Shown here in pieces: positions 1-64,000 of a stretch of 64,000 nt of DNA. Position 1 is the first letter of the stretch. Each line of letters opens with the position of its first letter. The position numbers and the translations under genes were made by a program. Source of the stretch: Sipunculus nudus (lineage: Eukaryota > Annelida > Sipuncula > Golfingiida > Sipunculidae); the NCBI GenBank assembly GCA_026874595.1, contig CM049321.1, positions 13,099,479-13,163,478 on the forward strand. Reading direction: 5' to 3'. Under the pieces are notes generated by a model, which saw nothing but the letters and a program-made list of their open reading frames with translations, had not been told where the DNA came from and did no database searches.

Positions 1-779
1 CATTTACATCCAGGTATGATAAAATCATCCAGAGAGTTTCAAGGTTTTTTTGGTATTTTTCATCTAGATTTACAGCGTATCTATAGAAACACATTTATTC
101 CATGCCTCCAGCTACACTTTTAGCATATTTCATACTTCTGTCACCAGAACTTGATTCTGCATTTTTTTTAGTAAAGCCTGGTGAGTATTTCTATAACCAA
201 TTCAAACAACTGACAGATTAATATACTCTGACAATGGTTGCCGCTTTCATTACCTGACCCCATGATTTATTAACTAGAACTATAAAATATGCTAAAGCAA
301 CAGCTACTATATATCCATAATAATGTCACAGTGTTAGTGATAGCTGCTACATGCTGATAACAATAGTCCTACATTGATCATAAACTGGTATTTCACTTAA
401 ATTAACAGAGGGACCAACTACTGGCTTCAATCAGGTTGTATCATATTTATTCAAACGCTAACTCTGGGGCCTCATGAAACCTTTTAATGACACCAACTTC
501 CCTTTTTACATAGAACCTTTCTGCGTTACCAGTAGGGCTGTATGTCGCCAGGCAAATAACAAGACAAACCAGTTAATGATATGAACACAGCGATATGGAA
601 ATCTGTTTGCAAACTATTTGCCTTACAAGTTATATAATACATAGCAATACATAACCAAATAACCTTACCGCATATTGATTTGTGTGTATATAATCAGATT
701 TTGCTCTAAAACTGGTTCATGTATATGGGCTCTTACCTAGTACTAATGAAGACACAGCAAATAAATGGATACCAAATGT

Positions 780-905
780 TAGATAAATGAATCAAGTGTC
801 TTTAACACATGACTCAATATTTAAAGTGCTCAGCTTGATTGCACCTTATGCCACCGGGGGGCAGTAATAGCCGGCATAAAACAGGTTCCAGTATTAACAT
901 TTGTG
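780..905. repeat. Repeat family with CCACCGGGGGGCAG, partial copy
   Basis: Shares AGTG-TCA-CTTGA-TGC-, CTTATGCCACC-GGGG-CAGT and a following GCATAAA block with 1490-1770 and 11640-12330. It lies in intronic or downstream sequence left of the 1814 exon. Confidence 0.6.
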
Positions 906-1489
906 CATCTTAATTTTTGTCTAATGAGATCACCTGTCTATAAAGACTACCCATCCATAAAATTTGATTCCATGCTGATTAAGTGTCACAATAACAATGT
1001 AAAGAACTTCACTACTGGTGCCAGCTATAAGTCATTAAAAACAATATCTGTAAGTTATACAAAATAATTCTAGTTTTTACTTGACTAATGTTAGCCGTAA
1101 TTACTAAGGATATGTTTTATTATTACCTAAATATCCGTTTGTTTCATCTAACTGGTGCTAGTTATTAATCATTACTAAAACTTCATTTTTGTTATCACTT
1201 ACAATCCATCTACATATCATCTGACTGATGCTAACTATTTGCAATTACTAACACTTATGATTATAATTATTGTCTGATCGGTGCTAGTTATTAGATCCTC
1301 AGATACAACATAAAGCAGGTCAACCAAAACACCCAAAACACTAGCGTTTGGGTACCTACCACAAAACACTCATTTAATGTCCAATTTGAAGCCAAAACTG
1401 GCATCGATTCATAAATTATCATCTGTTGAATAGGTCAATGCAATTGTGCCAATACTTTGTAAAATTAAAGAAATCGATAGAACTGATTA

Positions 1490-1770
1490 CACCTGACAAG
1501 ATGTTTGAAGTGTTCAACTTGACTGCGACTTATGCCACCAGGGGCAGTGTCAAAGTAAGCATAAATTGCTGCTGGGTCCGCCGGTAAACCGACTGCAACA
1601 CAAAACACTCATTTAACTTTATTTTAAATAATTATGATACAAAATTACACAGATGCATTCAAAAGATAATTTTTTTCGACTGATGTTACTTCTTGGCTTC
1701 AAATTTGAAATGGGTGTTTTGTCATAAGTACACCAGTGAAAGGCGTTTTGGGAGTCCGGTAAAAAGATGA
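1490..1770. repeat. Repeat family copy next to the 1814-1900 exon
   Basis: Homologous in order to 11640-12330 minus its insertion: a CCACCAGG-GGCAG block, GCTGCTG-G-CCG..GTAAACC-ACTGCAACA, CACTCATTTAACTT, AATAATTA, then GGCTTCAAATTT-AA-TGGTG and GGCGTTTTGGG. It ends about 40 bp from the donor of the 1814-1900 exon. Confidence 0.7.
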
Positions 1771-1813
1771 TCATCCCAAAATGATCCCCTTGTCTGATAC
1801 TGACAACACTCAC

Positions 1814-1900
1814 CAGTCCGGGATCAAAGTATGGAGCCGGTGCAGGGGGGTTGCTCGGCCACGCTGGCATCACAGTGTTGGGTGGGAAAAAAGGGTAGCT
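1814..1900 (-). CDS. LARP4: LARP4 exon: Pro-rich C-terminal piece
   Basis: Acceptor is a long T run ending TTTAG, donor CTG|GTGAGT; 87 nt, 29 codons, phase 0 at both ends. It encodes SYPFFPPNTVMPAWPSNPPA then PAPYFDPGL. In LARP4/4B the matching place has a Pro/aromatic stretch ending in a Tyr-(Phe/Leu)-(Asp/Glu)-Pro motif before a conserved Asn-Gly-Phe segment. That next segment was not found between 1 and 1813, so the gene continues beyond the left edge. No stop codon or polyadenylation signal can be assigned inside the window. Confidence 0.86.
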
Positions 1901-1963
1901 CTAAAAAAAAAAAAAAAACAAATATAACATCATGAAAATGATCCATACAAGGTCCAATCAATA

Positions 1964-2038
1964 TTCATGATGGTTCTATTAAAATTTATTATGGTCCTAT
2001 TAATATTCATGATGGTTCTATTAGTATTCATGAAGGCC
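1964..2038. repeat. 21-bp minisatellite, about 3.5 units
   Basis: Units of TTCATGATGGTTCTATTAAT plus one base start at 1964, 1985, 2006 and 2027. It is intronic, between the 1814-1900 and 2521-2685 exons. Confidence 0.85.
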
Positions 2039-2303
2039 AAATGCTGCGAATGTTCTCTGAAACATACATACTTCATGTGACATAAAAATGCTATTTTTTT
2101 TATTATGAAAATATCTTTAAACTGCAGGTCAAGTATTTCTTTGCATTTTGTCAAATATCCTAAACTGCAATCCCTTAACATGCTGTCTCTTGTAATGCAT
2201 ATAAAACTGTGGAAAATACAGTTCTCTGGTTTCATATCATATAGTACTGGCATAGTTGAATGTCCAAACACTGCATAAAAAGCTCCAGTAACATGCATAC
2301 AAA

Positions 2304-2471
2304 TACAATGAAACCTGTTTAGTGAGACCACCTGTGGGACTGGCCAAAAGTGGTCTTAATGCACAAGTAGTCTTATTAGACAGGTCAGTTATAACCAATG
2401 TGAATGGTTTTTGTTCACTCAAAGGTGGTCTTAATAGACAGGTGGTCTCATAAGACAGGTTCCTCTGTGTA
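2304..2471. mobile_element. Short TA-flanked MITE (pogo/Tc1-like termini)
   Basis: Terminal inverted repeats of about 33 bp share AACCTGT-T-TGAGACCACCTGT. Interior blocks GTGGTCTTAATGCACAAG and GTCAGTTATAACCAATGTGA recur at 45783-45948 and, more diverged, at 17020-17163. Size is about 165 bp. Terminal TA suggests Tc1/mariner/pogo transposase mobilisation. It lies 50 bp from the donor of the 2521-2685 exon. Confidence 0.8.
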
Positions 2472-2520
2472 ATTTAAAACTGAAAAACTGAGCAAGGTCA
2501 GAGGTCATGGTTGGGCTTAC

Positions 2521-2685
2521 CTGTTGTCCTCCATTAACGTACTGGACCTGTTGTACTTGGGGGTAGGCTGGAAACCTCTGCTGTGTCTGGGTGACTGTCA
2601 CAGACATGTTGGGATCATACGCCTGTTTTACCCCATTCTTTGGAACAAATGTACTCCTAACCAATGGCTTAGCCTTGATCCTGGC
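2521..2685 (-). CDS. LARP4: LARP4 exon: RRM end and start of C-terminal region
   Basis: Acceptor TTTTTATGTAG, donor CAACAG|GTAAGC; 165 nt, 55 codons, phase 0 at both ends. It begins ARIKAKPLVRSTFVPKNGVK, directly continuing GRPIM of the previous exon. (M/K)ARIKAK...TF.PKNG is the conserved end of the LARP4B RRM and what follows it. The rest is Gln/Pro/Val-rich (TQTQQRFPAYPQVQQVQYVN, GGQQ), like the low-complexity stretch after the RRM in this family. The polypyrimidine tract before the acceptor is a run of T. Confidence 0.94.
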
Positions 2686-3517
2686 CTACATAAAAAAAAA
2701 AAAACAGTCATTTGGTAAAGCTGAGACTGCTGACAAGCTATTAAGATTTCAACAAAATACATGAAATGTATCATTCAAACATTTGAGGTAAATCATATTT
2801 TATAAGTGGACCTGAAGAAGTAAACTTGACCTAACTTGAATCTATACATCTTCCATATGACTCACAAAATATTTTCTACCAAATTGCCATCCCTATTTTT
2901 CAATTTTTTTTTGTGAATAAGCACAAAGCCCTCAATATTATTGTTTTTTTTATCTATATCTTTGGTGGAGGTGACCAATTTTTTTTTAAAGCTTGCTTAA
3001 CTATGTTCTATATACATCTGGCCAGTTCTATTCTGGTTTCGGACTACATGACAGGAGCTTTTCACTTGATTATCCTAGCTCTTCCATCCCCATTGCTGTG
3101 TCATAACACTGAGGAACCCCCGAAAGGCGCACTAATTTGTGAGTGAAACAAGACTGTTGGGTACAGTCTCCCCAGAGCGCTCACCCTCTGTGAGCTCTCA
3201 AATTTGACAGAGCAGTTTGCGATGTCAAAGCTCTTCATCACGTATGGGCCCCTAATCTATTTTAACTTTTAATTTATTCGCTGGTGGACCACTCTACTTG
3301 CATGGAAATGTATATGGCAGCAACAAAAAGGAGGAGAACTACATTTTTCTTTTATTTGCACAAATTTACAAACATCCATTTAGGTAAAATTACTTTCAAT
3401 TTTTTAAATGTGAAATTGACTACTTAAGTAAGAATTTAATTAAAGGTAAAGAATCCATAACTGAATCGATTCTAATGGCCCTAACAATTCACAGGTCTAC
3501 ATGATAGTATGACATAC
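2686..3517 (-). other. Intron after the RRM exon
   Basis: 832-nt intron. It contains the dispersed repeat at 3236-3505; the remainder is AT-rich with T-runs, and nothing else is seen. Confidence 0.8.
3236..3505. repeat. Dispersed repeat, copy 1 (other copy 38880-39300)
   Basis: The segments share GGCAGACCACTC-like, TACATTTTTCTTTTATTTG and GATTGATTCTAA-GGC-CT-A-AATTCAC blocks in the same order and orientation with the copy near 39 kb. This copy stops about 12 nt from the donor of the RRM exon. No termini or duplications were identified, so the element class is unknown. Confidence 0.7.
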
Positions 3518-3682
3518 CATAATCGGTCTTCCGAGGAAGGTGCGGACCTCTTCCCGCAGGTACTGATACGCCTTCTGGGCGTCTTCGTCTGAGTCAAACG
3601 TGACATACCAACTGTTATTGTGAGCGAACTCACAGCTGATGAACGGAGGACACCTCTCTCCAGAAAACAACTTCTGTACATC
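3518..3682 (-). CDS. LARP4: LARP4 exon: RRM-like domain
   Basis: Acceptor TTGTTTTGCAG, donor ATG|GTATGT; 165 nt, 55 codons, phase 0 at both ends. It encodes [20 protein letters not shown], then [35 protein letters not shown]. CEFAHNxxWYxTFxSDxDAQxA is the RNP1-like part of the LARP4 RRM, and YLREEVxTFxGxPI is a family hallmark. No indels relative to the expected LARP4 domain are seen. A dispersed repeat (3236-3505) ends only about 12 nt beyond the donor, so the first intron nucleotides are the only unique sequence on that side. Confidence 0.97.
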
Positions 3683-3953
3683 CTGCAAAACAACAAGATT
3701 ACATTGTATGAACACCTCACACCAGTGGGCTATTTAAAATATCAACTGTTTGTCTCTACTGTGGGGGGAGAAGGGTGGTGCAAGATAAGTGTGGTTGCCT
3801 TTTGTTAAATTTCACAAGATAGTTGTAACACATACACTATTTGCAAATCTATGTATGGTCATCAAGTGAGTCTACCCAGGCCATGATGAGGTATATTTAT
3901 AATGGAAGTACAATTTTTACAATTATAGGCACTCTGATCTTTAAATGGGGTAC

Positions 3954-4057
3954 CTCAACTGGTGTAGACTCCGGCACCTCTCGTAAAATGACAATGCAGC
4001 GTTTGTGAAGCGGCCTGACTTTTTCGCCTTTTTCATCAACTTGCACATAGGAAGATT
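3954..4057 (-). CDS. LARP4: LARP4 exon: La motif/RRM junction
   Basis: Acceptor CTTATCTTTGTAG, donor GAG|GTACCC; 104 nt, phase 1 in, phase 0 out. It encodes (E)[15 protein letters not shown] then [31 protein letters not shown] and CIVILRE.PE.TP are LARP4/4B signatures; CIVILRE is the first strand (RNP2-like) of the RRM-like domain. The donor is weak, with C at +4 and +5, but the protein continues exactly at the next exon (STPVE then DVQKLF), as in the family. The intron to the next exon is only 271 nt. Confidence 0.95.
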
Positions 4058-5156
4058 CTACAAAGATAAGACATGAGTTGACACACAATTTTGTTATCAA
4101 TCAAAAAAGGGAGGCTTCAAACAAAATTTTTTTGTAAATATGTATATCAAACCATTCATAACACAATTCCAGCCCCTTCCACTAGCAAATATAAATAAAC
4201 ACACATTTTAAATCCCTCTGTGTAGGTAAGAGTACAAAGATAAAATCAGGGACCGTGCACGACATGAGATACTATATTTATTATATATTATATACTTACG
4301 TTAATTATTTTTTGTCTATTCTTATTAACTATTAACTGGCTAATGATTATATCCAAATTTGACAAACATTTATCGAGCACAGCAAAGGCCAGGTGTGCCC
4401 CCGCACACAATAATGGTACACACCCAAGAAGCAACAGGTCACTACGTCATGAACCAAACTGACCCAAAGTGTGAAAAAGTTGTGATTTCCTGTCACTGAA
4501 CTGTACATTAACAGCAGTCATCCACGTCCTTTTTATAACAAGCCAGACTGCAGAATCAGACACGCCAGCAACAGATGAGGCCCGATCAATGATTAGTCCG
4601 TGCACAATACACGACTGCTAAAAGCACTCTCCATGCAGACAGACCCTATATGCCCTTAGTGGTCAACAGCAAGGACAGTCACACTGCGCACGGAATGACA
4701 ACGTCCTGCTATTAGTAATTACTGATGAACTTGGCCAGCTATGATGAGTGGCTCAGGTAACAATCACCAGTGTTGTCATGGCAACACAGGGAAATACAAT
4801 AATAATTCACTGAACCTTAGTGGAAGCTGTCATGGAGTCAGGTGGCAATGACCTCCTGGAATAGTTACAACAGCTGTGAAACAATACATCGCTAAACACA
4901 ATTTTATATTTATTTATGGTTAAGACCATGAACTGCAGACGGCGCTAAAATTTTTAATTATGAAGATAATAGGATGACTGCTATGAAGGATATATTTTTT
5001 TAATTTCTGTTGGACTGACCAAGACTTTCAGGTCTTATTCAAGGCCTATATTGATGTAAATGATAAATGTTTATCAGTCGGTAATCTTAAAATTATAAAA
5101 AAAAAAACTGACTCTCTTTAAATCTAGATGATTATCCCATCACTAAAGCAAACCAT

Positions 5157-5245
5157 ACTGTGATTGTATTTTTGTTCGCAAGGGTTTCGAATTGTGATAG
5201 GAAAATTATCGCGATAATAAAACCTTTGAATAAAACAATAAAAAC
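5157..5245. mobile_element. Fragment of the 21.2-kb MITE family
   Basis: TACTGTGATTGTATTTTTGT, TCGCAAGGGTTTCGAATTGT and ATTATCGCGATAA correspond to one terminus of the 21151-21579 element. The other terminus is absent. A weaker match is at 5990-6065. Confidence 0.6.
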
Positions 5246-5619
5246 AAAACCCGTGAATAAGGAGCCCTATCGCTGAAGACATGTCGAAAAGCAAAATTGA
5301 TATTATGAAAAATGAATGATCTAAATGTTACTGTTCATCTATGAAAGCTATTATAAATAATCACATCTTTGAAATTATCCCTCAACCATTAGGGTTTCTA
5401 CTTGTTCAATATTCACTTGGGGTTCTCATCCAAATTTTACTATTTTGCGTATATATTATTTAAATATGGCTAATTCATCAAATGATTGATATCTCTGTGA
5501 AGATATTGTTTGGTGAGATCGCAAAATGTGAACACATGCGAATCAGTCAAAAGGCGAAAATCACCAAATATAAACCGGACCCCAGTTTCCTGTCAAGGAC
5601 ACTGGAAGCTAGAGATAAC

Positions 5620-5830
5620 TGTATAACAATGACGACCATATTCAGAATTACACAGTTCAAAACTAATCGTGAGGCTGGCTTTTTAATTTTGTTGTATATA
5701 AAGAATGGGTCTGTGGCCTGTTTGTGGCACTGTCTATTGAATGAGGATGAAGGTGTCCATATGATAGGACTGACATTTTATTATTAAACCTTTTGGATTT
5801 CAGGTTTTATGTGTACAGGGTTAAGGAAAA
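5620..5830. repeat. Repeat family with GGCACTGTCT core
   Basis: TTTGTGGCACTGTCTATTGA, ATGAGGATGAAG and AAACC-TT-GATTTCAGGTTT blocks are shared with 19300-19350 and 42600-42700. At 42663-42696 the end becomes a perfect 13-bp hairpin (ATTAAACCTGAAA and complement, 8-nt loop). Confidence 0.5.
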
Positions 5831-5882
5831 TCCAGAAGTCATAACCTGTCATTAAGACATTAAAGCGAATCTCTGAGGTGCT

Positions 5883-6000
5883 TTAAAGAGATTTCAACAT
5901 TGTGCCTTTGAGGCACTGGCGGGGTTCAAACCGGGGACCTTCAGCTACAAAGTCCAGTGCCTTAACCACTAGGCTTGGTCTTACCCAGGCTGGCTTTTTA
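5883..6000 (-). mobile_element. tRNA-derived SINE head
   Basis: On the minus strand, CCTAGTGGTTAAGGCACTGG (A-box-like) is followed about 30 nt later by GGTTTGAACCC (B-box-like), the internal RNA polymerase III promoter layout of a tRNA. The stem and anticodon regions do not pair well enough for a functional tRNA. A shadow frame PSLVVKALDFVAEGPRFEPR is the usual translation of such SINE heads. Confidence 0.75.
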
Positions 6001-7016
6001 TTTACAAGGGTTTCAGATTTGCATCTTTTTGCAAAAGGGAAATTACCATGAATATTAAACTTTAGTGAATATGACGCCTCATTCACACAGGCAAACAGCC
6101 TCAATAGGGTCTCAGGTATAATATGTGTATAATATGTATGATATGTCAGTGTCAATATTGATATATTTTTATGTTGGCTGTAAATCAGAGACTGATATCC
6201 TTAAATTGTACCATATTTTTTATACATCAGACACTATTTAAAAAAAAATTTCCACTTAGGTTGCACATAAAATTGTTAAGATTTTGCGTGTATTGATATA
6301 ATCATGGTTACTGGTATTTAAACTGTCAAGTTAAGTAAATTATGATCGTGAATTTTATAACTCTTGCAAAACATTGTTGAAGAAGAGCCTTATAAAATTG
6401 GGAAAATTTAACACCGCTAATATGAAGTCAACCACAATACATCAGTGTTAGGGATGTTAACCCTTTTTTTCCAATTAAGGGATGGAGCCATAGCATGCCT
6501 TTGGACAAACTAGTAGTAAATCAGAATTGTAATAGTGAGATTATATAAATATCATATAACCTTGTGGATTTCCATTTGAAAATGAGGGAACCATTATTGA
6601 TATTGTTGATTTAGAAGGCTTGATACTCCAAAGGTTCATCTGTCCCCTCTTGAGGAGAATTTTTACAATCTCAATGGAATGAAACATTTTATTTCTTTTT
6701 AGTAAAACATAAATTCACAATTTAAAGTAATACTTTTCTATATTAAGGAAAACATTTTAAAATTTGAAACTGGGTTTGACTTCACATACACTTTAATTAC
6801 ATGTCACAATTGTTTTTATTTTTGGATGTCACAGATCTTGATAAATACTGGTTCATAACCACTTAATCATGCTGTGGTGAATATTTCAATAACCACAACA
6901 TGCTATTGACGTTCCATTCATTACTACACAGCTTTTCACCATATCCCCCGCCACTGCGAGCCCATCTGCATACTTAACCATATGTCACCATATGAAGGAC
7001 CTGATCGTGTGTAATG

Positions 7017-8553
7017 CAGGGTTTCCGCCAAGGTTGAAAAAGTGTGTCCGTTTTTACTATGTGACAAGGAGTGAACCTAGCGTGGGGGCGAAGCCCCCAG
7101 GGGGGGAGGGTGTGGGGGGGGGGGGGGGTTCCCCCCTCCCACGGTGTGGAAATTTTACAAAATCGAGGTTGAAAACAACGTTTCTGATGTTCTTTTTCAG
7201 CTTAGTATCACGCCCATGGAAGGCGTAAAAATATACCAGTAAAACAGTAAAATATTCGTTAGGCCTTCATGTGATGCAACATGCACGTACAAGCCGTGTC
7301 TCCCTGACATATGTGGGCCCACAAACTGGCCTTTTACTTAACTATTCCTTGGAAAGGATTCGCTTAAACATCTGTTTTGGAAACTTGCGCAAACCGAATT
7401 GACGAAGATAAAAATAATAAATATAGGGCCTGTTTTGCCCAAGCGATGTCCACATTGTTTGTTTTTATTATATCGTGCACGCTTCCTGTGTATCCCCAAG
7501 CTATTGACCAATTCAACATACCCCTCCAGGGACTAACGGTTTCCCGCGCTCCCAGATTACCCGCGCCTGGTGCTTATCGCGTGATCTCCGCTGACCAGGT
7601 GTTCACGATGGGCCCGCACTACAGCCGGCGTTTTGTCGGCTGCTGCAACGCATTCAACGGCCGGCTGCTTTTCTCAAAGTTAAATGACAAAAAATATATA
7701 TTGCTGTCGCATGCTTTTACTTAAAATTCGTGCAATATCCTTGAAATTTAGTGTGTTAGGCCTACTTGTTATAGGCCCAACATTTGATTCTGCGAAATCC
7801 CTGATTGCGATCGTGTCCGAGACGGCCCAATCATTGACCAGCATAACCTGTTTCTGCACGTGTCACATTCAGTTGAAATATTCAGAACTTCCTCGGACGC
7901 TATTGGCTACATTTGCCACAAGTTTTTATTTCAATAGGGAATTCCCTCATGAATATTCACACATAGAACAGCGCATTCACTACGCTCCGGCCTTTTGAAA
8001 TTTGTTCGGTAAAGTCAAGACAAAAGCCCTTTGCATTGTGACCTCGCTGCAAGGCTCGCGGTATGTTAATATGTCAAAGCAGCGATGTCCACAGCGACTG
8101 CATGATGAAAATGATTCACCTTCTTCAAATTTTGAAAAATATATCATCACAACCAAATAAAACACAAATTTAATTTCCATTATTGATAGGTTTATCATTT
8201 TTACTGACTACAGAGACTGAATGTACGGTTGTCGAACGATTAATTATAATATCACACCTTTGGCCGGTAGCGCATGTTCAGGGCCGACATCGTACGTCCA
8301 CAACCTATGGTTACACAACTGATTACCTTCTCCAGAAAATTAAATGGCGAGACAGCATAAAAACTATTTGCGCAGATGTTGTACATGTATAAGGAATCTG
8401 ATACATAGTTTGAAGATGATGAAGACAGCACGACACTCGTGCTTGAGTTATTATTAAGCTCTCTCAGCCTCTTTGGCTGGGGGAATTTTTAATGACCCTC
8501 GCGGGGGAAAGAGTCCGTTTACCGGCCTAAATTTTAGGGTCGCAGAAACCCTG
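7017..8553. mobile_element. 1.5-kb element with CAGGGTTTC termini
   Basis: CAGGGTTTCCGC at the left and GCAGAAACCCTG at the right are 12-bp inverted repeats (one mismatch). GTAATG directly abuts both ends (7011-7016 and 8554-8559) as a probable target duplication. CAGGG-type ends are typical of hAT superfamily elements, whose usual duplication is 8 bp, so the class is tentative. Near the left end is a perfect hairpin, GGGGGCGAAGCCCCC. The interior 7440-8100 is CpG-richer than the surroundings, with frames up to 115 codons but no recognised domain. Confidence 0.65.
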
Positions 8554-9234
8554 GTAATGTGACCCTCTCAGGGGTGTCAACAAAAGATCACAGATGCTGC
8601 ACACATCAGCAATCAAGTCACGGCAGACCTCAACTGCACACGGTATAAGTAATTTCTCCCTCTTGGATATCAAACCAGCCCACAAGAGATCTCCCACTGA
8701 ATACTTTCTTCAGTTCCGCTCCCACCTCCACAAGAACCTCAGGAAGTTGTGGCATCCGCCATCTGACCTCGCGATCATCTTGTATCAATGAATGAGCAAG
8801 AAGTTTATTTCTTGTTTTCGTAATTAATTCAGCATCTTAAGAGTGGGCACTGCACATGGAGTCACTGAAAAACTTGACAACAGACACTGAACCATTTCTT
8901 AAGAAATTGATTTATATATATTTTTACACGTAATATGTATAAACTTATTTATTTTACATGGATTGTACAAAAAGTTACTAATCGGGGCACTCTCCATGGC
9001 TCAGATTGTGGTGTTCGGTAGACTGTAGAGGTGGAGGAAACCTGAGAACCCGGAGAAAACCACCGGCCTTGGACGGTCAATTTAACTGACACTGCAATTA
9101 AGTGAGTGGCCTCATTTTAATTAAAAATTAAATCAATACATCAAAAATGATTGTAATATTATATTGATTATAAATATATATATATATATATTTTCAACAT
9201 ATTCCCTTAAGCAGCTGTTTTGTTGAGGGTTTTT

Positions 9235-9825
9235 TTTTTACTAATTTACTTTTCTTTGCCTAATTCTAAGAGATTGCACCCCCGGGAGGTGGTATGCACC
9301 AACCCATTTTTTATATTAAAATTTAACAGGGGGTTCCTTGACTTTTTTTTCTTCTCCTAATTTTGAGATTGGGCACCCAAGAAGGCTGAGTCCACCAAAA
9401 CAGGTTTAAATTAAAATTAGACTGTCTTCTCCTAATTCTGTTATTTTGACCTTTATAGGGCTGTGTCCACCAAAAAGGTTTTAATTAAATTAAACTTTGG
9501 TTTACTTGACATTGTTTTCTTCTCCTAATTCTGAGATTCTGCATCCGAAAAGGCTGCGTCAACCAAAACAAATATCTCCACCTATGGAGAGGCCAGAGAT
9601 ATTTAAAATTAAACTATGGTTACGTGTCCTTGACATATTTTCTTCTCCTAATACTGAGACTTTGCACCTGAAAAGGCTGGGTCAACCAAAACAAATATCT
9701 CCACCATGGAGATGCAGAGATAATTAAAATTAAAGTAGGGTTTCCTTGACATTTTTTGTTCTCCTAATTCTGAATTCCAGAAGGCTGTGTCAACCAAAAC
9801 AGGTTTTAATTAAAATTTCACGACA
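9235..9825. repeat. Degenerate tandem repeat, about 75-130 bp units
   Basis: Six or so diverged copies of a module with CTTCTCCTAATTCTGAGATT, then AAAAGGCTG.GTC..CCAAAAC and TTTAAATTAAAATTA. The two clearest copies (about 9515-9640 and 9640-9750) also share ATATCTCCACC-ATGGAGA. Short frames here repeat Pro-Lys-Gln-Ile-Ser-Pro and are products of the repeat. Confidence 0.8.
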
Positions 9826-11840
9826 TGAACGGTCAGGGACGGGAGTCGTCTGCGGACCTGTTACAGGCTTAACTCGGCATTACCTATTGATAGATTCAAT
9901 ATCCTGTCTAGTCAGACCAGACAGGCCACATTATGCCACTGTGCAATGGTTGGCAACAACAGGGACCTCCATTGGGTATTGTCAGTAAGAGTCCCCTGGG
10001 GAGCAGTTATTTAGGAACACACAGGAAACACTGAATTAGTGATATATGGAGCTAAAGAGGATTATTAATATTCATTAAGGGGTCAAATGGTCTGAGTAAT
10101 ATACAAAAAGGTCAAAGATATGAAAATTTAAAGGTCAGAAGCCAAGAATATTAAGCCTGCAAAGCCACTTGGATTTGTTAAATCGGCTACTTGTGGGTCA
10201 CAGCATAATTACTTCATTTCTGGAAATCCCAGATAGTATTTTAAATCTGGGGTCACTAAAATTACAAAGACATGCTTTCGTATTGCTTGAATGGAACTTT
10301 GTGTGCATTGCATTTCACTTTTGAGTATGTTAAAGGGCACTTACTGACACTGTGATAAAAATTAAATACAGAACTGACCTAGTCTTCAACTCAATATATA
10401 TTCAGAGCCGGTGTTATTTTACATATCCAATAAAATAACGTAAACACAGACTTTAAACAGCTGAGTATCTGTGACCCTCATTGTCATTTTTTTATTAAAC
10501 TTTGACAAACTTGGTTGTTAAACACAGTCAGGAAATAGATGTCAATACATCACACATGTCATTGATATCACATAGGGAGGATAGAGGTTTTTGTATTTTT
10601 GGTCCCATGTGTGTGTGTGGTGGGGGGTGGGGGGGAGGACATGAAGGGGTGAGGTTGGAGCTTTACAAAATCACATATGCCCCCATATGTTATAAACACA
10701 TGGATAAAAACAAAACAAACAGCATATGTGTAGTGGGATCTGCATTTTCTGGCTAGAAAAATGTATTATCTTTAGTTATAACACGTCAGATATAAGTAAA
10801 GGCCCCTTTAAATTGTAACACCAAGTGTTTGTATGTGTATTCATTTATTAAAGTCCTGAAAAAAAGAAGTTTGTGCATGTATTCATTACGTCAAATTCAG
10901 AAAAGGCCTATTTAAAGTGTGTGTATGTGCATTCACTTTAAAAAAAAGAGACATCTGTTGTTTACTTAATTTGGACCAAAGATCCCCCAATTAGGACAAA
11001 TATTCTCTGGCCCACTAAAATAATAACTATCACGCTGGTAACTCAAATTTCAGGTCCCAGGCCTGCAGGTCCCTTATCATTTCCGACTCTGTCCTGGTGT
11101 TTCAATTTGTGCATCCTCTTTATTGCAGAAAAACACAATCTATTAAGTAATAGAGACCTTTTCTGTCTATAATTATAGACTGGCTCCCACTTTTATAACC
11201 ATTAACTGCCGGTTTATGGGAAGATGCAGGTCAATACTTTCTTTGACACTTGGAAAATTATCACCCTATTTATTCCTCTTTAAGGTAGTGTTGTATTATC
11301 AATTATTATTACGAGGGTCTTTCATCTGGCTCTATTATTTGTGAATGCCACAAAATAGAAAACCATTAAGTGTTTGCACGAGGGATTCCATATACCCTAA
11401 TCTTCAAGCACACAAAGTAGATAAAACTGAGGTCTCTAACAGCATCTGAGCCTCTGAGGAATTGGGTCTAAGGTTTGATAAACCTTCCAAAACACTGATG
11501 TGTTAGGGTACATGTGACTAAAAACAAAAAAACATAGACTAAATCTTCAACTGTTAAAAGAAAACAGTAAATTTCATCTGTGACATATATAAATGCAGTA
11601 TTATAGCACGACTGTATATATCAAATTAAAAGCGAGTGTATTGTACACCTGTAAAAGTCTCATGGGTTAAGGTTAGTACTGATTGGAGACACCAGGTGGC
11701 AGCCTGTCAGCCTTTCATAAACGGCTGCTGTGTTTGCTGGCAAACCAACTGCAACAAGAAACACTAGTTTAACTTAATTACAAATAATTACATAACAAGC
11801 ACTGATATGCTCAACTCATAATTGTTATTTAAATTACTGG

Positions 11841-12251
11841 TAAAGCTCAAAACACACTAACTCGCATGACGTGCGCTTCAAGCTTCACACCTCAAATTTG
11901 GAAAAAGTCGCTTGACTCTATTTATCAATGACAAAACAGACTAACGTGCGGGTGGCACTCGTCAAGCATCAGCTGTTGTTCCTGGAGCGATTTTTTACGT
12001 GTGACACACGCTTGCTGTGTGGGAATTTCAAACAATGACATCAATTTAACTAGGCTTTGCCACACAAATAATTGTCATAACTATAAGCACAACAGGAGCT
12101 TGGTTGGTATTATCCAATCCAACGGATGGTTGGTATTATCCAATCCAACGGATGGCATGTGCGTGGTAGCCAATTTTAGTGTGTATTAAATTTGTTGCAA
12201 GCGAACGTGTGGCGCACGTGTGATGCGTGCATTAGTGTTTTTTGGGCTTTA
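11841..12251. mobile_element. 411-bp MITE with TAAAGC termini
   Basis: The left end TAAAGCTCAAAACACACTAA, CTCGCATGACGTGCGC pairs with the right end GCGCACGTGTGATGCGTGCA, TTAGTGTTTTTTGGGCTTTA as imperfect inverted repeats of about 38 bp. It interrupts a repeat found intact at 1490-1770. It contains the 26-bp duplication at 12101 and no gene. Confidence 0.8.
12101..12152. repeat. 26-bp direct duplication with CCAAT motifs
   Basis: TGGTTGGTATTATCCAATCC plus AACGGA occurs twice back to back with no mismatch. It lies in the interior of the MITE at 11841-12251. Confidence 0.95.
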
Positions 12252-12521
12252 GTCAGTTTTATAAGGCTTCAAATTTTAAGTGGTGTTTTATAAGAGAGGC
12301 TTTTGGGGACCACTGGTTTGTTGGTTCATGAGGTGTCCCAATGAAGATTTAAGTGTAAGCTGGTATATGCAAGAGGGTAAGGTTCGGGAGGATGTTTAAA
12401 GGTGCCCATTCACCTACCTTTTTAAAAAAATTTATGTGATTTCTGGCTTCCTATGTGTATATATTGATGATTTAAGGGCAATTTTAGATATGGAAAGTTC
12501 TGATAAGGCCTTTGTGAAGGA

Positions 12522-12700
12522 TGTATGAACCTGTTTATCAACAACATGTTTGTAAACTCAGCAATGTTGACAAACAGGAAAAACATGAAACCTAAGGAAG
12601 TAGGTTGCATATATGCAGAGGCAGAAAGGTCACTTGTTGCAAAACACAATTTGCAAAGCTCTGGCTTATCGGACTTGGTGTCAGATGCCTTTGTTGAATT
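12522..12700 (-). repeat. Dispersed repeat family F1, inverted copy
   Basis: Its reverse complement matches 29355-29520 along its length: GGCATCTGACACCAAG, TTTTGCAACAAGTGACC, CTGCATATATGCAACC and CCTGTTTGTCAACAT blocks in order. Both strands carry frames of 75-92 codons that reflect the repeat. Confidence 0.75.
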
Positions 12701-13692
12701 CGTTTTATTTTGGCAGGCCCCCTCACATTACAAACGCATTGATATAAACCAAAAAAGCAGCCTGTGTGCAGTGATATGCAAATTTTCTTGCCCGCTCTTA
12801 TAAAAGCTCCAAGGGATTACCTTTAGTTTATACAGGTCAGATGGGTGATAGGGCCCTTAAATCAAAATAATATCACAGAAACTGGTCTCAGACAGTGGGA
12901 GGAAGCCTATGGTTAAATTAAGTGTACTAATAAAAGTAAATAAAGCTTTTTTGATGGTCAAAACTTTAAAAACACATACATTTACTTGGGCAAAAATAAT
13001 GTGCTTTGATGTGAAGTGTCAATACAATATAAACCAACTTTGATGATACTATGTTGCCACCATATTAAGTTTAGCAAATGACTGCTGTGTCTGCAAACAA
13101 ACATCTATAAAATCTGGCATCAATTGTTCAGAAGTGTTTCAGTGTTTTGCAAGCAATTTTCTATATCTTTTAACCATAATTTCTGATCTTTCTGGCATAC
13201 ATATGAATTAAGCACTTTTTTAATGCCACCATCAGGATCATTATTTTGCAATACTGAGTTGGCTGTAGCTCAGTTTGTATCACAGCAGACAGTCAAATAA
13301 AGAGCATTGTGATGTTAAAGAGGCCCCATCCAAGGCTCTGCACTCATGGCACGAATATAAGTATGTTTTCTGCACTCACGACACGTGAAAGATCCATGGG
13401 GACATCATATCTACCGGTGCAAATTGTATGAAAGTTGAGAACAGGCCAAAAAATGTGTTCTCAAAAATGCCTGTTTTGTCCTACACGGCTTGTTGTTGTT
13501 TTCCAAAGCACATACTTACCTAGTATAAATATGACGAAACAGCCATTCAAAATAGCAAAGTTTATGGTAATTGCCGATACTCCTGTCTTACACCCAGTTT
13601 CGTTTTTAGCATACAAGTTTCAAAGTCACAACAAATTTGTCAGATACATGGTTTTCTAGCAGAGTTTTATAAAATAAGACACATTTGATAGG

Positions 13693-14543
13693 TACAGTGA
13701 AACTCCCCTAAGCCGGACACTCAAGGGACTGGAGGATTTTGTCTGTATTAATGAGTTGTCCTGTTTAGAGGAGTTCGTATATTGCGTCAATTTGTCATTG
13801 AATGTTTCTGATATCCTATGTTTCCATTTAATGTACGCCTAATTTGAAATAGGCTACATAAATTTTATTTAAATCATTTACAAAATAGCTTAAATATGCA
13901 ATTGCAATTTATAAAATATAAATATTTAAAAAAAGACAAACATTAGCTAGGCCTCGCAAACTAATCTTGGCAGTTTCACTTCAACATACCATGCTTCATC
14001 TTCTAGTAAGCAAGCGGCGGTTCGTGAATGGTTGCACTTGGCATATTTAAGATTGAAGATTGACAGCATTCAGACAGAATGAAAAGCTGTTTCAGTTTGA
14101 AAGCTTATTTTTTTACTAACTGACCTGCCAGTCTTAATTTAATAATGATTGTGTTAACCACACATTTATAGAAATAAACAATTTCGATACGGTCTCTTTA
14201 CATATAACATTCCAATGGTTCACCAAATTACGCTTGTCCCCGGGCTGTCGCGGGTTGACTAAAACAGATCATACGAGGTCATGACCTAGGAGCGCCATCT
14301 CACGGTAAATATATGAACAAAATAGAACTCGCGATGTCTGTCCGCTTTAGAGGGTCGTAATATATACTGGATATGCTGGCAGGACTGGAAATTTTGTCTG
14401 TTGTCCGAGATAGTGAGTTGTCCGCTTTACTGAGTTTACGTTAAACATAATACAGAGGCAAAATTGAAGGGACTGAGATTTAGTGTCCGCATTAGTGAGT
14501 TGTCCGCCTTACTGAGTTGTCCGCAAGTAGGAGTTTCACTGTA
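13693..14543. mobile_element. 850-bp non-autonomous element, pogo-like termini
   Basis: Starts TACAGTGAAACTCCCCTAAG and ends GTAGGAGTTTCACTGTA, giving inverted CAGTGAAACTCC termini bounded by TA, the usual target of pogo/Tc1 transposons. The right side contains repeated GAGTTGTCCGC modules. No transposase frame is present. Confidence 0.8.
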
Positions 14544-14912
14544 TGTTTAATTCTCACTATAAGTGGAGAATGATCTTTTAACCTAAAGATTAAACCAAAC
14601 CTCTTCCCAGTAAATCTATTTCTGAATCATCAGAGTTCAATGTTCAATGTGCTGTTGTCCATATAATTAATAAGTAATCAATGATGCATCTGGATCATCG
14701 CCTTCTATTGGTTTAATGTTTGAATGATTAGCCAATCAGAAGCCACCTGACTTGTATTGTAGAATACATCATACAGACATACATCAAGTCCAATATCCTC
14801 ACTGATACAAAGATATCTGATATTGCGAACAGTGCTTCTAACTTGCATCAAAGTTAACTGGTGAACCATCAGCCAATATATTAGCAAACCACAAAGGTTA
14901 ACAAGGACTCAC

Positions 14913-15049
14913 CTCTGAGCACCTGTACGACCAACTCTAAACTACTGGTCAGCTTTTTAACCTGGTTGAAATTGGCAATGGTTGAGATCAGGACATACTG
15001 GTCGGCGTCCATTTGGGAGATCAGGTATGAATCGTTGGCCAGGTTTTCT
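14913..15049 (-). CDS. LARP4: LARP4 exon: La motif core
   Basis: Acceptor TTTTTCTGCAG, donor AGAG|GTGAGT; 137 nt, phase 2 in, phase 1 out. It encodes [20 protein letters not shown] followed by [13 protein letters not shown] and ends LVVQVLR. This is the diagnostic core of the La motif: RENLxxDxYLISQMDxDQ is strongly conserved in LARP4/4B, and the VKKLT...VLR helix closes the winged helix. With the preceding exon it makes a complete La motif of normal length. A 27-bp minisatellite lies about 210 bp upstream in the intron and does not touch the acceptor. No missing residues or frame breaks are seen. Confidence 0.96.
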
Positions 15050-15259
15050 CTGCAGAAAAAAAAGATTACATTAGCAAGGCTAACAAAAGGTTTGTATGAT
15101 ATATCTGATATTTATGGGAGTTCTTGAGACAAAAATATAGGAGTTTATTCAAGTATTTTCAAGCAGATTTATAAGAAATATAAGAGCACAATCATGTTTT
15201 ACTAAGTCGCTAACAATGACCAGCGGCATCTAATAATCTGTTTGAACTGTTTTTTAGAT

Positions 15260-15385
15260 GGCTGTATTTGTAAAACTAATTTCGTTGGCTGTATTTGTAT
15301 AACTAGTTTAGTTGGATGTATTTGTACAACTAGTTCAGTTGGTTGTATTTGTAGAACTAGCTTAGCCAGCTGTATTTGTATAAAT
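15260..15385. repeat. 27-bp minisatellite, about 4.7 units
   Basis: Units of GGCTGTATTTGTATAACTAG plus seven bases start at 15260, 15287, 15314, 15341 and 15368 (the last partial). The 27-bp length keeps frames open on both strands, producing Cys-Ile-rich and Gln-Ile-rich shadow frames. It lies in the intron before the La-motif core exon, about 210 bp from its acceptor. Confidence 0.9.
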
Positions 15386-15777
15386 ATGATCTTGAGGCAT
15401 GTTATACCAATAGCCTGTGCAGCAAAATGTGTCACGGGCGTGTTGTTGAATTTTCTATTTATATTAAAATATTTTAGCCAGTCTTCAATTTATATTAAAG
15501 ACCCGCCTGTCCTATTTGGTATATATTGGTCTTCAGGTGCAATACAATTTTAACAGGTAGAATAAGCTAGTCTATTTAACAACATTAAATCAGTATTAAC
15601 AGTTATTGTGCAGTAAAATAATAATAGAAAATATATAAATACAGTCTGTATGCTTGAAAATATAGGAAATTAGACAACAAAATAAAAGGTATGATTTTAA
15701 GGCACCACCCGCATCAATTTTAATATATTTTAATATAGGCCAGAAAAAAATTCCATTCACACACGTCTTTTTTGTTT

Positions 15778-15915
15778 TGATCTGTGTTTGTAACAAGTGG
15801 GGGCCTGCAAAACACAATTCAAAAGGACATCTGGCAGCATGCCTGACCTGAGTTTTGCAAAGAGCATTTTTCCAAACTAGACACGTTTGAACTTCCGCAA
15901 ATATGCAACCAACCC
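15778..15915 (+). repeat. Dispersed repeat family F1, partial copy
   Basis: Shares AAAAGGACATCTGGCAGCA, GAGTTTTGCAAAGAGCATTT and ATATGCAACCAACC with the other F1 copies; it is truncated after that block. Confidence 0.75.
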
Positions 15916-16179
15916 ACAAGAACCCAAGACAGAGTACATACATGTATATATATACTGAACACAAATCTTGTCATCGTGAGCTGAACAAGGATGGGACTTT
16001 CATTATTGACATATATTATGAAATATTTAATACAATCATGATATCAGCCTTAGATTAACAGGTGACATAAAAGATATGTTATTATTAATAACCACCTGTA
16101 GTCTGTGAACCTTTTACTCTTAATGCTTGGACAATGTATTAATGAGACTCTGATACAAATGGGGGTGGAGTATTCATAG

Positions 16180-16265
16180 AGGTTTCATTTTCGCAATCAT
16201 TTCCCTTTAGCAATTATCCTTAATTTTATACCCATCCCAAACATTAAGCTGACCACAGTTTGTAT
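16180..16265. mobile_element. Fragment of the 21.2-kb MITE family
   Basis: GAGGTTTCATTTTCGCAATC, ATTTCCCTTTAGCAATTATC and the terminal GACCACAGT match the right end of the 21151-21579 element. Only this half is present. Confidence 0.6.
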
Positions 16266-17019
16266 TCACAGCCTTGATGCCTACCTGACCTTCATACGAT
16301 GATAAAAATATTTCTTCAATCAAATATTGTCACATATATCACGTCATACAAATCCTGTGATATACCATGACATATATACTTTGAGCCATACTGCCAGACA
16401 TAAATGCCTGATCCACTGCTAATACCAGTCATTAAATTCACGTCTGAAGTCAGCATTAAGGTGAGCTAACAAGTAGAAGACAAATCAATGTTTTCAGAAA
16501 TATCACTCCAGGCTAGTCATGTATGTGATTGTCATGGTAACCAATGGTGGCTTATCCATCAGAAAGTGGAAACATTCACACGAAAAGGCTTGGTTTTAAT
16601 AACCGCAAGTTAACCGCACTGTCATGGTGATCTGGCCATACAGCATCCCCAACGATAACCAAGACTTAAATATTAAGCCAAATCCTGTCTATTAATGAGT
16701 AAAGTTTATGTCAGAGATATTTACATTTAAATCTGAGCTGGGATAAACAGTATCTTTCCTGCACACTGCTTTCTCTTCACATTGCTTCAGCGAAACATCT
16801 TTTGTATGACCCAAGACTGTGATATCCCCCCCCCTCCTTTATATTTTTATCACAGTGTAGCATTCACCTACATGTGGACGAGTTATAACAGGATATATCT
16901 GTAATGTTACTTGTAAAAATATTAACAGAGACTTGCATTGTTCACAACTGTAGCTTTAGACCATGTCATTCAGTCATTAGCCACACCTTTGGCATGCTTG
17001 ACATTTAACTCAGGGGTCT

Positions 17020-17163
17020 TAATTCACATTTAGTCTCATTAGACATATTGTTATAACAAATGTGAATGCTTTCAGTTCATTCAGGTGTGCTCTTAATTGA
17101 CAGGTGCTCTTAAAAGACTGGGGGTCTTATTGGAAAGTTGGTCTTTCACACAGTTCCACTGTA
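17020..17163. mobile_element. Short MITE, diverged third copy
   Basis: Retains the right terminus ending CAGTTCCACTGTAA and the interior ATTGTTATAACAAATGTGAA; the left terminus is degraded. Confidence 0.6.
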
Positions 17164-18113
17164 ATATTTCTGAGAAAAATAAGGAATTTTTTACAGATCT
17201 CTAATGGAATAAAAAAAGTGGATCTCCAGCGAAATTTGCGAAAAATCATTAAGTGCAACTTCATTATTTGAATGATGTGAGAGAGCAGGATTGCCACATA
17301 CATAGTGTCAACTGCAAATGAAGCTCAAGCCCACATGACATGATGATAACTAAAGCAGGCTTTGACAGATCAAGCCTATGTAAATTTACCATAAACATTC
17401 CAAATTCAGTGCTGCCTAATAGGACTGCGTGGGCAGATATGAAGAGGAGGGGTGGGTGTAATTTGAATAGTTCAACCTTTCAAATTTATCTGACAAATAT
17501 TTTCCTCCATGCGTGGGCTTCACACACTGTGTCAAAACATAGCATGACAAAACTAACTGCTGGTATTGGGTGATACTGGTACTTGTTATGAAGGTATTCT
17601 GACATTTAAAGGTCTGTGAAGGTGGCGAGATGTAACGGAATGATCAAATAAAACTAAATTCAGTGTCAAAGGTCAAAAGCCTTAAACAAATCTACCAACG
17701 TTTTCATCTCCCTCTGGAGTGTAATTTTATCAACTGTGATTGTCAGTTTGTGGAATTATTGAAACCGTTTTCAAGATTTTCCATGCAAATTGCTGATATG
17801 ATATATGGCAATGGACCCATTTTATTTTTTTAATGTATTTATCTAGAATCAGCATGCAGATAGGAACATCGGTGTATCTCTCAACCTGGTTTTCCAAATA
17901 ATCCAAACTCAGAATGTTACGGCTCCTGGATCACACACAGAGTGAAACATTACTGTATCACTGTGATACAATGCTGTACCACTAGTTAAAATCACCAGGT
18001 GATTCTTAACAAGGTGAACCTACTGTGATGCAGAATCAGAATGGCTGTTGCTGATCAGGCATTTAAAATCAACATGGATGCCTTACCCTGGTGGTTAAAT
18101 TTAGGGGGAAAAA

Positions 18114-18382
18114 TATGGTTCTCAGGCACTTCCCACATCAATTTTAACCCCCCACATCAACAATTTTTATTTTGATTTTCATCTTTCAAGAAGATAAAAT
18201 ATTACAATTTTGATCAAGTTTCCTTTGTTATGTAGTGCTTTTACCTGATTAGCGAAAATATTCAGTTATTTTCATGCTTTTCCCTGATCATATGACATTT
18301 TTATCAAAACATACAAAAAAAGGTATAAAAAAATTGCCTGCCTGCACCTATTTCTGAAAAGAAGTGCCTGAGAACAATACCT
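18114..18382. mobile_element. 270-bp foldback/MITE
   Basis: GGTTCTCAGGCACTTC at the left and GAAGTGCCTGAGAAC at the right form a 15-bp perfect inverted repeat. The interior is AT-rich with no frame. Target duplication is unclear. Confidence 0.7.
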
Positions 18383-19293
18383 TTTTTTTACTTGGCTTCA
18401 GCCTGCCTTTATGTCACCCCATATTGCTAAGTGAATTGAATGAATGAGAAGTGTCACCACTGCTTTTCATTTTTTTACATTCTTCCTCTTTTTTTTTAGC
18501 CTTTGTTAAATATATATTTTTTCTTCAACTATAAGCCCATATGGAACCATTAACTACTGTTACAAGATGCCAAATCATTATGCTGATGGAAGTGAAGATG
18601 TGATGAAATAGGACCAGAAGTTACCTTTTAGAAGACCAGTGGGTCTGAATAAAAGTGGAACCTGAAGGGAACAGGCCTTAATACAGGTTTTACCCTTCCG
18701 GGTAGTGAACCAATTTGGGTTAGGGAACCCCCATTAGCCTTTTTTAGAGGGCTGTAAGCACAAGTTTTATTTCAGATAGCTGGGGCATATACCAGTGCTG
18801 TCAATTTTACCATTTCAAATTAAGCAGTTACAAATCTAGCAACTATCAGCGTGATTTCCAGTCAATATTACATGAGTAGAGTGAATTATATGAACCATTC
18901 AGTGTGAATGTTTGCTCAGGACATGTAGGCTCCACCTGACAAAATTGGTGTGTCACTTGCTAATGGATAATCCATAAAAATTAGGGTCGGTCTGACGTAC
19001 AGTGTGCTCTAAAGGTGACAAATCATATTACAACCAACTGTCACTTGAGCCTTTTCTACCAAAAACTGAGCTTGTAATTCTTCAGAAATTAAATTATCCA
19101 GTTAAATTGAGGTCATACAGGCACATTTGACAACATAACTGCAATTTGTTGACATGTTATCTTCTCATCATGAATACATTTGTGTCTGTTTGTCTGGAAC
19201 ATTTTTCTCGCATGGTGCCAATCACAGCTCAGGCATGGAGAGTCAGGCAAGTTTATTCAGTAGTCATTATTTCTTTTTTAATTTGATAAATGA

Positions 19294-19312
19294 TGGCCAG
19301 CAGGTGGCACTG
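19294..19312 (+). promoter_or_regulatory. CTCF-like motif
   Basis: TGGCCAGCAGGTGGCACTG fits the 19-bp CTCF consensus as I know it (TGGCCASYAGRKGGCRSYR) at every position. It lies in a repeat-like context (GGCACTGTCT family) in the intron just upstream of the La-motif core exon. Binding in this organism is unproven. Confidence 0.4.
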
Positions 19313-19825
19313 TCTACTAAAGAGGATGAAGATTTTCACATGATATTTATATCTTTGAAGCATTCTGGATCCAGATATAATCTGAATCCAACTGCATAAT
19401 AATACTCCAGACTCATGAAAATTCTTAAAAGTTTGTGAATGCTCTTGATCAAACATGACAGTGGACTAAAGAGAAATTTTACTTAAAGTGGGTGGGGGTT
19501 TGAAGTTTAATATATGTTTAATATATGCAAGAATGAGAGAAGATTTAAATTTCCTGAATAAAAAAAAACATGGAAATTTCAATGGTGCCTTAACCGTAGA
19601 GATAACCTGAAATTTCCAATGCCCCTGGATCAAGGTCTTCAGTTCTAATTTTACAAAATATACAAGGTTTTTTTTTCTCATTTTCTTCAATGGACAAGCT
19701 TGCTTATTTGTTAACATACAGTTCTGAATATTTCATTATACAAAATTACAGGCACTACAACCATACTTGGACATAAGCTTGTGATATTTCGTCAAACTTG
19801 AGATTTAGTGTTACGACCTACTGAC

Positions 19826-19910
19826 CTTGAGAAGTAGTACTCCAGCTGAGTCCGTAACATCCCTCGCAGCTGGTTGTCAGGTACATTTCCTTCCAGTGGA
19901 ACTGTTTCAT
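19826..19910 (-). CDS. LARP4: LARP4 exon: start of La motif
   Basis: Acceptor TTATTTTCAG, donor TCAAG|GTCAGT; 85 nt, entering in phase 1 and leaving in phase 2. It encodes DETVPLEGNV, then the first helix of the La motif, LRGMLRTQLEYYFSR. The La motif is a winged-helix RNA-binding fold; the QLEYYFS segment contains conserved Gln and aromatic residues that contact RNA 3' ends in La proteins. Vertebrate LARP4 has a non-aromatic residue at one of these positions (as I recall, FCFS), whereas this gene keeps the canonical YYF. It joins the 14913-15049 exon through a split Arg codon to give FSRENL. Confidence 0.93.
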
Positions 19911-20469
19911 CTGAAAATAAAAAGAGAAACATTCCATGTCTTACTGTGGGAACGGTCCATAAATATAAGTAAATTTTACCTGTTACTGCAAGAACATCCG
20001 ATATACAACTGTACCTGTTTCTGTATGAACATCAGATGTGTAGGCCTATCTGTTAATGTGTGAACATTGGATGAGTAGGCCTAATTGTTACTGTGTGAAC
20101 ATCGGATGAGTAGGCCTAATTGTTACTGTGTGAACATTGGATGAGTAGGCCTAATTGTTACTGTGTGAACATCAGTTGTGTAAGCATACGTGTTACTGCG
20201 TGAACATCAGTTGTGTAAGCATACGTGTTACTGCGTGAACATCAGATGTGTAGGCATACCTATTACTGTGTGAACACTGGATGTGTAGACATACTTGTTA
20301 CTGTGTGAACATCAGATGTGTAGGCCTACCTGTTACTGTGTGAACATCAGATGTGTAGGCCTACCTGTTACTGTGTGAACATCAGATGTGTAGGCCTACC
20401 TGTTACTGTGTGAACATCAGATGTGTAGGCCTACCTGTTACTGTGTGAACATCAGATGTGTAGGCCTAC
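19911..20469 (-). other. Intron made almost wholly of the 35-bp array
   Basis: A 559-nt intron of which about 490 nt (19981-20469) is the minisatellite that begins inside the upstream exon; only about 70 nt before the acceptor is unique. Confidence 0.9.
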
Positions 20470-20505
20470 CTGTTACTGTGTGAACATCAGATGTGTAGGC
20501 CGTAT
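19981..20505 (-). repeat. 35-bp minisatellite spanning the linker-exon 5' splice site
   Basis: Fifteen units in exact 35-bp register from 19981 to 20505. The unit nearest the exon (20471-20505) is coding; the rest are intronic. Units next to the exon are near identical, while those toward 19981 diverge, as expected if homogenisation is focused near the exon. Each standard unit carries AACAG|GTAGGC and the palindrome GTAGGCCTAC. The length is not a multiple of 3, so use of another unit's donor would shift frame or meet a TAA. Confidence 0.97.
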
Positions 20506-20628
20506 CATCGGCTGTGCTGCCATTGGCGGAGGACACGCCCTGGGATGGTGTAGGGGACTCGGGGGTTGGCGGGAATGTCACCCCCGGGGGGTCTTTACCC
20601 CCTACATCACCATTCATAAATACATGAC
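20470..20628 (-). CDS. LARP4: LARP4 linker exon, Pro/Ser/Thr-rich
   Basis: It lies between acceptor TTTTATTTTCAG and donor AACAG|GTAGGC: 159 nt, entering and leaving in phase 1. It encodes GHVFMNGDVGGKDPPG, then a Pro/Ser/Thr stretch (TFPPTPESPTPSQG) and an acidic end (TADDTAYTSDVHTVT). It bridges the PAM2 motif and the La motif, a region that is disordered and poorly conserved in this family. The last 11 or so codons lie in the first unit of a 35-bp tandem array that continues into the intron, so this exon end and its donor arose from, or seeded, the repeat. If the next unit's donor were used, 35 nt including an in-frame TAA would be added. Phase agreement on both sides supports the call; the sequence itself is not diagnostic. 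Confidence 0.82.
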
Positions 20629-21052
20629 CTGAAAATAAAATAGAGATGGTCAACATTTAAAAAAAAAAAAAACAATATTCCCAAAAGCTTCTTCCAAATA
20701 CTGGATAATTATTGAGCAAGCAACCTAGGGCAAGATTTATCAAATTTAAAGATTTGCTTTTATAACAAGCTGTAATATAATGATACCACACATCAACAGA
20801 GTTAAGTCTTTACTGAGTAACATGAGTTGTTTGTGCTGTGTCTGTTTAGTCACTGTGTTGTCACAGACGTGTGGTTCATGATCTTATATGTCAGCTCTTC
20901 TCTCACATCATCTACTCATCTGTACTCATTAAATGGACCTATCCAAATATCTGACTTCCATTTTGAACCTTTTATAAAAATTAGCCAGAAAATGCCAACC
21001 CCAATTCACATAGGCTATTTGTTTTGTTAATATCCTTGGTCTCAATAAAATA

Positions 21053-21740
21053 ATCCAAGCACAGTCAACAAGGACATCTGGTGGCAACTGAGAGAAGCTT
21101 GAATTTTGCAAAGGGCATTTTTCAACTAGTGGTCTTTTAACTTCTGTATGTACTGTGGTTGGCTTCATATTCACGAGGCTGAAATTTCGCCATTTCTCCA
21201 TTTTTAAAGTTTTGCAATAGCTTCATTTTCGCGATCTCACAAGAACTTATATAAAATCTTTGAAAAAGCAATATTTATGTGTATTATAAAATGAGAATAA
21301 GTCATGAGTTGGTGATATTCTTCTCATATAATGATGGGCCCGTACACACAGCAAAGGTAGTTTAGTTCAAATTTAAGGGAACGTTTTCCCTATACCTGCA
21401 TAGATGTAACTTGTTATAAAATTTCTCACTTTTCTAAACTTATCCCGTACAAGTATCGACTACACTAAATAAGAAGGATATTTTGCCAATTTTTCCCGAG
21501 GGTTTCATTTTCACGATCATTTCCCATTCGCGAATATCGCGAAATTAAAACCCTCACGAACAAAAAGGCAACCACAGTATGGGACCAACCACTTCAGGTT
21601 ACATTGTTTTCCTGTTTGACAATGTTGATGCATGTGCCATGTTTACTAACAGCTTGTATTTAAGCAAGATCATTCATCCATCACAGAGGTGTATCAAAGA
21701 CCTTTCTTAACATGAATTACCTATAGTTTGTTAATATATA
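21053..21740 (+). repeat. Dispersed repeat family F1, copy split by a MITE
   Basis: The left part (to 21150) has GGACATCTGGTGGCAACTGA and TTTTGCAAAGGGCATTTTT. The right part (from 21580) resumes with GACCAACCACTTCAGGTTAC, CCTGTTTGACAATGTTGA and CATCCATCACAGAGG. The same blocks are contiguous in the 29.4-kb copy, so 21151-21579 is an insertion. Confidence 0.85.
21151..21579. mobile_element. 425-bp MITE inserted in F1 repeat at TA
   Basis: The ends CTGTGGTTGGCTT and AAGGCAACCACAG are inverted repeats that extend, imperfectly, through CACGAGG..T..AATTTCGC. TA is present on both sides, as expected for a TA target duplication, and the host repeat is contiguous elsewhere without it. The right end has CGCGAATATCGCG, a self-complementary tract. 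Confidence 0.9.
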
Positions 21741-24700
21741 AGACAGAGGAAGCCAGAAATCATATAACTCAACAGGAAAAGTAAGTGAATGGCTGGTTAC
21801 CTTGGACCATGTTAAATTAACACAAAATATAGCATCTTCTCTTTGAATTAAATTTGCGAAATCTTCCAGTCCTCAGCAGGACAGTGGGTCCTGCTGCAGA
21901 AGACTTATTGCCGGTCCTGTCAGATCTCTGTAGGACCTGCCGTGAAGTATGTTAATTCAGTGAACGGTAACAAGCAGAAAGCATATGTAACAATGAGTGT
22001 CAATAGTTTTGTGAATTTATGAATATCATATTTAAGATATTTTGTTGTATGCAAGACTTCCGTGCACTATTCAGCCTACTCTTGGTTTGGAACTTAAACT
22101 ACATTATTTTACCTGTTAATTACACCTATAATATATAACCATACTGAATATCCTCTCAAATTTGTAAACATGTTTATATTTTATATGTGGTTGATAGTGA
22201 CGTGAACTGACTTTTCCAAAAATAAATGTTATTGTTACTAATATTTTTTACCTTTCTCAATAAAATCAATGAACTTGAATATAATTAAATTTCTACTGAC
22301 ATATAAATAGCAATCAGCGATGAAAATATTAGCTTATTATAATTCTCATGTGTCACAATTACAGACCTATCTTATTTTAGTTGACTGCGCAAGTCAAAAT
22401 TTCGCTCTTATACCCGGGCCAGACTTGCACTTAGCGCAGAATCATACTCAGAATCAATTCTGAATAGAAACGACCTGAAGCGAGTGGTAACAGACAGGAT
22501 CCGCTCAGAGAACCCTGGCACTAAATTAACATGAAATCACGTAATTCTTATCTTATCGGACATTTAACCTTATGATTATGATCACGTCCTAGACTTCATC
22601 AGTGCCAGGATCAATATTAAATTATACTTTATATGCCCAATTTTACTCAGGGCCTTATGGTCTTGGTTGAAAAATTAGTTTCATGGACACCGTGAGCTTT
22701 TTCCGAACAGCATGACTGATATCCGCACACTCATTCCCGCCAAAAATTTTATGAATGAAGTCACGTGAGCAGATTCTTACTATTAATATCTGATTGGCTC
22801 TCTGGCTACTGGGAGTCGTCAATTAGCCAATCACAGGAACGTATGCGTGGCAAACACCAGTCAGTCACCTGTCTGTCTGGGTGTCAAAATAGAATCTGAC
22901 ATCGCTGGTTGACAAATATGGATAACGAAAAGAACTCTGTTTATGCCGAAAGGCGATGAACATTCACATAATATATGAGCAAATGAAAAGGATTTCCTCT
23001 CGTTGATGTTTAACCGCTACTTGCCTAATTTTTTAGTGCAATGTGCGCCTATTATTATATCTAATTTCATCAAACCAGCGGGAAAACTCTCCTGGTTTTG
23101 CAGTGTTTTGCCCGCGTGGCGATAGTGAAAATCTTTTGAATGGTTTGGGAACCGAATTGTCTGGTCTTGCACCTCTGGTTAATATGCCACCACGATTATT
23201 GCCGCACAAATAATTGTCGATGCTAACAACAGTTTGTGTGATTCTCGGCGAATTCGTCTTTTACAGAGATATTGTAACTGCACTAGTGTATCAAGACTAT
23301 TTTTATTCTTTGCCCGTCTGCTGATCAAATGCAACGAGCAACACGAAAACGCATGTGGGAGTGTTTACGCAGATATTTTTACACATGCTTTATCATAATC
23401 TAAGAAAATAGGTCTCTGAATCAAACAATATCGTTGGAAAAAGGCCAGTGGACCCAGTTGTGCAAAACCAAAAATTTTTCTTAGGCCGACAATAGGTCCG
23501 GCTGAATTAGAGATCCTATCGAACCCTCATATATCTAGCCGGTCAGGTCCGCAGGACCGACAGATTTCGCATACTCTGGTACCTGCCAAAACATTACTGT
23601 TGGCTTACTCCTGTATATGAGTGTTAAAAACAGTGGACCGGGCACGATCACAGGCATCAACATAAACATAGTACATGGGAGTCCATGCATCAGTCAGGCC
23701 ACAACACCTGTCAATCAGCAGATCACAGGTCAAGAAGGTCCATGTAGGTACCAGTCTGGACTTCTCTTTGTTCGGGATCAGTCACACATGAGCAAAATCA
23801 GATTTCTGGTCATGCAGTCTTGTTATTGTAAATAGACACACATGGACTGTGTTTACAAATTAAAACGTAAAATCATAAAAAAGATGTTAAACAGCTCATA
23901 GGGAGGTACTGAGTCCAAGTGCTGTGACTGTTTTGCCTGGAAACAGTTGTATAAAGTAAAAGTGGACAGATAGTGTGAAAGAATAGGTATACTATTGTTC
24001 TTGATTATGTCCCTTTAAGGAAGTCCATGTTAAATACATTTTACAAATAAGATATTTTTTTCTAATTCCATGTAAAATGATGTATTAAATGATATAACAC
24101 TAACAAATATTACAAATCTTTATACAGACACAAGAAACAGATACGATCCTGATGCCTGTCTTATGCAGCATGTTATTGTTGACTTGAAAGCACCATTCAA
24201 TAACACTGTACATACCAGGCAGCCTTTATTGATCAGCAAAACATAGCTTTATAACTGGCTACAAAACCACAAATACACCCGACTCACCCTTAAGGTGTTA
24301 AACAAGAAAAGATCACAGACACACTGGTGAACAATTCTAGCCTCTTTCTCAGCACATGCGTTCCAGGAAGTGTGGGCAGATACTAGCTCTGCGTACTTCC
24401 ACAAAGCAATTCTTTAATGAATGACTTGAGGACGCACCATTTTCATACTATTCTATCCACCCCCTGGGGATTGTGACACTGATAATAAATATGACGTCAA
24501 GCACTTGACACTGTTGACATAAGACGTCAGGCCCTTAAAATTCCGACTTATGAAAAATGTCAAAACATTTCCTTGGTCACTGACTATTGTCTGGCAACTC
24601 TGACTCAGCATTAATGTATGACATCAATGGCACCTCTTATTTTTATTTAACAGTAACATAATTAAAATGACACCCTTTTTACCATTAGTAAATGGACAAA

Positions 24701-27119
24701 CATCTAGAAGCTAGTTTGAGTGATTCATTGACAAATTACAATTCTTGTCAGAATTTTAAATGCACTGTGAAAGTTTTCTCATTGAAATTTTTACTCCAGT
24801 TTTTTTATACAACTAGTTTTGCCTCTCTAACGCAGTCAACAGACTCTCTAACATAACCATCCTATTCCCGTATAACACCACAGCCAGGTCAATAACAGAA
24901 ATATAGTTTTCTGGTATCCTTCTAATAACTTATAAGACCATATGAATGTCAGATATGGGCAAACAAATCTGAGGACGCAGCTCTCAATTTACTGGCTTAG
25001 TACTAATAGTAGTCTGTATCTGATCAGTAGTCAACTGCTGTGACTGTTGATCAATTGCATCCTGTTCCTTTAGAACCAAATAAATCTAGTAGCCTTCAAA
25101 TGATTTTTTTCTACCAATTTTCATGTTATGATTCATTATGATTCAAACGATACTAACTTTAAAATCTTCATTTTCATATGCTGACATTAGTAAGGGATTC
25201 CTCCTGGTGAATTAATTTTTACTGCAAAGACATGCTTCTCCTCACTGATTCAGTAAAATACGACCACCATAGATACACTGCCAATAAGTGTTGTATCAGC
25301 ATCAGAACTGTCTGTATGGACCCACTTGATAAATTAATACCATGTAACGATGCTCAGAAAACGTGGGCTTCAGTAAAATGCTCATCTGTAATTTAGTACC
25401 AATACTACAGACAAACGAAGAAAACAATATATTTAACATAATTATTTACACACTTAAGTAAAATACTCCTTTGAAATACTGAACCCATCAAACAAAAAAT
25501 CAAGAAATATGTAGCTTTATTTATTTACACTGCTACAGTTATAGCATGGTATGAAATATGAAAAAAGCTTGCTAAAAAAAAAAAATAACCCCCAAAAAAT
25601 GCTACAATTAAACTGACATCTGATTAAATACCCTTCAATGTCAAATACTGAAATGCCTATTTAAGCCCATTAGCATTAATATGTGGGCCCGTCTGCATTA
25701 AAAACTGCCGGCATGCACATCAGGTTACAATTAGAGCAAGAAAAACTATTTATAAATTTTACAATGCTGTCGTGAGCACTATAATGACAGAGAGAACCGA
25801 AGTCTGACGAAACAAAATTAGGTTTCTGATGACTCTGCCCCCATTACGACAGTGTTTTACAGCTGCGTTCCCGCTCGCTATTTTGGAACGTGGCAATTTC
25901 TAGTGACAAGAATGGGTTGCTTTACTGCTCGTTAATTATCTTATGCTGGTGGCATTTCATTCAGCGACTGTTAGCTTATATTTTGGGATATATTTCAGTG
26001 TCCCAATCACCATCCCTTAGCCGTGTCTGTAGGTTTGTGTGAGCACATAAACAAAAGATAAAAGAAATGCATAATAAGCCTAAATTATATCATGTAACTC
26101 AACATGTATTTATAAAATTTATAATATTAAAATACTAACTTCACGAAGCAAATTCTTTCGAAAAGTAGTTGTCTTACTAGACATTCTTTATTATATGGGC
26201 AATTCATTATATGAAAAGTTAGCTTTGTATCATTTAATTTCACCTATAATGTATAACATTTTACACCACTAGACAGAACTAGCTGCTGATGAGGCTGTAA
26301 TAGAAACCTTGCTATTCCGACATTTAAAGATACATGTCATTCTTTCCTACTGTAGTGATAATCAACTAGACCCCTGCAGGTCACATTTACCCTAAAACAC
26401 AACCATTCAGCAAGCTAACGAGTATTTACTAATCATTTTTTTTTACCAGCTCATGACCAGATGGTCATACATTACAGCTGCAGTGTTTTTCAGATGACAA
26501 TTTCATGGCTGCCTAATTAAAATTTAATATCACTTCGCGTAAAATTGTCAGTGGGCTTCACTAAAAGGTCAATAAAAAATTAACTGTCAATATGTTTTTG
26601 GTACCACTCTAACTTCCAAGCCCAGTTAGTTCTGCCGTCGGGAGATATTACCAATGACAAAACCACCCAGGAATCAAAGTTACAAGGAAGGCGGACAGCT
26701 GACTCGAGCAATCATTCAAAATTATTTTTGCAATAAAATTGTAATTCAAGTGATTAGTGGGTTGAAAATAAAGGCTGTAATTGCCAGTTCTGGTGAAATG
26801 TAATAGTTCTTTAACTTAATTATGCAAGAAAACATCATTATGTGACCAATCAGGAGCATCTTGTTAACAGAAAACCCTCTATGGTTATAACACTGGCAGT
26901 AATTCAGCAGCATTTAAAACGCAGCTTGTGGGTCAAAGCTAGCATTCCATACACGTGTATGCCGTACATATGCGTATGCAGGTAGAAAACAGATGCCTTA
27001 TAATATATACTGTATAGATCTCCACGATTTGCATAGCATGAGAGGCTTGAAGCTACAGTCCCACTGAAGCAGGCAGTACTACAGATAGGCAAGGATTACC
27101 ACAGATCACCCACGATACG

Positions 27120-27725
27120 ATCCAGGTAGATCCGTGGTGATCCGGGGTGTTTTTTTGAAGAAATTACCATTTCACACAGCAGCACTATGGTAGAGCCCCG
27201 GATCGTCCCAAGAATCATATCGGTAGCACCCCGGAAATGCACTGCTAATAACCCCTGTACAGCAATGGATAGCCCCGGACCACCATGGCAGCACCCCAGA
27301 TTACCCCGAAGTGTCCCGGCAGAGCCCCAAATCGTCCTGACAGAGCCCTGGACTGTCCTGGCAACGCCCTGGACTGTCCCGGTATAGCCCCGGACCGTCC
27401 CCGCAGAGCCCCAGATAGAGGCCTGGCTCCGCCGTGTTGGTCCGTCGCTCTGCCAGGGAAAGTTCGGGTGGTTTTTTAACGTCCCGGACCTCCAATGACT
27501 GTCACGGCCTGCCCTGGACTTCCACGGCAGTGGCACGGACACCAACAGCATAGCCCCATCAGAGCTACAGAAACCTGGATCACCACGGATTACATTCCGC
27601 CACGGATCTCCACGAATCGCCCCAGCAGTTTTTGACATACAAAAACTCATGGCTTGCCCTCCTGGACCATTCCGGCAGCCTTACGGCTTACACCCCAGAC
27701 CTATCCGTGGCACTGCCGTAGCTCT
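27120..27725. repeat. GC-rich degenerate 21-bp satellite
   Basis: A GC-rich island in AT-rich intron built of degenerate 21-bp units such as CAGAGCCCTGGACTGTCCTG plus one base; the clearest run is about 27315-27420. The multiple-of-3 period leaves long frames open on both strands (184 codons on minus, with recurrent Gly-Thr-Val-Gln-Gly and Arg-Thr-Ile-Trp-Gly). No splice signals, start context or family match support a gene. Confidence 0.8.
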
Positions 27726-28884
27726 GCCAGGTCCTCTATGGGACTTGTGCTTAATAGAGCAGATTATCTGTCTAAACCCCAGCACCATTCTTACTTTGTC
27801 AAGAAATACATTATTGGCCAAATTGTTATGTTGCACCAGCCTACATTCAATCATGGCGTACCCAGAGATTGTCAGGTGTACCCATTAGGACACTGAGCCA
27901 TTACAACACAGGTTGTTTCTGCCGGATTGTTAAAATGGAAGCGACTGATTGAAAGTTTGACATGATGATATGATCCGTCTATAATGGAAAGGCAAATTAG
28001 AAAATGAAAAGGTGAATATTTCAAAGTATTACGAACCCTATATTATTATGGATATTATTATCCATCATTATTGATCATTTGTAGCTGTGCCCCCTGTAGC
28101 TTTGTTAAGTAACTAAATTTCCAAGGCTATATGGTGGGGGGGCTTTTTAAAACTCATTGTCCAATTTCTGTTTATTTTCAATAACACAGGCTTTATTTTG
28201 CGTCATGTATTGAGAGCTAATGGACCATGCCAAGAACATTTGCACACATCCACTAAAAATAAGAATTTATCTAAGCTAAATTATGTCTGGTACACCTGTG
28301 AATCAAATAACAAAAACTATATAAACGTCATTATATTATCTCCTCATTACAAGGTTGATCATAAGAGCACATTAATATTTACATTGTTAGTGTGCATTAT
28401 TGTTAGCCAGACGAGCTCCACTTAAGCTGTCATAAATGATTTTTTTTAACACCTTGTAGCACCTGTTTCAACAGGATACAATAACAAACCCCATGAAAAT
28501 AACACTGAATAAACAACTGTGTGTAATATTATGAAAAAGCTAGTAATACAACAGTATTACAAGTTCTATGGCAGTTCATCAGGATAAATTTCATCAAATT
28601 ATGAAATTGGGACAGGGAGGATAGATATGCTCCATTGATGTACAAATTCTGCACTTGTCGTATCGGAACCATGACTGTTGTTGTGTATAGGGGTATATTC
28701 CAATATCCAATGTCTACTTACTAATGATAATCCCTTGAGGCTTAAAAAAGACCAAAAACACCAAACCCACATGGTAACATAGGCTGTTCATTTTGTTTAT
28801 ACCATGTTTGGGACCCATCAAAATAGTCAAAATACATTCAAACAAGAGCACTGCAAACGTGCATAATATGCCAGACATGTATCT

Positions 28885-29340
28885 GGTGACCTCTGACCTC
28901 ATTAAATATGCATGAATTTTTATGAGAAGGTTATTCAGGTGAGAAACTCTATTGGTAAATATGTTTAATGAGTTTCATAAGAATCTATAGGATTTTTGGT
29001 AAACTTGTCACCTCGGACCTAATTAAATATGCATGGAATTTGCTGAAAATCGAACTTAGGAAAAATATTTTATTGATTAACATTTATGATGAGTTTTATT
29101 AAAAACCTAGTTATCGCGGCGACACCACAAAGTACCCTAGGGACCTATGACCTTATCAAATATGCGTGGATGTTGCCTATAATCAAAATGGGGAAGATAA
29201 TCTTTTGGTAAGTAGTTATGGTGAGTTTCGTGAAAGTGCGTCATACCCCAAAGTAAGTTATCACAGCGACACTAAAAGTTAACAGACAAACAGAGGGATG
29301 GATGAACGGTGGGTATACCATAATACTCCCGTCATACGAC
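28885..29340. repeat. Tandem repeat of about 120-135 bp, three units
   Basis: The block GACCTCATTAAATATGCATG recurs near 28895, 29016 and 29149, each followed by a similar GGTAAATA-TT-ATGAGTTT stretch. The array ends in TTAACAGACAAACAGAGGGA and a CGGCGTAAAA boundary, the usual layout of the non-autonomous elements elsewhere in the window. Confidence 0.7.
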
Positions 29341-29347
29341 CGGCGTA

Positions 29348-29865
29348 AAAAAAAGGACATCTGGTGGCAAGTTAGATGAACCAGTGTTTTGCAAAGGGCA
29401 TTTTGCAACCAGTGATCATTCAACTTCTGCACATGTATATGCAACCAACCACCTTCAGTAACAGTCTTTTTCCCGTTTGTCAACATGGGTGCTTGTTCTG
29501 TGTTAACAGACTGCATATAAACAAGCAAATTCGTAGAATTAATGTCCCCCGCTTTGGGATCCTGTTTTTCATGCTAAATAAAGGACAGACAGACAGAATG
29601 ACAGACAGACAGGCAGAAGCCAGACACTCCAAAACTAATCCCAACCAAGGTATGCATAAGAGCAGTCACTGACCAAAATTTGAATGAAATCGGATAATAT
29701 TTAGGAAAGTTATCACACGGAAACGAAATCTGACGGACAGAGACAGACAGACAGACATACCCAAAACAATGTCCCCCGCATCCGGGAGCAGGGGACAAGC
29801 TCATACATCCGTCACAGAGGCATTATCAGAACCTTTCTTAGAAGAATAACCTACAATTAATTAAT
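29348..29865 (+). repeat. Dispersed repeat family F1, copy with a different nested insertion
   Basis: Left part to about 29526 and right part from about 29795 match the 21-kb copy. A separate element with GACAGACAGAC tracts sits between them (29527-29794), flanked by ACAAGC on both sides. Confidence 0.8.
29527..29794 (+). mobile_element. Non-autonomous element nested in F1 repeat, ACAAGC target duplication
   Basis: The block AATCCCAACCAAGGTATGCA, then AATTTGAATGAAAT-GGATAA and AATGTCCCC is shared with 60870-61045, in the same orientation. Exact 6-bp direct repeats ACAAGC lie at 29521-29526 and 29795-29800, and the uninterrupted F1 copy lacks this segment. It contains GACAGACAGACA microsatellites and no coding capacity. 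Confidence 0.75.
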
Positions 29866-30434
29866 ATGCATCATAGTATTCATACCTTTCACAGGAAGAC
29901 TCAACTTAAACAGTAATGCAAAGACTTAATAAATTTTATTTAAATTTTAAATTTAATTCTTAAAGGACATTCATCTAACATTTGTTGAACACGAACATTT
30001 TATTATTGTTGTACATACTGTTATAAATGATACACATAGATTTCAATAGACATAACTAGAAATATCAGCAGAAGCTGACAAAAGCCCTCAGCCAAAAGAA
30101 CAGTGTTTAGAGGTGGTAACAGTAACAAGTACTAAATATCTGTTCTCACATAGATGTATATCTGTACATGTCTAAGTTATAAATTTAAAATGGAGAGGTA
30201 TGTACCATGATTCATAACAATCCACCAAATAATTCCTGAAAAATAAGCTTCTAAGTTTTATTCTATTATTAGCTTTGTGACCTTGAAAAGTAGGTCAAGG
30301 TCACCCATCTTTGAACTTGACCGAGATTTTGTCGATATACATCTTCACCAAAGAAATAAAATTCCTATTGTTAATCCTTTTAGAGATATCCCACTCACAA
30401 GGCCAAAGTTGAAAAATCCAAGAAAAATCATTAA

Positions 30435-33067
30435 CAAGGGACCTATGGGTCACGACGCTCAGCTGTTATATATGATAAAAAAATATTATTTAGAAATGAG
30501 GCACATGCTGGTTTTGTGTGGTAATAAATATAAGCTGTATTATGAGTTGTTGTTTAGCTAATGTATGATTTTGATAGTACCTTTGGAGACAGGGAAGAGG
30601 ATTGATTTCATTTATTTTATTAACAAATGGAGTACTACTGTCACACAGATTTTGACTTGGCCATATAACTTATAAGCAGAACATATAATATAAGAGTTTA
30701 ACTATTTATTAAAAAAATTACAAATATTGTCCCAAATATAATTTTTATTAAAAATAATAAGAGAATCATATGATTTTTTAAAATGAAATATAACTGATAT
30801 GATTATTAAAATAATATTAAAGAATATATTCATGAATGCATTCATGAATACATTTTGAAAGTATTTGCACGAGTATTCATATACTTTCATTTTTACCTGA
30901 ATTCCCATTCTTTATGCAAGAAATTTTATAATGGAGTACATAATCATATTCGTATTTAAATACAATTACAAAGTATTCGCACCATGTCTGGTATTTATTC
31001 AGTTTTCACCAAACAATGATGTTAAGAATCCTGAATATACAAAATTCACACATTTAAATAATGATCATAAGTACCTGGTTTTATGGCTTTTATTTATATT
31101 AAAAAATAACTGTAAAAAATTCATTTTGGACTAATTTCACATCAATGTACACACTAGACACAGTAGGAATCTAGATTAATATTATCAACTGCATCTTTGT
31201 TAATCATTAATTTCCTTCATATAATCCTTAATGATTAGTAATGAATAATATGATTTACTTCTTTATCATTAAAAATGAACTGAAAAATGCCATAGGTGAC
31301 TGCATGGTGTTATTCTGAATATGTGACATTCTACTCATCGATACAAGATTCTTATATCATCAGTAACTGCAAGTTAATTTCCTGTTATTATAAACTAACA
31401 AATTCCTTTTCTATTTTTCTTTAATTTGTTATTTAAAACCAATAAAAATTTATTAATTTATTGTTTATTGTTATGTTGTTGGTTAAAACTACTAGATGAG
31501 TTGGGTTGAACACCTGGATCAACTGTGGCTGGCCATAAGCTGCCTGGATTCTCCCCTCAAGCGTGCATAATTTGATGAAAGGTCAACAAGGTCAACATAC
31601 AGGTGACTCAAGAGGGGCTGGAGAGAGCCAAAGTCTGACAGGGTCTCATAAAAAACATTAATAAAAGCTACGATATTTGGCAAATTTCTTTTAGCTTTCT
31701 AAACTAAAAAGCTGAAATCCTTATGTGTGCATGATATGAAAATTATATCAACAGTGCTCACGGGAAACAAACGTGCCATGGTCACAGTTGGGCAAAATTT
31801 AAGGTACTCATTTTATATTTATACTAATAACTTATAAAATTTGAAAAATTCAGAACTAATTTTGGGTATTCAATTGAATCTTGATTAAATAATGTTACAT
31901 CCCTGACAAAAAAGATCTCTAGCTTCAGCAATGCCCTTGTTAAGGGAGTAAATATATTTCTTGATTTTTTACAAAGTGCATTATGTTTGGGCCCATAACT
32001 TAAAAAAAATACACAATACTGACATCATTTCTGGCATGTGCATAGTGAATGTATAGAAAAATATGTATATTATATATGATCAAAGTCAGATCAGTGGTTT
32101 TGATATTAGGCAGTCTTAAAGTGTAACATTGGGTTTTTAATGGAAAAATGAAGTTTTTCATTGATATCTTGAAGGAATTAAGTCCTAGTGACCAAATTCT
32201 TGGCATGGTAGGGGATTTTGGAGAAATCTAACTGTATGCCAAATTTAAGGAACTTAGAGCTGAAGCTCGGGAGCTGAGCTCTAGCAAACTGCATAACACT
32301 AGCAATATGTGACATGGTGCTTGAAAACTTGAATAAAATCTACAGTTTTTGATCAACTGGTTTCAAATTTTCGGTGTTAACAGTTGAAATGCTAACAAAA
32401 ACATGCTGTGAAAATTAAATCCACAGCAGTTACAGCAAAAAAACGTGCCATGGTCAAAGTTGGGCAAAATTTAAGGTACCAATTTTTTATTTTTGCTAAT
32501 ATTTTTAAAAATTTAAAAGATTTTGATCTAATTTTGGGTATACAATTAAATTTTGATTAATAAAAGTAATATTACTGGAAAAAAGTGCTTAGCTTTAACA
32601 AGTTTTGTGTTAAGTGATAAAATTTCTTTCCTGATTATTTACAAAATGCATTATGTTTGGGCCCATAACTTTTTTAAATTAAATAATACAGACCTAATTT
32701 CTGGCATGTACATAGGAATTATATAGAGGATTATTTATAGCAAATATGAGGAAAAACAGATGAGTGGTTTTGATATTAGGCAGTCCTAAAGTGTGAAAAT
32801 AGTTTTTTAATAAAAAATTGAGGTTTTTTCTTAATTTCTCAAAGGAATGAAGTCGCAAAGACCCAGTTTTAGGCTTGGTAGGAGATCTTGGGGACATCTA
32901 ACATTATGCTGAATTTTGGATTCCTAGGTCTTACGGTTTCAAAACGTGCCACATCTACGGACGGACGGACGGACGGACGGACGGACAGACGGACGGACAG
33001 ACGGACGGACGACGGACAATGGACCACGACTATAGCTCAGATGACTTATAGTCAGCTGAGCTAAAAA
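30435..33067. mobile_element. 2.6-kb non-autonomous element with internal 673-bp duplication
   Basis: Begins CAAGGGACCTATGGGTCACG, ACGCTCAGCTG and ends GACTTATAGTCAGCTGAGCT, AAAAAA. It contains two ~673-bp direct copies (ACGTGCCATGGTCA-AGTTGG at 31770 and 32443; GGGCCCATAACTT at 31989 and 32660). A GGAC tetranucleotide tract lies at 32958-33018. The same ends bound the 61.1-kb element. Frames of up to 81 codons carry no recognised domain. Confidence 0.75.
32958..33018. repeat. (GGAC)n tetranucleotide tract
   Basis: An almost pure ACGG/ACAG tetranucleotide run near the right end of the 2.6-kb element. Similar tracts occupy the same place in the elements at 33640, 41495, 54550, 55590 and 62590. 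Confidence 0.9.
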
Positions 33068-36000
33068 ACAGAAATTGTAGGTGGCGCCCCCAAACTCGTG
33101 CAGCAGTTACAGACCATCAGTCCCTATGATCATAGTAATTATTGTGAAAATCCACCCAATGGTTCCTGAGAAATAAGCTTCTAAATTTTTTTTCTATAAT
33201 CATCTCTAAAAAGTAGAAAAATAAGTCAAGGTCACCCATCTTCGAACTTGACCGAGATTTTGTCAATATACATCTTAACCGAAAAATAAAATTCCTACGG
33301 TGAATCCTTTTAGAGATATCCCGCTCACAAGCCCAAAGTTGAAAAATCTGATAAAAATTCATTAAGAATCAGAAATTGTAGGTGGCGCCACAAAACTTGT
33401 GTAGCAAGTACAGACTATCAGTCCCAATAATCATAGTAAGTTTTGTGAAAATCAACCAAATGGTTACTGAGTAATAAGCATCTAAGTGTTTTTCTATAAT
33501 CAGCTCTAAAATGTAGAAAAAGAGGTCAAGGTCACCCATCTTCAAACTTGACCGAGATTTTGTCGATATACATCTTTACCAAGGAAATACAATTCTGACA
33601 GTGAATCCTTTTCAAGATATCCCGCTCACAAGGTAAAAGTTAAGGACGCCGGACGGACGGACAGCTTGGGTGACGACAATAGCCCATCAGCCTAAGGGCT
33701 GAGGGCTCTAAAAAATTAATGTTACACATGTAATACAAAGGTACATTGACATCGAAATTATACTTAATAATCTAGAGATTTTCATTATGTAATTTTATTA
33801 CACATCTTACATCACTTGTACTAATACTTTTATATACAGACTGGCACTCTACCGATATACTATGACAACACTAACAAATGCCCGGTGCCCTAGGGGACGC
33901 ACATAAAAGATATGAATAAAAAAAAATATTGCAGAGTAAGTCAGAAATCAATTTTTCAGATAGGCAGGTAGATAATTGGCTTGAAATTTAAAAAAAAAAC
34001 TCTACTCCTAACATTATATACCAATCAGGTAACCCCCCCAAAAAATTCGAAACTATATCCAGGACACCCATCAATCTTGATTTAATACAATAGTGCACTT
34101 GTAACTGAGATCAACTGTGGAAAATTAATTTGTTTGTGTCAACATGAGACAAATGTGGCTTGCTATTCAATTACTTGAACAGATGCACATGTGTGCATTA
34201 ATTAGAAATTACCATGGTTAATCCATAATATTTAGATTGCTGTACACTTTTACAGGTCACGGCTCCATTTTTATGGCCTCTGGTTTGTCATGTCATCCAG
34301 GTTCGGTGATTTTGCGGATTAATAGTACACATATACAGTAATCAAGCTGAAATTCAAAACTCTTTAATGTTGACCATGACATGTTACACAGACAAATCAG
34401 ACAATCAACATCAATAGTCAAAACTTAACCTGGATTATAAGTGCTGTTTATTTAAATGGATTATAATTTTTTTTATTATTCTAGTTTGCTGAGCAACTTA
34501 GAAAGTGATATATATTAAGCCAAACATACTCACCAAAAACTTATACTTTATTTTTGCGGATAAATGTGTAAACAAGTCCTCAGTGGTGATGATATTTGGT
34601 GTTCCTGTTATGATTTCTTCAGAGTATTCACTCTGGTATTAAGTATCAAGAAACATTTTCAAAATTTAAATGAAAAGGAAGTTAAAAATTATTTCTCTTA
34701 ATTGTCAGAGCTTCGCACAAATTATTAATTTTTTTGGTTTGGCCTGAATCAAAATATTTATAAATACAAAAACATTACGTAGTAATTTATTACTTCAGAG
34801 AATATATATGACTTCTAAAATAAACATTTTAAATTAACAATGCAACCTTTCCTATTTATATTCAGTAATTTAACCTCGATATATAAACTTAAGTTAACTG
34901 GCTATGAGAAAAAATTTGGAAAACTTCACGGGTCTGAAACAAGCAAGCTGGGTTTGGTTATATTATGACACCATCATTTCCTTCTAAAATCAGGGGTATT
35001 TTTGGTAAAATCACCACACCTGTTTTAACAAAAGCCTGGGCTACTTTACAGTGCCAACTCTATTTGTACTTTTATTAAAAATCAATGACACAAACACAGC
35101 TGTGCCATTGATTGAACATGTCCAACAATAACAATTCCCATGCCAAAGCAGACCCAGCCATTCATAAATCCTACAGACATAAAGTCGTATTATTCTGCTG
35201 ATGTCTGGATATATATGTGCTGCTAGTTTTTTTCCCCGTCTATCGGTATTCAACAATTCTGCAGCCCGTATAGCTGGGTGCTGATCATAGTTAATTCCTC
35301 TCTATAATAACTGAAAATGACATTTTCACAACAAAACAAAGATAAATTATTCTATTTCAAAGGCATAGTTCCTCCATGTTCAAGGTGAATGAATTTGCCA
35401 TAGGTTATGTTACTGGTTTCATAGAAACGTTCTTATGATCGTCTTGTCTGAGCGGTGTCGAGTGCAGACATTTGCAAACTATGTCGTCTCACCAAAATAG
35501 ATATGTATGCTGAACACAACTTAAAAACCACTAATACCAACAACATATGATAACACACAGCTTTCCTGCTTTGAGTCATGTGACAGGTTATATACAAATT
35601 ATCTACAGATAGCATCTTAGTTTCTTTATGGATGGAAAAATGAGATGCAGCGAACTGTCTAGCAGCACGCAAGTGTAACTCGGTGCAAAGAAATTAGTGA
35701 TCAAAATGCTAGGAGGCCTGCAAGGTTGGGGCCATGAATGTTACTTTAAAGCAGGAAGCCCAAGCCCAGTTTTTCTTATTTATAAACTAAAATTCAGTAT
35801 TTCAGGCTGGTCATTCCAGACAGGTCTATGGTATGTTTTGTCTATTGCATCTGAAATTTTGAGAATTTTCTATTTCAGTGGGCATGATCTTGTACCTGAA
35901 GTTTATCCCAATGGCATGAAATGTCTGCTCATATGTCAGAGAGGCATTATTTGTCATACTCAAAAACACACAGAAAATCTCAATAAGGATACAAGTTTTC

Positions 36001-36358
36001 CTTATTTTATTTTAAACCATCACCAATAGCTTAAAGTATGGTTCATTTTTCATTTAAACCAGGTCAACTGTTAAATGTGGTTAAAGTTAACTTTCTGACA
36101 ATACTGTTCATCCACTGTGTGCCAAAAGACTGTTACAACCCTGCATGTTTGTTGAATTTCCCAGTGCAAAGAAGCAGGTCTCTGTTGGATTAGTAAAGTG
36201 ACTGCTAAGTCATGCAAGGCACAGGAAATGACACCAGTTACTATGGAGATGGGATTAAAATTTGTATATTCACACTCACACTATATTCATCTGTGTGAAT
36301 TCCTCACTCCTGGTCTAATGATTTGCATCAAGACTAAGTAGACCCTTTCTGTCTGAAG

Positions 36359-37015
36359 GAAGTGTGTTGTCTGTTGGAGGGGGCGTGGTGTACTAAAAAT
36401 CCAAAGGAAGTATGCTGTCTGTGGGAGGGGACGTGGTGTACTCACCATCTGAAGGAAGTGTGTTGTCTGTGGGAGGAGATGTGGTGTACTCACCATCTGA
36501 AGGAAGTGTGTTGTCTGTTGGAGGGGGCGTGGTGTACTAAAAATCCAAAGGAAGTATGCTGTCTGTGGGAGGGGACGCGGTGTACTCACCATCTGAAGGA
36601 AGTGTGTTGTCTGTGGGAGGAGATGTGGTGTACTCACCATCTGAAGGAAGTGTGTTGTCTGTGGGAGGAGATGTGGTGTACTCACCATCTGAAGGAAGTG
36701 TGTTGTCTGTGGGAGGAGATGTGGTGTACTCACCATCTGAAGGAAGTGTGTTGTCTGTTGGAGGGGGCGTGGTGTACTAAAAATCCAAAGGAAGTATGCT
36801 GTCTGTGGGAGGGGACGCGGTGTACTCACCATCTGAAGGAAGTGTGTTGTCTGTGGGAGGAGATGTGGTGTACTCACCATCTGAAGGAAGTGTGTTGTCT
36901 GTGGGAGGAGATGTGGTGTACTCACCATCTGAAGGAAGTGTGTTGTCTGTGGGAGGAGATGTGGTGTACTCACCATCTGAAGGAAGTGTGTTGTCTGTGG
37001 GAGGGGGCGTGGTGT
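36359..37015 (-). repeat. 48-bp minisatellite spanning the PAM2-exon 5' splice site
   Basis: Thirteen complete 48-bp units (starts 36359, 36407 ... 36935) plus a partial unit at 36983 that is exonic. Because 48 is divisible by 3, both strands stay open over hundreds of bases. Read in the LARP4 frame a standard unit encodes EYTTSPPTDNTLPSDG and contains the donor GATG|GTGAGT. Three variant units (36359, 36503, 36743) have lost the donor and carry an in-frame TAG inside GGATTTTTAG. Blocks 36503-36742 and 36743-36982 are identical over 240 bp, showing recent block duplication. Confidence 0.97.
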
Positions 37016-37118
37016 CCCCACTCCGGGGCCAGTCCCCTGGGTCTGAGGTAGGTGTTGTCGGGCTCTTACTCTGAAAGACATTGGCGTTGGGGTTCAGGCT
37101 CTGACCCTTGGGCGTGAC
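36974..37118 (-). CDS. LARP4: LARP4 exon with PAM2 (PABP-binding) motif
   Basis: This exon carries the PAM2 motif through which LARP4 proteins bind the MLLE domain of cytoplasmic poly(A)-binding protein to stabilise mRNA and promote translation. It starts after the acceptor CTTTGTAG in phase 0 and reads VTPKGQSLNPNANVFQSK; the core LNPNANVFQ is a clear PAM2. Vertebrate LARP4/4B have Trp at the position that is Phe here. A Pro/Thr/Asp-rich tail ending DNTLPSDG follows. The first available donor is GATG|GTGAGT, giving 145 nt and ending in phase 1, which fits the next exon exactly (Gly from G+GT). The donor lies in the first full unit of a 48-bp array; later units offer identical in-frame donors, so the true 3' end could vary by multiples of 16 codons. 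Confidence 0.87.
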
Positions 37119-37531
37119 CTACAAAGAAATAATATGCATGTGAATTAATAGTTTTGGTAAAAATTATTTGCATCAAAATAAGTAGGACAGGTCTAATTTT
37201 GGTCAAAACATGCAATAAACTTGTGACCTGTTCAATTAAGGTTAAATTACCTAATCTAAAGGGGGCACAGAAAACAGCTGAAAAAGGTGACAAGAGCTTC
37301 AGCCAACAGGTAGGGTGTTTTACAAAAAAAAATCATCTGAGGAAAAGAGCAAGATATACAATCATGTGGTGATGAGGAGGATACTGTGCTGTTATGCCTA
37401 TCTTTTCCTTGTGCCAGGTAATTACAGGTAATTAAAAAAGTAATAAAACATTTAATCATGACCACCTGACACTTTACAGTTTGTGTGGTCAGATAGGGAC
37501 AGCAAGAGCCCTGCAAGAGTGCAAACTATGC

Positions 37532-37802
37532 CAGGGCACAACATTAACAGTTAACTCCTTGCCCGGGGCAAGTGAAAGTCCCAGAAAATAGTGGTAGAGC
37601 AACTAGAAGTCCCCTCCCACTTGTCCAACTGGGCAAGTGGGTCCATCATAAACTTTAACCCAAGACATGAAAAAGAATCTGTGCTCTTGAATACAATCAA
37701 TAATATTTGTAGGGCAAGTAAATTATTCATGTTGGGCAAGTAAAAGCTAGATGTTACTTGCCTGACTAAGCAAGTACTTTCAAAAGTTAATGTCGAGCCC
37801 TG
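37532..37802. mobile_element. 271-bp hAT-like MITE
   Basis: CAGGGCACAACATTAAC at the left and GTTAATGTCGAGCCCTG at the right are 17-bp inverted repeats with two mismatches. TATGC abuts both ends. Internal CAAGTGGG/GGGCAAGTAAA motifs recur. Confidence 0.8.
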
Positions 37803-37849
37803 TATGCCCATCATAAAATTTCAACATGTCTTCACCACTTCCACAAGGC

Positions 37850-38165
37850 AAATGCAAACCAGTTTCAAACCATTTTGAATGTGAATTATGCAGTCACACG
37901 GCAATCTAACGTGTTGTCAAACTGTTTTGGCCAAAACGGTTTGAATCCAGCTCAGGAGGTGGATTTAAACCGTTTTGGATGCAAATGTTTCACCCACTTT
38001 GCTAAAAAGTTGTATGAATGCTCTTAAACGGTTTGGACCCACTTTTAAGCAGCAACTAGGTCACAGCGCAAAAGAGAATGTTTGTGTCAGCATGTTGTTA
38101 CATTGTTCCACATATGAAATGGTTCTACATGCCTGTGTGAACACAAAACAAGATTCAAACCAATT
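37850..38165 (-). mobile_element. Internal copy of the 56.6-kb MITE family, inverted
   Basis: GGCCAAAACGGTTTGAATCC, GGAGGTGGATTTAAACCG and TTTTGGATGCAAATG match the reverse complement of 56860-56945. It contains the perfect 14-bp palindrome GTTTTGGCCAAAAC at 37924-37937. Confidence 0.6.
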
Positions 38166-38879
38166 AGGTTAAACTGCTTTCCCCAATTTGTTTTTAAAAA
38201 AGTTTTGTTTCGGAAACGGGTATATATATGATGTCATTAAATATGCACATATTTTGTTGAGGAATGAACTCATGCTGATGCATGACTGATGCTGTCCTTC
38301 ATGATATGATCGATTTATAAGGTGGCTGTATAAGACTCAATCACATAATAAGGTACTGATATTGTGATGAAATGAAATTAATCACCAAAATTAGTGAGAG
38401 TGAACAAGTCCATTATACTATGAAACCTATACTGCAACCAACTTCCTGTTAAACAAACACCAAATTTCCCCAAATTTATATGTTACGCAAACAATAAATA
38501 CAATGAATGCTATGTATACTATGTTAAAGTTAAAACCAATGATGAATATGATGAATAGTACACGTCAGAGGACACGTAGACAAATTTGACAACTGACAAA
38601 CCTGTGATCGGTAACATCTGGTTTCCTATTTTATTTTCAAAGTTTGATTACCACGTTTACTCCGTATAAGCCAATCAGATTTACTGAAATAAAAATTAAT
38701 TGCAAAATGCGGGCAGCTATATTAACAGGTTTGAAACCAGAAGATTTGTTTAATTAAACCAATTTAAATTTGCTGTGGATCACAACACGTACAACAGTAT
38801 CACAAATTTTTAATTTTTCTCATTTAATCTGCATGCAAACACAAATCCACCTATACTGTTAAAGCTAGAGATTTCTTAA

Positions 38880-39300
38880 GTTTTCTTGAGTGCAAACACA
38901 TGGATGAGGAATTGCCGAATTTCCTTTTTACCTCATTACATTAATTCCCGTTTGTGTGTGTTTTGTGTTTGTTCACAAAATTACTCGCCCAATCATTACA
39001 GATTTTGCATTGTTGAAGCTCTTTATTGTGCATACATGTTGCCTTTATTTACTTAAAACCTTAGATGGCAGACCACTCCACTCACACAGACACATATATG
39101 GCGGTGACTAACAGAGGAAGGCTTACATTTTTCTTTTATTTGTTAATTTAGTGTACGTGATGGGAATATTGCTTTTATTTTCCAAAAAAGTCTGAAAATT
39201 ACTACTTACCTCAGAACTGAATCCAGAATTGAACTGAAGGTAAATAATCAATAATTGGATTGATTCTAAGGGCACTCATAATTCACATGCCTAATTTGCA
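38880..39300. repeat. Dispersed repeat, copy 2 (other copy 3236-3505)
   Basis: This is the longer copy of the repeat beside the RRM exon. Shared blocks include TTACATTTTTCTTTTATTTG and GGATTGATTCTAAGGGCACT. No coding capacity is seen. Confidence 0.65.
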
Positions 39301-40560
39301 CTGAATGTCCTATTAAAGCAAGAAGTCCCCTGCAGTATTAGGCCTGCTAATTACTAACTTGACATCATCTATACATTTTCAACATTTTTATTAAATTAAG
39401 CTGCCAGGTACAGACCTGTTTAAATTGAAACCAAAAGTATTTTTTTTAAATTGTAGTCCTGTTTCATGGACACCACGTAACGAAAGTACCATTTCTTGGG
39501 TTTTTACCAAACCACGGAATGAATCCATTTTCTCTTTCTTGTTAAACCCTGTAATTAGGAGTCTGTAGATTCCTCGTCTGATTAGGTAGCATTGCTAATC
39601 AGAAAGGAAGAGTGAAAGTAGCATCACAGTTCAAGAGTACTTGCAAATAAAGTCCCCCTGTCTTAGTGGTCATTAATTGACAGATCAAACAGTGCAGCAT
39701 CAAACGTGCACACGTACAAGCTGTCAGCCTATGAATGCTGAGGGGTCTTAAATCAATTTTGGTTTAAACTCTACAGGCCTGTGGATTTGCTAAAAGGTCT
39801 TCAATTCAATCCGATTGACAATAATTACCTTTTGTTTCAATTCATGATTTGATCCTTGTAAGCAATCATAGTATTCTCTCGAAGACTTTTAAAACTCACA
39901 ATACTTATCATGAGGCGTATCATGCGTATCAAATATAACTACACCAGCGGTCTACCCATATTCAAACATGTGCCCTGTCACATCCAGGTTTTAGTGTGTA
40001 CAAAAGGGTAACAGCTTAGATATGAAAGTATTCAGAGTACAGCATCAATTCAAGAATCTACCTTGCAACAAAGTTTTGTGGCATAGGCACATGTATAGGC
40101 ATACTTCAAAGCAGAATAACGTTTTTTTGGACCACTCCCACTCAATTTACAGTGAAATATCATGATATTCCCCCCACCCTCATGACTTCATCTAAATGAA
40201 TTTCAACACTACAACCACAGCGTAAATCATATTCACCCATAAAATAAGTTGGAAGATAAGTTTTCTGTAATTTCTAAACCTAAATGAATTATATTTCAAG
40301 CCAATGCCCATCCTTCAAACCCACACGAAGCAGACTGAATCCACCACCTGACCACCAACAACATCATTATTAGTTTTCTCGACAAAATTTTCCACACTGG
40401 GGCACCCACTATTTGGGTGGATCATAAGGGTGCTTCATCCTGAAAACAAAAAGTTTAACCTATCAAATGTGAAAGTGCTGTTTGGTCAATTTTTATTTTC
40501 TAATTAGCATAACCTTTCTAATAACTACCAAACAATAAGAAATTGCTGCAGGTATAAGAA

Positions 40561-41555
40561 AAAACTAGATGTGTCGGAACGACACTAATGCCCCCGCCTG
40601 GGGCAAATTAGAAACATTTGTTAAATTTTGAAAAAAATTTTAAGTTCAGGAGTCATATGGTCAAACGTAGGTCAACAAGGGCAAAATGCAAACTCGATCT
40701 GTTACAGGTCCTTATCAAGCAACACACCAAAAATCATGCTAGTATCTGTAGGGACAGTGAAAAAAAGTCCATACATGTGCATTTTCCAGAAAATTTCTGT
40801 CTTTCATGAAATTTTCTATGTTTAGGAGCCGTAAAACAATCAAAAGTAGGTCAACCGGGATGAAACGTGAACTCGTTCTGTAACTGTCATTATCTGCCGA
40901 CACATAAAAAATCAGGCCGGTATCTGCAGGCATTGCGAAAAAAAGTCCGTACATGTGCACTTTTTTATGAAATTTTCTATGTTAGAGCACCATCAAACGG
41001 TCAAAAGTAGGTAAACTGGGACAAAACATGAACTCGATCTGTAACTGGTCATTATCTGCCTACACACCAAAAATCAGGCGAATATCTGCAGGCATTGCCA
41101 AAAAAAATCTGTACATATGTATTTGTCATGAAAATTAATATTTTTCATGAAATTTTCTAAGTTAAGGAGCCGTAAAACGGTCAAAAGTAGGTCAACTGGG
41201 AAGAAATGTGAACTCCATCTGTAACTTGTCATTATCTGCCTACACACCAAAAATCAGACCAATATCTGCAGGCATTGCGAAAAAAAGTCTGTACATATGT
41301 ATTTCCCATGAAAATAATATTTTTCATGAAATTTTCTAAGTTAAGGAGCCGTAAAACGGTCAAAAGTAGGTCTACTGGGACGAAACGCGAACTCGATCTG
41401 TAACTGGTCATTACCTCCCCACACACCAAAAATCAGGCCAATATCTGCAGGCATTGCGAAAAAAAGTCCGTACAACTGTTTTATTTCGGAAGGATGGAAG
41501 GACGGACATGGGTAAAACTATATGCCCTGGCCACTTTGTGGAGGGGGCATAAAAA
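40561..41555. mobile_element. Pearl/Helitron-like element with ~180-bp tandem core, copy 1
   Basis: The left end is AACTAGATGTGTCGGAACGA; it includes the perfect hairpin GTGTCG-GAA-CGACAC and then ATGCCCCCGCC at 40588. The right end is GGAGGGGGCAT at 41540-41550. The body holds about five diverged 170-180 bp units, each with AAAAGTAGGTCAAC-GGG, CATTATCTGCC and AAAAAAAGTCCGTACA. A GGACGGA tract precedes the right end. It has no coding capacity. Confidence 0.8.
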
Positions 41556-44500
41556 AGCGTGAAACTCCGACGAGGATAATCAATGATGTGGGCGGTGCTA
41601 GTGAACTAGCTAAAGTGACAAGCACCCTGACCTATCAAGCAGGTTAGTGGATCCAATCGCTGTCGTATCGTCCCCCACAAAGTGTCAGTGCAGCCATTCC
41701 TGTCACTAAGGTGTCCGGGTCCCGGCAGCTCAGGGTACATATTACCACTCCTGGTACCAGGCATAACATTGCCTCAGCTTCGATTCTTCCCGTCAGTACC
41801 TCTATCAATCAATCCCCCAGTCTCTGACGACTGCCCCCTCTCCCCCGCCAAGTGAACGTAAATAGCATATAGGTCAATTGATTACTGCCAGACAAAAACA
41901 ATACACGTCAAGCCAAATTCCACTTGTGGCACCAGAACTGCCGCCACCACCTAGATAGACTCTGCCAAGTCAGCCCAGCGGTGATTACGACATGCCAGAG
42001 ATATTGTTTTCCACGTGAACAGACTTAATGGCTTGTTACTCCAATAAAATTTTCAACGTATGTACAAACAGATTTCCCCACCCCCTCTCTGATACTTGAC
42101 AGTGAATGTGACTTTCACCCTATCAAGATAATGATATTCAACAAGATTTCAGTCGTTTCATACAGCACATCCCCCCCCCCCCACATCCCAAAAAAAATTG
42201 TCCTCTGTCATTGAGTGGTGTCCATGGTGACAAACCAAGTTTTTTTGTGTAGAAATTAACATTTAAATATAAGGTTAATAATAAAATATTTATTTATAAT
42301 TATTATTACTATTATTATAACAAGCCTGCCTAAATTAGAATTTTGTGTGACCTTTTTTAGCATAAGTAACACACCTACTTGAAACTTGTATATAAATTTT
42401 ATCTTTACTGTTATTTAGTTCTTGAAAGTAAACCAAATGCCTGAGAACTAAGCTGACCATAATTTTGTGAAATCCATACGACTGGTACTCCAGAACCTGC
42501 AATGACATTTACTGCAATAACACAATGTCTTTCAGGTAATGGAGTCACAGGATTATGATCTAACAAAATAATAAAAGTTTCTTCAAAGATAGCCCCACCC
42601 CCTGTAGAGGGCACTGTCTGTTAAATGAGCTTTAAACTATATGAAAACAATCATGCATGATAATTAAACCTGAAACTTCTTGATTTCAGGTTTAATGGTC
42701 ACAATAAAACAGAAGGCATAATTTGAAATTACAACATCAGAGAAGATCTCCGAGGCTCGATTGGGAATTTGAAATGTCATCATGTTGCTCTACAAATGCC
42801 GGCAGAAAGCAGTATGAGACCAGCGATCCATTAAGCTTTAACTGTCACAGAAGAGCTGGCCTGAGCTAATGTGGAGTTCCCTCAGACAAATACAATTGGC
42901 CCACTGAATGCAAATGGGTTGTAACAATACAACAGGTGCATGGCTGTGGGCGGGCGGGGGTGGGTGCATGGTAAGCAATATACTTTCATATCTATAGTTG
43001 TCTGCCATTTTTATTATTTCAGGGTTTTTTTGGTATTCTAATATTACTCTTCTAACCTACTCTTCTTCTGGTATTTCAAGTCGTAACTCTCATCCTACAA
43101 TTCCTCCCACATACATCAGAAATAGCCAGATGGCAATCACATCACGAAAATTGTGGTTCTAATAAAGAAAAATTAATCATGCGGGGCACCCACTGTATAT
43201 ATCTAAGGTTCACCAGGTAAATCCCATAACAGCTTGAAAGCATCGGCATTACTTACTGAACAACCTGATACCCCAGAGCAGTTTATTTGCTCATGTTAAT
43301 CTGATATTCTTCAAAAGAGACTGCCAAATGGGTCAGGTACAGAACAATTTTCAGAGCTTTAAAACACAAAGTAAAAAAAAATACAATTTTTCTTTCAAGC
43401 CACCTGGTGCATCTGATATTGTTAATTAATATTCCAGATAACACTCTATCCTTCTGATCCCATTTCTTCATGGAGGAATTATAATATACATGAAGCAGAC
43501 ACTTGTCTTTAAAACATCTCGTGTCAATGCATTGCTCCAAGACCTTTGTATATTTCATGATGACAAGTTTTCTTACATATATGAATATATATATATATAC
43601 ACCACATTTATTTAAGCATCATGTCAGAACATATTTCTTTTCCAATTTTTCATCTATAAGTATTGGAAGACTTGGTAAATATACATGTTCTCCAAGGATC
43701 TCCAAAGCCATTTGAACACATTCTGGGCTTAACTCAACAGTTTTTATCCATCACTGTTATTTTTTTATCTAATTTGTTATAATCACCGTTCATTTTCGGA
43801 TATCCGGGCCCCCACACTATCTTGTAGTGACGCCCTGCAGGGCAAGCAACTAGAAAAGCCTTAAATCTGTCCCACTGTCAATGGCGCTTTTAATTTCCAG
43901 GATCCTCCCTGCCTGCCAGACAGTTGCATGGTGCTTTTGTGTTCTCTAATGATTCTATTACTGACCCAGGATTAGGATCATGTTAAGACAGACAAGTGAA
44001 AGGCTGCACTTCTCCCCCCCCTCCCCATACTACTCCTAACACAGCTGTGTTTGAATTGTCTCATTCAAACTGTCATATGGCTGACACAGCTGTCTGTCAG
44101 CAACATGCCTGTAAAGTGTAACACAAAGCATGTTACACACACCTATCACTAGCTTGGGTTTAATACAGACTAACAGTGCCTGAAGATGAATACTTCAAAA
44201 TAATTTTCACAACATTTTAAGGACTTTCTAAATTAAGGTAATCTAAACTCAGATACTCCATTGACCGTTTCCACCTTACAAGTGACATCTATCTGTGACG
44301 ACTGACATTAAATGTTCTAGCCCGTAATATCAAAAGGAGGGCTCCTGCATTTTTTAATCGCTTATTGCAATCTGCTTATTTGCTCTTCTGGTAAGTTGAA
44401 AAACATCGAGTTGCCTTAAACCATGTGTGAGGTCACAAATGCATGAACCAACATACACAAACTGTTACGGTATTGTCAATGTATTTCCTAATCTTCTTCA

Positions 44501-45782
44501 GTCTATATAGTTGATTAAAACCTTTACTACATACAGCATAATATATTTGATATATGTACGGTTTCATTAACAAAAAAAAAATATGGCACAACGATCCAAT
44601 ATTTCTTATCCAGGTTATGTCAATGGTCTTCATGGCAGTCCAAAATCAATGATTGAACCAAAAATCATGGATATAATTCAATAATGGGTGCCTGAGAATG
44701 GGTTATGGGTACCTGAGACCAACAAGATTGCAGGTAATGGAGACCAAATGAAGCCTAGGTCATGAACAGGTCTCATACCAGGTAGTGAGGTCAATGGTTT
44801 GTGTAGAGCTGGTCAACTGTGGGCAAAAATAAAAATTTGTGTAAAAAGCTTATTCTAACGTTTCCATAAAAATCTAATGAAATGGACTGAGTTGGTCGAG
44901 TATTTAATCATTGGTGGAATATCACAGACGTTCAAATGCTTGGAGATGTTGTTTTGACAACACTGAAAGATGGTTAATTTTGCTGTTGGTTACAGAAATA
45001 GGACTGAAAACTGAAAATTTGAAGTCCATAGCCTGCTGAATGGTAAAGAAACATGACCTGTCAAACAACAAGCAAGCTCATTAATCATGTACTTATCACA
45101 GGGTTTTTTATAACCTGGTATATCCTAAACATATCAACTTCCTAAACCTCATTCATAATATGTCCCGTTGTGACTTATCTCAGAGAGATAGTATCAGTCA
45201 CGAGTACTCACTAAATATTAAACAGTGTACTCTATTGTCAAACCTACACTCCCTCACAACTTGTGAGAGTAGAGGACCAGAGCTGTCCAGATCACATGTA
45301 CTAATAACAAGTAAATAATAAATCAATTGAAAAATCAGTCTTTTCAAAAACTATACTAACTGGCTAACTCACCCCATGGAAAACATGTCTTGAGTTGCGC
45401 AGACATGTCCTAATGCCAGAAAGGGTAACATGCTAGCATGATAAATTCTTGCTGCAATATATAGTGGAAATGATACCCCTATGTAGTAGTGATGGACCAA
45501 TGATCGATTATAATTGATCGTTTTTATGGTATAAATAATCGCGTAATTTTTTGCACGCAATGTTGGTTTTGTAATTAGGAAAAGTGTGCTTATGCATAAA
45601 TTATGTAAGCAAACTGGAGAAATTCTACATTAACAAAAAAACTTAATTCCTAAGTTACTATATCAACAAATGTAGACTAGAGAACTATGACATTACCAGC
45701 CTGCATATATTAATAAATTAATTAATTTTTGGACAAATGGACAATGATCACTCTCTTACCAGAAAGATTGTGATTTATAATA

Positions 45783-45948
45783 TACAGTGAACCTTGTGTT
45801 ATGAGACCACCCGTGGGACTGGCCAAAAGTGGTCTTAATGCACAAGAAGTCTTATTAGTCAGGTCAGTTATAACCAATGTGAATACTTCAGGGTGACCCA
45901 AGGGGTGGTCTTAATAGACAGGTGGTCTTTCAGACCGGTTCTACTGCA
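45783..45948. mobile_element. Short TA-flanked MITE, second copy
   Basis: The left end TACAGTGAACCTTGTGTTAT and the right end CAGACCGGTTCTACTG form imperfect inverted repeats. The interior is nearly the same as 2304-2471. Confidence 0.8.
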
Positions 45949-46037
45949 CCATGACTAATGAAAAGTCCATCTAACAGCTCAGTGCATTTGTGCTTGTTTG
46001 TCATAGGTGTCTCTCTCCCAGTTGGTTATGAAATTAA

Positions 46038-46051
46038 CCACTAGATGGCAG
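46038..46051 (+). promoter_or_regulatory. CTCF-like core motif
   Basis: CCACTAGATGGCAG matches the 14-bp CTCF core CCASYAGRKGGCRS at every position. No neighbouring gene feature explains it. Confidence 0.35.
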
Positions 46052-46775
46052 CAGGAAAACCTAAGTCAGGCACATAAAAGCCACCTGTTATCAGAAACGG
46101 GAACTGTCAAGGCTGAAAATTGTTACAGATTACATAATTAAAAGCATCATAAATTACAAACAGAACAGCAGATTTACTATCAGGCCTGATACAACACATT
46201 TATATTTATGTGTGCATGTTTATGTTTATAACTTTACCTTATTGTATAATACGCTCTCAAGCAGGAAGTAATAATAAAAGACCATGTGCTGTCACAACTT
46301 TCTGGGAAAGTAACATACATAAGTTAAAGGTATTCTTATACACCCACCTCACACCTGTTCATCAATAGTAAGTTCCTCATTCTATCACTGCTGAGTTATT
46401 TTATTTCCTTCTGCCCACTGTTTATCAGAGATAAAGGTAAAAAGTATACTAAAAAATCTGCTGAGGAAAATATACTTAAACTTGAATGACATGCAGGTGA
46501 TGTCTACATCAACACAAGAATTACTCAGTTATACAGCAGATAAGACAGAAAGTAAAGTCTTAAATGATATAATGTACTATTTATAAAGCCAAATTCATTG
46601 AATGGTGTCTTACCTAGTGAAACAGTACACAGCATAAACCTTCAAACTATTTCTTTAAAATTGTTCAAGTTTAAAATGGGTCATGTGGAGCAAAGAGAGA
46701 GAGAGAGGCCATCATTACTTCTTGAACACTGAACAAACATAATGATACAAGTACATCTGACAATACCAATAAGAC

Positions 46776-46778
<3 letters not shown>

Positions 46779-46852
<74 letters not shown>
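46779..46852. repeat. (AT)37 microsatellite
   Basis: An uninterrupted 74-bp AT dinucleotide run. Tyr-Ile repeat frames on the minus strand are artefacts of it. Confidence 0.99.
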
Positions 46853-46855
<3 letters not shown>

Positions 46856-48004
46856 TTGCACAGTAATAGTACACTGATGATATACAACACCCCCAGTTAA
46901 TTTTAACACATCTTCTAATAATATACCGAGGCTTCTGAAGAAATACAATTAAAATGTCTACTGAATATATATACCAGTAGGTGAAGTTTTTTGTCACAAA
47001 CAAATTTATGCTCTGTTGATACAGTTGTCTGTTATTTACTGCAGTTCATGAATAGTGTGAAATGTCCCATAACATGCTGAACAATATGAGCCTTCTAAAA
47101 CACCCTGATAAAATAAACAAACTTTTCAGACCAAAAAAGTCCAGATGACACCAATATGTCCAAATTTGTTATAAAATTACCTGTCTTTAATTGCAGTTGA
47201 GTGTAAAAGATCTGTGGGCTATTTGCTGAAGCATTCCCGAAGCTCATTAAATATTTACAGTCCCCGAGCTGGATAAACATTGGTGGCCCGAACGACCTCT
47301 TAACAACAGTCCCAACGATGTTTACATATAATTATCTTAATTAAAATTAATAACAAATAATAACAATAATACATTTTTTAATTATTCTCCAAATAACGTA
47401 CCTGAATTCAACAAAAGCAACAATGACCAGACTTGTACCATTCCGTTATGCCCCATGATTTATTCATGAATAAAGCAAAGTCCAAAAAGGACAAAATCTG
47501 TTCAAACACTGCTCCTCTTTCCAAACACTTCTACAGTATTAATTTGGAATGAACAAAAAAACACAACTGAGCGAGACATGGAATAAGCATGTATTGTCAT
47601 ATCAGCTGCCTGGTAACCTTCCTATGTTAACAAGACAGCTGACATTGATGATGTATCGAAAACACAGCAAATCTTAGTGCATTATAGATCCTGAGAGAAT
47701 GCCTGTCATCCGGATCAAAAGATGCAATGTAACAGTTATGGACATCTTGCTAAAAAAACGGATGCCCAGTTTCTTGATTCCCCCCAAATAAAATGGTTTT
47801 GAACTGTCTGAATAATTAATCATTGTACTCATAAAATTTTGCATTCCAAATATGTCTCCTCATAAAACATCCTGAAGCTTAGCAAAAGGAGGAACTGGTT
47901 TATATTTCATGTGGCAGCTTGGAATACGGTATAAAAGTGTGATATTAAGCATTTTTGCACCATATGGTACCAAATGATACAAAGTGGCCCCAGGCACAGC
48001 TTAC

Positions 48005-48151
48005 CTTTTTCAAATGGCTACTATCCACACACAATACATAAGAATTGGCCGAGAAAAAATACACGTCGCCCGGGTGCATGGGGTTAGAAAAACCGTGGTC
48101 AAGCGGAGATGCTGGCAGATCTGTAACCCTCGGCGACCACACTGATGACAC
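48005..48151 (-). CDS. Possible alternative first exon of the LARP4 gene
   Basis: An ATG-initiated open frame of 49 codons (MSSVWSPRVT... SSHLKK) ends exactly at a strong donor, AAG|GTAAGC, in phase 0. That is the phase the PAM2 exon at 37118 needs, so the product would read SSHLKK followed by VTPKGQ. Vertebrate LARP4 also reaches its PAM2 motif through a short alternative first exon, which makes this plausible. Against it: no homology is recognised, no promoter is seen, and a phase-compatible donor can occur by chance. If real it would replace the 58-kb exon. Confidence 0.28.
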
Positions 48152-51100
48152 TCTGGAGCATGCAGAGTGGTGACAAGCCTTTGGAGTAAAGGCAGGTAGA
48201 TACCATATGGAAACACAAGCTACTCGGCATGGTGTCGTTAACTTGTTGCCATATTGTGCCTCCTTGCGTTTTCCTGCCTCGGTGCCAGTGATAAAATAAC
48301 CTATTAGGACAGAGGTGAGGTCCGAGTGAATGGCCGGACACCGATACCAAGGTCCACCTTAGGTCCCCTTAAGCTTTAAATAAGACTATCCTTGCCAGTA
48401 CTGTCTCTCCGCTTGATGACTGGACTGGTGGCTTCAGCTTGGCTCTCAGCGCTATGTTAATACATGCATTTCCTATGACACCGCTTCTTCCCACAGACTG
48501 TTCAATACCAGAGGACTGCCTAGCCAAGTCATGGCCTCATTGGCATTCATTTGCCAACCCACACAATCACTGAATATACATGAGCTCTCCTGACATCAGC
48601 AGTATCCTGGTTCTGCCATTGGTTGGTGTGGGGCATTATAATAATCCATATGCAGGGGCCCTCCCTGTCAACACTTGGTTTTACCTGAGGAATGACCCTG
48701 CATGCCATCAGCCTAATAAGTAGTTATCTTAAAAGAAACCAAAACATACCCATTCACAACCAGAGTTTCCAGTACACAAATTATACAATATCTAGATCAC
48801 CATGCTCAACATAGTGTCCTGTACACATCATAAACAGAACAATGCTCCCTTGTATTGAAACACAATACATCACCAATATTTGTCAAAACTGATGATAGTG
48901 TGATGCACCCTGCAACCATTGTCATGCTGTGATAAATCAACAAATCCTGTATCCCCTTGGCTGTTAAGATCCCAATGGAGAGAGCCGGAGTTGGAAGGGG
49001 TTGGAGGCTGCTGCAGCCGGATTACTGATGAATTTAGCTGTTGCCATGACAACCAATAACAGGTGTTAAGTGTGGGGACATCTGCCAAGGCTCGGGATTA
49101 ATTTCTTTTACCTGGTTAGTTGCCAGAGTCAACACATGGGGGCTGCATACTCGCAAGCAATTAACCAAGGTCCAGAGTGGTCCAGTGCCTGCTGAAGCAT
49201 CAAGTCTAGCCCATTCATCTCTTAATGAACAACTCCCCTTCCTGGTCACGTCAATCTGTCATCCTCACACAATACAGCCACAAACCAGACTAATCAGGCA
49301 GGGACAATCTACAGCTACAAGGGACTGTTATAACTGTGTGGTGACGTGACCCAGAATTAATGAAAAGAAAAATGGGCAGTGGGGGGGGGGGGGGATGAGG
49401 CAAGCAATTTTTCATTGCTATTTATCACTAGGGTTGACAGGTATGAAAATGAGCCCCCAATAATTCTGAAATTTTTTTTCGGGGGGGGGGGGGGGGGGAA
49501 GGTTATTATGCACATAAATATGCATATAAATATGGCAGGAAAAAGGTTGTAAAATTGTATTCAATGATCAAATGACAGAAACTGGCCAATGATAAATCAG
49601 TTAACAATTATTTATTTTATGTACCATCTATGCTGAATAGAATATGCTGTATAGAATTATAAATAAAATACTGACTGAGTAAATTCAGTCTATCTTGTAC
49701 ATCATGATGAAAGATGAAAGTAATCACCTGGCTGTTGACACTTTAATATTAATTGCACAACATTTATGATTCAGTTTAAATGGTGATTTGTGCCCAATCT
49801 TTCTAAGATTCTATCTGGATAATATGCCTTCTCAGGATGTGACTAAATGTATAATTGTTTATGACAGATTATGCAAAAATGCAATCAATTATCAAAGAAA
49901 ATGACCAATCATCGATATACTTGAGAAAATACCATCAGTCATGCATCTTAAATAAATCTGTCTTTTAAAAATCTAAAGCAGATTTTTTACAGGTGTGCAG
50001 ATCTTTGTCTCATGGGTAATTTTAATATTTAAATTTTGACCTCACTGATGCATAATATTAAGTGGATTATATGAAGACTTTTAGAATTTGTTGTTTACAG
50101 GATTGCATCATTTGTAAGAATTAGAAGCCTGCCAGGCTAAAAGCATCCATTCATCAACCTCCAGCGTTCTTCACTTCTCTGGTCCATTACATGGCCCATT
50201 ACATGGATGAAGATGCAAAAACAGATGCTGATTCGGCGATATTTTAAGTGATTAGTCACTTAAAAACAACATGAATCATATTAACTGCACATATAAATTT
50301 ACTTTTAATAACAAATTTCTGATTGGCTATCTGGGGTCAGGTCTATTCATTACATTTGCATAAATATATGCCAGTAATTTGTGAATTTGACTGGTTATAT
50401 TTGTATCTTGTCAGATTTTGTAGTCTTGTAAAACCCCTGAATTAAAACATTTCATAAAAAGAAATAGTGGTAAAACTCAAGTATTTATTTGGTCATGCAA
50501 AATATTTAAAATGGACATATAATGGTTATGTACTGTTTTTAATTTACTGCTCTGCCAACTGGTAAAAATAGGTCACAGCATTTAAATTAAATCATAATTC
50601 TATTATTAACATAGTTCAATGGTTCATATATAAAAGATGACAGATTATCTGGATATCATTTTGTTAGAAACCACTACATATGAATATTCATATTTTAAAT
50701 CCTACCAGTATCAGATATGTCATTCACATCTAAATACTATGAATATTCATGACACATCCAGCAGATTCCAATTAAATATGCAAATGAAGCTGATGAGATC
50801 CATTTATTCTGTCCTGGATCTTGCCGGGTTCAATTAGCTTAATAGCAAATTGTGTCCCTCAAACCGCAACAAAATAATTCAAGCAGAGGGAACAAGCATG
50901 CTTTGAATCTGTAATATCTGCAGATTCCACGGATAGCACTGTGACAGCATTAGAAAACAAAACCAATTAAATTTCTATCTATGGATAACATCATCACGGC
51001 TCCTTGCTTACTGGCTAAGTAACATTTTCAAAGCACCTGATTAGCATACCATCATATTTTTTAATTACATTTTTTACGTGTATATTAATTTTACCCAGAT

Positions 51101-52669
51101 ATCTGAGGCACTAAAAGTACTCAAAGATTAGTTTGTTTTAATCTCTCTCTCTCTCTCAATAAGTGTGCTATATATACTCCAGCAATTAACTCTCCCATTC
51201 AGTATCTAGAAATGCTGTAATTATCTGTACCTGCATGATTTTTTTTTTTTAAGTTCAGCTTAAGTCAGTGGAGACACCTGGTGTGTGCTATGTGAACAAA
51301 TACAGTTTATATATAGCAGTGAGGAAAATATTGATCAACACCAGCATATATATTGTCAGGCTTGGTTTACAAAACTTCATTGAACATCTCCTGGTCATCT
51401 GAAATTTGGAGAATTAAGGATTGAACGTTGTGAATTAAGGAACTAATTGTAAATATACAAATCTAGAGGTCTTTCTCCTGTTTTTGTTTCTGCTGACAAT
51501 TAGTACTTACATACAGTATAAGCCTGTTTTCATTTTCATCTTCATTTTCTTTTTTATATATTAAGCCCCATATTGTGTTCTCATACTAACTTGGAAGATT
51601 TTAGTAAGCCTGCAGGATATACTCAATTTGTTCTCCTCTGGAAAATATCAGTGTCCACTGAATAATAGGATCTAATATAAGATGAATACCCTGATATTTT
51701 TTAATGAACTCAACGTAAGTTGTGATGTTGTGCCTCATACATACAGGTACATTCTTGCAACTGCTACAATATTTCTTGAAATAAACAGACTAATAAATAG
51801 TGAAACTTACTGTACAGCTTAATTTTCTTAATTAAAAAAAAATAAAATTTTTGATACGTACTTAGCAATACACTCCTGAACTGAACTTCAATGTGTCGAT
51901 AGTTATTTGTCTCAGGTTCAACTGGCAGAACCAGCTTTCACTCCCTATTTTTATATTTAACCTAAATAAACTGCACTTATGGGAGTATTTACTTGAATAC
52001 AGTTGCTTCAGGCAAATATGAATTCTCTTTAGATGTTAAGTACAGCCCAGACATCTTCACACATACATGCACACATTGCTGCACAATAAACAAATCAACC
52101 AATTATGAAACACACAAGTACTTCACTTAATTTGTTTAAACTTATCCATCTTTTAGAGGAGGTAATAATTACTAATTAGATGATCATTTTCATCTATAAT
52201 ACTTGACAAAGAAGGTACGGTGTTGGTTTTCATATAAATAATGCAGTACCCCATTCACTGACTATCACTGGTGCCATGTGCCATGTAATTTTTAATTAAG
52301 ACATATCATTGTCACTAAAGAAATATATACATATCCTAACATATATAGGTACCACTTGGCTGAAAACAGTTACCATTAACCTGAAGCACATGGTAGCCAC
52401 AACATTAAATTCACAAAACACATGTTACTTCACTCTCTCTTGTTTTGCACAATTATTTCTTACCAATGATATTGATAATCTATGAAATACTTAACATAAA
52501 ACTGGCTTTTCTCTCTTATAACTCTCCACAATCATTACTGTGGTCTGACAAGTCTTTCAAAGGGCATAGTCATCATTCCGCCTATTACTTTTTTTACAGT
52601 GCTTACACAGTAACATCTAATCAAGATTTTCATATTTGTGTGTGATAAATAGTTGTCACTGTATCCAGT

Positions 52670-53580
52670 GGGGTTACAAAGGGTACCAGTACACGAGCAT
52701 AATTTTGGCTCAATAGGTCAAACGGCTCCAGAGATATGAGCTTGGATGTCTGCAGAGTAAACATGAATGTAGGTGGCGCCACCTTTCATAAAATCAAGAG
52801 AGCTGTCCAGGATGTATAAACCTGCAAAATTTCAGATGGATAAGTCAAACCACTTCTGAGATAAGAGTGATTTTATCCCAAGGCAGATGAACAGATGGAC
52901 GCTGTGCATAAGTGGTTGCAGGTGCATCACCAGTTTTGCCTATGATGAAGAGCTATGTGAGATCTATACACACGCAAAATTTTGGCCTAATCGGTCAAAC
53001 TGTTCCCGAGATATGAGCTTGGATGTCTGCAGAGTACCCTTTTTCAATTGGCTACAATGCTTTTTTAAAGCTGCATTTAATCAATCTATTCTTATAAAAA
53101 TGACAGAACCCTACCATGGAATAATTCTTTTAAAGTTTAAACCAATCAGCTTAACAGTTTCATCATAAATCAGTGTATAAGCTAGAAGAGTTTTTAAAAA
53201 AATTACGTTTTCGCTTGTAAATAACACATCAATGTAGGTGGCGCCACCAGTACCTCAATTTCAGATATGACATATGTGACAAACATTGGTATAAAATTTG
53301 GTGATTATAGCTCTAGCAGTTTCTGAGATTTTAATTTTTGTGTGCTTTTTTGGACAGATGACTAAGTTCAACCTCCTGTAACTTGGCCAAAAATCTCTGA
53401 ACTGGAACCATTCGAACAAACTTGAGAGAGATTGTTCCAGGGATCATTTCTGTGAAATATTGGACAATTTGGCTGGACAGTTTCGGAGCAAAGATTTTTA
53501 AAGCTTTTTTAGCTTTCCCTACAAAATCTATGAAAATGCAGTTAGAAAAAAAAATAAAATCCGATAGAGTTATTCAGATG
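52670..53580. mobile_element. Non-autonomous element with AGGTGGCGCCACC modules
   Basis: Carries the modules seen at 61380-61810 and, inverted, at 63300-64000: GTCAAACGGCTCCAGAGATA, TGAGCTTGGATGTCTGCAGA, GTAGGTGGCGCCACC, AGCTGTCCAGGATGTATAAA. Its boundaries are not defined. The pearl-like element begins directly after it. Confidence 0.6.
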
Positions 53581-53595
53581 ACAGATTATTTGCAA

Positions 53596-55653
53596 AACTA
53601 GATGTGTCGGTACGACACGAATGCCCCCGCCTGGGGCAAATTAGAAACATTTGTTAAATTTTGTAAAATTTTTTTAAGTTCAGGAGGTGTTGTATGGTCA
53701 AAAGTAGGTCAAGAAGGGCAAAATGCAAACTCGATCTGTAACGGGTCATTATCAAGGAACACACCAAAAATCAGGCCAGTATGCAGGCACTGTGAAAAAA
53801 AGTCCATACATGTGCATTTTTCATAAAAATTTCTCTTTCATGAAATTTTCTATATTCAGGATCTGTCATATGGTCAAAAATAGGTTAACTGGGATGAAAC
53901 GCGAACTTGACCTTTAAGTGGTCATTATGCGCCTACAGACTAAACATTGGGCCAGTATCTGTAAGCATTGTATTGCGAAACTAGAATATTAGCAAAAGCT
54001 GGTAATCAGTTATAAATTTAAATTGGAGAGGTATGTACCATGTTTTATAACAATCCACCAAATGCTTCCTGAGAAATATCCCCCTAAGTTTTTTTTCTAT
54101 ACTAAGCTCTGTGACCTTGAAGAGTAGATGAAGACCACCCATCTTTGAACCTGACAAAGATTTTGTAAATATGATGCAAAAGCACTGAAGTAATGAAGTT
54201 CCTTAGTTGAATACCTTTGGAGATATCCTGCACAAAGGGCAAAATTGAAAATCCGATAAAATTTCATTAAAAAATCAGAAATTGCAGGTGACGCCACCAA
54301 AATTGTGCAGAACGTACAGACCATCAGTCCCAATGATCATAGTAAGTTTTGTGAAAATCCACACAATGGTTCCTGAGATATAAGCTTCTGAGTGTTTTTC
54401 TATAATCAGCTCTAAAATGTAGAAAAATGGGTCAAGGTCACCCATCTTCGAACTTGACTGAGATTTTATCGATATACATCTTCACTGATGAAATAAAATT
54501 CCAACGGTGAATCCTTTTAGAGATATCCCGCTCACAAGGTAAAAGTTAACAGACGCGGAACAGACAGACGGACGGACGGACATCGACAGACAGATGGACG
54601 GATAGACGGACAGCTTGTGTAACGACAATAGCCCATCAGCCTATGAGCTGAGGGCTAAAAACGGCTGTACATGTACATTTGTCATCAAAATTAATTTTCA
54701 TGAAATTTTCTATTTTTAGGAGCTGTAAAACAATCAAAAGTAGGTAAACCGGGACGAAACGCGAACTTGAACTGTAACTGGTCATTATCTGCATACACAC
54801 CAAAAATCAGGCCAATATCTGCAAGCATTGTAAAAAAAAGTCCGTACAGGTGTATTTGTCATGAAAATTTCTATTTTTCATGAAATTTTCTAAGTTTAGG
54901 AGCCGTAAAACAGTCAAAAGTAGGTCAACCGGGACAAAACGCGAACTCGATCTGTAACTGGTCATTATCTGCCCACACACCAAAAATCAGGCCAATATCT
55001 GCAGGCATTGCGAAAAAAAGTCCGTACATGTGTATTTGTCATGAAAATTTCTATTTTTCATGAAATTTTCTAAGTTTAGGAGCTGTAAAACAGTCAAAAG
55101 TAGGTCAACCGGGACAAAACGCGAACTCGATCTGTAACTGGTCATTATCTGCCCACACACCAAAAATCAGGCCAATATCTGCAGGCATTGCGAAAAAAAG
55201 TCCGTACATGTGTATTTGTCATGAAAATTTCTATTTTTCATGAAATTTTCTAAGTTTAGGAGCCGTAAAACAGTCAAAAGTAGGTCAACTGGGACGAAAC
55301 GCGAACCCGATCTGTAACTGGTCATTATCTGCCCACACACCAAAAATCAGGCCAATATCTGCAGGCATTGCGAAAAAAAGTCCGTACATGTGTATTTGTC
55401 ATGAAAATTTCTATTTTTCATGAAATTTTCTAAGTTTAGGAGCCGTAAAACAGTCAAAAGTAGGTCAACCGGGACGAAACGCGAACTCGATCTGTAACTG
55501 GTCATTATCTGCCCACACACAAAAAATCAGGCCAATATCTGCAGGCATTGCGAAAAAAAGTCCGTACAACTGTTTTATTTCGGAAGGACGGAAGGACGGA
55601 ATGACGGACATGGGTAAACTTATATGCCCCGGCCACTTTGTGGCGGGGGCATA
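53596..55653. mobile_element. Pearl/Helitron-like element with ~180-bp tandem core, copy 2
   Basis: The same ends as the 40.6-kb copy, here perfect: hairpin GTGTCG-GTA-CGACAC at 53604-53618, ATGCCCCCGCC at 53621 and GGCGGGGGCAT at 55642-55652. There are about seven core units; those from 54840 on are almost identical at exactly 180-bp spacing. A 680-bp element of another family (53981-54658) is nested in the third unit. Confidence 0.85.
53981..54658. mobile_element. Element of the GGTCAAGGTCACCCATCTT family nested in the pearl-like copy
   Basis: Interrupts a 180-bp unit between GCATTGTATTGCGAAA and AAAACGGCTGTACATG. It shares GAGAGGTATGTACCATG, GGTCAAGGTCACCCATCTT, GATATCC-GCTCACAAGG and the end AGCCCATCAGCCTATGAGCT with 30057-33712. 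GGACGGACGGAC tracts lie near the right end. Confidence 0.8.
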
Positions 55654-56642
55654 AAAATTAGTGATGCTAGCTTCTGCCGTTTTTGAGATAGCTATGGTTA
55701 ACGTACAGATGACGCATGACGCCGCACCATCGCATAAGCTCACAGGTTCACTAAAAATACCGTTAGACGAATTTTGTATATTAGAATGCAGTTCTAAAAA
55801 TTAAAAGTGACTGATTTAGCAAAAATGAATTTACAAGTAATTATGAGACCAAAATCCTGAAACTTTTGTAAAAATGTTTCACTTGTTTACCAAATGATCC
55901 CCCTTTTGCTGTGCACTGTGATCAGTGTAATCTCTGACACTGACAGTGTTCAAAATTTTTAAGCCCCAAAGGCCCCTGGCCTGTATTTTTTTAACTGAGG
56001 CCTGTATTTTGTAAAGAAGCAGGCAGGCAGAGTATAATCCATCCCTCATGCCACATCCTTTGTCTAACAACCTTAAACAATGTTAATCAAAGATGATTTG
56101 AATAATTCTTTTTAGAATGACACAAATTTTAAATCATGTCTTTTTGTATTTTTATAATCAATATATTATGAGGGGCTATGCCAAGAATTTCAATACAGGT
56201 TTTCTTTACTGAGCTGACTTTTGCTGTAGCAACTTCCATCTTTAATTTGCCGATGAGGACACGGTCATTCTGCGAGTGTTTGTTTGGTTTCCACTTAGAA
56301 GATACAATCTAATTGTCATCAAACTCTCCGCAGATAAATATCCACCATGAGACTGACCTCTGGGTACTTTCCGGTCTTATTTCAGTGTATTTATTAAACC
56401 CTGACCTCACACAAATCTCAAAACCACTCATGGGGGCTGCCATATTGTGCACTAACTAAAAAGTGGATGTCTCAAGTTACATGTCGTAATTAAGAAATAC
56501 TGATGAAGCTAACAGTAAATAAAAAACTTAATAATATGATCATTAGAATCATCTTACATTGTTAAGTTACGTAGCCTGCTGTTGGTTTCATATCAACAGT
56601 AAAGCAGCCAATGGTCTACAAGCATAATCCAAGCCAGAATCA

Positions 56643-57036
56643 TACCCCTTTCACACATTAAAACATGCTCAATGTGGATTGGTCAAATTGGTTTCAAATC
56701 GTATTGTGCGTTCACACAGGCATCAGGCACAAATACATGAGGTGTACATTTCACATGTGGATCAACGTGACAACATGCTGACAAGAGCATTCACGCACGT
56801 GCTGTGATTCAGCTGCTGCTTCAAAACTTGGTCTAAATTGTTTTGAATGGGCATTAAGCATTCACACAGCACAATAATTTGATTTGCACTGGAAACGGTT
56901 TGAAATCACCTCCTATTATGGATTTAAATCATTTTAGCCAAATCTGTGTGAGAACGCTTTGGATTGCGGTGTTATTGCTCAATTCTAATTCAAAACAGTG
57001 TAAAAACATTTTGCATTTGCAGTGTTAAAAGGGGCA
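56643..57036. mobile_element. 390-bp MITE with CCCCTTT termini
   Basis: TACCCCTTTCACACATTAAA at the left and GTGTTAAAAGGGGCA at the right form imperfect inverted ends. The interior has repeated CAAA-CGTTTTG motifs. An inverted, end-less copy is at 37850-38165. Confidence 0.65.
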
Positions 57037-57095
57037 TCATTGTACCAACCAAAGGTACAATATTTCAAAACACTTCAAATGTTTCAAATAATTAA

Positions 57096-57970
57096 CAGGG
57101 ATGTGCCCACGCCGGGCGGGTGCGCCTGGCAGTCTTTCCTGCCGCCCGGCACTTGACTGGAAAGTGTCAATGCCCACCCAGCAGTAATATTTTTAAATTG
57201 TTTAAGCAATGAACAAAATTACACGCGTTTAAGCTTATCTCTATTTTTACCCGTATTACAATTAGTGACCCCTGTCAAATAAATCTAAGTGCTAGTCTTC
57301 CACACTAGATGACATCCAGTGGCGCCCAAAATGAATATTTAATAGAAGGTACTCTTCAAAATGGGCCGTATTAAGTGAATGTTGATGAATAAAATTTGGT
57401 ACGAAAGAAGTGAACGTAGCTGCTATGGTAGCGCCTCCTTGTATCTGTATAAAAGACTAATGCTGATATCAGCTTCTATGAAATCATATGATGCGCCAAA
57501 CGATAATTGATTGAATATAATTGATGATCGCTATATATATTTGGATACATTTGTAAGGTCACAGTTCCTATTGAGGCCAAACTGCCGAAGAAAAGTGGAA
57601 TATGATGTTTGGTATCAGGTTTTAAGTGCGAAAAACTGAATACAGTCCTTTCTTATACCCATATTATATGGTAGTATTCAGCAAATCCTGACCGACAGAA
57701 TCTGAACTGACAGATGAGTTCACCACGGTGTTTTAACTTTGACAATCAAATTTGCTCTCAGTGGCGGCATTGCTGTCGGCATATTGAAAATTAATAATAT
57801 TTTTTAGTATTACTAATGATTTATTCATTCAGCTGAAATATCACGAATCACGTCTATAAAAAATGAAAGGTTAACTTTAAATATCCCGTGCCCCCCCCCC
57901 CCCCCCCATTTCACGAAATACGTTCACGGCCCGCCCGCCCGGCACTCAAATTATTCTGAGCACATCCCTG
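57096..57970. mobile_element. 875-bp hAT-like non-autonomous element
   Basis: CAGGGATGTGCCCA at the left and TGAGCACATCCCTG at the right are 14-bp inverted repeats with one mismatch, followed inward by GCCGGGCGGG and its complement. The flanks TAATTAA and TAATTTA resemble a 7-8 bp target duplication. A C-run lies at 57892-57907. No transposase is present. Confidence 0.75.
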
Positions 57971-58173
57971 TAATTTATGATCATTCCTAGAACAAACTGC
58001 AAAGTCAAAAAAATTTCTACATATTTTTCCTACAGTACTTTGACAGGTGACCTGTGTTGGACTGTCACAGATGCTCTCACGTTTCGTTATATTACGATAA
58101 ATTTCTTAGCACATCCATATCACATTCTAAAATTAGGAAGCCTGTGTAAAAAGCAAGATGGCAGCATACGTAC

Positions 58174-58263
58174 CGGAGCAGTGTCAAGTGTCTCAGCCCC
58201 CCCGGTGTTTCCCCGGTCTGACGTCATCAGGGCAGCTGAGTGCGGCTCCACGATCACCACAAT
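58174..58263 (-). CDS. LARP4: LARP4 coding exon upstream of the PAM2 exon (N-terminal piece)
   Basis: Ninety bases, 30 codons, phase 0 at both ends. On the minus strand the exon follows the acceptor GTGTTTTACAG and ends at the donor CCG|GTACGT. It reads IVVIVEPHSA, continues through an internal Met-Thr-Ser-Asp and ends LDTAP. Its phase-0 end joins the phase-0 start of the PAM2 exon 21 kb downstream. Vertebrate LARP4B proteins begin with Met-Thr-Ser-Asp, so the internal ATG could be a start codon; this is a weak, memory-based resemblance. The acceptor side is copied several times upstream (58264-58383). It carries no recognisable domain, so membership of the gene rests on strand, phase, open frame and good splice sites. 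Confidence 0.68.
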
Positions 58264-58383
58264 CTGTAAAACACATATATAAAAAACACCGTTAAAATCC
58301 CCATAATCTGTAACACATATATATAAATCACCGATAACATCACCACAATCTGTAAAACATGATCTGTAAAACACATATATAAA
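58264..58383 (-). repeat. Tandem copies of the 3' splice site before the 58-kb LARP4 exon
   Basis: Reading the minus strand toward the exon there are about four copies of TATATGTG-TT-TTACAG followed by ATTGTGGTGAT-like sequence (one reads ATTATGGGGAT, one only ATCATG). Spacing is 42 and 44 bp for the two clear intervals; a shorter one precedes them. Each copy is a plausible pyrimidine-rich acceptor plus the first bases of the exon. The nearest to the coding frame, ending at 58264, is taken as the acceptor. Confidence 0.85.
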
Positions 58384-58839
58384 ACACTATAAAAATCTTA
58401 AGAAAACTTGTGATTTTTTCAGTTTTTTAACATTAAATATAGGGTAAAAAAAATTGTGCAGACAGGCTAGTTTTTTTTTTTTTACCCTTTTTCATAGTTT
58501 TTTTTTAAAAATAAAATGTCATATGATCAAGGGAAAATATGAGATTAATAACTTAACAGTTTTGGTAAACAGGTAAAATCATAACAAAAGGGTATTTCAT
58601 CAAAGTTTTAATATTTTATTTTATTGGAATAAACGTCTAAGCAGCTGGAACTCAAAATAAACAAATTTCAAAATTAAAACTTTGATTGGGAGGGGGGGGG
58701 ATGGCACAAACTAGACTCTTATATGGACTGATTCCTTCAAAATTCCACAAACATTAGACCCTGTTACACAATCCTAGCCTTTAGAATATATTCATTTTTT
58801 GCTCTTATACATTCATATATATGTGCTATCATACAGCTG

Positions 58840-58853
58840 CTGCCATCTGCTGG
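58840..58853 (-). promoter_or_regulatory. CTCF-like core motif
   Basis: On the minus strand CCAGCAGATGGCAG matches the CTCF core at every position. It lies about 580 bp upstream of the 58-kb LARP4 exon. Confidence 0.35.
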
Positions 58854-60869
58854 AGAGCTGTCAAACAAATTAATCCATACTGCATACAATTGGAGCCTCA
58901 GGGGAAACACAAGCACACTTCAGAAGTTCTCTTCCTCTCACATTTTTCATTCTTATTCATTCCCTTTGAACTGTAAGAAAGTGCAAAAGCTCACCCCATT
59001 AAGGCCAGCATTATGGTTTTTGTGCGAGATCTAACAACTTTGACATTAACACTGTGTTTTAATAACATATAAGTTAGAAGTGTGAGCACTTTTTGAGCAA
59101 ATTTTGGTGGAAATTCCTAGAAATATATCAACTGGATGGCCATTTTATGACTTTAAGAATGGCATTGTTTGCTTCTACTAGTTCTGGGGGTTGTAATATT
59201 TGATCCGATAATCACTAATTAACAACAATTATGTGACGTGACATCACTGGGAAACAATAATGTCAAAAACTATACAATAAGATGAAAGATGGATGCTGTT
59301 CTACAGCGTGATGATGGGTGTTGATGATGGGTGTTGATATTATTTCTAAGTATATATAATCCAAGGTAGGTACATATTAAAACACATGGTTTGTGTTTCA
59401 ATGGAGTACCTATTACTGTTGATATTCCAGTGACGAAAAAAATAGAAAAGGATCGAAGTCATGAGACTATCAGACCAGATGGTAAGATAAGAGATATTCT
59501 ACACCTGTGAAATGTGGGGGCCTTTAGAAATTATTGTTTACGATTAAAGATTCTTGATTCAAGTATTACTAAAGTAGTAACTGCCAATTTTCTTTAAATA
59601 AAAGCAAATATTTTTTTGCCTACTCGTAAGCACAGAAACTGAATCTAGAGCACATGCATTATATATCTATAGCCTGACCATCACTGCGTACTCCATCAAG
59701 TTTATTTGACAGCTCAGAGTGTGTACGGGTGGTACATGTATGTGAAAAAAAAAATAAAATAACTGAAACAAATCAATTCTGAAGTTATGAAATTTCTGAC
59801 ATTAACTGTGGTGTTGCTATAATTTACATGCATTGATAATTTGATGCTTTGTTACACCCCTAATATAAATACACAAATGTCAAATATGTACAACCTTCCC
59901 ACCTTGCACATGTAAACAGATTGCTCTCCAACCTTTCCCACCTGTTGACCTAGTTATCCCTACAATATCTGTATCTGAAAAGAAAGTGCTAAAAAAAGAC
60001 CTCAAGGAATAGACTGCCGATAACAACAGGGGCTACTAATACCACACATACACACAAAGAGCCTTTAAGAGTGACTGAAGGATTCTCCAACACAACATCC
60101 ATGACAGGTACCAGTTCAGCTATTTATTCCAGGACTATGTTTTTTGTGAAACTAAATTAATGTGTATATCTATTACAACTTATGCATGCTTGAAGTAATG
60201 TTCGAAAGTCAATAAAAGGTAGCATGTTTTATTAGAACGTACCTTGTGTGCATCCCATCCCCGAAACTTTAATGAGTAAATCCAATGGTACTATCAATTT
60301 CTCTAACACATGTACACCATTTTACATATTCTAACTACAACTCTGAAATTTATGTTTAGTTTTAAGCACCAATTACTTCCAGGAAGTTACAGGTGAGAAA
60401 GAAAATGGCATTTCTCTGCCACCTGAAGCTAATTAAGTACATTTTATGTACTTGTAACAGTGAATTTAGTCTAAATCATCACCAGTAAGTGGCTATGAGG
60501 TTAAGTTGCAGCCTGTGTTTGTCTGTCAATTAGCAGAACCACTCAAGAAAACTAAATGGATTTATGATAATTTGGTATTTAAAGGACCACAGGCTGCTGA
60601 TAGCGCAATGAACAATTATTTATCAAACTCAAAAATTATTTACCACAAGCAAATTTGTGGAATTTATTTCCCCCTGCTTCCGCCTCTTGTTGTCACCTGC
60701 TTGCCCTATCAATGTTTTAGTTTTTATTGTCCCCTGAAGATGTCTCCACATGGCATTGTGGCTGTGATTTAGTTTTCATTGCCCCCTGAATCCTCCACCT
60801 GTCAAAATCTTTGCTTGTGAATTAGGAACCAAATGGGAATTTTTTGCTTTTGAGCTGCTGATCATAAAT

Positions 60870-61045
60870 TTTCAGACAGACATTCCAAAACCAATCCCAA
60901 TCAAGGTATGCATGAGAGAAATCATTGACGCAAATTTGAATGAAATTGGATAATATTTAGGAAAGTTATTGCACAGAAGTGAAAACCTGACAGAATGCCA
61001 GACACGTCAGACAAACCAAAATCAATGTCCCCTGTTGCAAGGAAG
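60870..61045 (+). mobile_element. Partial copy of the element nested at 29527-29794
   Basis: Shares CCAATCCCAATCAAGGTATG, AATTTGAATGAAATTGGATA and AATATTTAGGAAAGTTAT with the 29.5-kb copy and ends in AATGTCCCCTGTTGCAAGGA. Confidence 0.75.
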
Positions 61046-61102
61046 CCCAGGACAAAAACAAATACTACTGTAGGTGGGAACTCATTTATGGGATTATAAT
61101 AA

Positions 61103-62670
61103 ACAAGTGACCCATGGGTCATGACGCTCAGCTGACTGGGAAAAGATTCGCAAAAGGAAATTTTATCATCAGAATGGTAGTATATACCCATTCAACTGAA
61201 GCATCAAACAGATTAACCAACAGGCCAAGATTTAGTCTGTATTTATATATCTCAAAAATAGAGAAAAATGTGTAAACTTTTAAAACTAGAATACAGGTAA
61301 CCGACAAGTGACTACATGTATCTGCCAAAATCGGATAGTGAGGCATGGATTGAGTGGCAAGGGGAAATAGAGTGAGGTATGTTGCATATTAGCATGGATG
61401 TCTGCAGCCTAAATGTGTATGTAGGTTGTGCCACCTACCACAAATCCAGAAAGCTGTCCAAGTTGTATACACCTGCAAAATTTTAGGCAGAAAAGTCAAA
61501 CCACTACATGTATATGAGCGATTTTTGCCCATGGCAGACAAACAGACAAACATTGTGCAAAAATCTTTGCAGGTAACCCCTCCAGTTTTGTGTATGATAA
61601 AGACCTATGTGAGATCTAAACACATGCACAATTTTGGCCCAATCGGTCAAATGGTTCCTGAGATATGAGCTTGGATGTGTCCAGCGTTAACTAGAATGTA
61701 GGTGGCGCCACCTGTCATAAAATCAAGAAAGCTGTCCACGATGTATAAACCTGCAAAATTTTAGGCAGTTATGTCGAACCACTACAGAGAAATGAGTGAT
61801 TTTAGGCCAACAGAGGTAACAGAGACCTAATTTCTGGTTCCATGGAGACTTTTCATAGGTCTCTCAGTGTGTCGAAAATGAAGATTCTAGGTCCAGTCGT
61901 TACGATTTGTGCCACGCTAACAGATGACAGCATCCTCAAAGGTCTCAAAAATAGAGGAAAAAATCGTAAAAAATCAAACAGTAGAGGTGGCGCCACCAGT
62001 CTGCAGGAACTGATCGAACATCATGATCAATATGTATGCAAAAAATGAAGACCATCAGTGATGTAGTTATTGAGATATTGAAGTTTTTGTATGAAATTTT
62101 TTACTATTCTGGGGGGTACTTTGGGGCCCCATAGCTCAAAGGATATGGGTAACAGAGACCTAATTTCTGGTTTCCAAGGAGATTTTTCATGGACCTCTCA
62201 GTGTGTCAAGAATTAAGATTCTAAGTCCAGTCTTTATGATTTGTGCCTAGTTAACAGATGTTCACATTTTTAAAGGTCTCAAAAATAGAGAAAAAAATTC
62301 GTAAAAAATCGAAAAATACAGGTGGCGCCACCAGTCTGCAGGAAGTGATGTAACATCTCATGATCAATATGTATGCCAAAAATCATGACCATCAGTCAAG
62401 TAGTTAATGAGATATTGAAGTTTTTGTATGAAATTTTTGACTTTTCTGGGGGGTACTTTGGGGCCCCATAGCTCGAAGGATATGGGTAACAGAGACCTAA
62501 TTTCTGGTATCCAAGGAGATTTTTTATGGACCTCTCAGAATCCCAAGTTACAAGGTTCTAGGTCCAGCGGTTACGATTTGTGCCTGGTTAACGGACGGAC
62601 AGACGGACAGGCGGACGACGGACAGAGTGATCGCTATAGCTCAGATGACTTTCAGTCAGCTGAGCTAAAA
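61103..62670. mobile_element. 1.6-kb element with the same ends as the 30.4-kb element
   Basis: Begins ACAAGTGACCCATGGGTCAT, GACGCTCAGCTGACT and ends CAGATGACTTTCAGTCAGCT, GAGCTAAAA. The interior has ~333-bp tandem units marked by GGTAACAGAGACCTAATTTC (about 61815, 62148, 62484) with AGGTGGCGCCACCAGTCTGC between them, plus a GGACGGACAGACGG tract. No coding capacity. Confidence 0.75.
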
Positions 62671-63086
62671 ACTGTGTGATTGAAACATCTCAGCCAAAAC
62701 CAGTGGCAGGACCACCTATATTACACAAAAGTCCATTCATAAAACAAAATTCCATTTATCAGTGTATTAATGAACATTACCCTGAGGGGTATGATGTAGA
62801 CAAGAAAGGTAAGCACATCTGATCCAGTAACCTGAGACTGATACTTCTGACAAGGCCATCTATCACACTAGCCATCAACATGAAGGATGTTATATAAGTA
62901 TTAGGTGTACTGTCTAATGTAGGGCTGTTGTTCTTAGGTCTGGCTTGGTTGTACTTGTGTTAAAACTTAAATGTGTCAGGTCATCAATGCAAAGTCTTAT
63001 AGAATTATAGAAAGACTTTCATTAGGGTTAATGCCAAAGAAATAACTGAAACAAAATTATTCAAAAGTTAATAACCATTATAATTG

Positions 63087-64000
63087 TATCCGCCAAAACA
63101 GAGTTTTGCGGATACTATGTTTTCAGCTGGTCGCCGCCACCGCCACCGCCGCCGCCGCGTAGGTGTCCGGAGAACTCCTCCGTAACCGCTGGGCAGAATT
63201 TTCCGAAACCCGGGATTATGTTCGGGTCACATGTGAACTGCTGCGCCCCGATTTTGTTTTGACCTCTGACCTTTCCTCTGCGCTCTGCGTCCGTTTGTGC
63301 GTCTGTTTCCACACATAAACCCACATATCTCGGGAACCGTTTGACCGATCAGGAAAATTTTTTTGCACAAATGTAGCCCTCGGAGAGCTTTATAACATAC
63401 ACCAAAAATGGTGGCGCCACCTGCAACCATGTTTGCACAGTGTCCATCTGTTCGTCTGCCTTGGGTTAAAATCACTCATATCTCTGCAGTGACTTGACTA
63501 ATTCACCTGAAATTCGGCATGCGCAAACATCCTGGATAGCTTTTCTGATTTTATGACAGGTGGCGCCACCTACATTCACGTTGACGCTGCAGACATCCAA
63601 GCTCATATCTCGGGAACCGTTTGACCGATCAGGAAAATTCTTTTGCACAAATGTAGCCCTTGGAGAGCTTTATAACATACACCAAAAATGGTGGCGCCAC
63701 CTGCAACCATGTTTGCACAGTGTCCATCTGTTCGTCTGCCTTGGGTTAAAATCACTCATATCTCTGCAGTGACTTCGCTAATTCACCTGAAATTTGGCAT
63801 GCGTATACATCCTGGATAGCTTATCTGATTTTATGACAGGTGGCGCCACCTACATTCACGTTTACGCTGCAGACATCCAAGCTCATATCTCGGGAACCGT
63901 TTGACCGATCAGGAAAATTCTTTTGCACAAATGTAGCCCTTGGAGAGCTTTATAACATACACCAAAAATGGTGCCGCTACCTGCAACCATGTTTGTACAG
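63087..64000. mobile_element. Hairpin-headed element with ~280-bp tandem array, cut by window end
   Basis: Starts with an imperfect hairpin TATCCGCCAAAACAGAGTTT, TGCGGATA, then a CCG/CCA-rich stretch (63130-63160). From about 63320 a ~280-bp unit repeats: ATATCTCGGGAACCGTTTGA recurs near 63327, 63606 and 63885. Each unit has two GGTGGCGCCACC palindromes; the last is mutated to GGTGCCGCTACC. It is the reverse complement of modules at 52.7 and 61.4 kb. Confidence 0.8.

Follow-up and report, generated by a model that had tools for sequence, protein, structure and literature searches.

Three splice junctions of a LARP4/LARP4B-type gene of Sipunculus nudus, one of them inferred, lie within tandem arrays

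Examination of a LARP4/LARP4B-type gene of Sipunculus nudus in the window (the whole stretch of 64,000 nucleotides analysed here) revealed TRF arrays overlapping the donor of exon 2, the donor of exon 3 and the inferred acceptor of exon 1, which bears out the claim of a preliminary description that three junctions of this nine-exon gene lie inside tandem arrays. As that description had also proposed, the unit of each array copies the splice signal, comprising an exon edge together with that signal, and the extra copies extend into the intron; such a unit is seen directly in arrays 1 and 2, and in array 3 by way of the putative acceptor. We consider it likely that these are three separate minisatellites that arose by ordinary growth and were tolerated where new copies are spliced out.

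The gene lies on the minus strand of the window, where nine exons, with normal splice signals at their edges, join in phase to give a product of 367 residues with no stops (Table 1). By sequence similarity it is of the LARP4/LARP4B type. Residues 132–302 of the product match the La module of human LARP4 (6i9b) with an E value of 1.5e-68 and represent a La module of the LARP4 type. A Pfam scan of the 367-residue product returned the La domain (PF05383) at 76.5 bits (cut-off 37.1) and no other family, the RRM being absent from the listing; exons 6 and 7 presumably encode the RRM part of the La module. The top protein matches are LARP4 proteins, the nearest named among the matches listed being those of Liolophura (a chiton) and Lingula (a brachiopod). 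The best identity among listed matches covering at least 94% of the query is 57%, and the highest among all listed matches is 72%, over less than half of the query. Against 17 aligned relatives the product shows 50 to 63% identity. The protein start MTSD is common to the product and 15 of these relatives at that place, and residues K22, L26–A30 and F33 of an N-terminal PAM2w-like motif are invariant across the 18 aligned rows; the LNPNANVF motif of exon 2 is what we take to be PAM2w. At the exon edges the resemblance to relatives is fair for exon 1 and weak for exons 2 and 3, which fall in variable linkers. The gene should continue past the window, beyond exon 9. A further array, of four 21-bp copies at 1951–2033, lies some 50 bp ahead of the acceptor of exon 9, near this junction and not across it.

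Table 1. Exons and junction-spanning arrays of the LARP4/LARP4B-type gene (window coordinates)
Feature	Position	Strand	Description and basis
Exon 1	58174..58263	-	Coding start MTSD at 58227; 5' edge inferred; in-phase model and pre-methionine residues like those of relatives
Exon 2	36974..37118	-	LNPNANVF motif; last 42 bases within array 2; in-phase model and alignment of relatives
Exon 3	20470..20628	-	Last 32 bases within array 1; in-phase model
Exon 4	19826..19910	-	Start of La module; model and 6i9b match
Exon 5	14913..15049	-	La domain; model, 6i9b match and Pfam
Exon 6	3954..4057	-	La module; model and 6i9b match
Exon 7	3518..3682	-	La module; model and 6i9b match
Exon 8	2521..2685	-	In-phase model and alignment of relatives
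Exon 9	1814..1900	-	In-phase model and alignment of relatives
Array 1	20012..20501	-	TRF 35 bp x 14.0; unit = 32 exonic bases + GTA
Array 2	36352..37015	-	TRF 48 bp x 13.8; unit = 42 exonic bases + GTGAGT donor
Array 3	58253..58375	-	TRF 42 bp x 2.8, 76% matches; unit = T-rich tract + ACAG acceptor + first ~11-14 exonic bases

The anatomy of the arrays, their register and phase, the relations among their copies and the coding consequence of each donor can be read directly from the letters. In array 1 the first copy supplies the 32 exonic bases that end at the exon 3 donor (20470). Copies 0–4 are identical, and the divergence from the exon copy grows with distance along copies 1–13 (Spearman 0.65, P 0.016), a pattern suggesting that the youngest part of this array adjoins exon 3; against this trend, just 2 of 35 bases differ in copy 13, close to the far end. 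The five CAG/GTAGGC donors nearest exon 3 are identical, with equal computed U1 pairing (−10.7 kcal/mol), and the donors farther away are weaker. In the computed coding outcome any donor past the first leads to the same stop at codon 129, whatever the copy number. The idea of "spare" splice sites put forward in the preliminary description therefore fails for the 35-bp array, since each later donor brings this stop; judged from the predicted reading frame, such donors would be ignored at best and would cost the message at worst.

A different situation is found in array 2, whose first copy contributes 42 exonic bases to the exon 2 donor (36974). Its copies, seven of them identical, follow the order C-AAA-B, C-AAA-B, C-A-B and part of C; this order repeats in five-unit blocks and growth thus probably also took place in 240-bp steps. 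No gradient of divergence from the exon is seen (Spearman 0.10, P 0.75). The sequence ATG/GTGAGT is kept at 10 of the 14 register positions, six of these past the stop. Donors 0–3 are identical (U1 duplex −8.7 kcal/mol) and the reading frame is open at all four, the unit of 48 bp corresponding to 16 codons, so that splicing after copies 0, 1, 2 and 3 would add 0, 16, 32 and 48 residues (GEYTTSPPTDNTLPSD repeated); the computed frame closes at copy 5. The linker that would receive these residues joins the PAM2-like motif to the La module and varies in length among relatives. For this array the spare-donor proposal survives as a possible one, with 0 to 3 extra copies of the 16-residue repeat.

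The position of the exon 1 acceptor (58263), which places 11 exonic bases inside array 3, is inferred from conservation. Acceptor-like TTACAG copies, with the AG ending at 58364, 58350 and 58308, are found upstream of the one at 58264. The residues S-A-A/T-L/P stand directly before the methionine in 8 of the 17 aligned relatives, and two relatives have IVV, as in the product, 12 residues away from the methionine of MTSD; nine relatives have neither, and seven of these begin at the methionine. Splicing to the upstream acceptors would lengthen the message ahead of exon 1 by 44, 86 or 100 bases and bring in further ATGs that are not in frame with MTSD. Should translation begin at MTSD, these bases would be leader only; should the conserved residues preceding the methionine be translated from a start farther upstream, such lengths would shift the frame. 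As a separate observation, the recurrence of SAAL (58228–58263) before the LARP4 start methionine in 8 of 17 relatives hints that an in-frame start lies upstream or that the leader is conserved.

The units of the three arrays appear by eye to be mutually unrelated, in line with the independence that had been attributed to them. When a second home of the units was sought within the window, the best matches elsewhere differed at 12 of 35, 20 of 48 and 10 of 32 bases; an origin from a dispersed repeat was rejected, since nothing close to a second copy occurs in the window. Viral contigs contained no match to exact patterns taken from the 35-bp and 48-bp units, and Rfam at gathering scores returned nothing for the whole window.

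The window holds other repeats. Two arrays 13 kb apart (40802–41474 and 54667–55568) seemingly share one unit of ~180 bp (TTTCATGAAATTTTCTA...) and are perhaps a mobile satellite-like element. Tandem units of 301 and 337 bp (32957–33632 and 61815–62626) adjoin ACGG / GACGGACA microsatellites, an arrangement of long unit and microsatellite like that of bivalve "pearl"-type elements. A 280-bp unit repeated 2.4 times with 96% matches (63324–64000) reaches the window end, and a GC-rich (69%) array of 5.2 copies of 21 bp (27304–27412) is found in AT-rich surroundings within an open frame of 194 residues on the minus strand.

To compare the arrays with the 18 boundaries of the gene, the 36 TRF rows of the window were merged by hand into 26 arrays. 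Among those with periods of 20–100, 3 of 11 overlap a boundary versus 0.39 expected (P 0.005), and stricter array classes give P values of 0.002 to 0.004. The value is 0.01 for periods of 10–100, 0.07 for periods of 10 and above, and 0.086 for all merged arrays (3 of 26 on boundaries, 1.05 expected). With exon 1 omitted, P is 0.04 to 0.07 in the minisatellite classes (0.057 for periods of 20–100) and 0.21 to 0.24 in the wide classes (0.24 for all arrays). A TRF-free test, based on a junction-spanning 24-mer repeated within 100 bp, was positive at 3 of 18 boundaries (P 0.005 to 0.009 depending on the threshold), the other 15 being at background like random places; the two donors alone among 17 boundaries give P 0.04 to 0.07. 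Taking GC-matched places as the null, P was 0.026 with the arrays retained, and with the arrays removed none of 200,000 simulations reached three, a null that is too generous. These P values are optimistic because the feature was chosen after being seen, and the excess of boundary arrays over window chance is modest and post hoc. All three arrays belong to the first three exons; from exon 4 to exon 9, which encode the La module onward, the 12 boundaries are at background.

Several other explanations can be weighed against these data. Junctions could be favoured birthplaces of minisatellites, where transcription- or replication-linked breaks seeded duplications three times in one gene; the 3 of 18 boundaries occupied versus about 0.4 expected would agree with this, as would the youth of array 1 at the exon. 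We regard such preferential birth as unlikely, however, given the post hoc pick (with P of 0.086 for all arrays and 0.057 for periods of 20–100 once the inferred acceptor is set aside), the lack of polarity in array 2 and the finding that just 1 of 226 LARP4-family proteins carries a tandem repeat on the N-terminal side of the La module, as a six-residue pair. These 226 proteins, no random sample, were the top entries listed among 492 and 2004 matches, and the count refers to coded repeats with units of 6–40 residues and at least 80% identity. It seems similarly improbable that junctions are seeded across the lineage to yield ladders of copied splice sites, in which the 48-bp in-frame ladder of LARP4 would provide tunable linker variants and the 35-bp ladder a copy-number-dependent brake through premature stops.

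Little weight is given to the possibility that the in-frame 48-bp array is a maintained device, its four equal donors yielding linkers of different length from the PAM2-like motif to the La module. The 16-codon unit, the four identical donors in open frame and the variable linker length of relatives agree with such a device, but the frame closes at copy 5, six of the ten donors kept lie beyond the stop and a recent expansion explains the identical copies equally well. That the introns were created when an exonic AGGT segment was duplicated in tandem is still harder to credit and appears very improbable. Of the 559 bases in intron 3, 458 belong to units of array 1, which do carry CAG/GTA; however, the acceptors of introns 2 and 3 (those of exons 3 and 4, which share the ending TTTTATTTTCAG) are placed outside the arrays, so that this model of intron gain does not fit, the repeated unit not supplying both splice sites, and intron 2 measures 16 kb.

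The reading that we prefer, minisatellites of ordinary growth tolerated at spliced-out places, would begin with a short segment spanning an exon edge and its splice signal that was duplicated in tandem by happenstance, three separate times. The functional copy would be the one touching the exon, the remaining copies being intronic and removed by splicing, and the arrays could grow and drift almost freely because the extra copies leave with the intron. Their copy number would shift by slippage or unequal exchange, as the five identical exon-edge copies of array 1 and the five-unit blocks of array 2 may reflect. In arrays 1 and 3 the additional copies would be mostly neutral or slightly harmful decoys, and protein-length variants could result from later donor use in array 2. 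We infer this mechanism of duplication, the near-neutrality of the copies and the donors actually used. This account, simpler than nucleation at junctions, lets duplications occur anywhere and be tolerated where they carry the splice site, and it needs no link with splicing or transcription. The places affected belong to the leader and to an N-terminal part that is loosely conserved, a placement that tolerance would be expected to give. A local or gene-linked bias may also exist, given that 3 of 18 boundaries is somewhat above window chance (P 0.002 to 0.09; 0.026 GC-matched).

Boundary-straddling repeats are of a kind already published and are not new; the present gene is a clear example, with three in a single gene, of repeats that seemingly expand in places where splicing conceals them. 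If junction-straddling arrays are common in the genome, they would form a natural series of identical splice sites in which to ask which one, among several equal donors, is chosen, and their copy number could be tied to expression. A literature search, made mostly on listings and covering subscription journals thinly, returned no gene with three arrays of this kind, of which two lie on donors and one of those two is in frame, and combining LARP4 with minisatellite gave no match on the subject (one paper, unrelated by its title). A minisatellite with multiple splice donors was reportedly described in 1995 and, to go by the title of that paper, its tandem units supply splice donors as those described here do.

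The closest parallel is the 31-bp VNTR of human CBS, c.1444_1467+7(16_21), whose name reads as 24 exonic and 7 intronic bases in 16 to 21 copies (PMC2630376). In both systems the unit joins the last exonic and the first intronic bases (24 + 7 in CBS; 32 + 3 and 42 + 6 here) and many copies lie across one donor; unlike the single CBS array, which is known to vary in people, three arrays are found here in one gene, with one unit a multiple of three. In human segmental duplications, internal tandem repeats at exon-intron boundaries with an average unit of 30 bp are reported to alter splicing, with 27 intron modifications (PMC2812944). These are likewise minisatellites at exon-intron boundaries, but they concern human paralogues, for which novel introns are reported, whereas no sign of new introns is seen in the gene studied here. 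Intron gain by tandem duplication is introduced in PMC4974935, which cites a repeated 24-bp segment of fission yeasts with introns across it; as in that model, tandem copies carry splice signals, and unlike in it the acceptors here lie outside arrays 1 and 2.

Follow-up and report, generated by a model that had tools for sequence, protein, structure and literature searches.

Why does an exon of Sipunculus nudus run into a series of copies of its own 5' splice site, and do these copies serve to vary the protein? We studied this question in a window of 64,000 nucleotides (the whole stretch of DNA analyzed; all coordinates refer to it), where the original prediction placed a 48-bp in-frame array repeating the donor GATG/GTGAGT (the slash marks the exon-intron boundary) on a PAM2 exon and proposed that splicing could add 0 to 3 copies of the unit to the protein.

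We began with the identity of the gene, which lies on the minus strand together with all features described below unless otherwise stated. Exons 1 to 4 (37118-36974, 20628-20470, 19910-19826, and 15049-14913) join in frame, and with exons 3 to 6 as the query the best PDB match was La-related protein 4 (6i9b; E = 1.8e-65). The same query gave E values of 1.9e-12 for LARP1 and 3.1e-12 for La, i.e., among La-related proteins of known structure, the La module is closest to that of LARP4. Judged by these matches, the gene carrying the 48-bp array is LARP4. Exon 3 (19826..19910) holds the start of the La module, as indicated by in-frame joining and the PDB match, and exon 4 (14913..15049) holds the La domain (Pfam PF05383; E = 1.2e-17). 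The first coding exon of the gene was not found, and exon numbering here starts at the PAM2 exon. There are five La-domain places in the genome including this one, and LARP4 is likely single-copy.

The PAM2 exon (36974..37118) lies between the acceptor TTTCTTTGTAG/ and the donor ATG/GTGAGT, joins exons 2 to 4 without a stop, and encodes VTPKGQSLNPNANVFQSKS followed by a Thr/Ser/Pro-rich sequence that ends at GATG/GTGAGT. Within SLNPNANVFQS, the L, A, and F residues fit the spacing of the N-terminal PAM2 consensus XXLXXXAXXFXP, as given in the available text of PMC6486636, and the final P is absent. A search of PDB sequences with the PAM2-like stretch returned no PAM2 match, and an E value of 0.75 to an unrelated stretch of UBR5. 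The exon had been predicted to carry a PAM2 motif, and it does encode a PAM2-like core, SLNPNANVF, in a LARP4 gene. When the first donor is used, ca. 106 residues separate the PAM2 Leu from the start of the La-module match. The corresponding distance in human LARP4A is 96 residues, from L15 to residue 111 (PMC6486636, available portion), so that the donor 1 spacing is already slightly above the human value, and each extra unit would add 16 residues.

TRF delimited the array at 36352-37015 (period of 48, 13.8 copies, score of 1020), and unit alignment resolved it into 14 in-register units, beginning inside the PAM2 exon. Both this and the unit-by-unit listing bear out the prediction of an in-frame array that repeats the donor. 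The first unit consists of ca. 42 exonic and 6 intronic nucleotides. The donor is intact in 10 of the 14 units (1 to 4, 6 to 9, 11, and 12), while in units 5, 10, and 13, GATGGTGAGT has become GATTTTTAGT, by which the donor is lost and an in-frame TAG is gained (the first one at 36777..36779); unit 14 ends in ACA/GAAAGG. Units 2, 3, 4, 7, 8, 9, and 12 are identical to one another. A second form is common to units 6 and 11 and recurs with two changes in unit 14, and a third, common to units 5 and 10, recurs with one change in unit 13. The result is a higher-order repeat of five units, with blocks 1 to 5 and 6 to 10 followed by a shorter last block (11 to 14). A DNA search of the 1.43-Gb assembly, by a method that can miss repeats, matched this locus only. 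Two other frames are open across the array (36338-37051 on the plus strand, 237 codons, and 36287-37093 on the minus strand, 268 codons), as expected from a period that is a multiple of three. The window has other arrays with units of ca. 160 to 340 bp (TRF, 40802-41474, 54667-55568, 61815-62592, and 63324-64000), the first two of which share a related unit by eye.

In order to establish which donors are compatible with a protein, each intact donor was joined in silico to LARP4 exons 2 to 4. Four of them, with exon ends at 36974, 36926, 36878, and 36830, keep the frame open and add 0, 16, 32, and 48 residues, respectively, as the claim of 0 to 3 added copies required, whereas the other six (36734, 36686, 36638, 36590, 36494, and 36446) meet a stop after residue 113. 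The predicted order of four donors and then a TAG-bearing unit was right, but the unit positions given for it (36935, 36887, 36839, 36791, and 36743) were each 38 nt too low; the first intron bases are 36973, 36925, 36877, and 36829 at the four donors and 36781 at the degenerate site. The four donors are identical and retain the frame, as had been proposed, and all ten pair equally well with the 5' end of U1 (-8.9 kcal/mol each), indicating that site strength does not select among them. The U1 sequence used, ATACTTACCTG, was found in two U1 loci of the assembly. U1 snRNA as a whole gave 42 equal-score matches in two clusters of tandem units of ca. 2.8 kb on contig C6 (ca. 50.26 to 50.37 Mb and 88.24 to 88.30 Mb). 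A mollusc hemocyanin model, searched with no positive control, gave no match.

The open frame through the array follows from the origin of the unit, which is mostly exon derived and has a period that is a multiple of three. We therefore rejected frame keeping as evidence of function, given that a period is divisible by three about one-third of the time by chance and that ca. 42 of the 48 nt come from the exon.

A second array in the same gene provides an internal comparison. Exon 2 (20470..20628) ends in CAG/GTAGGC inside the first unit of a 35-bp minisatellite (20012..20501; TRF, units, and joining) that takes in its donor and fills most of the second intron; five identical CAG/GTAGGC donors, with exon ends at 20470, 20435, 20400, 20365, and 20330, are followed by decaying copies deeper in the intron. 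In silico joining from every extra exon 2 donor led to a stop after residue 111. Thus, an identical layout exists where the additional donors cannot yield a useful protein but only truncate it, which argues against a linker whose length is set by splicing. Two of the eight LARP4 donors placed (the one at exon 5, which is weak, was located by eye) lie within arrays.

To put this into perspective, we estimated how often arrays span splice sites in this genome, using a sample of 174 exons, not chosen for arrays, from 75 myosin-head matches and 99 of 126 kinesin matches, each with 400 to 450 nt of flank. Splice sites were called by a home-made score, and the strict count excluded those without a confident call (43 donors and 25 acceptors, out of 174 each). 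A further 89 SNF2 matches were left out because many are on small contigs with long uninterrupted frames; the SNF2-like matches on such contigs (for example, C61, C62, C66, C69, C72, C74, C83, C89, C90, and C130) fall within frames of ca. 960 to 5,066 codons and may come from mobile, viral, or foreign DNA. By TRF, arrays span 3 of the 131 scorable donors (L029, L050, and L128) and 5 of the 149 scorable acceptors (L044, L073, L077, L118, and L126), i.e., ca. 2 to 3% of the sampled splice sites, an estimate from a small sample of two motor-domain families. A looser inspection by eye, covering the 75 myosin exons, found donor-spanning arrays in five (L001, L024, L029, L037, and L050), suggesting that the strict count is conservative.

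The distribution of arrays around exon edges gave no support to a hot spot at donors. On the donor side, arrays cover 3.6% of the first 20 intronic nucleotides and 2.6 to 5.3% of deeper positions, with 1.7% of the last 20 exonic nucleotides, 0 to 0.9% at 100 to 20 nt inside the exon, and 1.8% in the outermost bin. At acceptors, the values were 4.0% for the adjoining 20 intronic nucleotides, 5.5 to 8.1% deeper, and 2.6% for the first 20 exonic nucleotides. A copy test, which looked within 300 nt for near-copies of a 30-nt segment around each donor, was positive for 3 of 130 donors, for 5/128, 2/121, 2/121, and 1/70 probes placed just downstream in the introns, and for none of 131 exon interiors; for acceptors, the corresponding figures were 4/148, with 4/135, 7/138, 4/135, and 2/85 in introns. 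The two approaches disagreed at single loci (L096 in the copy test only and L077 and L118 in TRF only). Together, coverage and the copy test suggest that arrays cross exon edges at roughly the rate at which they occupy introns, and such boundary crossing by arrays appears to be fairly common in the S. nudus genome. In the whole assembly, three copies of GGTGAGT with starts 25 to 53 nt apart gave 2,708 matches (2,055 for the pattern read backwards), and the permuted motif GTGGAGT gave 1,599 (3,772 backwards). These counts show no clear excess of the donor motif, and since long arrays dominate them, they inform neither way on donor-seeded arrays.

The three donor-spanning arrays of the strict count differ in their coding consequences. 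Two have periods divisible by three: 36 bp in L029, with a stop 8 nt past the donor, and 30 bp in L050, where the frame runs through one additional donor copy (+30) to a stop at +36. The third, L128, has a period of 52 bp, not divisible by three, and is open for 165 nt, with extra donors (at least 9/10 identity) that begin at +148 and are out of frame.

Given exon 2 and the arrays in other genes, the four-donor ladder of the PAM2 exon needs no special explanation. We favor, with a probability of about three in four, a donor-side "mirage," that is, a boundary minisatellite in which donor 1 is dominant and the extra donors are tolerated. The array crosses the donor at 36974 and carries a splice signal within 10 of its 14 units, as mirages do. 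The minisatellite would have arisen when the end of the PAM2 exon, with the first few intron bases, was duplicated in tandem, and would then have been expanded and homogenized, including the duplication of a five-unit block. Because the donor sits inside the unit it was multiplied with it, and, 48 being divisible by three, the frame was copied along with the exon end, so that the openness of units 2 to 4 is inherited. Most transcripts would join the exon-proximal donor at 36974 to the acceptor before 20628. Occasional use of donors 2 to 4, plausible at a low level, would add 16 to 48 residues of Thr/Ser/Pro-rich linker, while later donors would give truncated messages that are probably degraded; the extra donors would have no selected role. 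We infer the dominance of donor 1 from the reported noninterference of amphioxus mirages with splicing and from a donor 1 spacing close to that of human LARP4A.

Two considerations weigh against this reading. Donors 1 to 4 are identical and equally strong, so that no property of the sites gives the first one an advantage, and classical work suggests that among strong competing donors, the intron-proximal one can win. In addition, 2 of 8 LARP4 donors in arrays exceeds the sampled rate; the chance of at least 2 of 8 at that rate is P = 0.013, a post hoc value that counts mildly against pure chance in this gene.

Among the alternatives to the tolerated mirage, the proposal that donors 1 to 4 are used alternatively and, together with a copy number varying between individuals, make the disordered linker that connects PAM2 to the La module adjustable in length appears unlikely. 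The four identical in-frame donors would allow it, and linker length could matter, since in human LARP4A a main contact for oligoA and PABP is the N-terminal region with its PAM2w (PMC6486636, available portion). However, apart from the truncating layout of exon 2, exon-edge arrays are present in genes elsewhere in the genome, roughly one such array in three would keep the frame anyway, the donors past the stop are no less intact than the preceding ones, and the spacing with donor 1 already slightly exceeds that of human LARP4A. Decidedly unlikely, in our view, is a broader version, a frame-neutral ladder that would add 0 to 3 units of 16 residues or microexon modules of 7 residues, the proportions depending on an unstable copy number, so that LARP4, a poly(A)- and PABP-binding protein, would vary between individuals or cells; more broadly, the genome could act as a live system of intron and exon birth from minisatellites.

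A partial assembly artefact in the copy number or in the order of the blocks is very improbable: identical units and repeated blocks are error prone for assemblies, and the assembly has a single copy of the locus, but several distinct unit variants occur in a coherent order, the end units have diverged, and boundary arrays are found at other loci too. Slightly less likely still is that splicing also takes place within the array, with each unit acting as a 21-nt frame-neutral microexon from an acceptor-like CCCACAG (the first, CTCCTCCCACAG/, at approximately 36946..36965, one per unit and in the donor's phase) to the donor, as an early stage of intron and exon gain by tandem duplication. In its favor, the acceptor-like site scores 4.5 versus 4.3 for the PAM2 exon's own acceptor on a simple scale, donor and acceptor share a phase, 56 of 132 combinations (first four donors and introns of at least 60 nt) stay open, and intron gain from mirages has been proposed for amphioxus globins (PMC3087553, available portion); against it, the acceptor score is home-made and the shortest intron of this kind measures 75 nt.

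With 3 of 131 donors and 5 of 149 acceptors spanned by arrays, the S. nudus genome holds many natural experiments on two matters: how the spliceosome picks one of several identical splice sites in tandem, and how introns are gained when sequence is duplicated in tandem. LARP4 lends itself well to such tests, since donors 1 to 4 of exon 1 can be translated, in contrast to the additional ones of exon 2. One study has reportedly described intron gain through tandem duplication carrying splice signals; the signals are copied there as in the LARP4 array, which, in contrast, sits at an existing boundary with no new intron shown. Our literature search, which covered few subscription papers, found no report of the genome-wide frequency of boundary arrays or of a LARP4 case.

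Vertebrate LARP4 and LARP4B likewise have an N-terminal PAM2-type motif, PAM2w, ahead of the La module, but with Trp at the key position where this LARP4 has Phe; the available portions of those accounts do not mention an array (PMC6486636 and PMC7356810). In human genes within segmental duplications, variable internal tandem repeats located at exon-intron boundaries are likewise minisatellites able to alter splicing, and in the accessible text of PMC2812944, their alternative transcripts and novel introns are transcript supported, while the LARP4 array is read from genomic sequence. By its architecture, the 48-bp array matches the known kind of mirage minisatellite, the closest known system. 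Such boundary minisatellites were previously described in a few amphioxus genes, among them Adh3 and globin genes, and were reported not to disturb regular splicing (PMC3087553, available portion). Unlike these, the array described here, read from the sequence of one assembly, belongs to a different gene, and its 48-bp unit keeps the frame and provides four translatable donors.
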